Below are positions 1-64,000 of a stretch of 64,000 nt of DNA, piece after piece. A model generated the notes under the pieces. The model searched no databases, was not told the origin of the DNA, and saw nothing but the letters and a program-made list of their open reading frames with translations. The stretch's first letter is position 1. Each line of letters opens with the position of its first letter. A program made the position numbers and the translations under genes. This DNA comes from Pristionchus mayeri (taxonomy: Eukaryota; Nematoda; Chromadorea; Rhabditida; Neodiplogasteridae), in assembly GCA_036245805.1 (NCBI GenBank), contig BTRK01000003.1:13184464-13248463 (forward strand). Reading direction: 5' to 3'.

Positions 1-3000
1 TGGAAAATTTTCGAACTTTCTGGGGCATTCTAGAAGCTTTGGAACATTTTCGAACTTTCTGGAACATTCTAGAAGCTTTGGAAAATTTTCGAACTTTCTG
101 GAACATTCTAGAAGCTTTGGAACATTTTCGAACTTTCTGGAACATTCTAGAAGCTTTAGAGCATTTTCGAACTTTCAGGAATATTCTAGAAGCTTTGGAA
201 CATTTTCGAACTTTCTGGAACATTCTAGAAGCTTTGGAGCATTTTCGAACTTTCTGGGGCATTCTAGAAGCTTTGGAACATTTTCGAACTTTCTGGAACA
301 TTCTAGAAGCTTTGGAAAATTTTCGAACTTTCTGGAACATTCTAGAAGCTTTGGAAAATTTTCGAACTTTCTGGAACATTCTAGAAGCTTTGGAACATTT
401 TCGAACTTTCTCTAACATTCTAGAAGCTTTAGAGCATTTTCGAACTTTCTGGAATATTCTAGAAGCTTTGGAACATTTTCGAACTTTCTGGAACATTCTA
501 GAAGCTTTGGAGCATTTTCGAATTTTCTGGAACATTCTAGAAGCTTTGGAAAATTTTCGAACTTTCTGGAACATTCTAGAAGCTTTAGAGCATTTTCGAA
601 CTTTCTGGAATATTCTAGAAGCTTTGGAACATTTTCGAACTTTCTGGAACATTCTAGAAGCTTTGGAGCATTTTCGAATTTTCTGGAACATTCTAGAAGC
701 TTTGGAAAATTTTCGAACTTTCTGGAACATTCTAGAAGCTTTGGAACATTTTCGAACTTTCTTGAACATTCTAGAAGCTTTGGAAAATTTTCGAACTTTC
801 TGGGGCATTCTAGAAGCTTTGGAACATTTTCGAACTTTCTGGAACATTCTAGAAGCTTTGGAAAATTTTCGAACTTTCTGGAACATTCTAGAAGCTTTGG
901 AACATTTTCGAACTTTCTGGAACATTCTAGAAGCTTTAGAGCATTTTCGAACTTTCTGGAATATTCTAGAAGCTTTGGAACATTTTCGAACTTTCTGGAA
1001 CATTCTAGAAGCTTTGGAGCATTTTCGAATTTTCTGGAACATTCTAGAAGCTTTGGAAAATTTTCGAACTTTCTGGAACATTCTAGAAGCTTTGGAACAT
1101 TTTCGAACTTTCTTGAACATTCTAGAAGCTTTGGAGCATTTTCGAACTTTCTGGGGCATTCTAGAAGCTTTGGAACATTTTCGAACTTTCTGGAACATTC
1201 TAGAAGCTTTGGAAAATTTTCGAACTTTCTGGAACATTCTAGAAGCTTTGGAAAATTTTCGAACTTTCTGGGGCATTCTAGAAGCTTTGGAACATTTTCG
1301 AACTTTCAGGAACATTTTAGAAGCTTTGGAAAATATTCGAACTTTCTGGAACATTCTAGAAGCTTTGGAACATTTTCGAACTTTCTGGAACATTCTAGAA
1401 GCTTTAGAGCATTTTCGAACTTTCTGGAATATTCTAGAAGCTTTGGAACATTTTCGAACTTTCTGGAACATTCTAGAAGCTTTGGAGCATTTTCGAATTT
1501 TCTGGAACATTCTAGAAGCTTTGGAAAATTTTCGAACTTTCTGGAACATTCTAGAAGCTTTGGAACATTTTCGAACTTTCTTGAACATTCTAGAAGCTTT
1601 GGAGCATTTTCGAACCTTCTGGGGCATTCTAGAAGCTTTGGAACATTTTCGAACTTTCTGGGGCATTCTAGAAGCTTTGGAACATTTTCGAACTTTCTGG
1701 AACATTCTAGAAGCTTTGGAAAATTTTCGAACTTTCTGGAACATTCTAGAAGCTTTGGAACATTTTCGAACTTTCTTGAACATTCTAGAAGCTTTGGAAA
1801 ATTTTCGAACTTTCTGGGGCATTCTAGAAGCTTTGGAACATTTTCGAACTTTCTGGAACATTCTAGAAGCTTTGGAAAATTTTCGAACTTTCTGGAACAT
1901 TCTAGAAGCTTTGGAACATTTTCGAACTTTCTGGAACATTCTAGAAGCTTTAGAGCATTTTCGAACTTTCTGGAATATTCTAGAAGCTTTGGAACATTTT
2001 CGAACTTTCTGGAACATTCTAGAAGCTTTGGAGCATTTTCGAATTTTCTGGAACATTCTAGAAGCTTTGGAAAATTTTCGAACTTTCTGGAACATTCTAG
2101 AAGCTTTGGAACATTTTCGAACTTTCTTGAACATTCTAGAAGCTTTGGAAAATTTTCGAACTTTCTGGGGCATTCTAGAAGCTTTGGAACATTTTCGAAC
2201 TTTCTGGAACATTCTAGAAGCTTTGGAAAATTTTCGAACTTTCTGGAACATTCTAGAAGCTTTGGAACATTTTCGAACTTTCTGGAACATTCTAGAAGCT
2301 TTAGAGCATTTTCGAACTTTCTGGAATATTCTAGAAGCTTTGGAACATTTTCGAACTTTCTGGAACATTCTAGAAGCTTTGGAGCATTTTCGAACTTTCT
2401 GGGGCATTCTAGAAGCTTTGGAACATTTTCGAACTTTCTGGAACATTCTAGAAGCTTTGGAAAATTTTCGAACTTTCTGGAACATTCTAGAAGCTTTGGA
2501 AAATTTTCGAACTTTCTGGAACATTCTAGAAGCTTTGGAACATTTTCGAACTTTCTGGAACATTCTAGAAGCTTTAGAGCATTTTCGAACTTTCTGGAAT
2601 ATTCTAGAAGCTTTGGAACATTTTCGAACTTTCTGGAACATTCTAGAAGCTTTGGAGCATTTTCGAATTTTCTGGAACATTCTAGAAGCTTTGGAAAATT
2701 TTCGAACTTTCTGGAACATTCTAGAAGCTTTGGAACATTTTCGAACTTTCTTGAACATTCTAGAAGCTTTGGAAAATTTTCGAACTTTCTGGGGCATTCT
2801 AGAAGCTTTGGAACATTTTCGAACTTTCTGGAACATTCTAGAAGCTTTGGAAAATTTTCGAACTTTCTGGAACATTCTAGAAGCTTTGGAACATTTTCGA
2901 ACTTTCTGGAACATTCTAGAAGCTTTAGAGCATTTTCGAACTTTCTGGAATATTCTAGAAGCTTTGGAACATTTTCGAACTTTCTGGAATATTCTAGAAG

Positions 3001-4073
3001 CTTTGGAACATTTTCGAACTTTCTGGAACATTCTAGAAGCTTTGGAGCATTTTCGAACTTTCTGGGGCATTCTAGAAGCTTTGGAACATTTTCGAACTTT
3101 CTGGGCATTCTAGAAGCTTTGGAACATTTTCGAACTTTCTTGAACATTCTAGAAGCTTTGGAAAATTTTCGAACTTTCTGGGGCATTCTAGAAGCTTTGG
3201 AACATTTTCGAACTTTCTGGAACATTCTAGAAGCTTTGGAACATTTTCGAACTTTCTTGAACATTCTAGAAGCTTTGGAAAATTTTCGAACTTTCTGGGG
3301 CATTCTAGAAGCTTTGGAACATTTTCGAACTTTCTGGAACATTCTAGAAGCTTTGGAACATTTTCGAACTTTCTGGAACATTCTAGAAGCTTTGGAAAAT
3401 TTTCGAACTTTCTGGAACATTCTAGAAGCTTTGGAACATTTTCGAACTTTCTTGAACATTCTAGAAGCTTTGGAAAATTTTCGAACTTTCTGGGGCATTC
3501 TAGAAGCTTTGGAACATTTTCGAACTTTCTGGAACATTCTAGAAGCTTTGGAACATTTTCGAACTTTCTGGAACATTCTAGAAGCTTTAGAGCATTTTCG
3601 AACTTTCTGGAATATTCTAGAAGCTTTGGAACATTTTCGAACTTTCTGGAACATTCTAGAAGCTTTGGAGCATTTTCGAACTTTCTGGAACATTCTAGAA
3701 GCTTTGGAACATTTTCGAACTTTCTGGAACATTCTAGAAGCTTTGGAAAATTTTCGAACTTTCTGGAACATTCTAGAAGCTTTGGAACATTTTCGAACTT
3801 TCTTGAACATTCTAGAAGCTTTGGAAAATTTTCGAACTTTCTGGGGCATTCTAGAAGCTTTGGAACATTTTCGAACTTTCTGGAACATTCTAGAAGCTTT
3901 GGAAAATTTTCGAACTTTCTGGAACATTCTAGAAGCTTTGGAACATTTTCGAACTTTCTGGAACATTCTAGAAGCTTTAGAGCATTTTCGAACTTTCTGG
4001 AATATTCTAGAAGCTTTGGAACATTTTCGAACTTTCTGGAACATTCTAGAAGCTTTGGAGCATTTTCGAACTT

Positions 4074-7000
4074 TCTTGAACATTCTAGAAGCTTTGGAAC
4101 ATTTTCGAACTTTCTGGGGCATTCTAGAAGCTTTGGAACATTTTCGAACTTTCTGGAACATTCTAGAAGCTTTGGAAAATTTTCGAACTTTCTGGAACAT
4201 TCTAGAAGCTTTGGAACATTTTCGAACTTTCTTGAACATTCTAGAAGCTTTGGAAAATTTTCGAACTTTCTGGGGCATTCTAGAAGCTTTGGAACATTTT
4301 CGAACTTTCTGGAACATTCTAGAAGCTTTGGAACATTTTCGAACTTTCTGGAACATTCTAGAAGCTTTGGAAAATTTTCGAACTTTCTGGAACATTCTAG
4401 AAGCTTTGGAACATTTTCGAACTTTCTTGAACATTCTAGAAGCTTTGGAAAATTTTCGAACTTTCTGGAACATTCTAGAAGCTTTAGAGCATTTTCGAAC
4501 TTTCTGGAATATTCTAGAAGCTTTGGAACATTTTCGAACTTTCTGGAACATTCTAGAAGCTTTGGAGCATTTTCGAACTTTCTGGGGCATTCTAGAAGCT
4601 TTGGAACATTTTCGAACTTTCTGGAACATTCTAGAAGCTTTGGAAAATTTTCGAACTTTCTGGAACATTCTAGAAGCTTTGGAAAATTTTCGAACTTTCT
4701 GGAACATTCTAGAAGCTTTGGAACATTTTCGAACTTTCTGGAACATTCTAGAAGCTTTAGAGCATTTTCGAACTTTCTGGAATATTCTAGAAGCTTTGGA
4801 ACATTTTCGAACTTTCTGGAACATTCTAGAAGCTTTGGAGCATTTTCGAATTTTCTGGAACATTCTAGAAGCTTTGGAAAATTTTCGAACTTTCTGGAAC
4901 ATTCTAGAAGCTTTGGAACATTTTCGAACTTTCTTGAACATTCTAGAAGCTTTGGAAAATTTTCGAACTTTCTGGGGCATTCTAGAAGCTTTGGAACATT
5001 TTCGAACTTTCTGGAACATTCTAGAAGCTTTGGAAAATTTTCGAACTTTCTGGAACATTCTAGAAGCTTTGGAACATTTTCGAACTTTCTGGAACATTCT
5101 AGAAGCTTTAGAGCATTTTCGAACTTTCTGGAATATTCTAGAAGCTTTGGAACATTTTCGAACTTTCTGGGGCATTCTAGAAGCTTTGGAAAATTTTCGA
5201 ACTTTCTGGGGCATTCTAGAAGCTTTGGAACATTTTCGAACTTTCTGGAACATTCTAGAAGCTTTGGAAAATTTTCGAACTTTCTGGAACATTCTAGAAG
5301 CTTTGGAACATTTTCGAACTTTCTGGAACATTCTAGAAGCTTTAGAGCATTTTCGAACTTTCTGGAATATTCTAGAAGCTTTGGAACATTTTCGAACTTT
5401 CTGGAACATTCTAGAAGCTTTGGAAAATTTTCGAACTTTCTGGAACATTCTAGAAGCTTTGGAACATTTTCGAACTTTCTGGAACATTCTAGAAGCTTTA
5501 GAGCATTTTCGAACTTTCTGGAATATTCTAGAAGCTTTGGAACATTTTCGAACTTTCTGGAACATTCTAGAAGCTTTGGAGCATTTTCGAATTTTCTGGA
5601 ACATTCTAGAAGCTTTGGAAAATTTTCGAACTTTCTGGAACATTCTAGAAGCTTTGGAACATTTTCGAACTTTCTTGAACATTCTAGAAGCTTTGGAACA
5701 TTTTCGAACTTTCTGGGGCATTCTAGAAGCTTTGGAACATTTTCGAACTTTCTGGAACATTCTAGAAGCTTTGGAAAATTTTCGAACTTTCTGGAACATT
5801 CTAGAAGCTTTGGAACATTTTCGAACTTTCTTGAACATTCTAGAAGCTTTGGAAAATTTTCGAACTTTCTGGGGCATTCTAGAAGCTTTGGAACATTTTC
5901 GAACTTTCTGGAACATTCTAGAAGCTTTGGAACATTTTCGAACTTTCTGGAACATTCTAGAAGCTTTGGAAAATTTTCGAACTTTCTGGAACATTCTAGA
6001 AGCTTTGGAACATTTTCGAACTTTCTTGAACATTCTAGAAGCTTTGGAAAATTTTCGAACTTTCTGGAACATTCTAGAAGCTTTAGAGCATTTTCGAACT
6101 TTCTGGAATATTCTAGAAGCTTTGGAACATTTTCGAACTTTCTGGAACATTCTAGAAGCTTTGGAGCATTTTCGAACTTTCTGGGGCATTCTAGAAGCTT
6201 TGGAACATTTTCGAACTTTCTGGAACATTCTAGAAGCTTTGGAAAATTTTCGAACTTTCTGGAACATTCTAGAAGCTTTGGAAAATTTTCGAACTTTCTG
6301 GAACATTCTAGAAGCTTTGGAACATTTTCGAACTTTCTGGAACATTCTAGAAGCTTTAGAGCATTTTCGAACTTTCTGGAATATTCTAGAAGCTTTGGAA
6401 CATTTTCGAACTTTCTGGAACATTCTAGAAGCTTTGGAGCATTTTCGAATTTTCTGGAACATTCTAGAAGCTTTGGAAAATTTTCGAACTTTCTGGAACA
6501 TTCTAGAAGCTTTGGAGCATTTTCGAATTTTCTGGAACATTCTAGAAGCTTTGGAAAATTTTCGAACTTTCTGGAACATTCTAGAAGCTTTGGAACATTT
6601 TCGAACTTTCTTGAACATTCTAGAAGCTTTGGAAAATTTTCGAACTTTCTGGGGCATTCTAGAAGCTTTGGAACATTTTCGAACTTTCTGGAACATTCTA
6701 GAAGCTTTGGAAAATTTTCGAACTTTCTGGAACATTCTAGAAGCTTTGGAACATTTTCGAACTTTCTGGAACATTCTAGAAGCTTTAGAGCATTTTCGAA
6801 CTTTCTGGAATATTCTAGAAGCTTTGGAACATTTTCGAACTTTCTGGGGCATTCTAGAAGCTTTGGAAAATTTTCGAACTTTCTGGGGCATTCTAGAAGC
6901 TTTGGAACATTTTCGAACTTTCTGGAACATTCTAGAAGCTTTGGAAAATTTTCGAACTTTCTGGAACATTCTAGAAGCTTTGGAACATTTTCGAACTTTC

Positions 7001-10000
7001 TGGAACATTCTAGAAGCTTTAGAGCATTTTCGAACTTTCTGGAATATTCTAGAAGCTTTGGAACATTTTCGAACTTTCTGGAACATTCTAGAAGCTTTGG
7101 AAAATTTTCGAACTTTCTGGAACATTCTAGAAGCTTTGGAACATTTTCGAACTTTCTGGAACATTCTAGAAGCTTTAGAGCATTTTCGAACTTTCTGGAA
7201 TATTCTAGAAGCTTTGGAACATTTTCGAACTTTCTGGAACATTCTAGAAGCTTTGGAGCATTTTCGAATTTTCTGGAACATTCTAGAAGCTTTGGAAAAT
7301 TTTCGAACTTTCTGGAACATTCTAGAAGCTTTGGAACATTTTCGAACTTTCTTGAACATTCTAGAAGCTTTGGAACATTTTCGAACTTTCTGGGGCATTC
7401 TAGAAGCTTTGGAACATTTTCGAACTTTCTGGAACATTCTAGAAGCTTTGGAAAATTTTCGAACTTTCTGGAACATTCTAGAAGCTTTGGAACATTTTCG
7501 AACTTTCTTGAACATTCTAGAAGCTTTGGAAAATTTTCGAACTTTCTGGGGCATTCTAGAAGCTTTGGAACATTTTCGAACTTTCTGGAACATTCTAGAA
7601 GCTTTGGAACATTTTCGAACTTTCTGGAACATTCTAGAAGCTTTGGAAAATTTTCGAACTTTCTGGAACATTCTAGAAGCTTTGGAACATTTTCGAACTT
7701 TCTTGAACATTCTAGAAGCTTTGGAAAATTTTCGAACTTTCTGGAACATTCTAGAAGCTTTAGAGCATTTTCGAACTTTCTGGAATATTCTAGAAGCTTT
7801 GGAACATTTTCGAACTTTCTGGAACATTCTAGAAGCTTTGGAGCATTTTCGAACTTTCTGGGGCATTCTAGAAGCTTTGGAACATTTTCGAACTTTCTGG
7901 AACATTCTAGAAGCTTTGGAAAATTTTCGAACTTTCTGGAACATTCTAGAAGCTTTGGAAAATTTTCGAACTTTCTGGAACATTCTAGAAGCTTTGGAAC
8001 ATTTTCGAACTTTCTGGAACATTCTAGAAGCTTTAGAGCATTTTCGAACTTTCTGGAATATTCTAGAAGCTTTGGAACATTTTCGAACTTTCTGGAACAT
8101 TCTAGAAGCTTTGGAGCATTTTCGAATTTTCTGGAACATTCTAGAAGCTTTGGAAAATTTTCGAACTTTCTGGAACATTCTAGAAGCTTTGGAACATTTT
8201 CGAACTTTCTTGAACATTCTAGAAGCTTTGGAAAATTTTCGAACTTTCTGGGGCATTCTAGAAGCTTTGGAACATTTTCGAACTTTCTGGAACATTCTAG
8301 AAGCTTTGGAAAATTTTCGAACTTTCTGGAACATTCTAGAAGCTTTGGAACATTTTCGAACTTTCTGGAACATTCTAGAAGCTTTAGAGCATTTTCGAAC
8401 TTTCTGGAACATTCTAGAAGCTTTGGAACATTTTCGAACTTTCTGGAACATTCTAGAAGCTTTGGAGCATTTTCGAATTTTCTGGAACATTCTAGAAGCT
8501 TTGGAACATTTTCGAACTTTCTTGAACATTCTAGAAGCTTTGGAAAATTTTCGAACTTTCTGGAACATTCTAGAAGCTTTGGAACATTTTCGAACTTTCT
8601 GGAACATTCTAGAAGCTTTAGAGCATTTTCGAACTTTCTGGAATATTCTAGAAGCTTTGGAACATTTTCGAACTTTCTGGAACATTCTAGAAGCTTTGGA
8701 GCATTTTCGAATTTTCTGGAACATTCTAGAAGCTTTGGAAAATTTTCGAACTTTCTGGAACATTCTAGAAGCTTTGGAACATTTTCGAACTTTCTTGAAC
8801 ATTCTAGAAGCTTTGGAACATTTTCGAACTTTCTGGGGCATTCTAGAAGCTTTGGAACATTTTCGAACTTTCTGGAACATTCTAGAAGCTTTGGAAAATT
8901 TTCGAACTTTCTGGAACATTCTAGAAGCTTTGGAACATTTTCGAACTTTCTTGAACATTCTAGAAGCTTTGGAAAATTTTCGAACTTTCTGGGGCATTCT
9001 AGAAGCTTTGGAACATTTTCGAACTTTCTGGAACATTCTAGAAGCTTTGGAACATTTTCGAACTTTCTGGAACATTCTAGAAGCTTTGGAAAATTTTCGA
9101 ACTTTCTGGAACATTCTAGAAGCTTTGGAACATTTTCGAACTTTCTTGAACATTCTAGAAGCTTTGGAAAATTTTCGAACTTTCTGGAACATTCTAGAAG
9201 CTTTAGAGCATTTTCGAACTTTCTGGAATATTCTAGAAGCTTTGGAACATTTTCGAACTTTCTGGAACATTCTAGAAGCTTTGGAGCATTTTCGAACTTT
9301 CTGGGGCATTCTAGAAGCTTTGGAACATTTTCGAACTTTCTGGAACATTCTAGAAGCTTTGGAAAATTTTCGAACTTTCTGGAACATTCTAGAAGCTTTG
9401 GAAAATTTTCGAACTTTCTGGAACATTCTAGAAGCTTTGGAACATTTTCGAACTTTCTGGAACATTCTAGAAGCTTTAGAGCATTTTCGAACTTTCTGGA
9501 ATATTCTAGAAGCTTTGGAACATTTTCGAACTTTCTGGAACATTCTAGAAGCTTTGGAGCATTTTCGAATTTTCTGGAACATTCTAGAAGCTTTGGAAAA
9601 TTTTCGAACTTTCTGGAACATTCTAGAAGCTTTGGAACATTTTCGAACTTTCTTGAACATTCTAGAAGCTTTGGAAAATTTTCGAACTTTCTGGGGCATT
9701 CTAGAAGCTTTGGAACATTTTCGAACTTTCTGGAACATTCTAGAAGCTTTGGAAAATTTTCGAACTTTCTGGAACATTCTAGAAGCTTTGGAACATTTTC
9801 GAACTTTCTGGAACATTCTAGAAGCTTTAGAGCATTTTCGAACTTTCTGGAATATTCTAGAAGCTTTGGAACATTTTCGAACTTTCTGGGGCATTCTAGA
9901 AGCTTTGGAAAATTTTCGAACTTTCTGGGGCATTCTAGAAGCTTTGGAACATTTTCGAACTTTCTGGAACATTCTAGAAGCTTTGGAAAATTTTCGAACT

Positions 10001-11900
10001 TTCTGGAACATTCTAGAAGCTTTGGAACATTTTCGAACTTTCTGGAACATTCTAGAAGCTTTAGAGCATTTTCGAACTTTCTGGAATATTCTAGAAGCTT
10101 TGGAACATTTTCGAACTTTCTGGAACATTCTAGAAGCTTTGGAAAATTTTCGAACTTTCTGGAACATTCTAGAAGCTTTGGAACATTTTCGAACTTTCTG
10201 GAACATTCTAGAAGCTTTAGAGCATTTTCGAACTTTCTGGAATATTCTAGAAGCTTTGGAACATTTTCGAACTTTCTGGAACATTCTAGAAGCTTTGGAG
10301 CATTTTCGAATTTTCTGGAACATTCTAGAAGCTTTGGAAAATTTTCGAACTTTCTGGAACATTCTAGAAGCTTTGGAACATTTTCGAACTTTCTTGAACA
10401 TTCTAGAAGCTTTGGAACATTTTCGAACTTTCTGGGGCATTCTAGAAGCTTTGGAACATTTTCGAACTTTCTGGAACATTCTAGAAGCTTTGGAAAATTT
10501 TCGAACTTTCTGGAACATTCTAGAAGCTTTGGAACATTTTCGAACTTTCTTGAACATTCTAGAAGCTTTGGAAAATTTTCGAACTTTCTGGGGCATTCTA
10601 GAAGCTTTGGAACATTTTCGAACTTTCTGGAACATTCTAGAAGCTTTGGAACATTTTCGAACTTTCTGGAACATTCTAGAAGCTTTGGAAAATTTTCGAA
10701 CTTTCTGGAACATTCTAGAAGCTTTGGAACATTTTCGAACTTTCTTGAACATTCTAGAAGCTTTGGAAAATTTTCGAACTTTCTGGAACATTCTAGAAGC
10801 TTTAGAGCATTTTCGAACTTTCTGGAATATTCTAGAAGCTTTGGAACATTTTCGAACTTTCTGGAACATTCTAGAAGCTTTGGAGCATTTTCGAACTTTC
10901 TGGGGCATTCTAGAAGCTTTGGAACATTTTCGAACTTTCTGGAACATTCTAGAAGCTTTGGAAAATTTTCGAACTTTCTGGAACATTCTAGAAGCTTTGG
11001 AAAATTTTCGAACTTTCTGGAACATTCTAGAAGCTTTGGAACATTTTCGAACTTTCTGGAACATTCTAGAAGCTTTAGAGCATTTTCGAACTTTCTGGAA
11101 TATTCTAGAAGCTTTGGAACATTTTCGAACTTTCTGGAACATTCTAGAAGCTTTGGAGCATTTTCGAATTTTCTGGAACATTCTAGAAGCTTTGGAAAAT
11201 TTTCGAACTTTCTGGAACATTCTAGAAGCTTTGGAACATTTTCGAACTTTCTTGAACATTCTAGAAGCTTTGGAAAATTTTCGAACTTTCTGGGGCATTC
11301 TAGAAGCTTTGGAACATTTTCGAACTTTCTGGAACATTCTAGAAGCTTTGGAAAATTTTCGAACTTTCTGGAACATTCTAGAAGCTTTGGAACATTTTCG
11401 AACTTTCTGGAACATTCTAGAAGCTTTAGAGCATTTTCGAACTTTCTGGAATATTCTAGAAGCTTTGGAACATTTTCGAACTTTCTGGGGCATTCTAGAA
11501 GCTTTGGAAAATTTTCGAACTTTCTGGGGCATTCTAGAAGCTTTGGAACATTTTCGAACTTTCTGGAACATTCTAGAAGCTTTGGAGCATTTTCGAACTT
11601 TCTGGGGCATTCTAGAAGCTTTGGAACATTTTCGAACTTTCTGGGGCATTCTAGAAGCTTTGGAACATTTTCGAACTTTCTGGGGCATTCTAGAAGCTTT
11701 GGAAAATTTTCGAACTTTCTGGAACATTCTAGAAGCTTTGGAAAATTTTCGAACTTTCTGGAACATTCTAGAAGCTTTGGAACATTTTCGAACTTTCTGG
11801 AACATTCTAGAAGCTTTAGAGCATTTTCGAACTTTCTGGAACATTCTAGAAGCGTTGGAACATTTTCGAACTTTCTGGAACATTCTAGAAGCGTTGGAAC
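4074..11900. repeat. Higher-order repeat domain, ~1.4-1.7 kb super-units
   Basis: A diagnostic pair of variant units (CTTGAAC followed by GGGGC) recurs near 4.07, 5.67, 7.35, 8.79 and 10.39 kb, and again near 15.54 kb. A second marker, two GGGGC units separated by an AAATTTT unit, recurs near 5,169, 6,846, 9,888, 11,487 and 16,635. Spacings are exact multiples of 39 (1,677, 3,042, 1,599 and 5,148 bp). The domain thus evolved by duplication of blocks of about 37-43 units. Boundaries are approximate because they were traced by eye. Confidence 0.7.
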
Positions 11901-13500
11901 ATTTTCGAACTTTCTTGAACATTCTAGAAGCTTTGGAACATTTTCGAACTTTCTGGGGCATTCTAGAAGCTTTGGAACAATTTCGAACTTTCTGGAACAT
12001 TCTAGAAGCTTTGGAAAATTTTCGAACTTTCTGGAACATTCTAGAAGCTTTGGAACATTTTCGAACTTTCTGGAACATTCTAGAAGCTTTGGAACATTTT
12101 CGAACTTTCTGGAACATTCTAGAAGCTTTAGAGCATTTTCGAACTTTCTGGAATATTCTAGAAGCTTTGGAACATTTTCGAACTTTCTGGAACATTCTAG
12201 AAGCTTTGGAGCATTTTCGAACTTTCTGGAACATTCTAGAAGCTTTGGAACATTTTCGAACTTTCTGGAACATTCTAGAAGCGTTGGAACATTTTCGAAC
12301 TTTCTGGAACATTCTAGAAGCGTTGGAACATTTTCGAACTTTCTGGAACATTCTAGAAGCTTTAGAGCATTTTCGAACTTTCTGGAATATTCTAGAAGCT
12401 TTGGAACATTTTCGAACTTTCTGGAACATTCTAGAAGCGTTGGAACATTTTCGAACTTTCTGGAACATTCTAGAAGCGTTGGAACATTTTCGAACTTTCT
12501 GGAACATTCTAGAAGCGTTGGAACATTTTCGAACTTTCTGGAACATTCTAGAAGCTTTGGAACATTTTCGAACTTTCTGGAACATTCTAGAAGCTTTGGA
12601 GCATTTTCGAATTTTCTGGAACATTCTAGAAGCTTTGGAACATTTTCGAACTTTCTTGAACATTCTAGAAGCTTTGGAAAATTTTCGAACTTTCTGGAAC
12701 ATTCTAGAAGATTTGGAGCATTTTCGAACTTTCTGGGGCATTCTAGAAGCTTTGGAACATTTTCGAACTTTCTGGGGCATTCTAGAAGCTTTGGAACATA
12801 TTCGAACTTTCTGGAACATTCTAGAAGCTTTGGAACATTTTCGAACTTTCTGGAACATTCTAGAAGCTTTGGAGCATTTTCGAATTTTCTGGAACATTCT
12901 AGAAGCTTTGGAACATTTTCGAACTTTCTTGAACATTCTAGAAGCTTTGGAAAATTTTCGAACTTTCTGGAACATTCTAGAAGCTTTGGAGCATTTTCGA
13001 ACTTTCTGGGGCATTCTAGAAGCTTTGGAACATTTTCGAACTTTCTGGGGCATTCTAGAAGCTTTGGAACATATTCGAACTTTCTGGAACATTCTAGAAG
13101 CTTTGGAGCATTTTCGAATTTTCTGGAACATTCTAGAAGCTTTGGAACATTTTCGAACTTTCTGGAACATTCTAGAAGCGTTGGAACATTTTCGAACTTT
13201 CTGGAACATTCTAGAAGCGTTGGAACATTTTCGAACTTTCTGGAACATTCTAGAAGCTTTGGAACATTTTCGAACTTTCTGGAACATTCTAGAAGCTTTG
13301 GAGCATTTTCGAATTTTCTGGAACATTCTAGAAGCTTTGGAACATTTTCGAACTTTCTGGAACATTCAAGAAGCTTTAGAGCATTTTCGAACTTTCTGGA
13401 ACATTCTAGAAGCTTTAGAGCATTTTCGAACTTTCTGGAACATTCTAGAAGCTTTGGAAAATTTTCGAACTTTCTGGAACATTCTAGAAGCTTTGGAACA

Positions 13501-16500
13501 TTTTCGAACTTTCTGGAACATTCTAGAAGCTTTAGAGCATTTTCGAACTTTCTGGAATATTCTAGAAGCTTTGGAACATTTTCGAACTTTCTGGAATATT
13601 CTAGAAGCTTTGGAACATTTTCGAACTTTCTGGAACATTCTAGAAGCTTTGGAGCATTTTCGAACTTTCTGGGGCATTCTAGAAGCTTTGGAACATTTTC
13701 GAACTTTCTGGGGCATTCTAGAAGCTTTGGAACATTTTCGAACTTTCTTGAACATTCTAGAAGCTTTGGAAAATTTTCGAACTTTCTGGGGCATTCTAGA
13801 AGCTTTGGAACATTTTCGAACTTTCTGGAACATTCTAGAAGCTTTGGAACATTTTCGAACTTTCTGGAACATTCTAGAAGCTTTGGAAAATTTTCGAACT
13901 TTCTGGAACATTCTAGAAGCTTTGGAAAATTTTCGAACTTTCTGGAACATTCTAGAAGCTTTGGAACATTTTCGAACTTTCTGGAACATTCTAGAAGCTT
14001 TAGAGCATTTTCGAACTTTCTGGAACATTCTAGAAGCGTTGGAACATTTTCGAACTTTCTGGAACATTCTAGAAGCGTTGGAACATTTTCGAACTTTCTT
14101 GAACATTCTAGAAGCTTTGGAACATTTTCGAACTTTCTGGGGCATTCTAGAAGCTTTGGAACAATTTCGAACTTTCTGGAACATTCTAGAAGCTTTGGAA
14201 AATTTTCGAACTTTCTGGAACATTCTAGAAGCTTTGGAACATTTTCGAACTTTCTGGAACATTCTAGAAGCTTTGGAACATTTTCGAACTTTCTGGAACA
14301 TTCTAGAAGCTTTAGAGCATTTTCGAACTTTCTGGAATATTCTAGAAGCTTTGGAACATTTTCGAACTTTCTGGAACATTCTAGAAGCTTTGGAGCATTT
14401 TCGAACTTTCTGGAACATTCTAGAAGCTTTGGAACATTTTCGAACTTTCTGGAACATTCTAGAAGCGTTGGAACATTTTCGAACTTTCTGGAACATTCTA
14501 GAAGCGTTGGAACATTTTCGAACTTTCTGGAACATTCTAGAAGCTTTAGAGCATTTTCGAACTTTCTGGAATATTCTAGAAGCTTTGGAACATTTTCGAA
14601 CTTTCTGGAACATTCTAGAAGCGTTGGAACATTTTCGAACTTTCTGGAACATTCTAGAAGCGTTGGAACATTTTCGAACTTTCTGGAACATTCTAGAAGC
14701 GTTGGAACATTTTCGAACTTTCTGGAACATTCTAGAAGCTTTGGAACATTTTCGAACTTTCTGGAACATTCTAGAAGCTTTGGAGCATTTTCGAATTTTC
14801 TGGAACATTCTAGAAGCTTTGGAACATTTTCGAACTTTCTTGAACATTCTAGAAGCTTTGGAAAATTTTCGAACTTTCTGGAACATTCTAGAAGATTTGG
14901 AGCATTTTCGAACTTTCTGGGGCATTCTAGAAGCTTTGGAACATTTTCGAACTTTCTGGGGCATTCTAGAAGCTTTGGAACATATTCGAACTTTCTGGAA
15001 CATTCTAGAAGCTTTGGAACATTTTCGAACTTTCTGGAACATTCTAGAAGCTTTGGAGCATTTTCGAATTTTCTGGAACATTCTAGAAGCTTTGGAACAT
15101 TTTCGAACTTTCTTGAACATTCTAGAAGCTTTGGAAAATTTTCGAACTTTCTGGAACATTCTAGAAGCTTTGGAGCATTTTCGAACTTTCTGGGGCATTC
15201 TAGAAGCTTTGGAACATATTCGAACTTTCTGGAACATTCTAGAAGCTTTGGAGCATTTTCGAACTTTCTGGAACATTCTAGAAGCTTTGGAAAATTTTCG
15301 AACTTTCTGGAACATTCTAGAAGCTTTGGAACATTTTCGAACTTTCTGGAACATTCTAGAAGCTTTAGAGCATTTTCGAACTTTCTGGAATATTCTAGAA
15401 GCTTTGGAACATTTTCGAACTTTCTGGAACATTCTAGAAGCTTTGGAGCATTTTCGAATTTTCTGGAACATTCTAGAAGCTTTGGAAAATTTTCGAACTT
15501 TCTGGAACATTCTAGAAGCTTTGGAACATTTTCGAACTTTCTTGAACATTCTAGAAGCTTTGGAACATTTTCGAACTTTCTGGGGCATTCTAGAAGCTTT
15601 GGAACATTTTCGAACTTTCTGGAACATTCTAGAAGCTTTGGAAAATTTTCGAACTTTCTGGAACATTCTAGAAGCTTTGGAACATTTTCGAACTTTCTTG
15701 AACATTCTAGAAGCTTTGGAAAATTTTCGAACTTTCTGGGGCATTCTAGAAGCTTTGGAACATTTTCGAACTTTCTGGAACATTCTAGAAGCTTTGGAAC
15801 ATTTTCGAACTTTCTGGAACATTCTAGAAGCTTTGGAAAATTTTCGAACTTTCTGGAACATTCTAGAAGCTTTGGAACATTTTCGAACTTTCTTGAACAT
15901 TCTAGAAGCTTTGGAAAATTTTCGAACTTTCTGGAACATTCTAGAAGCTTTAGAGCATTTTCGAACTTTCTGGAATATTCTAGAAGCTTTGGAACATTTT
16001 CGAACTTTCTGGAACATTCTAGAAGCTTTGGAGCATTTTCGAACTTTCTGGGGCATTCTAGAAGCTTTGGAACATTTTCGAACTTTCTGGAACATTCTAG
16101 AAGCTTTGGAAAATTTTCGAACTTTCTGGAACATTCTAGAAGCTTTGGAAAATTTTCGAACTTTCTGGAACATTCTAGAAGCTTTGGAACATTTTCGAAC
16201 TTTCTGGAACATTCTAGAAGCTTTAGAGCATTTTCGAACTTTCTGGAATATTCTAGAAGCTTTGGAACATTTTCGAACTTTCTGGAACATTCTAGAAGCT
16301 TTGGAGCATTTTCGAATTTTCTGGAACATTCTAGAAGCTTTGGAAAATTTTCGAACTTTCTGGAACATTCTAGAAGCTTTGGAACATTTTCGAACTTTCT
16401 TGAACATTCTAGAAGCTTTGGAAAATTTTCGAACTTTCTGGGGCATTCTAGAAGCTTTGGAACATTTTCGAACTTTCTGGAACATTCTAGAAGCTTTGGA

Positions 16501-19110
16501 AAATTTTCGAACTTTCTGGAACATTCTAGAAGCTTTGGAACATTTTCGAACTTTCTGGAACATTCTAGAAGCTTTAGAGCATTTTCGAACTTTCTGGAAT
16601 ATTCTAGAAGCTTTGGAACATTTTCGAACTTTCTGGGGCATTCTAGAAGCTTTGGAAAATTTTCGAACTTTCTGGGGCATTCTAGAAGCTTTGGAACATT
16701 TTCGAACTTTCTGGAACATTCTAGAAGCTTTGGAAAATTTTCGAACTTTCTGGAACATTCTAGAAGCTTTGGAACATTTTCGAACTTTCTGGAACATTCT
16801 AGAAGCTTTAGAGCATTTTCGAACTTTCTGGAATATTCTAGAAGCTTTGGAACATTTTCGAACTTTCTGGAATATTCTAGAAGCTTTGGAACATTTTCGA
16901 ACTTTCTGGAACATTCTAGAAGCTTTGGAGCATTTTCGAACTTTCTGGGGCATTCTAGAAGCTTTGGAACATTTTCGAACTTTCTGGGGCATTCTAGAAG
17001 CTTTGGAACATTTTCGAACTTTCTTGAACATTCTAGAAGCTTTGGAAAATTTTCGAACTTTCTGGGGCATTCTAGAAGCTTTGGAACATTTTCGAACTTT
17101 CTGGAACATTCTAGAAGCTTTGGAACATTTTCGAACTTTCTGGAACATTCTAGAAGCTTTGGAAAATTTTCGAACTTTCTGGAACATTCTAGAAGCTTTG
17201 GAAAATTTTCGAACTTTCTGGAACATTCTAGAAGCTTTGGAACATTTTCGAACTTTCTGGAACATTCTAGAAGCTTTAGAGCATTTTCGAACTTTCTGGA
17301 ACATTCTAGAAGCGTTGGAACATTTTCGAACTTTCTGGAACATTCTAGAAGCGTTGGAACATTTTCGAACTTTCTGGAACATTCTAGAAGCTTTGGAACA
17401 TTTTCGAACTTTCTGGAACATTCTAGAAGCTTTAGAGCATTTTCGAACTTTCTGGAATATTCTAGAAGCTTTGGAACATTTTCGAACTTTCTGGAATATT
17501 CTAGAAGCTTTGGAACATTTTCGAACTTTCTGGAACATTCTAGAAGCTTTGGAGCATTTTCGAACTTTCTGGGGCATTCTAGAAGCTTTGGAACATTTTC
17601 GAACTTTCTGGGGCATTCTAGAAGCTTTGGAACATTTTCGAACTTTCTTGAACATTCTAGAAGCTTTGGAAAATTTTCGAACTTTCTGGGGCATTCTAGA
17701 AGCTTTGGAACATTTTCGAACTTTCTGGAACATTCTAGAAGCTTTGGAACATTTTCGAACTTTCTGGAACATTCTAGAAGCTTTGGAAAATTTTCGAACT
17801 TTCTGGAACATTCTAGAAGCTTTGGAAAATTTTCGAACTTTCTGGAACATTCTAGAAGCTTTGGAACATTTTCGAACTTTCTGGAACATTCTAGAAGCTT
17901 TAGAGCATTTTCGAACTTTCTGGAACATTCTAGAAGCGTTGGAACATTTTCGAACTTTCTGGAACATTCTAGAAGCGTTGGAACATTTTCGAACTTTCTT
18001 GAACATTCTAGAAGCTTTGGAACATTTTCGAACTTTCTGGGGCATTCTAGAAGCTTTGGAACAATTTCGAACTTTCTGGAACATTCTAGAAGCTTTGGAA
18101 AATTTTCGAACTTTCTGGAACATTCTAGAAGCTTTGGAACATTTTCGAACTTTCTGGAACATTCTAGAAGCTTTGGAACATTTTCGAACTTTCTGGAACA
18201 TTCTAGAAGCTTTAGAGCATTTTCGAACTTTCTGGAATATTCTAGAAGCTTTGGAACATTTTCGAACTTTCTGGAACATTCTAGAAGCTTTGGAGCATTT
18301 TCGAACTTTCTGGAACATTCTAGAAGCTTTGGAACATTTTCGAACTTTCTGGAACATTCTAGAAGCGTTGGAACATTTTCGAACTTTCTGGAACATTCTA
18401 GAAGCGTTGGAACATTTTCGAACTTTCTGGAACATTCTAGAAGCTTTAGAGCATTTTCGAACTTTCTGGAATATTCTAGAAGCTTTGGAACATTTTCGAA
18501 CTTTCTGGAACATTCTAGAAGCGTTGGAACATTTTCGAACTTTCTGGAACATTCTAGAAGCGTTGGAACATTTTCGAACTTTCTGGAACATTCTAGAAGC
18601 GTTGGAACATTTTCGAACTTTCTGGAACATTCTAGAAGCTTTGGAACATTTTCGAACTTTCTGGAACATTCTAGAAGCTTTGGAGCATTTTCGAATTTTC
18701 TGGAACATTCTAGAAGCTTTGGAACATTTTCGAACTTTCTTGAACATTCTAGAAGCTTTGGAAAATTTTCGAACTTTCTGGAACATTCTAGAAGATTTGG
18801 AGCATTTTCGAACTTTCTGGGGCATTCTAGAAGCTTTGGAACATTTTCGAACTTTCTGGGGCATTCTAGAAGCTTTGGAACATATTCGAACTTTCTGGAA
18901 CATTCTAGAAGCTTTGGAACATTTTCGAACTTTCTGGAACATTCTAGAAGCTTTGGAGCATTTTCGAATTTTCTGGAACATTCTAGAAGCTTTGGAACAT
19001 TTTCGAACTTTCTTGAACATTCTAGAAGCTTTGGAAAATTTTCGAACTTTCTGGAACATTCTAGAAGCTTTGGAGCATTTTCGAACTTTCTGGGGCATTC
19101 TAGAAGCTTT
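13501..19110. repeat. Pair of ~1.7-kb direct duplications at a 3,900-bp offset
   Basis: Bases about 13,501-15,200 and 17,401-19,100 match line for line at an offset of 3,900 bp (100 units), including rare variants such as the AACAATTTC and GAAGATTTG units. They part at 15,215/19,115, where one copy lacks a GGGGC unit. The stretch between them (about 15.2-17.3 kb) has no GCGTTGG units and looks like the first 11.8 kb, so it appears to be a transposed block of the older-type array. Confidence 0.75.
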
Positions 19111-22100
19111 GGAACATTTTCGAACTTTCTGGGGCATTCTAGAAGCTTTGGAACATATTCGAACTTTCTGGAACATTCTAGAAGCTTTGGAGCATTTTCG
19201 AATTTTCTGGAACATTCTAGAAGCTTTGGAACATTTTCGAACTTTCTGGAACATTCTAGAAGCGTTGGAACATTTTCGAACTTTCTGGAACATTCTAGAA
19301 GCGTTGGAACATTTTCGAACTTTCTGGAACATTCTAGAAGCTTTGGAACATTTTCGAACTTTCTGGAACATTCTAGAAGCTTTGGAGCATTTTCGAATTT
19401 TCTGGAACATTCTAGAAGCTTTGGAACATTTTCGAACTTTCTGGAACATTCAAGAAGCTTTAGAGCATTTTCGAACTTTCTGGAACATTCTAGAAGCTTT
19501 AGAGCATTTTCGAACTTTCTGGAACATTCTAGAAGCTTTGGAAAATTTTCGAACTTTCTGGAACATTCTAGAAGCTTTGGAACATTTTCGAACTTTCTGG
19601 AACATTCTAGAAGCTTTAGAGCATTTTCGAACTTTCTGGAATATTCTAGAAGCTTTGGAACATTTTCGAACTTTCTGGAATATTCTAGAAGCTTTGGAAC
19701 ATTTTCGAACTTTCTGGAACATTCTAGAAGCTTTGGAGCATTTTCGAACTTTCTGGGGCATTCTAGAAGCTTTGGAACATTTTCGAACTTTCTGGGGCAT
19801 TCTAGAAGCTTTGGAACATTTTCGAACTTTCTTGAACATTCTAGAAGCTTTGGAAAATTTTCGAACTTTCTGGGGCATTCTAGAAGCTTTGGAACATTTT
19901 CGAACTTTCTGGAACATTCTAGAAGCTTTGGAACATTTTCGAACTTTCTGGAACATTCTAGAAGCTTTGGAAAATTTTCGAACTTTCTGGAACATTCTAG
20001 AAGCTTTGGAAAATTTTCGAACTTTCTGGAACATTCTAGAAGCTTTGGAACATTTTCGAACTTTCTGGAACATTCTAGAAGCTTTAGAGCATTTTCGAAC
20101 TTTCTGGAACATTCTAGAAGCGTTGGAACATTTTCGAACTTTCTGGAACATTCTAGAAGCGTTGGAACATTTTCGAACTTTCTTGAACATTCTAGAAGCT
20201 TTGGAACATTTTCGAACTTTCTGGGGCATTCTAGAAGCTTTGGAACAATTTCGAACTTTCTGGAACATTCTAGAAGCTTTGGAACATTTTCGAACTTTCT
20301 GGAACATTCTAGAAGCTTTGGAGCATTTTCGAACTTTCTGGAACATTCTAGAAGCTTTGGAACATTTTCGAACTTTCTGGAACATTCTAGAAGCGTTGGA
20401 ACATTTTCGAACTTTCTGGAACATTCTAGAAGCGTTGGAACATTTTCGAACTTTCTGGAACATTCTAGAAGCTTTAGAGCATTTTCGAACTTTCTGGAAT
20501 ATTCTAGAAGCTTTGGAACATTTTCGAACTTTCTGGAACATTCTAGAAGCGTTGGAACATTTTCGAACTTTCTGGAACATTCTAGAAGCGTTGGAACATT
20601 TTCGAACTTTCTGGAACATTCTAGAAGCGTTGGAACATTTTCGAACTTTCTGGAACATTCTAGAAGCTTTGGAACATTTTCGAACTTTCTGGAACATTCT
20701 AGAAGCTTTGGAGCATTTTCGAATTTTCTGGAACATTCTAGAAGCTTTGGAACATTTTCGAACTTTCTTGAACATTCTAGAAGCTTTGGAAAATTTTCGA
20801 ACTTTCTGGAACATTCTAGAAGATTTGGAGCATTTTCGAACTTTCTGGGGCATTCTAGAAGCTTTGGAACATTTTCGAACTTTCTGGGGCATTCTAGAAG
20901 CTTTGGAACATATTCGAACTTTCTGGAACATTCTAGAAGCTTTGGAACATTTTCGAACTTTCTGGAACATTCTAGAAGCTTTGGAGCATTTTCGAATTTT
21001 CTGGAACATTCTAGAAGCTTTGGAACATTTTCGAACTTTCTTGAACATTCTAGAAGCTTTGGAAAATTTTCGAACTTTCTGGAACATTCTAGAAGCTTTG
21101 GAGCATTTTCGAACTTTCTGGGGCATTCTAGAAGCTTTGGAACATTTTCGAACTTTCTGGGGCATTCTAGAAGCTTTGGAACATATTCGAACTTTCTGGA
21201 ACATTCTAGAAGCTTTGGAGCATTTTCGAATTTTCTGGAACATTCTAGAAGCTTTGGAACATTTTCGAACTTTCTGGAACATTCTAGAAGCTTTGGAACA
21301 TTTTCGAACTTTCTGGAACATTCTAGAAGCTTTGGAGCATTTTCGAATTTTCTGGAACATTCTAGAAGCTTTGGAACATTTTCGAACTTTCTTGAACATT
21401 CTAGAAGCTTTGGAAAATTTTCGAACTTTCTGGAACATTCTAGAAGCTTTGGAGCATTTTCGAACTTTCTGGGGCATTCTAGAAGCTTTGGAACATTTTC
21501 GAACTTTCTGGGGCATTCTAGAAGCTTTGGAACATATTCGAACTTTCTGGAACATTCTAGAAGCTTTGGAGCATTTTCGAATTTTCTGGAACATTCTAGA
21601 AGCTTTGGAACATTTTCGAACTTTCTGGAACATTCTAGAAGCGTTGGAACATTTTCGAACTTTCTGGAACATTCTAGAAGCGTTGGAACATTTTCGAACT
21701 TTCTGGAACATTCTAGAAGCTTTGGAACATTTTCGAACTTTCTGGAACATTCTAGAAGCTTTGGAGCATTTTCGAATTTTCTGGAACATTCTAGAAGCTT
21801 TGGAACATTTTCGAACTTTCTGGAACATTCAAGAAGCTTTAGAGCATTTTCGAACTTTCTGGAACATTCTAGAAGCTTTAGAGCATTTTCGAACTTTCTG
21901 GAATATTCTAGAAGCTTTGGAACATTTTCGAACTTTCTGGAACATTCTAGAAGCTTTGGAACATTTTCGAACTTTCTGGAACATTCTAGAAGCGTTGGAA
22001 CATTTTCGAACTTTCTGGAACATTCTAGAAGCGTTGGAACATTTTCGAACTTTTTGGAACATTCTAGAAGCTTTAGAGCATTTTCGAATTTTCTGGAACA

Positions 22101-24539
22101 TTCTAGAAGCTTTGGAAAATTTTCGAACTTTCTGGAACATTCTAGAAGCTTTGGAGCATTTTCGAATTTTCTGGAACATTCTAGAAGCTTTGGAACATTT
22201 TCGAACTTTCTGGAACATTCTAGAAGCGTTGGAACATTTTCGAACTTTCTGGAACATTCTAGAAGCGTTGGAACATTTTCGAACTTTTTGGAACATTCTA
22301 GAAGCTTTAGAGCATTTTCGAATTTTCTGGAACATTCTAGAAGCTTTGGAACATTTTCGAACTTTCTGGAACATTCAAGAAGCTTTAGAGCATTTTCGAA
22401 CTTTCTGGAACATTCTAGAAGCTTTAGAGCATTTTCGAACTTTCTGGAATATTCTAGAAGCTTTGGAACATTTTCGAACTTTCTGGAACATTCTAGAAGC
22501 TTTGGAACATTTTCGAACTTTCTTGAACATTCTAGAAGCTTTGGAAAATTTTCGAACTTTCTGGAACATTCTAGAAGCTTTGGAACATTTTCGAACTTTC
22601 TGGAACATTCTAGAAGCTTTGGAGCATTTTCGAATTTTCTGGAACATTCTAGAAGCTTTGGAACATTTTCGAACTTTCTGGAACATTCTAGAAGCGTTGG
22701 AACATTTTCGAACTTTCTGGAACATTCTAGAAGCGTTGGAACATTTTCGAACTTTCTGGAACATTCTAGAAGCTTTAGAGCATTTTCGAACTTTCTGGAA
22801 TATTCTAGAAGCTTTGGAACATTTTCGAACTTTCTGGAACATTCTAGAAGCTTTGGAGCATTTTCAAATTTTCTGGAACATTCTAGAAGCTTTGGAACAT
22901 TTTCGAACTTTCTGGAACATTCTAGAAGCTTTGGAACATTTTCGAACTTTCTGGAACATTCTAGAAGCTTTGGAGCATTTTCGAATTTTCTGGAACATTC
23001 TAGAAGCTTTGGAACATTTTCGAACTTTCTGGAACATTCTAGAAGCGTTGGAACATTTTCGAACTTTCTGGAACATTCTAGAAGCTTTGGAAAATTTTCG
23101 AACTTTCTGGGGCATTCTAGAAGCGTTGGAACATTTTCGAACTTTCTGGAACATTCTAGAAGCGTTGGAACATTTTCGAACTTTCTGGAACATTCTAGAA
23201 GCTTTAGAGCATTTTCGAACTTTCTGGAATATTCTAGAAGCTTTGGAACATTTTCGAACTTTCTGGAACATTCTAGAAGCTTTGGAGCATTTTCAAATTT
23301 TCTGGAACATTCTAGAAGCTTTGGAACATTTTCGAACTTTCTGGAACATTCTAGAAGCGTTGGAACATTTTCGAACTTTCTGGAACATTCTAGAAGCGTT
23401 GGAACATTTTCGAACTTTCTGGAACATTCTAGAAGCTTTAGAGCATTTTCGAACTTTCTGGAATATTCTAGAAGCTTTGGAACATTTTCGAACTTTCTGG
23501 AACATTCTAGAAGCTTTGGAGCATTTTCAAATTTTCTGGAACATTCTAGAAGCTTTGGAACATTTTCGAACTTTCTGGAACATTCTAGAAGCTTTGGAAC
23601 ATTTTCGAACTTTCTGGAACATTCTAGAAGCTTTGGAGCATTTTCGAATTTTCTGGAACATTCTAGAAGCTTTGGAACATTTTCGAACTTTCTGGAACAT
23701 TCTAGAAGCGTTGGAACATTTTCGAACTTTCTGGAACATTCTAGAAGCGTTGGAACATTCTAGAAGCGTTGGAACATTTTCGAACTTTCTGGAACATTCT
23801 AGAAGCTTTGGAACATTTTCGAACTTTCTGGAACATTCTAGAAGCTTTGGAGCATTTTCGAATTTTCTGGAACATTCTAGAAGCTTTGGAACATTTTCGA
23901 ACTTTCTGGAACATTCTAGAAGCGTTGGAACATTTTCGAACTTTCTGGAACATTCTAGAAGCGTTGGAACATTTTCGAACTTTCTGGAACATTCTAGAAG
24001 CGTTGGAACATTTTCGAACTTTCTGGAACATTCTAGAAGCTTTGGAGCATTTTCGAATTTTCTGGAACATTCTAGAAGCTTTGGAAAATTTTCGAACTTT
24101 CTGGAACATTCTAGAAGCTTTGGAACATTTTCGAACTTTCTGGAACATTCTAGAAGCTTTGGAGCATTTTCGAATTTTCTGGAACATTCTAGAAGCTTTG
24201 GAACATTTTCGAACTTTCTGGAACATTCTAGAAGCGTTGGAACATTTTCGAACTTTCTGGAACATTCTAGAAGCGTTGGAACATTTTCGAACTTTCTGGA
24301 ACATTCTAGAAGCTTTGGAACATTTTCGAACTTTCTGGAACATTCTAGAAGCTTTGGAACATTTTCGAACTTTCTGGAACATTCTAGAAGCTTTGGAACA
24401 TTTTCGAACTTTCTGGAACATTCTAGAAGCTTTGGAACATTTTCGAACTTTCTGGAACATTCTAGAAGCGTTGGAACATTTTCGAACTTTCTGGAACATT
24501 CTAGAAGCGTTGGAACATTTTCGAACTTTCTGGAACATT

Positions 24540-27500
24540 CTAGAAGCGTTGGAACATTTTCGAACTTTCTGGAACATTCTAGAAGCTTTGGAACATTTTC
24601 GAACTTTCTGGAACATTCTAGAAGCTTTGGAGCATTTTCGAATTTTCTGGAACATTCTAGAAGCTTTGGAGCATTTTCGAATTTTCTGGAACATTCTAGA
24701 AGCTTTGGAACATTTTCAAACTTTCTGGAACATTCAAGAAGCTTTAGAGCATTTTCGAACTTTCTGGAATATTCTAGAAGCTTTGGAACATTTTCGAACT
24801 TTCTGGAACATTCTAGAAGCTTTGGAACATTTTCGAACTTTCTGGAACATTCTAGAAGCTTTGGAACATTTTCGAACTTTCTGGAACATTCTAGAAGCTT
24901 TGGAACATTTTCGAACTTTCTGGAACATTCTAGAAGCGTTGGAACATTTTCGAACTTTCTGGAACATTCTAGAAGCGTTGGAACATTTTCGAACTTTCTG
25001 GAACATTCTAGAAACTTTAGAGCATTTTCGAATTTTCTGGAACATTCTAGAAGCTTTGGAACATTTTCGAACTTTCTGGAACATTCAAGAAGCTTTAGAG
25101 CATTTTCGAACTTTCTGGAACATTCTAGAAGCTTTAGAGCATTTTCGAACTTTCTGGAATATTCTAGAAGCTTTGGAACATTTTCGAACTTTCTGGAACA
25201 TTCTAGAAGCTTTGGAACATTTTCGAACTTTCTGGAACATTCTAGAAGCTTTGGAACATTTTCGAACTTTCTGGAACATTCTAGAAGCTTTGGAGCATTT
25301 TCGAATTTTCTGGAACATTCTAGAAGCTTTGGAACATTTTCGAACTTTCTGGAACATTCTAGAAGCGTTGGAACATTTTCGAACTTTCTGGAACATTCTA
25401 GAAGCGTTGGAACATTTTCGAACTTTCTGGAACATTCTAGAAGCTTTAGAGCATTTTCGAACTTTCTGGAATATTCTAGAAGCTTTGGAACATTTTCGAA
25501 CTTTCTGGAACATTCTAGAAGCTTTGGAGCATTTTCAAATTTTCTGGAACATTCTAGAAGCTTTGGAACATTTTCGAACTTTCTGGAACATTCTAGAAGC
25601 TTTGGAACATTTTCGAACTTTCTGGAACATTCTAGAAGCTTTGGAGCATTTTCGAATTTTCTGGAACATTCTAGAAGCTTTGGAACATTTTCGAACTTTC
25701 TGGAACATTCTAGAAGCGTTGGAACATTTTCGAACTTTCTGGAACATTCTAGAAGCGTTGGAACATTTTCGAACTTTCTGGAACATTCTAGAAGCGTTGG
25801 AACATTTTCGAACTTTCTGGAACATTCTAGAAGCTTTGGAACATTTTCGAACTTTCTAGAACATTCTAGAAGCTTTGGAGCATTTTCGAATTTTCTGGAA
25901 CATTCTAGAAGCTTTGGAACATTTTCGAACTTTCTGGAACATTCTAGAAGCGTTGGAACATTTTCGAACTTTCTGGAACATTCTAGAAGCTTTGGAGCAT
26001 TTTCGAATTTTCTGGAACATTCTAGAAGCTTTGGAAAATTTTCGAACTTTCTGGAACATTCTAGAAGCTTTGGAACATTTTCGAACTTTCTGGAACATTC
26101 TAGAAGCTTTGGAGCATTTTCGAATTTTCTGGAACATTCTAGAAGCTTTGGAACATTTTCGAACTTTCTGGAACATTCTAGAAGCGTTGGAACATTTTCG
26201 AACTTTCTGGAACATTCTAGAAGCTTTGGAACATTTTCGAACTTTCTGGAACATTCTAGAAGCTTTGGAACATTTTCGAACTTTCTGGAACATTCTAGAA
26301 GCTTTGGAGCATTTTCGAACTTTCTGGAACATTCTAGAAGCGTTGGAACATTTTCGAACTTTCTGGAACATTCTAGAAGCGTTGGAACATTTTCGAACTT
26401 TCTGGAACATTCTAGAAGCTTTGGAACATTTTCGAACTTTCTGGAACATTCTAGAAGCTTTGGAACATTTTCGAACTTTCTGGAACATTCTAGAAGCTTT
26501 GGAACATTTTCGAACTTTCTGGGGCATTCTAGAAGCTTTGGAACATTTTCGAACTTTCTGGAACATTCTAGAAGCTTTGGAACATTTTCGAACTTTCTGG
26601 AACATTCTAGAAGCTTTGGAAAATTTTCGAACTTTCTGGAACATTCTAGAAGCTTTGGAACATTTTCGAACTTTCTGGAACATTCTAGAAGCTTTGGAGC
26701 ATTTTCGAATTTTCTGGAACATTCTAGAAGCTTTGGAACATTTTCGAACTTTCTGGAACATTCTAGAAGCGTTGGAACATTTTCGAACTTTCTGGAACAT
26801 TCTAGAAGCGTTGGAACATTTTCGAACTTTCTGGAACATTCTAGAAGCTTTGGAACATTTTCGAACTTTCTGGAACATTCTAGAAGCTTTGGAGCATTTT
26901 CGAATTTTCTGGAAAATTCTAGAAGCTTTGGAACATTTTCGAACTTTCTGGAACATTCAAGAAGCTTTAGAGCATTTTCGAACTTTCTGGAACATTCTAG
27001 AAGCTTTAGAGCATTTTCGAACTTTCTGGAATATTCTAGAAGCTTTGGAACATTTTCGAACTTTCTGGAACATTCTAGAAGCTTTGGAACATTTTCGAAC
27101 TTTCTTGAACATTCTAGAAGCTTTGGAAAATTTTCGAACTTTCTGGAACATTCTAGAAGCTTTGGAACATTTTCGAACTTTCTGGAACATTCTAGAAGCT
27201 TTGGAGCATTTTCGAATTTTCTGGAACATTCTAGAAGCTTTGGAACATTTTCGAACTTTCTGGAACATTCTAGAAGCGTTGGAACATTTTCGAACTTTCT
27301 GGAACATTCTAGAAGCGTTGGAACATTTTCGAACTTTCTGGAACATTCTAGAAGCTTTAGAGCATTTTCGAACTTTCTGGAATATTCTAGAAGCTTTGGA
27401 ACATTTTCGAACTTTCTGGAACATTCTAGAAGCTTTGGAGCATTTTCAAATTTTCTGGAACATTCTAGAAGCTTTGGAACATTTTCGAACTTTCTGGAAC

Positions 27501-30500
27501 ATTCTAGAAGCTTTGGAACATTTTCGAACTTTCTGGAACATTCTAGAAGCTTTGGAGCATTTTCGAATTTTCTGGAACATTCTAGAAGCTTTGGAACATT
27601 TTCGAACTTTCTGGAACATTCTAGAAGCGTTGGAACATTTTCGAACTTTCTGGAACATTCTAGAAGCGTTGGAACATTTTCGAACTTTCTGGAACATTCT
27701 AGAAGCGTTGGAACATTTTCGAACTTTCTGGAACATTCTAGAAGCTTTGGAACATTTTCGAACTTTCTGGAACATTCTAGAAGCGTTGGAACATTTTCGA
27801 ACTTTCTGGAACATTCTAGAAGCTTTGGAACATTTTCGAACTTTCTGGAACATTCTAGAAGCTTTGGAGCATTTTCGAATTTTCTGGAACATTCTAGAAG
27901 CTTTGGAGCATTTTCGAATTTTCTGGAACATTCTAGAAGCTTTGGAACATTTTCAAACTTTCTGGAACATTCAAGAAGCTTTAGAGCATTTTCGAACTTT
28001 CTGGAATATTCTAGAAGCTTTGGAACATTTTCGAACTTTCTGGAACATTCTAGAAGCTTTGGAACATTTTCGAACTTTCTGGAACATTCTAGAAGCTTTG
28101 GAACATTTTCGAACTTTCTGGAACATTCTAGAAGCTTTGGAACATTTTCGAACTTTCTGGAACATTCTAGAAGCGTTGGAACATTTTCGAACTTTCTGGA
28201 ACATTCTAGAAGCGTTGGAACATTTTCGAACTTTCTGGAACATTCTAGAAACTTTAGAGCATTTTCGAATTTTCTGGAACATTCTAGAAGCTTTGGAACA
28301 TTTTCGAACTTTCTGGAACATTCAAGAAGCTTTAGAGCATTTTCGAACTTTCTGGAACATTCTAGAAGCTTTAGAGCATTTTCGAACTTTCTGGAATATT
28401 CTAGAAGCTTTGGAACATTTTCGAACTTTCTGGAACATTCTAGAAGCTTTGGAACATTTTCGAACTTTCTGGAACATTCTAGAAGCTTTGGAACATTTTC
28501 GAACTTTCTGGAACATTCTAGAAGCTTTGGAGCATTTTCGAATTTTCTGGAACATTCTAGAAGCTTTGGAACATTTTCGAACTTTCTGGAACATTCTAGA
28601 AGCGTTGGAACATTTTCGAACTTTCTGGAACATTCTAGAAGCGTTGGAACATTTTCGAACTTTCTGGAACATTCTAGAAGCTTTAGAGCATTTTCGAACT
28701 TTCTGGAATATTCTAGAAGCTTTGGAACATTTTCGAACTTTCTGGAACATTCTAGAAGCTTTGGAGCATTTTCAAATTTTCTGGAACATTCTAGAAGCTT
28801 TGGAACATTTTCGAACTTTCTGGAACATTCTAGAAGCTTTGGAACATTTTCGAACTTTCTGGAACATTCTAGAAGCTTTGGAGCATTTTCGAATTTTCTG
28901 GAACATTCTAGAAGCTTTGGAACATTTTCGAACTTTCTGGAACATTCTAGAAGCGTTGGAACATTTTCGAACTTTCTGGAACATTCTAGAAGCGTTGGAA
29001 CATTTTCGAACTTTCTGGAACATTCTAGAAGCGTTGGAACATTTTCGAACTTTCTGGAACATTCTAGAAGCTTTGGAACATTTTCGAACTTTCTAGAACA
29101 TTCTAGAAGCTTTGGAGCATTTTCGAATTTTCTGGAACATTCTAGAAGCTTTGGAACATTTTCGAACTTTCTGGAACATTCTAGAAGCGTTGGAACATTT
29201 TCGAACTTTCTGGAACATTCTAGAAGCTTTGGAGCATTTTCGAATTTTCTGGAACATTCTAGAAGCTTTGGAAAATTTTCGAACTTTCTGGAACATTCTA
29301 GAAGCTTTGGAACATTTTCGAACTTTCTGGAACATTCTAGAAGCTTTGGAGCATTTTCGAATTTTCTGGAACATTCTAGAAGCTTTGGAACATTTTCGAA
29401 CTTTCTGGAACATTCTAGAAGCGTTGGAACATTTTCGAACTTTCTGGAACATTCTAGAAGCTTTGGAACATTTTCGAACTTTCTGGAACATTCTAGAAGC
29501 TTTGGAACATTTTCGAACTTTCTGGAACATTCTAGAAGCTTTGGAGCATTTTCGAACTTTCTGGAACATTCTAGAAGCGTTGGAACATTTTCGAACTTTC
29601 TGGAACATTCTAGAAGCGTTGGAACATTTTCGAACTTTCTGGAACATTCTAGAAGCTTTGGAACATTTTCGAACTTTCTGGAACATTCTAGAAGCTTTGG
29701 AACATTTTCGAACTTTCTGGAACATTCTAGAAGCTTTGGAACATTTTCGAACTTTCTGGGGCATTCTAGAAGCTTTGGAACATTTTCGAACTTTCTGGAA
29801 CATTCTAGAAGCTTTGGAACATTTTCGAACTTTCTGGAACATTCTAGAAGCTTTGGAAAATTTTCGAACTTTCTGGAACATTCTAGAAGCTTTGGAACAT
29901 TTTCGAACTTTCTGGAACATTCTAGAAGCTTTGGAGCATTTTCGAATTTTCTGGAACATTCTAGAAGCTTTGGAACATTTTCGAACTTTCTGGAACATTC
30001 TAGAAGCGTTGGAACATTTTCGAACTTTCTGGAACATTCTAGAAGCGTTGGAAAATTTTGAACTTTCTGGAACATTCTAGAAGCTTTGGAACATTTTCGA
30101 ACTTTCTGGAACATTCTAGAAGCTTTGGAGCATTTTCGAATTTTCTGGAAAATTCTAGAAGCTTTGGAACATTTTCGAACTTTCTGGAACATTCAAGAAG
30201 CTTTAGAGCATTTTCGAACTTTCTGGAACATTCTAGAAGCTTTAGAGCATTTTCGAACTTTCTGGAATATTCTAGAAGCTTTGGAACATTTTCGAACTTT
30301 CTGGAACATTCTAGAAGCTTTGGAACATTTTCGAACTTTCTTGAACATTCTAGAAGCTTTGGAAAATTTTCGAACTTTCTGGAACATTCTAGAAGCTTTG
30401 GAACATTTTCGAACTTTCTGGAACATTCTAGAAGCTTTGGAGCATTTTCGAATTTTCTGGAACATTCTAGAAGCTTTGGAACATTTTCGAACTTTCTGGA

Positions 30501-30956
30501 ACATTCTAGAAGCGTTGGAACATTTTCGAACTTTCTGGAACATTCTAGAAGCGTTGGAACATTTTCGAACTTTCTGGAACATTCTAGAAGCTTTAGAGCA
30601 TTTTCGAACTTTCTGGAATATTCTAGAAGCTTTGGAACATTTTCGAACTTTCTGGAACATTCTAGAAGCTTTGGAGCATTTTCAAATTTTCTGGAACATT
30701 CTAGAAGCTTTGGAACATTTTCGAACTTTCTGGAACATTCTAGAAGCTTTGGAACATTTTCGAACTTTCTGGAACATTCTAGAAGCTTTGGAGCATTTTC
30801 GAATTTTCTGGAACATTCTAGAAGCTTTGGAACATTTTCGAACTTTCTGGAACATTCTAGAAGCGTTGGAACATTTTCGAACTTTCTGGAACATTCTAGA
30901 AGCGTTGGAACATTTTCGAACTTTCTGGAACATTCTAGAAGCGTTGGAACATTTTC
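24540..30956. repeat. Two adjacent copies of a ~3.2-kb higher-order unit (offset 3,237 bp)
   Basis: Rare variants recur at an offset of 3,237 bp (83 units): CATTTTCAAAC at about 24,713 and 27,950, GAAACTTTAG at about 25,011 and 28,248, and CTTTCTAGAAC at about 25,852 and 29,089. The second copy has one extra 1-base loss near 30,059, which shifts later matches to 3,236. Part of the unit recurs a third time at an offset of 1,910 bp up to about 31,500. This is a recent tandem amplification of a whole block of units. Confidence 0.75.
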
Positions 30957-31522
30957 GAACTTTCTGGAACATTCTAGAAGCTTTGGAACATTTTCGAACT
31001 TTCTAGAACATTCTAGAAGCTTTGGAGCATTTTCGAATTTTCTGGAACATTCTAGAAGCTTTGGAACATTTTCGAACTTTCTGGAACATTCTAGAAGCGT
31101 TGGAACATTTTCGAACTTTCTGGAACATTCTAGAAGCTTTGGAGCATTTTCGAATTTTCTGGAACATTCTAGAAGCTTTGGAAAATTTTCGAACTTTCTG
31201 GAACATTCTAGAAGCTTTGGAACATTTTCGAACTTTCTGGAACATTCTAGAAGCTTTGGAGCATTTTCGAATTTTCTGGAACATTCTAGAAGCTTTGGAA
31301 CATTTTCGAACTTTCTGGAACATTCTAGAAGCGTTGGAACATTTTCGAACTTTCTGGAACATTCTAGAAGCTTTGGAACATTTTCGAACTTTCTGGAACA
31401 TTCTAGAAGCTTTGGAACATTTTCGAACTTTCTGGAACATTCTAGAAGCTTTGGAGCATTTTCGAACTTTCTGGAACATTCTAGAAGCGTTGGAACATTT
31501 TCGAACTTTCTGGAACATTCTA

Positions 31523-32297
31523 CAGTCCTGTTGTGTCCCACCGTGAACATGCGTCACCCGGAGTAACCCGGGGTGACTCGGGGTGACCCCGGGTGACCCA
31601 TGGTGACCCATGACCGACTCCTGACTCGGAGAGTGAATTTTATGAATCGAGAGTATGATATTCGGGTTCAGCACTTCCTGGCCGTTCGAACCATATATAT
31701 TTCATAATTTATTTATAAGAATAAAAACACTCGATTTTAATTGCAAACGAGGCTATCAAAGGTCTGACCCACAGAAGCCGCATATTGGACCAGCAGGTAA
31801 TTAAGCTTCTTCCCGGTTTTACATTCAAATGTTCACAGGTTTTCAGCCAAGTGATACATTTTACGATTTCCCTTGCTTCGTTTTGTTTATATTATTTTTA
31901 TTTTCTTTATAATGTTTTAGTGGACTAGTTTAAACCAAGCAAATAATGGGAAACCATGAAATGTATCAGTTGTCTGAAAACCGGGGAAAGTTTGAATGCA
32001 AAACCGGGAAAAAGATTAATTACCTGCTGGTCCAATATGCGGCTTCTGTGGGTCAGACCTTTGATAGCCTCGTTTGCAATTAAAATCGAGTGTTTTTATT
32101 CTTATAAATAAATTATGAAATATATATGGTTCGAACGGTCAGGAAGTGCTGAACCCGAATATCATACTCTCGATTCATAAAATTCACTCTCCGAGTCAGG
32201 AGTCGGTCATGGGTCACCATGGGTCACCCGGGGTCACCCCGAGTCACCGCGGGTTACTCCGGGTGACGCATGTTCACGGTGGGACACAACAGGACTG
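31523..32297. mobile_element. Foldback MITE with TA target-site duplication, inserted in the satellite
   Basis: The element is 775 bp. Its ends are perfect inverted copies starting CAGTCCTGTTGTGTCCCACC, and arms of about 340 bp extend inward to a loop at about 31,870-31,955. It is flanked by TA at 31,521-31,522 and 32,298-32,299. Removing the element and one TA restores an ordinary satellite unit (ATTC-TA-GAAGCG). TA duplication and ends starting CAG fit a Tc1/mariner-dependent non-autonomous element. The outer arms carry several tandem GGGTGACC-like motifs. No transposase is visible. Open frames here are mirror images of each other from the palindrome, not genes. Confidence 0.93.
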
Positions 32298-33298
32298 TAG
32301 AAGCGTTGGAACATTTTCGAACTTTCTGGAACATTCTAGAAGCTTTGGAACATTTTCGAACTTTCTGGAACATTCTAGAAGCTTTGGAACATTTTCGAAC
32401 TTTCTGGAACATTCTAGAAGCTTTGGAACATTTTCGAACTTTCTGGGGCATTCTAGAAGCTTTGGAACATTTTCGAACTTTCTGGAACATTCTAGAAGCT
32501 TTGGAACATTTTCGAACTTTCTGGAACATTCTAGAAGCTTTGGAAAATTTTCGAACTTTCTGGAACATTCTAGAAGCTTTGGAACATTTTCGAACTTTCT
32601 GGAACATTCTAGAAGCTTTGGAGCATTTTCGAATTTTCTGGAACATTCTAGAAGCTTTGGAACATTTTCGAACTTTCTGGAACATTCTAGAAGCGTTGGA
32701 ACATTTTCGAACTTTCTGGAACATTCTAGAAGCGTTGGAACATTTTCGAACTTTCTGGAACATTCTAGAAGCTTTGGAACATTTTCGAACTTTCTGGAAC
32801 ATTCTAGAAGCTTTGGAGCATTTTCGAATTTTCTGGAACATTCTAGAAGCTTTGGAACATTTTCGAACTTTCTGGAACATTCAAGAAGCTTTAGAGCATT
32901 TTCGAACTTTCTGGAATATTCTAGAAGCTTTGGAACATTTTCGAACTTTCTGGAACATTCTAGAAGCTTTGGAGCATTTTCGAATTTTCTGGAACATTCT
33001 AGAAGCTTTGGAACATTTCGAACTTTCTGGAACATTCTAGAAGCGTTGGAACATTTTCGAACTTTCTGGAACATTCTAGAAGCGTTGGAACATTTTCGAA
33101 CTTTCTGGAACATTTTAGAAGCTTTGGAACATTTTCGAACTTTCTGGAACATTCTAGAAGCTTTGGAGCATTTTCGAACTTTCTGGAATATTCTAGAAGC
33201 TTTGGAACATTCTAGAAGCTTTGGAGCATTTTCGAATTTTCTGGAAAAATCTAGAAGCGTTGGAACATTTTCGAACTTTTTGGAACATTCTAGAAGCT
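32298..33298. repeat. 39-bp satellite array, right block
   Basis: This is the same unit in the same orientation as the left block, resuming exactly where the foldback element interrupts it. About 25 units are present. The distal edge decays: a 1-base loss near 33,017, CATTTTAGAAG near 33,112, loss of one half-unit near 33,200, and AAAAATCTAG near 33,245. The repeat ends at about 33,298. Decay at the edge and homogeneity inside are typical of satellites kept uniform by unequal exchange. Confidence 0.96.
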
Positions 33299-33299
33299 T

Positions 33300-33717
33300 A
33301 GGCCCATTGCTAAATATCGATTGGTATACGGTAGTTGGTCTAGTGCTAATTATTGATTGGCATACGGTAATTCGAAGATCAAAGGTCAAATCATAAATCT
33401 GACCCACGGAATAATAGGTGACCCATGGCTAATTATCGATTGGTATACGGGTCTAATGCTAATTATTAATTGGCATACGGTAATTCGAAGATCAAAGGTC
33501 AAATCATAAATCTGACCCACGGAATAATAGGTGACCCATGGCTAATTATCGATTGGTATACGGGTCTAATGCTAATTATTAATTGGCATACGGTAATTCG
33601 AAGATCAAAGGCCAAAATCATAAACCTGACCCACGGAATAATAGGTGACCCATGGCTAATTATTGATTGGTATACGGTAGTTGGTCTAATGCTAATTATT
33701 GATTGGCATACGGTAAT
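33300..33717. repeat. 113-120 bp tandem repeat, ~3.5 copies
   Basis: The motif GCTAATTATCGATTGGTATACGG begins near 33,308, 33,428, 33,541 and 33,655, giving steps of about 120, 113 and 114 bp. Within each step a second related copy (GATTGGCATACGGTAATTCG) appears, so the unit is internally duplicated. Other shared words are GACCCACGGAATAATAGG and GGTGACCCATGG. The repeat abuts the decayed end of the satellite. No coding potential is evident. Confidence 0.88.
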
Positions 33718-33719
33718 GG

Positions 33720-33828
33720 ATCGATGCCTTTGTAACTTCATCTGTCCCTCCCCTCCCTATTTCGCAATCCAGACAGACGGACAGACGGACAGACAGACAG
33801 ACACTGCGCTTTATATATAGGTATTGAT
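33720..33828. repeat. CAGA-type microsatellite plus dispersed tail
   Basis: A GACAGACGGACAGA run at about 33,770-33,802 is followed by CTGCGCTTTATATATAGGTA. The same 20-base tail, preceded by a short CAGACACACA run, occurs at about 59,669. Two unrelated sites with one tail suggest the end of a retroposed or dispersed element. The family cannot be named from this alone. Confidence 0.6.
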
Positions 33829-33882
33829 GATTGGGAGGCACCTTGGTTACAATCCTGAGAGCTCTATTGCATTAGAAATGTA

Positions 33883-35097
33883 TATGAGAGACTATCTGAG
33901 TTAGTGAACATTTTTGTGTAGACGCTTGGCACTAGCGAAAAATCGAATTCCTCCAAAATTGGTGTGCGTGTAGTACTCAGTGAGTATAGCTCACACACCA
34001 CTTCTGGAGCAATATAGATCACGCGAAGTGATATGCGCCAAACATAATTTGCAAGATTACGGTATTCAACTTTGGCTATTTCGCAATAATTTTGAACGAG
34101 TTACATCACAAGTGGACGGCGCACTTACGATGATTGCTGCCACCAAGTTTCACCCTATTCGATTTTTTGCTCGCCGCGAAAAATCGAAAAATCGATCAAT
34201 TTCCTCTGTAGATCGCTCAGATGTGTGGGTATTGACCCTTTTTATTCTTTCATTTTGTAGCACACGCTGATGACTATCAACATAGAAAAAATAAGAAAAA
34301 ATAAAAATACGTTTTTTGAGAAATTGCCAAAATAAGTTTGACAAGCTACCGTACCTTACAACTTTTGGAACGAAATTATTAGATGTGTACCTTAATCAAT
34401 ATGGTTTTCATGTTCAATGAATTAGCTCGACTGACGCTAAGCTAAATAACCACTCAAATCACCGTTTTACCTATTTTTTGAAAATTCAAGAAACTACCGT
34501 ACCTTCAAATGAAATTTCAAAAAATAGGTAAAACGGCGATTTTAGTGGTTATTTAGCTTAGCGTCAGTCGAGCTAATTCATTGAACATGAAAACCATATT
34601 GATTAAGGTACACATCTAATAATTTCGTTCCAAAAGTTGTAAGGTACGGTAGCTTGTCAAACTTATTTTGGCAATTTCTCAAAAAACGTATTTTTATTTT
34701 TTCTATGTTGATAGTCATTAGCGTGTGCTACAAAATGAAAGAATAAAAAGGGTCAATACCCACACATCTGAGCGATCTACAGAGGAAATTGATCGACTTT
34801 TTGATTTTTCGCGGCGAGCAAAAAAAGCGAATAGGGTGAAACTTGGTGGCAGCAATCATTGTAAGTGCGCCGACCACTTGTGATATAACTCTTTCAAAAT
34901 TATTGCCAAAGAGTCAAAGTTGAATACCGTAATCTTGCAAACTATGTTTGGCGCATATCACTCCGCGTGATCTATATCGCTCCAGAAGTGGGGTGTGAGC
35001 TATACTCACTGAGTACTACACGTACACCAATTTTGGAGGAATTCGATTTTTCGCTAGTGCCAAGCATATGTTCATCCACTCAGATGGTCTCTCATAT
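33883..35097. repeat. 1.2-kb near-perfect palindrome (foldback element)
   Basis: The left arm (about 33,883-34,490) and right arm (about 34,500-35,097) are inverted copies with scattered mismatches. They share, for example, ATGAGAGAC at the outer ends, GTAGTACTCAGTGAGTATAGC further in and CCTATTTTTTGAAA at the centre. The loop is only about 30 bases. Weak open frames are present in both arms as mirror images and are not supported as genes. It resembles a foldback transposon. I found no convincing target-site duplication. Confidence 0.85.
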
Positions 35098-35099
35098 TT

Positions 35100-36427
35100 A
35101 CTTTTTGAAAATAAGATATTATATATTTTTCACCTATTTTCGTTCAAAATTTCATCGTTCATTTCAGCCAAAAATGTTATGTTTTATCATAAGATGCCGC
35201 GCGCCGCGTCAAACAAGCTTTTACACATTGTGTGCAGTTAGGATGGGCGAGAGATCATAGAAAAGAGGATAAATGGAACATTTATGGACCTTGACTTCGC
35301 CTGGCTATCTTTGAAAGATGCAAAATTGTTTTGTTGATTTTTGAATAAATTTATCAATTTAAGAATGTGCTCTACCGTACTTTCTGGCGGAAACGTTTCA
35401 GTACATGACCGTTTGTTTATTTTTACAATACATGGCTTGCATTTAATTCAGTGTTTGCTCTTTTCTGGAAATTTTTTTCTAACATGATTGGGACTAATAG
35501 TCTAATAGTTTCTAATAAGATTAATAGGATATCGAATGGCGATTAAGCAGGAACTTGCACTGCAGTAGCGAGAACACAGTTGGACATTATAATTCGCGGT
35601 AGGTCAAAGTCACTTTGCTTTCTTCGTATTCTCTCACCCGTTTTTTCGGCGAGAAATTGTGCACAATGATAAGATAATTTCCCACGAAGTCACCCCACCC
35701 CTATCATCCTATCCCTATCATTTAGCCTATCATTTATCTGACAGCTGGAAGTAGGCGAGAGACATTGCAACGAGATGAATCGCTACGCTAGGCAGCGAGG
35801 TGATACATCAACTAGCTTGGCCTCACTCCTCACACATTACGCCTCCTATCACACGAGACGAGGCGACATTCCCACTAGTGTTGCCAAGTCGGAATGACCA
35901 CTCGTCGTTTTGCGTGCTCTCTCGGAAATCAGTAAGAGCGTGATATCATGCGAAACGAGGCGCGGCCGTTTCATTGTTTTGCTCTAACTCAAAATCACTA
36001 GCTTCGCGGACTCTCTAGCAGCTCTCACAATAGCGATTGTCAGTTGTAATAGATAGCGATGAATGGTGTGTTGCGCAAGTCCATATGCTATCTGACCCAT
36101 GGTTGACTTGCCAAGAAATAACTCTGGTCTTGCAGATGCACTCTCTCACCGGCCTGACCCGCACGAGAGTGTATCTAATCTGACCTTTCCGCACTATTTG
36201 CCCCAGATGCGAGATCTCCCCCCAGTTTACGGGCAACCCTAATATCACATGTTTTTGTACATTTTTACTAACTCAATAAATCATTATTTCCTAGTAAAAG
36301 GATCTCTTCAAAAACCAATCTCTGCCGAACAAGGGCGTTGTTCTATACCAGCCAATCTGGCCTTATCTTATCTCATCAACTGATTGGAGTTCTTCAGAAA
36401 TATATGCCACTCTTCAATACCTTTTTA
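35100..36427. other. Non-coding stretch with clustered GATA/CCTATC motifs
   Basis: I see no supported gene here. A cluster at about 35,668-35,740 contains TGATAAGATAA followed by several CCTATCAT words, which are GATA-type sites on the other strand. Short motifs resembling GCACTCTCTCACC near 35,915 and 36,139 recur elsewhere in the window. The stretch could be old repeat debris or regulatory DNA. Confidence 0.35.
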
Positions 36428-36648
36428 TTAAACACAAAAAGCCATTATTTCAGAGATTAAATGTATAAAATTAGTTGGTTGCAGCTCCCGGATGGCGGGG
36501 GCACAAGCTTCCCTCGCCGCAATCGTTTCCTGCTCTATTCTCACAGGCATCTCACTCGAGTATCCGACACATGTTAGTACTTTCAAAAGAAAATCTGCAC
36601 AGAACTGAAGTTTAGCGTTTTCGAACAGGTCGTTTAACATTCTACAGA
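36428..36648 (-). CDS. Possible last exon or remnant of an unrecognised gene
   Basis: Read on the minus strand, a CTGTAG acceptor just inside 36,648 is followed by about 70 open codons starting MLNDLFENAKLQFCADF. They continue through a helical, Leu/Ala-rich stretch with two cysteines and end in FCV at 36,428. The composition looks coding, but no upstream exon is visible, because a transposable element begins at 36,651, right beside the presumed acceptor. It may be the stump of a gene cut by that insertion, or chance. I do not recognise a family. Confidence 0.3.
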
Positions 36649-36650
36649 TA

Positions 36651-37546
36651 TTAGGCTGTTGCATAAGTTCCTTTCTTTTTTCTTTTGGACAATTCTGCTG
36701 AAGTACGTGGACAGACGAGATATTCTGATTACCCTGTGATATGGTCTTGATTGTGGATTACACCCATGAAATGGTTTTGAATCTACTCACTATCTTGGGT
36801 GGCTAGCACGTTTCAGAAAATGAGCATCGGAAAACGGCCATTTTTAGCATTTTGAGTTGGGCCCTTGTTGCCGAGAATTCGTGGCATTCTGATTCTGCGC
36901 AATCATCCAGTACTAGGACAAGAATTGATTGTTCACTTAAGTGCAAAAAATCCGTATTCAAATGCTTGCGGTAAACAGGGGATACCCAAATCTGTTGATT
37001 TCAACGTGTTAATCTCGACATATTTTTTTCAAAGAATTCAGTTCGAGAAAGGATAGACCAATCTTTTCCTAAATATGATTGCATATATGCACGGTAAGGT
37101 ACTTCACAACCCATCACAATTCAGCCCTTCTTATCGATGTCTATGAATTATGTGGCAAATAATTTGAATCGTTAATTTTCAGAGAGAGTGAATATCTCAT
37201 CGGGCCCATATTTCATGCACGGTTTTAAGGCGCAATTCTCGCGATATGTCACATGAGATACCCCATCATATTGCTTTAGAATAGTGTGACAAGTTCAGCA
37301 ATATCACTGCTCTCCTCGGAGCTGTGAATAATTGAACACTCGGATCAAACATACTAGTACGACGACTTCCGATCTAAATTGGCCCATGCTCACAGATATA
37401 ATCGAACCAAGATCGTGCTCGTTATAGAGTGTACTCATGCCCCAATCAACTGTAACAAACCATTAGTTGATTGGTCGATTGCAAAGAACAGTGGAGGTTA
37501 CAATGTTCATGCACGAAAAAAGAAAGGAACTTATGCAACAGCCTTA
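36651..37546. mobile_element. 896-bp non-autonomous element with mariner-like inverted ends
   Basis: Inverted ends of about 30 bp, read inward, share AGGCTGTTGCATAAGTTCCT followed by TTCTTTTTTC. TA dinucleotides flank both sides (36,649-36,650 and 37,547-37,548). The ends share the AGGYTGT...AAGT pattern with the elements at 37,901 and 61,032. I find no transposase motifs inside. It is best read as a mariner-dependent deletion derivative. Confidence 0.82.
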
Positions 37547-37642
37547 TATTTAAAATAATGAAAACATATTTTTTTTTAAATGAACAGTTCTAAAGTGGTG
37601 CATCCCCACAAATATTGCAACTGAAGCCAGATTTCTAGTCGC

Positions 37643-37678
37643 TGAGCTGAAAATGACATGAGCTGAAAATGACATGAG
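37643..37678 (+). repeat. 16-bp direct duplication overlapping a start codon
   Basis: GAGCTGAAAATGACAT is present twice in tandem. The second copy ends in the ATG used as the start of the membrane-protein gene at 37,674. An in-place duplication of this kind could create or move a start. It is short and may be chance slippage. Confidence 0.7.
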
Positions 37679-40600
37679 CATTGAAAACGCTGCCTTTCAG
37701 GTGAAACATCTCCGCAGGGCCGTGATCATAGCAGTTCCGATTGCTGTAGCTGCAGTTATCTCGATAGTGCTCACCTACGACATGGGGTGGAGTGGGATGA
37801 TCCCAGGAATTGTCTTCATGATGGATTCGATCGCCGTGCTGGGACTCGGCATTTGGAAGATTCAATGGATTGTGAGTATAGCTCGAAAAAAAATTAAGTA
37901 TTAGGTTGTAGGGAAAGTCTTTGTCACTTTTTCAAAACTGTAGTTCTTGGGGGAAGGAAAATCGTGAGTTTAATTATACTTGTCCTCATTAGTGACAATA
38001 TGTGCCCATCGTACTTGCAATGTATGGATCCCCTCTCTTTAGAACCCACCTGGGTGCGAATGAAAGTATTGCTCGAGTTCTACCTCGAGACTTTCACGTG
38101 AATTGAAGGCCCTACCTCGAACGGCATGGGCCAGATCTGCGAAAGGCCACTAATCGGAAGGGCCCAAGTCAGGAGAATACGGGGGGTAAGGGGGAACCAT
38201 CCGTCCATATCAAGCCAGTTCCTGCTTCACTTGATTTAAGACCTGAGGACGGGGGTCATTTTGATGATTATACACTTTCTTGTCCTTCAGCATTGAACGA
38301 TCTACTTCCAACTTCAAATTCTGTAGTTGTGTAATGTACTTGGTCCCGGTGATTAACATGCCCCGGGGAGTAGCTCCGAGTAGATCACGCCATCCACTCC
38401 CCACCACATTGACAGCTTGTTTTTCTTGGGTTTCAGGTAAAGTTTGGAAACACCCTGTGGAGGCTCTACTTCTCCAACCCGCTTGGTTCTCATGTGGTTG
38501 TTATCGTAGAGGACTCACTTCTCATTCCCAGTTATGAGCCGTTCCAGCCATTTATCCCCACCTCGGAGAATGAGGAGAATATTGGAATCATCGATTCGAC
38601 GGTCATGGCTGGCTTGGATCAGATCATGGGATTTGAATCGACCGATTATTTTCATCATTCCAAGATATCTCAAGCCTTCTCTGACAGTGCGATGGTGGAC
38701 TCTAAGTGCAATAGTCATTTCTCGGGCACTTTGAAATGGGTTCATTTAAGCAGCTTTCTACTAAGTCTCAAAATGTAACTAACGTGGTCTCCCAGACCGA
38801 CCCCATTCATTCAGGGAAAAGTTGCCTTCTTCGCGGATCTGGATCCAATTTCTGAAGGTGTTGTAGAGGGGGCATGTGTGTCATAAACATTCTTCAGTAG
38901 GGTCTCCGAATCCTTCATCGTGGTGTATTATAGAGAGAGGTAAATCAAAACATGTCGGAAGTGTGTGGTACCAGGAACATAAATCGTTGATCTACTAGAG
39001 CTTGACTGAAGGAAAGGCAATGGGGAGTTGTTTACTATAAAGGTCCATCACTGGTTATTATTCACGAGGAACATGGGAAAAGCAAAGTGCCTTTGTGGCT
39101 AGCAGTGTAAAAATAAAAGCAGTGACAAAGACTTTCCCTACAACCTGATACTTTATGAGGCGAATCGTGAGAGAATCGACCACGCCGCGGCGGTAGGATT
39201 CAAGTTTGTTCAATCCCGCTATAGTTTTGGTTATGAGTATTTCGAATGATTCTCTTTTAAACTGCGTCGTCGGAATTTTGATATCGATCGTCACCTTCGA
39301 GATCCAGAAGGCCAAACTTGGTACTATCACTTTTCGATATTCAAATCGGGGCCACTTAAATGATCATAACTTCGTTTAAAATGAAGATAGAAGGTCGCTC
39401 TTTTTTTAGAAAGAAAGCTACCATCATGCTCTATAATTTGATTTAGAAGATATCATTCCTTGCCTTCATCATGGTGCAGGGCGGTCGGGAGGACCAAAAA
39501 TGACGTATCATTGGAAATCGGAAAAACGTTTTGAGTTATCATGCTTATGTTTAAGTTCATACAAGGAACTAACTTCTCGCCAAAAATTAGGAAAATCGGA
39601 GTATAGAAAAAAAAAGGTGGCACTTTTGTGCGACGACCTCAAAATGAGTTCTGGAAAAGAGTACTTCCGTATCTTAAATTGGCCTGATTTGGGCTCAAAA
39701 TCATTCAAAAACATCCAAAACAACATTCTAAGTATCTACCCCGCATGTTATAGCTCTTCCATTGGTCATAAATGGCCACATGAACGAAAATTTGAAATTC
39801 CAAATTTTGACCAATTTCAACGTGCGGGATGGGCCCAAATGCACTAAATGGGTTTAAAGTAATGTAAATACATCCCTCGAAACAGCTCAAAGAAAAAAAG
39901 GGCTACTGAAAAGAGGAAATTTCACCTGAAGAATCCAAGGAAACACGCAAAACTGTGACTCCGGTAAAAATAGGCATAGAGACTCGGTTTTTGGTTAGAA
40001 ATGTAGAGCACCATGAGCTCTCGGGGGATTCTAGCCTACTTCTGGCCAACTTCCAAGCTCTGTAGCTCGCGTCAACGTAAAGGTAGAGACTCACTTTCAA
40101 CAGATGAAATGTTTAGCTCATGGTGATCTACATTTCTAACCAAAAGCTGAGTCTCTATGCCTATTTTTACCGGAGTCACAGTTTTGCGTGTTTCCTTGGA
40201 TTCTTCAGGTGAAATTTCCTCTTTTCAGTAGCCCTTTTTCTTTGAGCTGTTTCGAGGGATGTATTTACATTACTTTAAACCCATTTAGTGCATTTGGGCC
40301 CATCCCGCACGTTGAAATTGGTCAAAATTTGGAATTTCAAATTTTCGGTCATGTGGCCATTTATGACCAATGGAAGAGCTATAACATGGGGGGTAGATAC
40401 TTAGAATGAAGTACTCTTTTCCAGAACTCCTTTTGAGATCGTCGCACAAAAGTGCCACCTTTTTTTTCTATACTCCGATTTTCCTAATTTTTGGCGAGAA
40501 GTTAGTTCCTTGTATGAACTTAAACTTAAGCATGATAACCCAAAACATTTTTCCGATTTCCAAAGATACGTCATTTTTGGTCCTCCCGACCGCCCGGCAC

Positions 40601-43600
40601 CATGATGAAGGCCAGGAATGATATCTTCTAAATCAAATTATAGAGCATGATGGTAGCTTTCTTTCTAAAAAAAGAGCGACCTTCTATCTTCATTTTAAAC
40701 GAAGTTATGATCATTTAAGTGGCCCCGATTTGAATATCGAAAAGTGATAGTACCAAGTTTGGCCTTCTGAATCTCGAAGATGACGACCGATATCAAAATT
40801 CTGACAACGCAGTTTAAAAAAAGAAGATCCTTCCAAATCGACAAAACTATCATGCGCAAGCCTGGTTGTCGTCATCATCAGCTGCGTAATCTCCGGATTT
40901 ATCATGGATTTTGGAGCGCCGAATTTTTCCTTCCGAATCGAGGAATATCATGCAATGATGAAGAGAAACTGGGCTGCGGCACTCGTCACTATCTGCACTG
41001 CGCTCTGGAGTCTGTACTACGTCAAGAAAAGCGCAATGGTGCGTGGTTTCTCATTACCACTTACTGTGGTCACAAGTATTGAAGTATTCGGATTAATGAA
41101 CATAAGAATCTCAATGGCTTCGCAAAAAAATCTCTTCATTCAGATTAAGAAAAGTCCCCGTGTAATGTTCGCTGTGGCCGCTGCGCTGACAATTCTGGCC
41201 ATGATCACCACCGGATGGAGAGGCGGCACCTACACGGAAAAGTGCAATAACCAGGGCTGCTCTATCAGGTACTGGTGATTCCAAAACAGCCGTTCAATTC
41301 GACTTCAAGCCGGCTTGAAGGCTCAAAACAAGCTAGCCTTCAGACTGCGTTATGCCATTAACATACGCTATTATGAAATAGGTTAGATGAAAACCGTCAG
41401 GTAAGGTATGATGATCCGACCCAACACCATTTGGGATGATAACCGATACCCTTCTGCAGTATTGCCGTATAATACTTCTTGAAAGAGTGGGAACATACTG
41501 TGAAAATACAACAAAAGCACAGAGTTTTGGTGAACAACCGACAGCAATGGGTAGCGTTAATATAGTATGCTTGCGCTTGTTTCTCTCAACATACATGCCT
41601 TTTCAAACTACCAATTACAATTATTGAGCGAATGAACAAATCATTCAGGAGTACGCCAAAGTGGTGGCCATAATCAGCTACGTATTTCTGGCAGCGAGCG
41701 CTGCATTGGTCACCCACGTGTTCTATGGCCTAAATATAGACCCCGGACATCTGGCTGATGTTAGTAATTTTAATAATAATTACTAATTTTAAAATATTAA
41801 TTATCATTATTAATTATTACTTTCATATTATTCATACAATTACAGAGCTCACCAGCATTCTTCATTTTCTTCTTGATTCTAATCTTTTACATCGAGCGCA
41901 AAGCACACGGGGTACGCAAATTGTATTACTCCAATTATAAAATTAATGCAAATGACACAAAATTATTCAAATTTGAGAGGTAGATACAATTCAAGCTTAA
42001 ATTATCAGAAATTTATTGGCCAATCGCATGAGCAAAAATAGATTTTAAGACGATTAATAATCTCACAGTTTCAGATAGATAAAGGCTGCCTTCGCGTGTG
42101 CCTTGCTCTGCACCTATTATCCACTGTTTTTCTCACAATAGCGATTGCTGACTGGATTCGAGACATTCGAGAAGATGGTCGTATATATGAAAAACCGTTG
42201 GTTCTCATGGGAACGCGCAACTTCATGATCACCACTTACATACTCCTCATAAGTGGTTATAACTGCGGTGTAAGTATAATGATTCAAATATCTTCATTGT
42301 TCGATAGTATTATTTGATTTATCATTCCAGTATAAGCGAGCGGCGGTCATAGCTGGTTATGTCATTCTTCTTGCGAGTGAAGCACTCTCATTTGCACTAT
42401 TCTTCCTCAAGAAATTCCAATTTCTTTGCCCGGTAAATTATTGTCTTTGCAAACAATATGATTACAATTGCAGCCATACATCGTTTCAACCATTGTCGCA
42501 GTATTCGTTCTTTCGTGCATCGAGCTCAGTAACTACAAGGTAAGCTGACTCATAATTTACAGCTATGTTGGCGTACGTACGTAATGCAAAATGAAATTAT
42601 ATACAAATTTCAGGCTAACGGCTTCTCCCGTCTCACACTCGTGCTGCAACAGTGTGCTGCAGCAGCTGCAGGCCTCGGCATTGCTGCAGGGATGGGCAGA
42701 TCATTCGTGGTCTTCTGCACACTGGCATGGCTCCTGTTCAACGTGGGAATGTCTAGCAGCCATCTTTTCGCTAAAAACGATGACTTGCGTTTTTATTTAT
42801 CATCATGTGAACACCTCCACACTTAAAAATTTAACATACTGGGTCATTCATTTTCAGATCTCTGCAAAAGATGAATCCACTCCAACCGAAACAAATCCAC
42901 GATTCAAAATGGCTGCTCTGATAGTAATCGCGATTATTTTGGTCTGTTTTTTATAAACTGGTCTTTTTAGAGCTGGGATTAAATTTATCCCGAAAAAAAG
43001 CGAATAAGATTCAATATAATTCAATTTCATTGTTGTTTTCAGATCGCTCTGTTCCCAATTTACAACTGCGTTCACATGCATCTGCCCGCCATTACTCCAA
43101 TTATCTTCCTTACTTTCTCGATTATATTCGTTATCGGCGTCCAGCTAATTATCACTTTCAAGAAAAATACGGTGAGAATCGAATTGTTTAATATTATTCT
43201 GGAAAAACGAATTCGTATTTGTAGAAGTGTCGAGTCCGAACGGGCGCGATTGCCTTCGTTCTAGTTTTTTATCTAGTAATTGTCGCACCCAGCCTGAATG
43301 GATCGAAAGACGAACTATTCGAAAACCTTTTCTTCGCTTCTGCACCAACTGTTGCATTAGCACTGCACTTCATCGGCTTCAGCCTTCAGGTATGTCAGCA
43401 AATGCATCTAACTGCAAAAAAGTATAACACTAAATTATTCAATGTATTGAACATACGTGAAAATTTTTCATACTTTTCATAAACACTCTTTAAAACCTTA
43501 ATTATTGATTCACATCAGTACCGATCGATCGACAAAAAGAAGACAGTCGATGCTGCAGCTGCAGCACTGGTAGCTGAGGCTCATGTCCCAATAACTGTAG

Positions 43601-43644
43601 ATGTGGACAGAAATTACGACTCAGAAAAAGGAAAAGTTGCATGA
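37674..43644 (+). CDS. Multipass membrane protein, ~13 exons, ~557 aa, family not recognised
   Basis: Exons by splice signals and phase: 37,674-37,871; ~40,861-41,038; 41,144-41,268; 41,649-41,759; 41,846-41,911; 42,075-42,269; 42,331-42,432; 42,474-42,539; 42,614-42,742 (donor uncertain); 42,858-42,941; 43,043-43,171; 43,225-43,389; 43,519-43,644. Exons from 41,649 on join in phase. Nearly every exon carries one or two hydrophobic helices, for example VIIAVPIAVAAVISIVL, FFIFFLILIFYI and ITPIIFLTFSIIFVIGV, so 10-14 membrane spans are likely. The C-terminus is hydrophilic (alanine run, then VPITVDVDRNYDSEKGKVA). The exon 1-2 and 3-4 junctions do not resolve in phase. Either a small exon is missed or the 5' part is damaged. 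The first intron is ~3 kb and contains two mobile elements. Function unknown. Confidence 0.72.
37901..39148 (-). mobile_element. Dead mariner element in the first intron of the membrane gene
   Basis: The element is 1,248 bp, close to the usual ~1.3 kb of mariner. Inverted ends carry AGGTTGTAGGGAAAGTCTTT, and TA flanks both sides (37,899-37,900 and 39,149-39,150). The minus strand encodes recognisable mariner transposase pieces (separate entry), so the element lies opposite to the host gene. Confidence 0.93.
37985..38960 (-). pseudogene. Mariner transposase remnant
   Basis: Minus-strand reading gives the mariner order of motifs: a helix-turn-helix-like part (ALRVHHRTVREGLRYLGMM), then ERLITGNEK (the site around the first catalytic aspartate in the family is ITGDEKW), then QNDPRPQV in place of the family's QDNARPH. 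The PPYSPDLGPSD signature follows, then ESLEVELEQYFHSHPGGF near the end. Stops occur after GNEK, after KQELA and after GPSD, and the first catalytic Asp appears replaced by Asn. It cannot encode active enzyme. Confidence 0.9.
39219..40855. repeat. 1.6-kb palindrome (foldback element) in the first intron of the membrane gene
   Basis: The left arm (about 39,219-40,020) and right arm (about 40,112-40,855) are near-identical inverted copies around a ~90-base loop. Shared words include AAGTGATAGTACCAAGTTTG, CATTTAGTGCATTTGGGCCC and CAAAACTGTGACTCCGG. The right end falls within a few bases of the presumed start of the gene's second exon (~40,861). Transcribed as part of the intron, it would fold into a hairpin of about 750 bp. 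Open frames in the arms are mirror images and not genes. Confidence 0.88.
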
Positions 43645-44259
43645 TTGTTTCCAAATTTGGAACGATTCGACTTCATCTCATTTTTGGAGACTTTTTTCAT
43701 TCTACATTCTCGCTCGCATTCAACAATCCAATCACTGTATTTCTACAAATTTGACTATCATAAATATCGCATGCACTTTTCATAGTGTGTTTATCAAATG
43801 CATCAAGTTGATCCATAATCGCATTCCTAATTTATTTCGAATTTCGATTTTGGCACTTTTTACAGGCGCCTGTCTGTTCATATCTATTTTCTCATCACCT
43901 ATTCATCCCTACTGTGAACCCTGCCATTTTGGCCATTTCATCTGCTAGAAACAAGAGGTGACTTGAAATGGCACGAAATGCCTCTCTTCATTTTGCGTGC
44001 TCTCTCACCTATGAGTCAGCCCAAAGAGCACGCATATTGAACTTAGCCACTTCTCACCTAAGCCATTTCCCACTTCATTCATCTCGCTAGTTCTTTTCCC
44101 ATTTTTATTTCTGCTCCCGTGGTGTTTCATTGTATCCATGGGGATGAAATCGTATAGCCATCAACGTCAGTCATCTTTAGGGGCCCCAAAAACGACGTGG
44201 CCCTATTTCCTCAACAATCCATCCCTACTCCATCCATTCAACCAGTCTCACCTCCAATC
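43645..44259. other. Intergenic spacer between two plus-strand genes
   Basis: No supported gene. A motif near 43,988 (GCGTGCTCTCTCACC, later AAAGAGCACGC) forms a loose inverted pair and recurs in related form near 35,915, 36,139 and 58,097. Open frames here lack splice signals that fit a gene. Confidence 0.35.
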
Positions 44260-45478
44260 ATGCAGCGCCTCCCTCCATCTGAAGCCTTCAATCGTGAAGC
44301 GACCGAAATGGTCTGCTACCTTTCCCGTGGCCTAAACTTCCCAAGCCACCTGCCTTCTTCATTTTATTCTCTCCAAACTTCGAGATTAAGGGGGAGAAGG
44401 TTTACGCATTTAATGCTAACGATCCCGCTCATCCCTTCTCAAACTGCCATCCGGTCTCAATTCCGTGCAATGGGAAGCTCTACTCGAGTATCAACGACTA
44501 CTTGATGCTCATCAGTAAGTCACTTCATGTAATCTTTCATATATTGCAGTCCCCTTATTGTGTAACAACTTGTGTTGTCGTATCCGACACGCCTGCATCT
44601 TTCCTGAAAAGAAACATATAACAAGGAGGGAGATTTTTTTAGAACTTCAACCTCTCCCTCCGACGCCTTGGTCAACTGCTGAGATGATGGAGCGCGCCTA
44701 CCCAGTATGTAGGGAGAATGGACGACTTGTGGACGGACTAATGCATCGAATTGTCTTTCAAAAGGTTCGATATTCTTCATCTTTAACACTTGCAACCATC
44801 ATGAAACATGGGGGGGGCGTGATGAAAAGATCGTATTTACGAGACGTATTTAGAAGAGTTCCATAATCTGGTCACCGACTTTTCATTTCACAGTACCTAG
44901 GAAAATGATAAAAATAAAGAATTCATGCATCTAGAATTAATGCTCGAACTAGTTATAACTACCGTCCAGTGAAATAGATATTCTTTCAGTTCCTAATCGT
45001 CGACTATTATCGCTTTCTCCTTATTCGCACTGGCGATGCCACCATTGTCGCCTGCCCTGCTGAGCCGACACTTGAGGAGTGAGCATTGTATCAATATCTG
45101 GCATATTTCAAGCGACAGTGATTCTGCGTATATTTTCTATCGTATTGAAAGGTTAAGAGGCTACAAATATCGCGTTGCGGCCATATCTAAACTTGGGATG
45201 GCATCATAAAAAGTGGATATCTTCATTCGGCGTACTCCCTCGCCGGTTCAGCACATGAAAGTGCACGCACTGAGTTATTTCTTATGAAGCCACACCGCAT
45301 CCCTATCTGATTCCAACGATAACGCAATCTTCTCAGTGTGATCGCCGGTCTACAGCGCAGTGGTTCTCACGGGGAGAACAAATTGGGCCAGTCTCTGCAG
45401 TCCGTTCGTGATTTCCTTCGAAGTATGGATGATCGGCGAATGAAAGAGATCAGACAGCTCGGTTATTCAAGTGTGTAA
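44260..45478 (+). CDS. Unrecognised small gene, four exons, possible frameshift in exon 1
   Basis: Three introns join in perfect phase. Exon 1 ends ...SSINDYLMLI with a GTAAGT donor at about 44,516. Exon 2 runs ~44,640-44,765 (ends HRIVFQK), exon 3 44,990-45,079 (FLIVDYYRFLLIRTGDATI...) and exon 4 45,337-45,478 (VIAGLQRSG...RQLGYSSV, stop). The 5' part is unclear. MQRLPPSEAFNREATEM... opens at 44,260, but the frame that continues into exon 2 (NFEIKGEKVYAFNANDP...) is a different one, opening near 44,300. A small indel, a very short intron or a wrong start would each explain this. No signal peptide or membrane helix is evident. I do not recognise the family. Confidence 0.6.
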
Positions 45479-46104
45479 TATCATAACATTCATGTGTATC
45501 TCTATAATATAGCTAAATATATGTACAATCGTACATACGCGAAAGTGACTACGAGCATTGCTTTATCATAAAGCCTGTGAACATTTCACAATATATTCGA
45601 TACAAATGTATTCATGATTTGTGTAATTTGCAAGCTCACTGAAGATATTGGTGGTAACGAGCTTATTTCCTGATCTCAACTTCTTCGAACAGTTGCCGAA
45701 TCGGCCGAGAAATAGCACGGATCAGAGATGTATTTCATTTGATATGCTAATCAACGCTCACCTAATGTGCCACATCAACAACGCTACTAATTACATATTA
45801 GTTTATATTCAATCCAGATGGTAATTGTTTACTTGGGGCATGACAATGGTTGGGAAAATACCTTGCTTGCCTCGATAATGTCACGAACGAATTCCATAGC
45901 GCGCACGCATTCCTGGAACGATCCAGCGGTTGTGAAGCGAACCCCTCAAATGATAAATCATTATAATGATTGGCTCATTCACTCCCAAGCAAACCTGTAG
46001 TATTCAGGTATTGCACGCTAACTTTGGACTGAACGGATGTGTAATGCAGAATGAAATGACGTTTTATTATGTATACATGCCTAGTAGTACTCCGTAAATT
46101 TTAA
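45479..46104. other. Intergenic spacer
   Basis: AT-rich sequence between convergent genes. A 60-codon open frame at 45,818-46,000 has no supporting splice sites or recognisable composition, and I see no RNA gene. The region should hold the 3' UTRs of both neighbours. Confidence 0.35.
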
Positions 46105-46513
46105 CTAACCCATTTTTCCATCAGTGAGATTCTGAGCCGTCTTTGAGAGGGGATGGCTAAGAATGTACACTTCGCCATTTGTTTTCGCGACACCTTTAAT
46201 CTGCAAAATTAGTTGATAAATGTATGTAACAGTTGTTTGAAAGCGATCACGAATTTGTGCTACCTCTTCCACCAAAGCCTGCACTGCGGTTTCCACTGCG
46301 TCCGGGGTTGTCGGGAAAGTCGTCGCCGTTCTCAGCAACGATGAGATGTCCATAGATGAGGACGTCGGAGCAGCGCAAGCCTGAATAATATTGATAATAG
46401 TTTTAAATGTGAAATGCATTCCGAAAAGAAATATGAACACAAACATTGGCGTTATGGACGAAGATAACGGCAAAGAGAGGAGCCAGCAGCGGGATTGAAG
46501 TCGTGAAAGCCAT
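46105..46513 (-). CDS. Small secreted protein, 93 aa, three exons
   Basis: Minus-strand exons 46,445-46,513, 46,264-46,380 and 46,105-46,200 all join in phase 0 and give 93 residues. The start MAFTTSIPLLAPLFAVIF has the short polar start and hydrophobic core of a signal peptide, with cleavage likely near residue 20-25. The mature part begins with two cysteines (ACAAPTSSS...) and has a Thr/Pro/Val-rich middle. It ends QNLTDGKMG; NLT is a possible glycosylation site. There is no dibasic processing site typical of neuropeptides. A longer open frame covering the same bases runs through both introns and is less likely because of the clear splice signals. Function unknown. Confidence 0.68.
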
Positions 46514-47309
46514 TGTAGTTTGAGAAGTTGTTTACTGGGACTGAGACAGACGAATTGAGAGACGAGAATGGAAGAATTCCGGACCTCACGCGGCACCGCG
46601 AAGCGGTTTAATGCCATTAAAACGGCACTTTCTGGATGAGTAATGTCAACTTAAGACGTGATAACATTCGTAACAGAGCATTCTTCTCTCACCATTTTTC
46701 ACGCACTTTAATGACACTTTCTCGATTTGTATGGGCAACGGAGGAGTGCAAACGAGGAACAGTTAAGAGCTATCGTTGAATGACCTGCGTCATGGCACAG
46801 TTATATGAAATGAATCATACCACTTGAGCAGGCTATTCTCGTTTACGAATTCGTAGATGTTTATAATGGAATAGTGTATTGAAAGCTTTGACTCCACCTA
46901 GCTGTAGAGTGAGTAATCAACAATATTTCATCTCCACTGCCGAATATTATTTTCATACAAATATTCAGATGTTATCAAATATCGCAAATAGCTCGTGAAC
47001 GCGTTGTGTTGTTCAAATATGAAACAGTGCACCCTCAACGAGAGAATATTTGCATTATTATCTTTATTCGACCATGTATTATGCATTTTTACAATGTAAA
47101 CATATTAAAGTAAGCAAAATTCAACCATAAAGCAGTGCCAACTAATCACTGACACACATATACACATGACATTTGTACACCGTACATACAGTTTGATAAA
47201 GCTCTCAGAGCCAGATAATTGTTGTTTAAAACATATTGATCAATTCGTATTCTACATCGAAACTGTCGTGACCTCCGATAATCCATCGAGTATATCGACC
47301 GAAAACTTC
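46514..47309. other. Intergenic spacer between two minus-strand genes
   Basis: AT-rich. It should contain the promoter of the small secreted gene and the 3' end of the transporter gene. A minus-strand AATAAA (TTTATT on the plus strand) near 47,062 lies about 245 bases past the transporter stop and could be its poly(A) signal. Confidence 0.4.
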
Positions 47310-50300
47310 TTATTCAGGATTGCACATCTGTAAAAAATACAACAACAACGATGTAGAAGTAGATCGCACATTTGAGACTGGTCTGGGTGAAAATCTCCCT
47401 CGGTATTTATATAATGACCCTTATAAGGACTATTTTTCTCAATTCGTTTTTGCTATGCAAATTATAAAAATGTTTGCGTAATTGGAAACCGTCTACATTA
47501 CCGATACATGTTAGTAAAACCGTTAGTAAAGTAAAGCGAAATTAAGCACTCACTTTGTCTCTCTCGTTCTCGCTACAGCAACCGCGTCTCTCATCGTTGG
47601 ATAAAAGTTGCTCTTGGGGACTTGCTCGTGGAAACCGGATCTTGCGAAAAGATCTCTGACTGGCGCTGAAAAAATATTTTGATTATATCTTGTAAAAAGT
47701 AGTTTTCGAAAAAAACATTTAAAAAAGTCGTTACCTTTAGCTGCAGCGAAATACACGAGTACGTTGCGATTGTGCATTTCGAGGAATAACTGAAATTTAT
47801 ATTTTTGGTGGACCACGAAAAACAAGATCAAGCTACCCCTCCTTGATTTTTGGTTATCATCTGGTAGGTTCTAATCCGACATAGTACACGTGAAAAAAAA
47901 ACAAAAATCAAAGACCAAGGTAATTGTTTACCTCCTTCAACGTGGAGATGCCCATGTAGTCTACAAACGTGAAGCCAGAACAGTCGATGACCAAATGCCG
48001 GGTGTATTCCGGTATTTCATCCTCTTCGAGCTGAAGTATTTCAACATATCATATTAAAAATTCAATTCAATAACATGTTTTTTTCCTGTTTTGGCATCAG
48101 ATCAATAGCAAAAAGTGAAAACATAATTCGCATACGTTATGTTTACCTCTTTCTCGGGTCCCCCATTCATAGAGATCGACAGTTTGTCCACTCGCAAAAT
48201 AAGATTCTCGTGTTCCCATTGTCGAAGCGCCTTAAACATATTATCAAATTTCTTCCAATAAGTAAACCACAATTGATAATCTCCATAGTTTTTTTTTATT
48301 CGCAATCCCTAATACATAATATGAAATAATATGATGCGGAAATTCAAGCAACCAACCTTTTGAACGCATTTCTTGAACCGGTGTGCGTTCATGAACAGAA
48401 GAGGCGAGTCGAAACGGAACAGGCAGATTTCCTGAAAACATGAGCATGCTAAAAATAAGTCAAGATAAATTCGTTGTTTCGTGAACACCGTTGATTCGAA
48501 GTAATCGGAATAGGGCTAACCTGGAAGAAGGATACACTCTGGTATCTGCCCGCCTCCTCAAAATCGAGATTTCCGTGGACGCCGCCGAGAAGATGCCAGA
48601 GCGGCCTGGAAATTCGACATCATTTGTATCTTGCCCATTGTCTTTGTCTACATTAGATTGATGTTAATTTAATTGTTACAGCAGAACAATAATCAGCAGT
48701 TTTCATATTACGGATTTATGGTTCTAAAATCAGAACAAAACGAACCATTGTTCCCTCGCAATCGCCGTGAAGAGAGCGTAGAGCATGGAGATGATCAGTC
48801 CGGGAGTGACGTCGATGAAAACCGTTGCCAAGAAGGAGACTGCCCAGATACTCTGAAGATCGTAATGGTTTTATTGCACAATATCGTGCAAATACTGATT
48901 CAATCACAACATTGATTTCATCAGCAAATACTAATGCAAAGTACGAAAGTTCAATATTTCACGTCATAAAATAATGGTAATCTCACGAAATCGATCTTCG
49001 ACACGGGCCACAGCGCGATTAGATCCTTGAACTTGAGCAAGACTGCGTACAGAGCGACCAAGACAATGCATGAGAGCACGGGCTGAAATTTAATGTCGAT
49101 GACCGTGGCCATGAGTAAAGTATAGCATTTTTGATTGATTTCATAGGACTTGATGACATTTCGTATAGAGTTACATCAATACTAAACAAATATATATTCA
49201 CCTTCGGCAGAGGCTCCAAGTAGGTAGCGAGAAAGAGGATGGTAGAGAGAACGATGCCAGCGGCAAAGAAATTCGATAACTAAAATCGTTTACTATTTAT
49301 CAAATTGAATTTTAAATACTCTCCGGATGTCATGTATGATGTTGAGACAGAACAACAAATTCCTAGATGATTGTGAGTTGAAGAATGCGCATAGGTTTAC
49401 CGGAGTCTTCGTTCCGATCTTGTTGTTGATCACTGATCTCGAAAGGGAGCAAGCTGGTGGGTACACGGGAAAGAAGGAGGAGACGGCCGACATGAAGCCC
49501 AGGGCAAGTAGTTCCTGAAAATTACCGAGATTGAATCAAAAATAACAAATAATCCGATATTCACTATTTTCGTCATTTAAAAAGTCCTAAATAACACAGC
49601 AAGAATATATTCGAGCATATTAATTATGAAATTTAAGGAATGAGCGATTTCTACAGAATAAATTCCAGAAGATGATGAAGACATTATGAAATTGTGAACC
49701 TGATTATCGTCGAGTTCATAGTCGTGATTCTTTGCGAACGTACGACCCAGGGAGATGTGCAAGGCGTAGGCGACAAGCTGAAATGTAAGGTTTTGAATTA
49801 TTGTTGGTTAAATCTCACACTATTATGTGCACATGTTTGTTTTGGTGAGTAAGTTGAAAATATGGAGATTCTGGGAAAATAGTTAATTCCATTACGGTGA
49901 TTGTGAGGGCATCTCCAATCAGCGACGGCATGAGGTCGAATCGAGGAACGGTAGGCATGACGAGGCTGAAGCAAGCAAAATCAAGTGTGAACTATATCTG
50001 TTGTTGACACCACCAATTTAAAAACTTACGCATGATTATATCTAGAGCTTAACATGTTTATAAGTTTAAAGTAATGCATGATGGCCTTACCCAGTCGAGA
50101 TGCTGCCCACAGTCTTCACATTGAACGGAGGCGAGGAGAAACCGATGAAGTAGCTGCATACTGTCGTGATGATTATCTGTAAAAACATTAATCTAAAAAA
50201 ATGTTTAAAAACATTTTTGAAAATAATAATACAATTAAAGTTGAACATAGACACGAACCAGCAGTAGTTCATAGGGAAGCGCGTAGTGGAAATTCAAGAA

Positions 50301-52623
50301 TCTCGCCAGCAGCCTAGCTACAACTTCCTGCAACAAATCCAACATAGTGGAGTCAAATTATATATCTACCAGTAGAGATAAAGACCAGAACTGTCAAGTT
50401 TTTATTCGGGATGACCGAATGGACTCGGCAAGTTGGTTTCCAGTAGCTTCAACTCGTACTGAAAAATATTATTTGACATCTCAACTGTCTCACCTTGCCA
50501 AGGAGTAGAAAAACTATAGAGAAGAGTGAGATTCCACAAGTGTAGAGATTAACATTCGGTATCCGTATGATGATTTCGTACAGGTTCTGCAAACAAAGCC
50601 ACCATAATTTCGGATTGTACTTGTGAGTTCTCAGAAATTTATTTACATGTCGCGCTGTACTGAGAGGTGCTTGATAGTATGCTTACCATCACTAGATATC
50701 CGTTCTCTCCGTCATGCTTGACCATGCCCGTAATACCCAGTGCATCGGGTATTTGCGATACGAGGACGTGAACAGTAGCAGCTGTTGTGAAGGCGGAGAC
50801 GACCTGAGTACGAACATAATATCTACAATTTCTAATATTTTATTGATAATCACGAGAGGACTGTCCCAGCTCAACCATAAGTATACTTTTTTTGCTGTTG
50901 TACAAATCTATTCAAAGTTTACCTGATCCGACAGATACGTCATCAGAAACTCCAGTCGAAGCAGGGCCATCGCTAGCTGAAATCGTTCACGATCTTCCCC
51001 GTTTCAAACAATCAGTTCTTATTTTGATAATCACAATCTGTCGTGACCTCACCGCACCCAACGCACCCATCATGATAAGAGAATGTCATCATATCATGCA
51101 ATAAAACAAAACCTTTGTTCTCAACTACAAAGCAAAGGTTCCTTATTGAGATCGTGAGCAATTCTGCCCGTTACAGTCTCACGTATCACTTTTGAGAGGA
51201 TTCGCGTCGGAGTCAAATAAGTGGAGCTTCCGGAGTCTGTATACTCACGTTAATGAAGGCGACGAGCATCGTCAGCGACGTCGCGACTTCAGTGGGCGTC
51301 GGAAGCATCGCGGGGTCATCGATGAAGGCGACCTTAACGGATACTCACTTTAGCCTCAGATTATTTCACGCACTTGCTAGTGAACACGAGACAAATATTA
51401 GTGCCACATCAGAGAATGTAGCGAGAAAGTCATTCCTCACAGTTTCGTTGTACTTCGGATTGCTAGTATCGGTGAATCGCTCAACCGCAAGACCAGTCAT
51501 GAGACACACGACTGAGAAGGCGCCTAAATTAAATTTTTGTTCTCATGCTTCAGAAACTTTCCCACTTTTATTTTTTGCAACCTGAGTTTGTGCGGAATCA
51601 AGTAAAGCTCACTAATAGAATTGTGTCGACTGGTTCCGAAGATAAGGTAGACGAGCGGTGGCAGGAAGGATACGTAGAGACCGCAAACGGCAGGTAGACC
51701 GGCTAGTGAGGCATATGCTATTCCTGAAATCGTTTCTCCCATGTTTTCGATACATGTACGCATTATCTAATGAAAAAAACAATCAAAATAAACAAAAAAA
51801 TCAAAGACAAATTACCTTGGGGCACATTCATAACTCCCACTGTGATTCCGCCCAGGATATCATAGATGATGTTCGATTTGAACGAGTAATGTGGTAGCCA
51901 TTGGAGAATTGGGAAAAATGCGACCAGGAATCGCTTGAAAGCGGCGCATGACGTGAAGGGGTGGATGTATCTTCAATGAGTACAATATTGAAATTTTCCG
52001 AGCGATTTTTTGCAAATGTATTCGTGATCTAATTTCGTCAATGACTTTTTATGAATCGCATCACACAAGTTTTCTTAGTCACACTCCTTTTCTGGCCAAC
52101 GAGCCTGCACAAAGCATCGGTTACAGATGGTTGAAGAAGGTCTGTATGAATAACCCCACCTCATTCCGGTCTTCTTCAGTCTCCTTCTCGCTTCGGGTTC
52201 GCCATGTTTGTGACCATACAGGTGATCGAAACGCTCCTGAATAAAAATTTACTTTTTTTCCTTGTATTTTTATTTCAATATGGGCCACCTACAATTACAG
52301 ACTTTGATAACCCTTAGAGTCCGGAATGATCTTTTATGATGGGCACGTTAAAGGAAAGACATCCAAACCTGGTTCATTGGTGGCCTATCGAGCAGCGTGT
52401 CGTGCTCATAAGTCATCTCGTAAGGCATTGAATGCGTGGAAGCTTTTTTCATGTGCTGAAATATTGATTACAATCTAAAATCCGATTTTTAGTCACATTG
52501 AGAGGCTCATGGAAGTAACTGTAATCAGTACAAAACACTCACCATGCCGATCTCATCGGGATCATCGAAAATATCGATTATTTCAGGATAATCGGAAGAG
52601 AGATGCCGCGGGGTTGGAACCAT
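47310..52623 (-). CDS. SLC26/SulP anion transporter with C-terminal STAS domain, 25 exons
   Basis: Start at 52,623 (MVPTPRHLSSDYPEIIDIF), stop at 47,310 (RETKMCNPE); about 760 aa, normal for SLC26. The exons follow the family order. A cytoplasmic N-terminus ends in YEMTYEHDTLLDRPPMNQ. The SulP signature NVPQGIAYASLAGLPAVCGL then LIFGTSRHNSI lies at about residues 130-170. Next come LAMALLRLEFLMTYLSDQ and ELLALGFMSAVSSFFPVYPP with CSLSRS. The last membrane part follows (SIWAVSFLATVFIDVTPGL). A STAS domain closes the protein (HLVIDCSGFTFVDYMGISTL, then FLEMHNRNVLVYFA). SLC26 proteins move sulfate, chloride, bicarbonate or oxalate across membranes; the substrate cannot be read here. Most junctions I checked keep phase. 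Worms have several sulp paralogs, and I cannot assign which. Confidence 0.95.
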
Positions 52624-55037
52624 TCTCAAGAAATACCCAATTAAGCGAACACAATATGAAGATTCTCGGCAAATACATAATTACAATGAACAAATTACAA
52701 TTACGAAACATCGTTACAGGAGCGGGACCATATCGTGCTTTTATACGGTTTTGGATGCACTTTGAGATTAGAGAGGACAAATTCCATTCTAAAAATTGCA
52801 TCCCCCAGCAAATCGCGTAGAAACGTTTTCAATGACAAGAGGTACATTTCAGTCCCAGCTTATCAATGGCCTTAGCACCCTTCACGAATTTTATTGCCCT
52901 CCCCCCCAAAACCAGGTAGAGCCCCTTTGTCAATGACAAGCTGAGATGGTTGTGGGCCTTTATAAGGCGGAATCAAAACATGATGCGGGGGTGAATTAAT
53001 GGTTCCGCCACACCCTCCATGAGCCTATGACGAAGCACATGAGGTGTGATTAGCGAATCAAATGAGAGCCGACTCAGTTTTATTGGCGCCTCAATCTTAT
53101 CATTGAGGAGATCATCTGGCAAAGATTAGAGCTCGAAATGTTGATATTAGTCTCTTCAGTTCCCACACTATCTAGACCGGTCGATCGGTGAGAGAGTGTG
53201 GAAAATGAAGAGACGGTGACCCGGATTTCACACCCTATCAGGCCCCGATTAGCGGCTATAAGCCACAATCCCGCAGCTTCGATTAGAGAACGGTGTCGTG
53301 TCGATGATTCATCCGTGTTTACAAACATACTACGTTTACGTATTTTTGGTGTATCTGCTAAGTTGTCGAGCATTATGTTCGCGTATATCGGGATTTGTTT
53401 GCATTTCGGTGATGCTGATCAGAGAGTACTGCTGTACCGGAAGAATTATCTCTGATTTTGTGATTCATGCAATACTGCCAATCAAATTGTGATCCGGTTC
53501 TCTTGTACTTTGTTAGTCGCATTATGTTTTATCACCGGAAACCGTTGCATGACTCATTATTAATTGTCAAATGAATATATCTAATGGTGTGTTAGTTGTG
53601 TATGGTGACATCAATTATGGGTGATTCTATTTCCCCATTCCCTCTCAACCCAGAAGAAATTACGGTCTACACTTATTCATTTGTGGTTACACATTGTTGC
53701 GTAATGTAACATACAATCAAAAATATGTAGCCCATTACAAACAGACGGCCAGTCATGCGACTCTGGTCAAATCACAAAATCATCTTATCAGGTGTTATGA
53801 ACTCGACTTTTGCGCTCGAGACGACAAAGAAATGATAACACTCGAAGAAAGAGGATAATCTGAGAACAAAGTGCATACCTAAAAACGGCGAAGTAAACAT
53901 ATTTATGTTCCCTCAAATTACATCGATTTGATGTGTTTGGCATGCACAATATTCCTTTCGTCGGGGAAAAGTGAGAAATCGAAATGTAATTAAATTTGAC
54001 CCGGCAATATGCCCGATTTTCTCTCGACGGGAAAAGCAGGAAACAAGCTTCGATATTTGAAACGGTTCTGAAACCTATCGCAATTCTCAAATTCGATCAC
54101 GATTGAAAATATTTGCGTTTCATTGTCAGTCTGAAACATAAGTTATTAAGCTCGGGTTCCCAAATATCGTTTGTAAAATTGCGATATGTTTCAGATGCAC
54201 ATCAAGTTTCGACTTTGTAATTTGATTTCGAAAAGATCTCCCCGCTTTCTATCGTTATGGAATGCTGTGCATGTGATAAAGCTCTTCAGATCTGTGGATC
54301 ATTCATGTTGACAATCTACATTTAATCATTTGTTTACAATTTTCATGTCGTTCCACAAATTCCATCGAAGAGCCAAGTCCACTTTTGGTATTAATTTTTG
54401 GGTGGAATTCCACTCCTGCTTTCTGCAAATCATAATCGATGAACAATATCATGCGAGAGAGATTAAATCATCATCCTCAGTCTTTCTCGTGGCGCCATTC
54501 CGAAAAGCAAGCGTGGTTGATAAGATAATCGACGATGGATGACTAAGTATTAGAGGGTGAGGCCATTGCTATACGTCATGCAATCTCAGCAACAGTCGGA
54601 GAAGAGAGTGATGATCGTGGAAAGACTCTTTGAGGGACCAGCTTGGAAATAAAAATACAGATGAATTACTGGAGGAACTAGTTCATATCGTGTCTGTCAG
54701 CCCCGTCATAGTAAGTATTTGTTTTGATAATTAAAATAATCACAATTTGTTGTATTATTACAATTTGTTGTATACTTTACATTATTCTCCAGTGGTAATC
54801 CTCAGAAGCAGGCCTGTCAATGGAGAATATCCCTATGGCTGCCCTGAAGTATGAGTCTATACTATTCGATAGGGCATTAGAAGCCATTAGACTGCTTCAC
54901 AGTGATCCCACCGGGTATGCTCATCTCACATCAGCGTTCGTAATTGGAAGGGCGGAACTTCGCAGCCTGACCCATTCCGCCATCCCCAGCCATCAGTCTT
55001 CTGCTTATCCAGTCTTCTGTTTGGTCACTCTCTCCAA
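52624..55037. other. Divergent intergenic region with GATA motifs
   Basis: This lies between the transporter (-) and the SH3 gene (+), so it probably holds both promoters. A TATA-like CCTTTATAAGGCGG sits at about 52,958. Nearby, GGCGGAA (52,971) and TTCCGCC (53,004) form an inverted pair. TGATAA sites occur near 54,275 and 54,520 (TGATAAGATAATCG). GATA factors drive intestinal genes in nematodes, but use of these sites is inference. Bases 54,880-55,037, just upstream of the SH3 gene start, resemble 57,735-57,936 and mark the duplicated 5' flank. Confidence 0.4.
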
Positions 55038-57203
55038 ATGGCTGCAACTTATGAGGATATTCCCCTTATGTCTTCTGATGAAGAGACGGCATACGAGTTG
55101 CTTGGTTAGTTGTGAACTATATTATTTCGCCTTTAATAATTACGGTAATCAAACTTGAAGAAATGAATGAGACTGAGGTGATAGAGGTTTCGAGCAAATG
55201 GAGTCATTTCCAGATCATTCGGCGCCTCTTTCAATAGATAGACGTAGTGCCGAAGATGGTGCTGCACCGGTCTCAGGCCAACCCGAAGCTCAGCTAACCC
55301 TGCCGGCTCGAGTGGAGTCTTTGCTGACGTTGGCTGGACTTACTATCGATCAGAGATGTGCTCTCCTCGGTGAAATCGGCCAGCTAATGGATCAAGAAGT
55401 GCTCAAGAGGAGCGAGGATATGATGGAAGAGGTAACATACTACAATTTAAAAATATATGTTTTCCTACAATACGGACGTGTTCAATATTGTGAAATGTTT
55501 TAAATATTTATCGCATCTGCAGCAACAGCGCATGTTCGACGAAGAGGTGCGAGAGTTTGAATACAAGTATTCGGCAAGCGAGCTAAAAGTAACACACGAT
55601 AAGCTGGCTCTGGAGGAAGCGATGTACAAGGTAAAAAAAACAAAAATATCATAATGTATTTCATTAAACTAGAAATAATGCTCGCTTATTTTCTGAATGT
55701 AAGCAAATCAGATGATGCGCGGTGAAGAACTAGTCTATAGTCAGTATATGTATCCCGATCTCATTCGGATAAAATAATATTCACTTAATTATATAAACAA
55801 ATATTTACAGCAAGAGCTGCAGTTCGAACAAAAGTTGCGTGATCTGGAGGCATCATATGCTGCAAGGGAGGAGCAAGCGAGGGAGGAAGAAAGGGTGGAA
55901 AGGGAGGAGGATAGGAAGGAGGTAGACGACACAGTCAGGCTATTTACAAGACATGTAGAATTTCAGCAGCAATTTATTTTCGATCGCAAATTGCGCGAAA
56001 TGGAAATAGAGTTCGATGCAAGGGAGCAGCAGGCGAAGGAGGAGAAGAGGAGGAAGGTGGAATCAGTGAAGGAGGTAAACACAACCTAAACGTACATTGG
56101 TCTAAAAAGGAATACATGCTCCGGGAAAGGGACGGGCGATTTGTAAATTCGTGAAAATAAGCACGCAGGGATAGTATTGAATGTACAATTTGGGGTTACT
56201 GTAGCTTTCTCGCTTTATCGATCTATCGATCACTTGCAGGAGGAGGCTTTCACTAGCAAAGTGCAGGACATGAGCACCGATCAGCTCCGACAGGCCGTCA
56301 TGCCTGTGCTGGTGAGTGTGCGAGGGCATCTAGGGAGCAGGGAAATTTTCCTTACAAGTATGTGTTGTTGATAAGTTTATGAGCCTTGTATGGCATTTGA
56401 TACCTGCATAAGTATTGCTAAAAAATTATCCCTAATTTGATCACTTTGTAGAAGGTGATGAACATTCCCTTGTCAGTCTTCCAGAAGACGATCGACTCCA
56501 TGGACGATTCCAAGATGAGGTACGGTAGAGCCTCTCTATTTCACACAGTATCTCATCACGAGCGAGAGAGTGTTGATAATTGAGAGAGTATATTCTACCC
56601 ATTTAATTCTCCTCAGGAACCTGATACAGAACTATCGAAGAGTGATGTCAGATAAGGATAAGCAGGTACGATAGATCGGAAACATTGATTAATGGTATTT
56701 GGATTTTTTTAGGGAAAACGATATGGGAATCCTATTAGATTGTATTGATTTAATTTGATAATTAACATTCCTTAGGAGCTCGCGAAAGACGAGAGGAAGA
56801 AGATGATATGGGCCGAGGCGGAACTATCCTTCAGCGATGAGCAGGTTACAAAACCCGTTTCGAATATCTGTTCATAATCCTGCTTTAGACACCGTCCTGG
56901 GTGCCGCACACCTACATCGAGAAGGCCCGTGTTATTCACAACTTTCAGGTACATATCATCATTATACCATTTTTTTGTCTTATAGAATTGCATTTGAATG
57001 GTGTTCATGAGTGCATTACTATAATTTCGAAATAAATAATTAAATATTCAATAAAAATACAGGATCCCAATGTATCCGACATAGTTCTCCTCGAGAATGA
57101 CATCGTTTACGTGCTGAACAAGAACGCTATTGGTGGCTGGTGGACGGGAGTTTGCAATGGAAGACGCGGCGACTTCCCCAGAAGTCGAGTAGTGCCCATC
57201 TGA
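55038..57203 (+). CDS. Coiled-coil protein with C-terminal SH3 domain, 11 exons, 356 aa
   Basis: Exons: 55,038-55,104; 55,214-55,431; 55,523-55,630; 55,811-55,921; 55,967-56,074; 56,240-56,311; 56,452-56,519; 56,617-56,665; 56,776-56,844; 56,889-56,948; 57,063-57,203. All join in phase. The start MAATYEDIPLMSSDEETAY was chosen over an upstream ATG at 54,820 because it aligns with the paralog's exon 1. Residues ~95-205 are charged coiled coil in three near-equal exons (FEQKLRDLEASYAAREEQ; FDRKLREMEIEFDAREQQ). The last ~60 residues form an SH3 domain: ARVIHNF for the ALYDY strand, LLENDIVYVL, GGWWTG, GRRGDFPRSRVVPI. SH3 domains bind proline-rich ligands, so a cytoplasmic scaffold or adaptor role is likely. 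A poly(A)-like AATAAA lies near 57,352. No specific ortholog recognised. Confidence 0.85.
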
Positions 57204-57936
57204 AGAAGCAGTATTCCATGAATCCACGTAATTCCATGCATTTATCAACTGATCGCAATTGTTTCCCCCAATATTGCTGTGTGCATAAACATTGGTGATT
57301 GAACTGTCACATGCAAAGAACTCGAGAAAGGAAAAGTGCCTGGTATTTGCGAATAAAGTAGAGTATGAGTTTTCTGTATCATTCTCCCGTGAGATCAGTG
57401 GAAGTGCAACATGATGGCTGGTTTGTGTGGCATCGGTTATCATTTTATGTGGATGGCTTCTGGAACAATTATCTGAAATTTGCGTCAGATCTGGTCCAAT
57501 CTTCCTTGTAAAAATACTTCATTTTCCGATCAAGTGCCCTTGTGATTTATCTTCGCCTGGTCAAAGTCGAATCCTGTACGTGTAGTTCATCTAAATACCC
57601 CTTCGCTGCATACCCAAAAATATTATAATAATGTCTTAAGATGATGTGGTTGATGTTCGGGAGAATCAGATACACCTCTGGGGGAATTCCTCATCAAATC
57701 CTCTGGCCAGCCTTCTTCAAATCAACTTGCAACTAGTTGTTACTGATGTATGTACTTCAATAAAGTTGCGCACCAGCAATGCCACCGGGCACGCTCATCC
57801 CCTCTCATCGTCGTTTTATAACCACTATTTTCGACATTAGACCGGATGGTCGGAGCTTTGGTGTAAGATCCACTCTACGATATACATTCCTCAGTGTTTT
57901 GCTTTTTTCAATCTACTGCTCGGTCCCTCTTTCGAA
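57204..57936. other. Spacer carrying a duplicated 5' flank
   Basis: The 3' UTR of the SH3 gene probably ends near 57,370. Bases 57,735-57,936 resemble 54,880-55,037 (CCACCGGG..ATGCTCATC..CTCTCATC order), so the tandem duplication included promoter-proximal sequence. I see no other gene. Confidence 0.5.
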
Positions 57937-58039
57937 ATGACCTCAAAATATGACGCTAATCTCACTATCTCATCCGATGGCGAGACGACGTTCGAGTTGA
58001 TTGGTTCGTTCTGATCAACATACTTAAAGCAGGAATATC

Positions 58040-58230
58040 AGCAAACAAGCGCTTGGTTGAAATATGTTCCAAATGGGGAGATTACTCTCTTCAACACACG
58101 TGCTCTCTCACTCGTTGCCTATGCGCAGGGTCAACTTTGAACGTATTTAATGGAACCACAACTCAATTCTGAATAGAGATTACAAAATCGAAATTTCGAA
58201 AATGAGTTACGGTTTACGATTGTCTCGAAA
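58040..58230. repeat. Dispersed repeat copy 1 (partner at 62,625)
   Basis: This lies in intron 1 of the paralog. It shares an ordered set of words with 62,625-62,800: GGTTGRAATATGTT, then ACTCTCTTCAA, then GCTMTCTC, then a GAATRGAGAT..AAATTTCG block. It is diverged but collinear over about 180 bases. The family is unknown. Confidence 0.55.
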
Positions 58231-59449
58231 CTGCGTTGTCAGTTTGTCCTGGCTAGTGTTGATGATAGCCCCGCTTTAATTCTGCAATTAAGGGATTCCG
58301 ATTATTTTACAAGTCGATTTTTTATCTACTTGTATAGTTCAAATTTTGAAAAAAAGGTGATAGATATTTCCAGATACTACTTCGACGCATCTCTCATTCG
58401 ATGAAGACAGGGATGCTGCAATTGTCGACGAATCTGCTGTACCTGTCGCGGCTCAATTCGAAGCTCAGCTATCCCTACCAGCTCGCGTTGACTCAATCCT
58501 GGGGTCGGCTGGATTGTCCCTCGAGCAAATATGCAATCTCCTCGCTGAGATCGGTCAACTAATGGATCAAGAAGTGCTAAAGAGGAGGAATGTGATAATG
58601 GAGGAAGTAAGTACCTAAATATTGCCTAATATACCAACTTGACAAACTGTAAATTGTAGTTAGTGTGCTTAGAAGTGTAATTGCAGCAGCAGCTCCTATT
58701 CGACCGCAATTTGCGCGAGATGGAGGATGAGTTTGATGCAAGGGAGAAGCGAGCGAGGGAGGAGGAGAGGAACAAGATGGAGGAAGTTATGGAGAAAGTA
58801 AACAAACGTAGTATTCATTACATTTTACGCATTTGTTCGTAAATGTATGTACAGTATTGTTCGAAAGCATTGCAGCAGCTGCACGATCTTAAGGCATCAT
58901 ATGCTGCAAGAGAGGAGAAGACGAGAGTGGAGGAGAGGAAGACGATGGAAGCAGTGAAGACGGAGGTAAAAACGCATTTAATATATGCAAAGGATATGTC
59001 AGTAACCCCCTTGACGAGATATTTTGTAATCGTATTTTAACGTTGCCGTTACATATCTATCGATAATTTTCAGGAGGCGGAGTCGGTATTTGCTCGCGAA
59101 GTTCTGGGAATGAATACAGAGCAACTCGTGGAGGCCATCATAGGTGATTCTGAGAGAGATCATTCAATAGTCTACTGTACCCTGTTCATCCCATACTCCT
59201 ACAGTCCTATACTCCAGTAGTATCTCATTAGGGTTTCTCTATCTGGAAAAAATATTGATAATTTTGAATTATAGAATGATTCAAGTACTCTGAATAGCAT
59301 TTTCAAAAATAATACGACGTTTCAGAAGGAAATGAACGTTCCCTCGTCGGTCTTCCAGAAGATGATCGACTCCATGGACGATACCAAAATGAGGTTCGGT
59401 AGAGTCGAGAATGATATATTCTGTGTAACATTCTTACTGATCTGATCAT

Positions 59450-59692
59450 GAAGACAACACGAAGAATGTAAATAACCATTTATTGTGAAGCCTGCCCTGC
59501 TATCATCTATATACCAGTCCGGCTGCCCCCCCCCCCTTCGGCGGGGGGCCCGTCCTAGCGCAGTAGGTTTCGCAATCACTCGTTTCGCAACTTGTTGACG
59601 CGCGATCTCTCTCCATTTCGTAATCGTTTCGTAACTGTTTCCGGACACATACGGACAGACACACACTGCGCTTTATATATAGGTATAGATTA
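59450..59692. mobile_element. Insertion carrying the dispersed CTGCGCTTTATATATAGGTA tail
   Basis: This segment interrupts the paralog between exons and has no counterpart in the intact gene. It ends in a short CAGACACACA run and the same 20-base tail seen at 33,803. It contains a C-run/G-run hairpin with a TTCG loop (59,526-59,550) and a TTTCGCAATC word also seen near 33,761. It is probably a truncated retroposon; the class is undetermined. Confidence 0.5.
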
Positions 59693-60864
59693 CATTTCGC
59701 ACGGTATCGCGTCAGGAAGTCCGAGCGAGTAGAATAGAGATGCAATTGTCAGATAATTAATTTAGGTAAATTTTCGAGTGTGTTTCAGGTAGATGATGAC
59801 ACCTAGATGACACACCTAGATGATGAACTGAAATGCACCCTACCCAAAGTATCTGAAAATTGAAGCCGTAATGTATAATGGAAAAAAAGTTGAAAGATTT
59901 GTACCTGTAATATTTACATTACTTCTCAGGAGCATGCTGATACAGAACCGGTAAAGAGTGATGTCCGATAAGAAGAAGCAGGTATGGAGGAAGGTTTAAA
60001 AAAATTAAAACCGAATCGAGGTTTAGGTTTTTCGCAAAATCAAACCTGTTTTTATGTTTGTGCGATGTATATTTCATCTATCTACAGATCGATAAATTTG
60101 AGGAGGCGGACTCGGCGTTCAATCGCCATGTGCAGAGCATGAACACTGAGCAGCTCAGACAGGCTGCCATACCTATCCTGGTGAGTTTGCGCTTCCCTTT
60201 CTAATTTTGAGAATTTTGCGTTATAAAATGCTTCAGGTGCTCTAAAATTTAAAAAAAACAATACCAAGTTCAGAAGGTGATGAATATTCCATCGTGCATC
60301 TACCAGAAGTCCCTCGACAGCATGGACGATGCCAAGATGAGGTACGGTATAGTATAGGGATGCCTCTCTTCATTTTTCCAATATGATTGCCGATTTGATT
60401 GACAAGATCACACATTGAGACATTCCTTCCTTACAAGTAGTTTGTTAGTAGTTTCTTTCAATTTCGCACAGTATCTTATCAGGAATTCAAATCGAAATAG
60501 TAGGCAGAATTGAGATAGGTGAAGTATATTTTCCTGCAATGTATATTTCACATCAGGAGCGTGCAGAATCGGCAACAAGTGATGGATGATGAGAAGAAGC
60601 AGGTATGACAAGGGAGGTTTCGGTATCTTAATTTGCTAATGTATGAGGTTGGTGCAGTGTGCAGAAAGTGGGCGAGGTTTACTAACGGTCAGTCGTGAAG
60701 GGAAATCGCATGATTTCTTGCAGATCTGCTCTTGCCAACAAGATATCGAGCGGTCGCAGATTTCGAGGCCTCAGCGGTCATTTTTTGAGACTGTAGCAGC
60801 TGCAACAACAACATGGTCCTCAGACGGCGACTGGCTCGTGCAGCACCAACAGTACCTGCAGTAG

Positions 60865-61031
60865 TGGTGGCTGCAGTGAGCAACACACGCAGCAACGACC
60901 CCGCAACCGACGATTTGCTGCAGCGGCTGCAGACGCTGTGAGCTGCGATCTCAATGCTGATAATGACCGATCTCCCCGTACACTACTCCTTACCCTTGTT
61001 AATCTATTCCATTCAATTTTCAGTGCATGTA
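60865..61031. other. Short spacer
   Basis: A CAG/CTGCAG-rich stretch (GCAGCGGCTGCAGACGC) follows the paralog's last possible exon. Nothing else is seen before the transposable element. Confidence 0.3.
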
Positions 61032-62298
61032 TCAGGTTGTAACATAAGTTTTGTCGCGTCCAATCTCTTATGCATTTTAACCTCAGAAATTCTTCGAATT
61101 AATTTAATCTCAATTTCGTTATTCATCATCAGTGAGGGCCTTCGTACTCTTTCTTACGCGCTTTACTTCAGTCCTGTCAAGGCAGTTGGTGAGGCACATT
61201 AGTCAGACAAAGTTGTACTGAGATAAGGATTACAAATCATTTTCACGCATCAGCTCTTCTTGAAAAGGATAAATTATGCCGATTTTGTGTGATTTGCGTA
61301 AAGTACTACATATGTGCATAATTTTGAACCACTCACGGATAATGACAAACGAAAATCGTTCTAGAAATGTAGACGAGTTTGTATAATGTGGATGGTTGGT
61401 GACGGTCGCGAAAACTTTCGCAAGCCGAATTTTCTTCTCAATAGATATCCAGATCCAAATAGTGGTGGAATATAGTTCACCCAAAGTGGTCAGTATGCAG
61501 ACAAAGTTTGGGGTAGATTGGGTTCTGTTGAGATAAGTGGCTCCATTCAGAACGATGGTATGTAAATTAAACTAATGAAATCGGCACTTTGTTCATATTC
61601 CTACCTCGCACACATGTTCAATATCTGATTTGTTGTGTCCATCCTAACCATAAACCCTTCCCTTACTAGTATCTACTTGGGATAAGTTTGGAAATAAATA
61701 GCTTTTGAATGACAATCTTTAATTCGAAACACCTAAACTTGCATATTTTGATAAAATTGTGCGCGAATTGAATTAATAAAAATTCAAATTTCCCACAAGT
61801 GGAGTGTTTTTTCTCTCACTTGTTTAATGATAAATTATACCTCCATGAGTGGTAATTGGAACGCACTTATGTTAGTCACTGTTGTTGCAATTCTGGATTC
61901 AGAAGAGTTGGTCAAGTTGGCTACGAATCAGCGGCTAACCTTACACTCAGTGAAGTATATCTTTGATTCCGCTCAACATAGCACCATATCTGGCGTATAT
62001 TTTGAAAGAGCATTGACGGGGTATATCACCATGCTGTAGAAGTTTGGTTCATTATTCATCTCTGCGAACTAGCACCTGATCAAACGAATTAAAAAAAATC
62101 TGCACCAAATTTACATCAGTTCATATTAATATTTTTCGCATAGCCAGCGTGCGCAGTTCAGCTCTACCCTATGGTTTGAATGTGCATGAACACCCCAAAC
62201 ATATACTAGGAGGTCAGGCATTGATAATGTTTGAGAAGTATCCTTCATGGAAATATTGTGAACCTCCGAAATGCGACAAAACTTATGTTACAACCTAA
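61032..62298. mobile_element. 1,267-bp mariner-type element without recognisable transposase
   Basis: Inverted ends carry AGGTTGTAACATAAGTTTTG followed by TCGC, and TA flanks both sides (61,030-61,031 and 62,299-62,300). The end pattern matches the elements at 36,651 and 37,901. Its length is right for a full mariner, but no D,D(D/E) motifs are readable in any frame. It is either strongly decayed or filled with unrelated DNA. Confidence 0.85.
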
Positions 62299-62624
62299 TA
62301 AATGAATGAAGGGTCTGGAATTGTGTTGATTGGAAATGTGATCATCACCATAAAACGCCTATTCGGTGTTCGATACCATTTCGAAGAAAAATCGTAATGG
62401 TGATATTCATTGGCGGTATATATGCTTTAGTAATGTAATACGTTCGATGTGTTACCGGATATATAATTTATATAAAGACGCATTCTACTGTCTGACAATC
62501 ACTTCAGTTTCTGTTATTGTCAAATAGCCTTTGTCACCCCACTCGACGAAACTTTCTGGTAACACACGTTATTAGATTAATTGTTGCAGCAGTGACAAGA
62601 ATGTCCAAACAATATTAAAGGAGG
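62299..62624. other. Spacer
   Basis: AT-rich, with no gene, no clear repeat and no RNA seen. Confidence 0.3.
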
Positions 62625-62800
62625 AGTAAATGCAAACGCGCGCCCGGTTGGAATATGTTTCACCTAGGGACGCACTCTCTTCAAGTCGCATGCTATCTCG
62701 CCCCCCTTCCCTGAGCTTTCCCTGATCTGTCTCCCAGCCAACTAGCTATAGCTCTGTTCGGAATGGAGATATCAATGTGAAAATTTCGGAACCTTCTTAT
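62625..62800. repeat. Dispersed repeat copy 2 (partner at 58,040)
   Basis: See the 58,040 entry. This copy lies about 275 bases upstream of the F-box-like gene and is in the same orientation as the first. Confidence 0.55.
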
Positions 62801-63074
62801 CGTTGTGGAGTAAACTAAAAAAAATTGAGTTTACTCCTCTTTTAAAGGCGCGAAAGCGAAAAGATTCCCCGTAAGATATTGTACGCATTATTGGCAGCAT
62901 CCCAAGTTGGCTCTTCAAACGTTCACGCTCCAAAGGGTTAGCCCCGTATTATGTGTTTTTTTCCAAACACTCTCGGATATTTTATTTTATTTAAATTGCA
63001 CTGATTCATGTTTTGCTGGTTTTGCGTAATAATGCTGGTGCTTCGTAAAAATTGTCTCTAGTTTCCGAATTAAA

Positions 63075-64000
63075 ATGGATAAGTCTACCAACCTCGGCTC
63101 TCTTGCTCCAGACATCATTAGAAGAGTAATCAGTGAGGCGAATACATCAACGGATTCTCTAAGACTGGTAAGAATATTTTTTTGAAAATTCTGTATTATA
63201 ATTTTTATAACTTTAATTGAAACACTATACCAGATCTCTCCACTCTGGAATGATCTGGCACTAGAGTATCTGGCCACTCCCCGGCTTGGAACTCTAGACC
63301 GACTGAATCTCTGCGCGAGGTTCATCCCGTATGATGAGGATGAACAGCGCGATAAACGATCCTGGAGAGGCGAACGCTTACAAATCACGGCGTGCTTACC
63401 GATTCATATATCCTCTCAAGTTGGCCTGGGCAAATGGCTGAGCTTCCATCATAAAATTTACAATACAGTTGGTTTTGTTGGCATAATCTCGTACATCTGC
63501 GAATCCATTTGAAAACAATTGCTGGGTTAGCAGTCAGCTGCTATCACCGAGGCCCGTAGCGTCCGTAGAACGGATAGGACGAGGAAGCAATGCCAATTTA
63601 TCCCTGAAGGAAGAAGCGTTATGTTTCGCAATCACCATTTCTACCCTGATACCGTTCCTCATGATCGGATACTGCAATGACATGATATCATGGCTTATAT
63701 TTGGTTCTAAGAAGAAGCAAGAGCCCATGTCATTTCCACTCCTAGCGCGATTTATCCCCAAGTTTTCTCGCATCGACACTCTTGATTTGACGGATATTAG
63801 GAAAGAGACATGTCAGAACGGTGATATCTCAAATGTTTTGTCCGAGGCTGTAAAGGAATCTCTTGGAAAGGTTAGGATTAACAAGCTGGAGTTGCGTGAG
63901 GATGAAATCGATGAACATACACAGTTGGTTTTTTACATTTTCGAATTCAAATAATATTTATATATTTCCACCTATATTTTTCAGGAACGGTATAGTCAAT
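63075..64000 (+). CDS. F-box-like protein of a nematode-expanded family, 5' part only
   Basis: Exon 1 (63,075-63,167) begins MDKSTNLGSLAPDIIRRVIS and ends in phase 0 at a GTAAGA donor. Exon 2 from 63,234 reads ISPLWNDLALEYLATPRL. A short N-terminal leucine/proline box followed by 'SLRLISPLWN' is how F-box-type domains look in these families; F-box proteins recruit substrates to SCF ubiquitin ligases. The exon 2 frame stops at ~63,510. A different frame carries on at ~63,540 (RPVASVERIGRGSNANLSL...), then MIGYCNDMISWLIF, DTLDLTDIRKETC and KINKLELRE-like text, reminiscent of leucine-rich ends. A further exon starts at ~63,985 after TTTTCAG and runs off the window. Either an intron near 63,480-63,540 or a frameshift joins the two parts; no junction I tried kept phase. 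Confidence 0.6.

Follow-up and report, generated by a model that had tools for sequence, protein, structure and literature searches.

What does a block of tandem heat shock elements (HSEs) more than 30 kb long do in the genome of the nematode Pristionchus mayeri, and did it arise as a satellite in its own right? A sequence-only reading of the 64,000-nucleotide stretch analysed here (the window) had taken the block for an independent satellite system, a view that our analysis does not support. The reading we favour makes the array an internal promoter minisatellite, belonging to a P. mayeri Helitron and expanded to ~56 kb in one copy, with a proposed link to heat and HSF-1 that is set out below; we put the probability of this reading at roughly three in four.

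Structure and extent of the array

A 39-bp tandem array fills positions 1-33298 of the window. TRF assigns a period of 39 over 1-33211 with 93% matches, and a unit parse yields 833 units, in agreement with the ~830 copies first reported. Each unit is made of pentamers alternating between nGAAn and nTTCn, five of which are exact and consecutive (CGAAC TTTCT GGAAC ATTCT AGAAG). This run of five was also part of the original claim. When the unit was shuffled 200,000 times by mononucleotide, no shuffle reached it, the maximum being four, attained twice. An HSE is defined by at least three alternating nGAAn pentamers, and with five exact in the consensus the units are predicted HSE arrays. All five pentamers are intact in 722 of the 829 parsed window units, and there are 823 exact copies of TTCTAGAA as far as 33298, with a single further one in the remainder of the window. 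A search of viral contigs with a 24-mer of the unit returned no match.

The right end at 33298 stands as it had been placed; the start at base 1 does not, as the array runs 22.9 kb past the left edge of the window to approximately contig C3:13161520, giving a complete array of about 56.2 kb with 1,419 parsed units and 1,406 copies of TTCTAGAA. Nor is it uninterrupted. A palindromic MITE of 775 bp (31523-32297), recognised by reading the sequence and by its inverted repeat arms (31518-31894 and 31926-32302, 94% complementary), separates a left part (1-31522, together with the extension beyond the window) from a right part (32298-33298) that reaches the array end, both assigned to the minus strand, which is that of the Helitron. 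The MITE split a TTCTAGAA, duplicated a TA (31521-31522 and 32298-32299) and is foreign to the Helitron.

Only 39 distinct unit sequences exist among the 833 window units. The variants are founder types copied as blocks; ~90 of the window units carry GGGGC, which abolishes a GAA core. A regular higher-order repeat was not found, the autocorrelation of unit types being weak (best 0.236 vs 0.162 expected), and at lag 60 it is 0.31 in the left half of the array. The pattern is one of irregular block duplication, and the giant array is homogeneous because few founder types were duplicated in this way. The same pattern bears on the suspicion that the array length is an assembly artefact: long homogeneous arrays are difficult to assemble, but here the unit types lie in irregular ordered blocks a unique MITE sits within the array, and the array's left and right flanks differ. 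We regard an artefact as very improbable, while the exact assembled length may be wrong.

The Helitron setting of the array

Canonical Helitrons have a 5' end beginning TC, inserted after A, and a 3' hairpin followed by CTRR with T next; in Rep-helicase-bearing members one gene joins Rep to a PIF1-type helicase. Immediately beyond the array are ~115-bp repeats of the TATACGGTA type (33299-33717, minus strand; 33303-33717 by TRF), then a Helitron 5' terminal stretch (33718-33827, minus strand) delimited by genome-wide exact copies and a copy alignment. Its terminus reads A|TCAATACCTATATATAAAGCGCAGT at 33803-33827 on the minus strand, the flanking A being the complement of position 33828. This terminus has 59 exact copies genome-wide, of which 56, including that in the window, are preceded by A and so show the canonical TC end inserted after A. 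The TATACGGTA-type repeats recur in loci L045-L052, L054 and L055; in this Helitron family their place is between HSE array and 5' end.

At the other end, a long hairpin followed by CTGG was found in 8/9 copies examined (L055 was unreadable and L046 was left out), and T directly follows CTGG in 7 of the 8 readable copies, as in canonical Helitrons. An alternative 3' end, ACTGCGC...GGTATTGAT, was dropped because the strand of the Rep-helicase, once known, contradicted it. The 3' end belonging to the giant copy itself was not found, its left flank holding only a degenerate 3' hairpin in the opposite orientation. The window copy has no Rep-helicase gene between array and 5' end, and none of 10 open frames of the right flank scored above the cut-off against Pfam.

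Other members do carry the gene. Helitron_like_N (PF14214) has 81 matches genome-wide; within 8 kb inward of the 56 ends it occurs on the expected strand at 18 and on the wrong strand at 3, and after the ends were shifted as a control the pairings fell to 1, 0, 0 and 0. Gene pieces of L045 match Helitron_like_N, a Rep family and PIF1, the canonical combination for the Rep-helicase-bearing members. In all six Rep-helicase copies read, the order is 5' end, HSE array, single perfect HSE and Rep-helicase gene, and the candidate start codon follows both array and single HSE. Between 5' end and gene these copies have six TTCTAGAA-type HSEs in a run, and in 5/6 a putative TATA-like box immediately precedes the single HSE. 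This arrangement puts the array in a promoter position.

The 39-bp unit is present in many dispersed arrays of the P. mayeri genome, mostly short among those listed. Dispersed arrays share the same flanks, and on that ground we rejected a stand-alone satellite as the origin of the giant array; yet L053, with 58 units and no recognised Helitron flanks, is free-standing. It is one of five loci found via the unit alone (L053, L004, L001, L006, L008), three of which have full Helitron context; at L004 the right side has no 115-bp repeats. The dispersed Helitron copies are consistent with the earlier suggestion of a reservoir that spreads HSEs, and the Helitron connection made there was correct, though the genus here is Pristionchus, not Caenorhabditis.

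Conservation of HSE cores

It had been observed that TTCTAGAA is near-invariant while other positions vary. The observation holds; as evidence of selection we reject it, because many positions outside TTCTAGAA are equally invariant within the array, where 39 distinct units are copied in blocks. Comparing variants inside and outside the core is likewise uninformative within the giant array, and dispersed copies are the fairer test. Among these (22 elements, 110 units), agreement with the consensus was 0.963 at core GAA/TTC positions vs 0.885 at spacers of the same five pentamers (position permutation p 0.007), and on 54 distinct units 0.936 vs 0.856 (p 0.011), p values that are optimistic because the elements are related. 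Of five registers tried, the true one had the top core value, a mask shifted by one base coming close (0.923). The better-kept cores favour the original expectation.

These data weigh on the idea that the HSE resemblance is functionless, a neutral minisatellite whose ancestor held one HSE by chance before expansion and homogenisation. Conservation within the array tracks founder types rather than cores, and the existence of a free-standing array fits such an origin; against it, the cores of dispersed copies depart from the consensus less often than the spacers do, and the separate perfect HSE stands outside the array in every Rep-helicase copy read, five times with the adjoining TATA-like box. 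We consider general neutrality unlikely. Neutrality of the giant array itself is compatible with the Helitron-promoter explanation.

In that explanation, which we favour, heat would activate HSF-1, its trimers would bind the promoter HSEs of the Helitron and the transposase would be switched on; the element would then move during heat stress, its copies seeding HSEs across the genome. At the giant locus, multi-unit blocks were duplicated repeatedly, by unequal exchange or slippage, and the inflated array is probably mainly a by-product.

Relation to known elements

HSE-bearing Helitrons have been published from Caenorhabditis ('Hac-HSEs', Helitron1_CE, HelitronY4_CE) and suggested to be possibly restricted to that genus; in C. 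elegans experiments Helitron1_CE is bound by HSF-1 and is heat-induced in an HSF-1-dependent manner (Garrigues 2019, PMC6927752; Schreiner 2019, PMC6765114). Those elements share with ours clustered tandem HSEs before the Rep-helicase gene (found here in all six copies read) and spread by dispersed copies. They differ in that our host is a diplogastrid, and in scale: 1,419 units here vs eight HelitronY4_CE copies reported with >100 HSEs. Cele_Fam_7_40 and its relatives in Caenorhabditis (Subirana 2015, PMC4595182; 2023, PMC9918286) are also Helitron-internal satellites, built of multiples of AGAANNTTCT; their unit differs from the 39 bp of P. mayeri, the host genus is another, and the accessible text of both papers mentions no heat-shock link. 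Pacific oyster Helentrons (PMC7492417) similarly are rolling-circle elements that carry and spread satellite-like tandem arrays, though no HSE link is named in the part of that paper available, unlike the case proposed here.

As far as literature searches show, a diplogastrid HSE-Helitron and a 56-kb HSE array are new. They would place heat-wired Helitrons outside Caenorhabditis, contrary to the suggested restriction, and would thereby allow tests of whether an ancient origin, convergence or horizontal transfer accounts for the link. The P. mayeri array would also be a case of a transposon promoter becoming a satellite.

HSE load and the host heat-shock system

P. mayeri has an HSF gene, identified by its HSF exon, and HSEs are present in 4/6 stretches near its small-HSP genes; both fit the Helitron-promoter reading. 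The whole genome contains 14,152 perfect four-pentamer HSEs, vs 23 for the reversed pattern. The giant array holds 1,216 of these perfect sites (8.6%), so that any HSF-1 sink would lie mostly outside it. Human satellite III is a large pericentromeric tandem array, an HSF target and the site of nuclear stress bodies. The P. mayeri block resembles it as a large tandem array proposed to be an HSF target, and differs in being, on our reading, a transposon promoter rather than a pericentromeric satellite. Alternatively, selection might have made the giant array a heat-response organ of this kind, acting as a sink for HSF-1 or as the place where heat-induced satellite RNA is made and stress bodies form. 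This would suit the packing of so many perfect sites into one 56-kb block and the retention of all five pentamers in most window units; 91% of perfect sites are elsewhere, however, and block duplication of few founder types explains the homogeneity, leaving this a quite improbable account. With HSE arrays that range in size from a few to 1,419 units, this one genome also lends itself to asking if HSF-1 is drawn away from heat-shock genes by competing sites on transposons.

As a long shot, HSE-armed Helitrons might be an old partnership of rhabditine nematodes rather than something peculiar to Caenorhabditis. The P. mayeri load of >14,000 perfect sites, which includes the 56-kb block and one copy lying about 2.8 kb upstream of the HSF gene, would then buffer or feed back on HSF-1, and the giant block would serve as a stress-body-like gathering site.

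Extent and composition of the heat shock element array

Within the searched genome (290.8 Mb, 73 contigs) of Pristionchus mayeri, a member of the Diplogasteroidea, the 39-bp tandem array placed by the sequence-only reading at 1-33298 of the window, C3:13184464-13248463, is borne out, but it runs on leftward past the window edge to about C3:13161520, for a whole span of ~56.2 kb that holds 1,406 exact copies of TTCTAGAA; parsing yields 1,419 units, of which 56 are distinct. The 39-bp unit consists of CGAAC TTTCT GGAAC ATTCT AGAAG, then CTTT, GGAAC and ATTTT; its five exact alternating pentamers in a row, claimed in the same reading, hold up, since among 200,000 shuffled units the longest run was four, seen twice. 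Perfect four-pentamer heat shock element (HSE) sites (GAANNTTCNNGAANNTTC) number 14,152 genome-wide, as against 23 for the backwards-read pattern. The window part of the giant array contributes 726 of these and its left part 490, and the 57.7 kb of examined flank contains no perfect four-pentamer site and two exact three-pentamer sites.

Unit types of the giant array recur as multi-unit blocks of irregular lengths, which unequal exchange or slippage would leave; either process may have acted here. A palindromic MITE of 775 bp (31523-32297; TIR CAGTCCTGTTGTGTCCC, TA duplication) interrupts one TTCTAGAA, its insertion point lying exactly within TTC-TA-GAA of one array unit. Since the unit equals 13 codons, one frame of the plus strand meets just three stops over the 31.5 kb of window 1-31500 and at one place stays open for 9,881 codons, so that gene prediction programs may annotate a giant false protein there.

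Helitron setting of the arrays

The unit 24-mer occurs 7,311 times genome-wide, and the 100 places listed show many dispersed arrays, mostly short and on both strands. Adjoining the giant array are ~115-bp repeats and a terminal stretch that reads A|TCAATACCTATATATAAAGCGCAGT on the minus strand, by its sequence a Helitron-type 5' end; A precedes this end in 56 of 59 exact copies. Thirty copies were fetched, counting that of the window; 19 of them carry TTCTAGAA within 1.5 kb on the element side, and the other 11 lack it, seven being filled almost wholly by 115-bp repeats and four having neither. A search by the unit alone gave five loci: L001, L006 and L008 have 115-bp repeats, L004 does not show them, and L053 (C1:13567000-13576900) holds at 3902-6065 a 58-unit array with no 115-bp repeats, end or hairpin recognised in its 9.9 kb, and so reads as a free-standing array. 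Comparison of longer copies places the 3' end at a long hairpin followed by CTGG in 8 of 9 copies inspected, with T next in 7 of 8.

The left side of the giant copy is CT-rich, like that of gene-less copies, and abuts a degenerate Helitron 3' hairpin in opposite orientation (C3:13160789, outside the window), like a 3'-to-3' junction; the giant copy is therefore incomplete or composite. Nested inverted repeats at 33924-35065 (arms 245, 135 and 195 nt, 95-98% complementary) adjoin the Helitron end and form another palindromic element. Another HSE Helitron copy, L001, has a second TA-flanked inverted-repeat element inserted in its terminal stretch, at about 1905-2810.

Rep-helicase gene and promoter layout

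Helitron_like_N has 81 matches genome-wide; inside the element, within 8 kb, it occurs on the expected strand at 18 of 56 ends and on the wrong strand at 3 of 56, and controls with shifted ends gave 1, 0, 0 and 0 pairings. Gene pieces of L045, one of the Rep-helicase-bearing copies, match Helitron_like_N, a Rep family and PIF1. Among the best 120 of 1,407 matches to the joined Rep-helicase query, the top named relatives come from Trichuris muris (62%), Ancylostoma caninum (59%), C. japonica (58%) and C. nigoni (54%), all of these matches covering about half of the query; one further entry among these 120 stands above them at 64%. A second Helitron_like_N class (C1:5379837, C2:39100240, C6:40700715, C6:20802817 and others) has open frames that reach 4,031 residues and far exceed those of the HSE family.

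Promoter layout was read in six copies with a Rep-helicase gene (L045-L049, L051), these genes being known as open-frame readings and their start codons being candidates chosen from the open frame. The order is the same in all six: 5' end, 115-bp repeats, array (six TTCTAGAA), a single perfect four-pentamer HSE and the candidate start codon. The coordinates in L045 are 552-800 for the array, 1029 for TATAAAG, 1074 for the single HSE and 1548 for the candidate ATG. Five of the six copies have a TATAAAR ~45 bp ahead of the single HSE, L049 being the one without it.

In C. elegans the majority of HSEs are located in Helitrons and bound by HSF-1, and heat induction of Helitron1_CE is HSF-1-dependent (PMC6927752, PMC6765114). 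HSE enrichment in Helitrons was seen in each of the 27 Caenorhabditis genomes analysed; the authors state that the association may be confined to this genus, and suggest that transposase-promoter HSEs first served mobilisation under stress (PMC6927752). The P. mayeri elements likewise have HSEs in front of the Rep-helicase gene, in a lineage of the Diplogasteroidea. By analogy, HSF-1 would act at the HSEs of this Helitron promoter, and a mechanism as in C. elegans is likely. The giant array itself might serve as an HSF-1 sink or a stress-body site. The word Pristionchus is absent from the main text of PMC6927752, and the portions covered of the open-licence literature (including PMC4595182, PMC9918286, PMC9297572 and PMC8022731) yielded no account of HSE-bearing Helitrons from Pristionchus. 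The HSE Helitrons of P. mayeri are real and well supported, extending a known kind to a new lineage, and the giant array is exceptional.

Constraint on the HSE core

The near-invariance of the core that had been remarked within the array proves little there, but dispersed copies do keep the core better than the spacers. In a set of 110 units from 22 dispersed elements (the giant array and L053 excluded, duplicate fetches of one locus counted once, copies without units not counted), consensus agreement is 0.963 in the core and 0.885 in the spacer (p 0.007); for 54 distinct units the values are 0.936 in the core and 0.856 in the spacer (p 0.011). Relatedness among the copies, L027 and L028 having a flank in common, makes these p values optimistic, and a core mask shifted by one base scores nearly as well. 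At least four consecutive pentamers are kept in 86 of the 110 units, where uniform mutation of the consensus would give 49%.

Host HSF and small-HSP genes

A single HSF DNA-binding exon turned up in the genome search, and the raw exon confirms it; the closest solved structures to the query, a joined sequence closed with three supplied residues, are HSF1 DNA-binding domains. An HSE Helitron copy (L056, C5:22632000-22641900, at 850-1017 in HSF sense) lies upstream of this only HSF gene found, ~2.8 kb from its candidate start codon (3777). Such proximity, noticed after the fact, is unlikely by chance, given that the listed four-pentamer sites within the first 8.3 Mb of C1 fall into about nine clusters.

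From 36 small-HSP domain matches, six stretches (8.7 kb) were fetched. An exact three-pentamer HSE is present in L057, L058 and L062, and L060 has a five-pentamer HSE with one mismatch; the HSE core is TTCTAGAA in L058 and L060, and no HSE was seen in L059 and L061; the 57.7 kb of array flank, by comparison, has two exact three-pentamer sites. L057 (C5:28816450-28818450) contains a divergent hsp16-like gene pair whose mirror-image halves are near-identical, with the exact HSE directly before TATAAAAGG.
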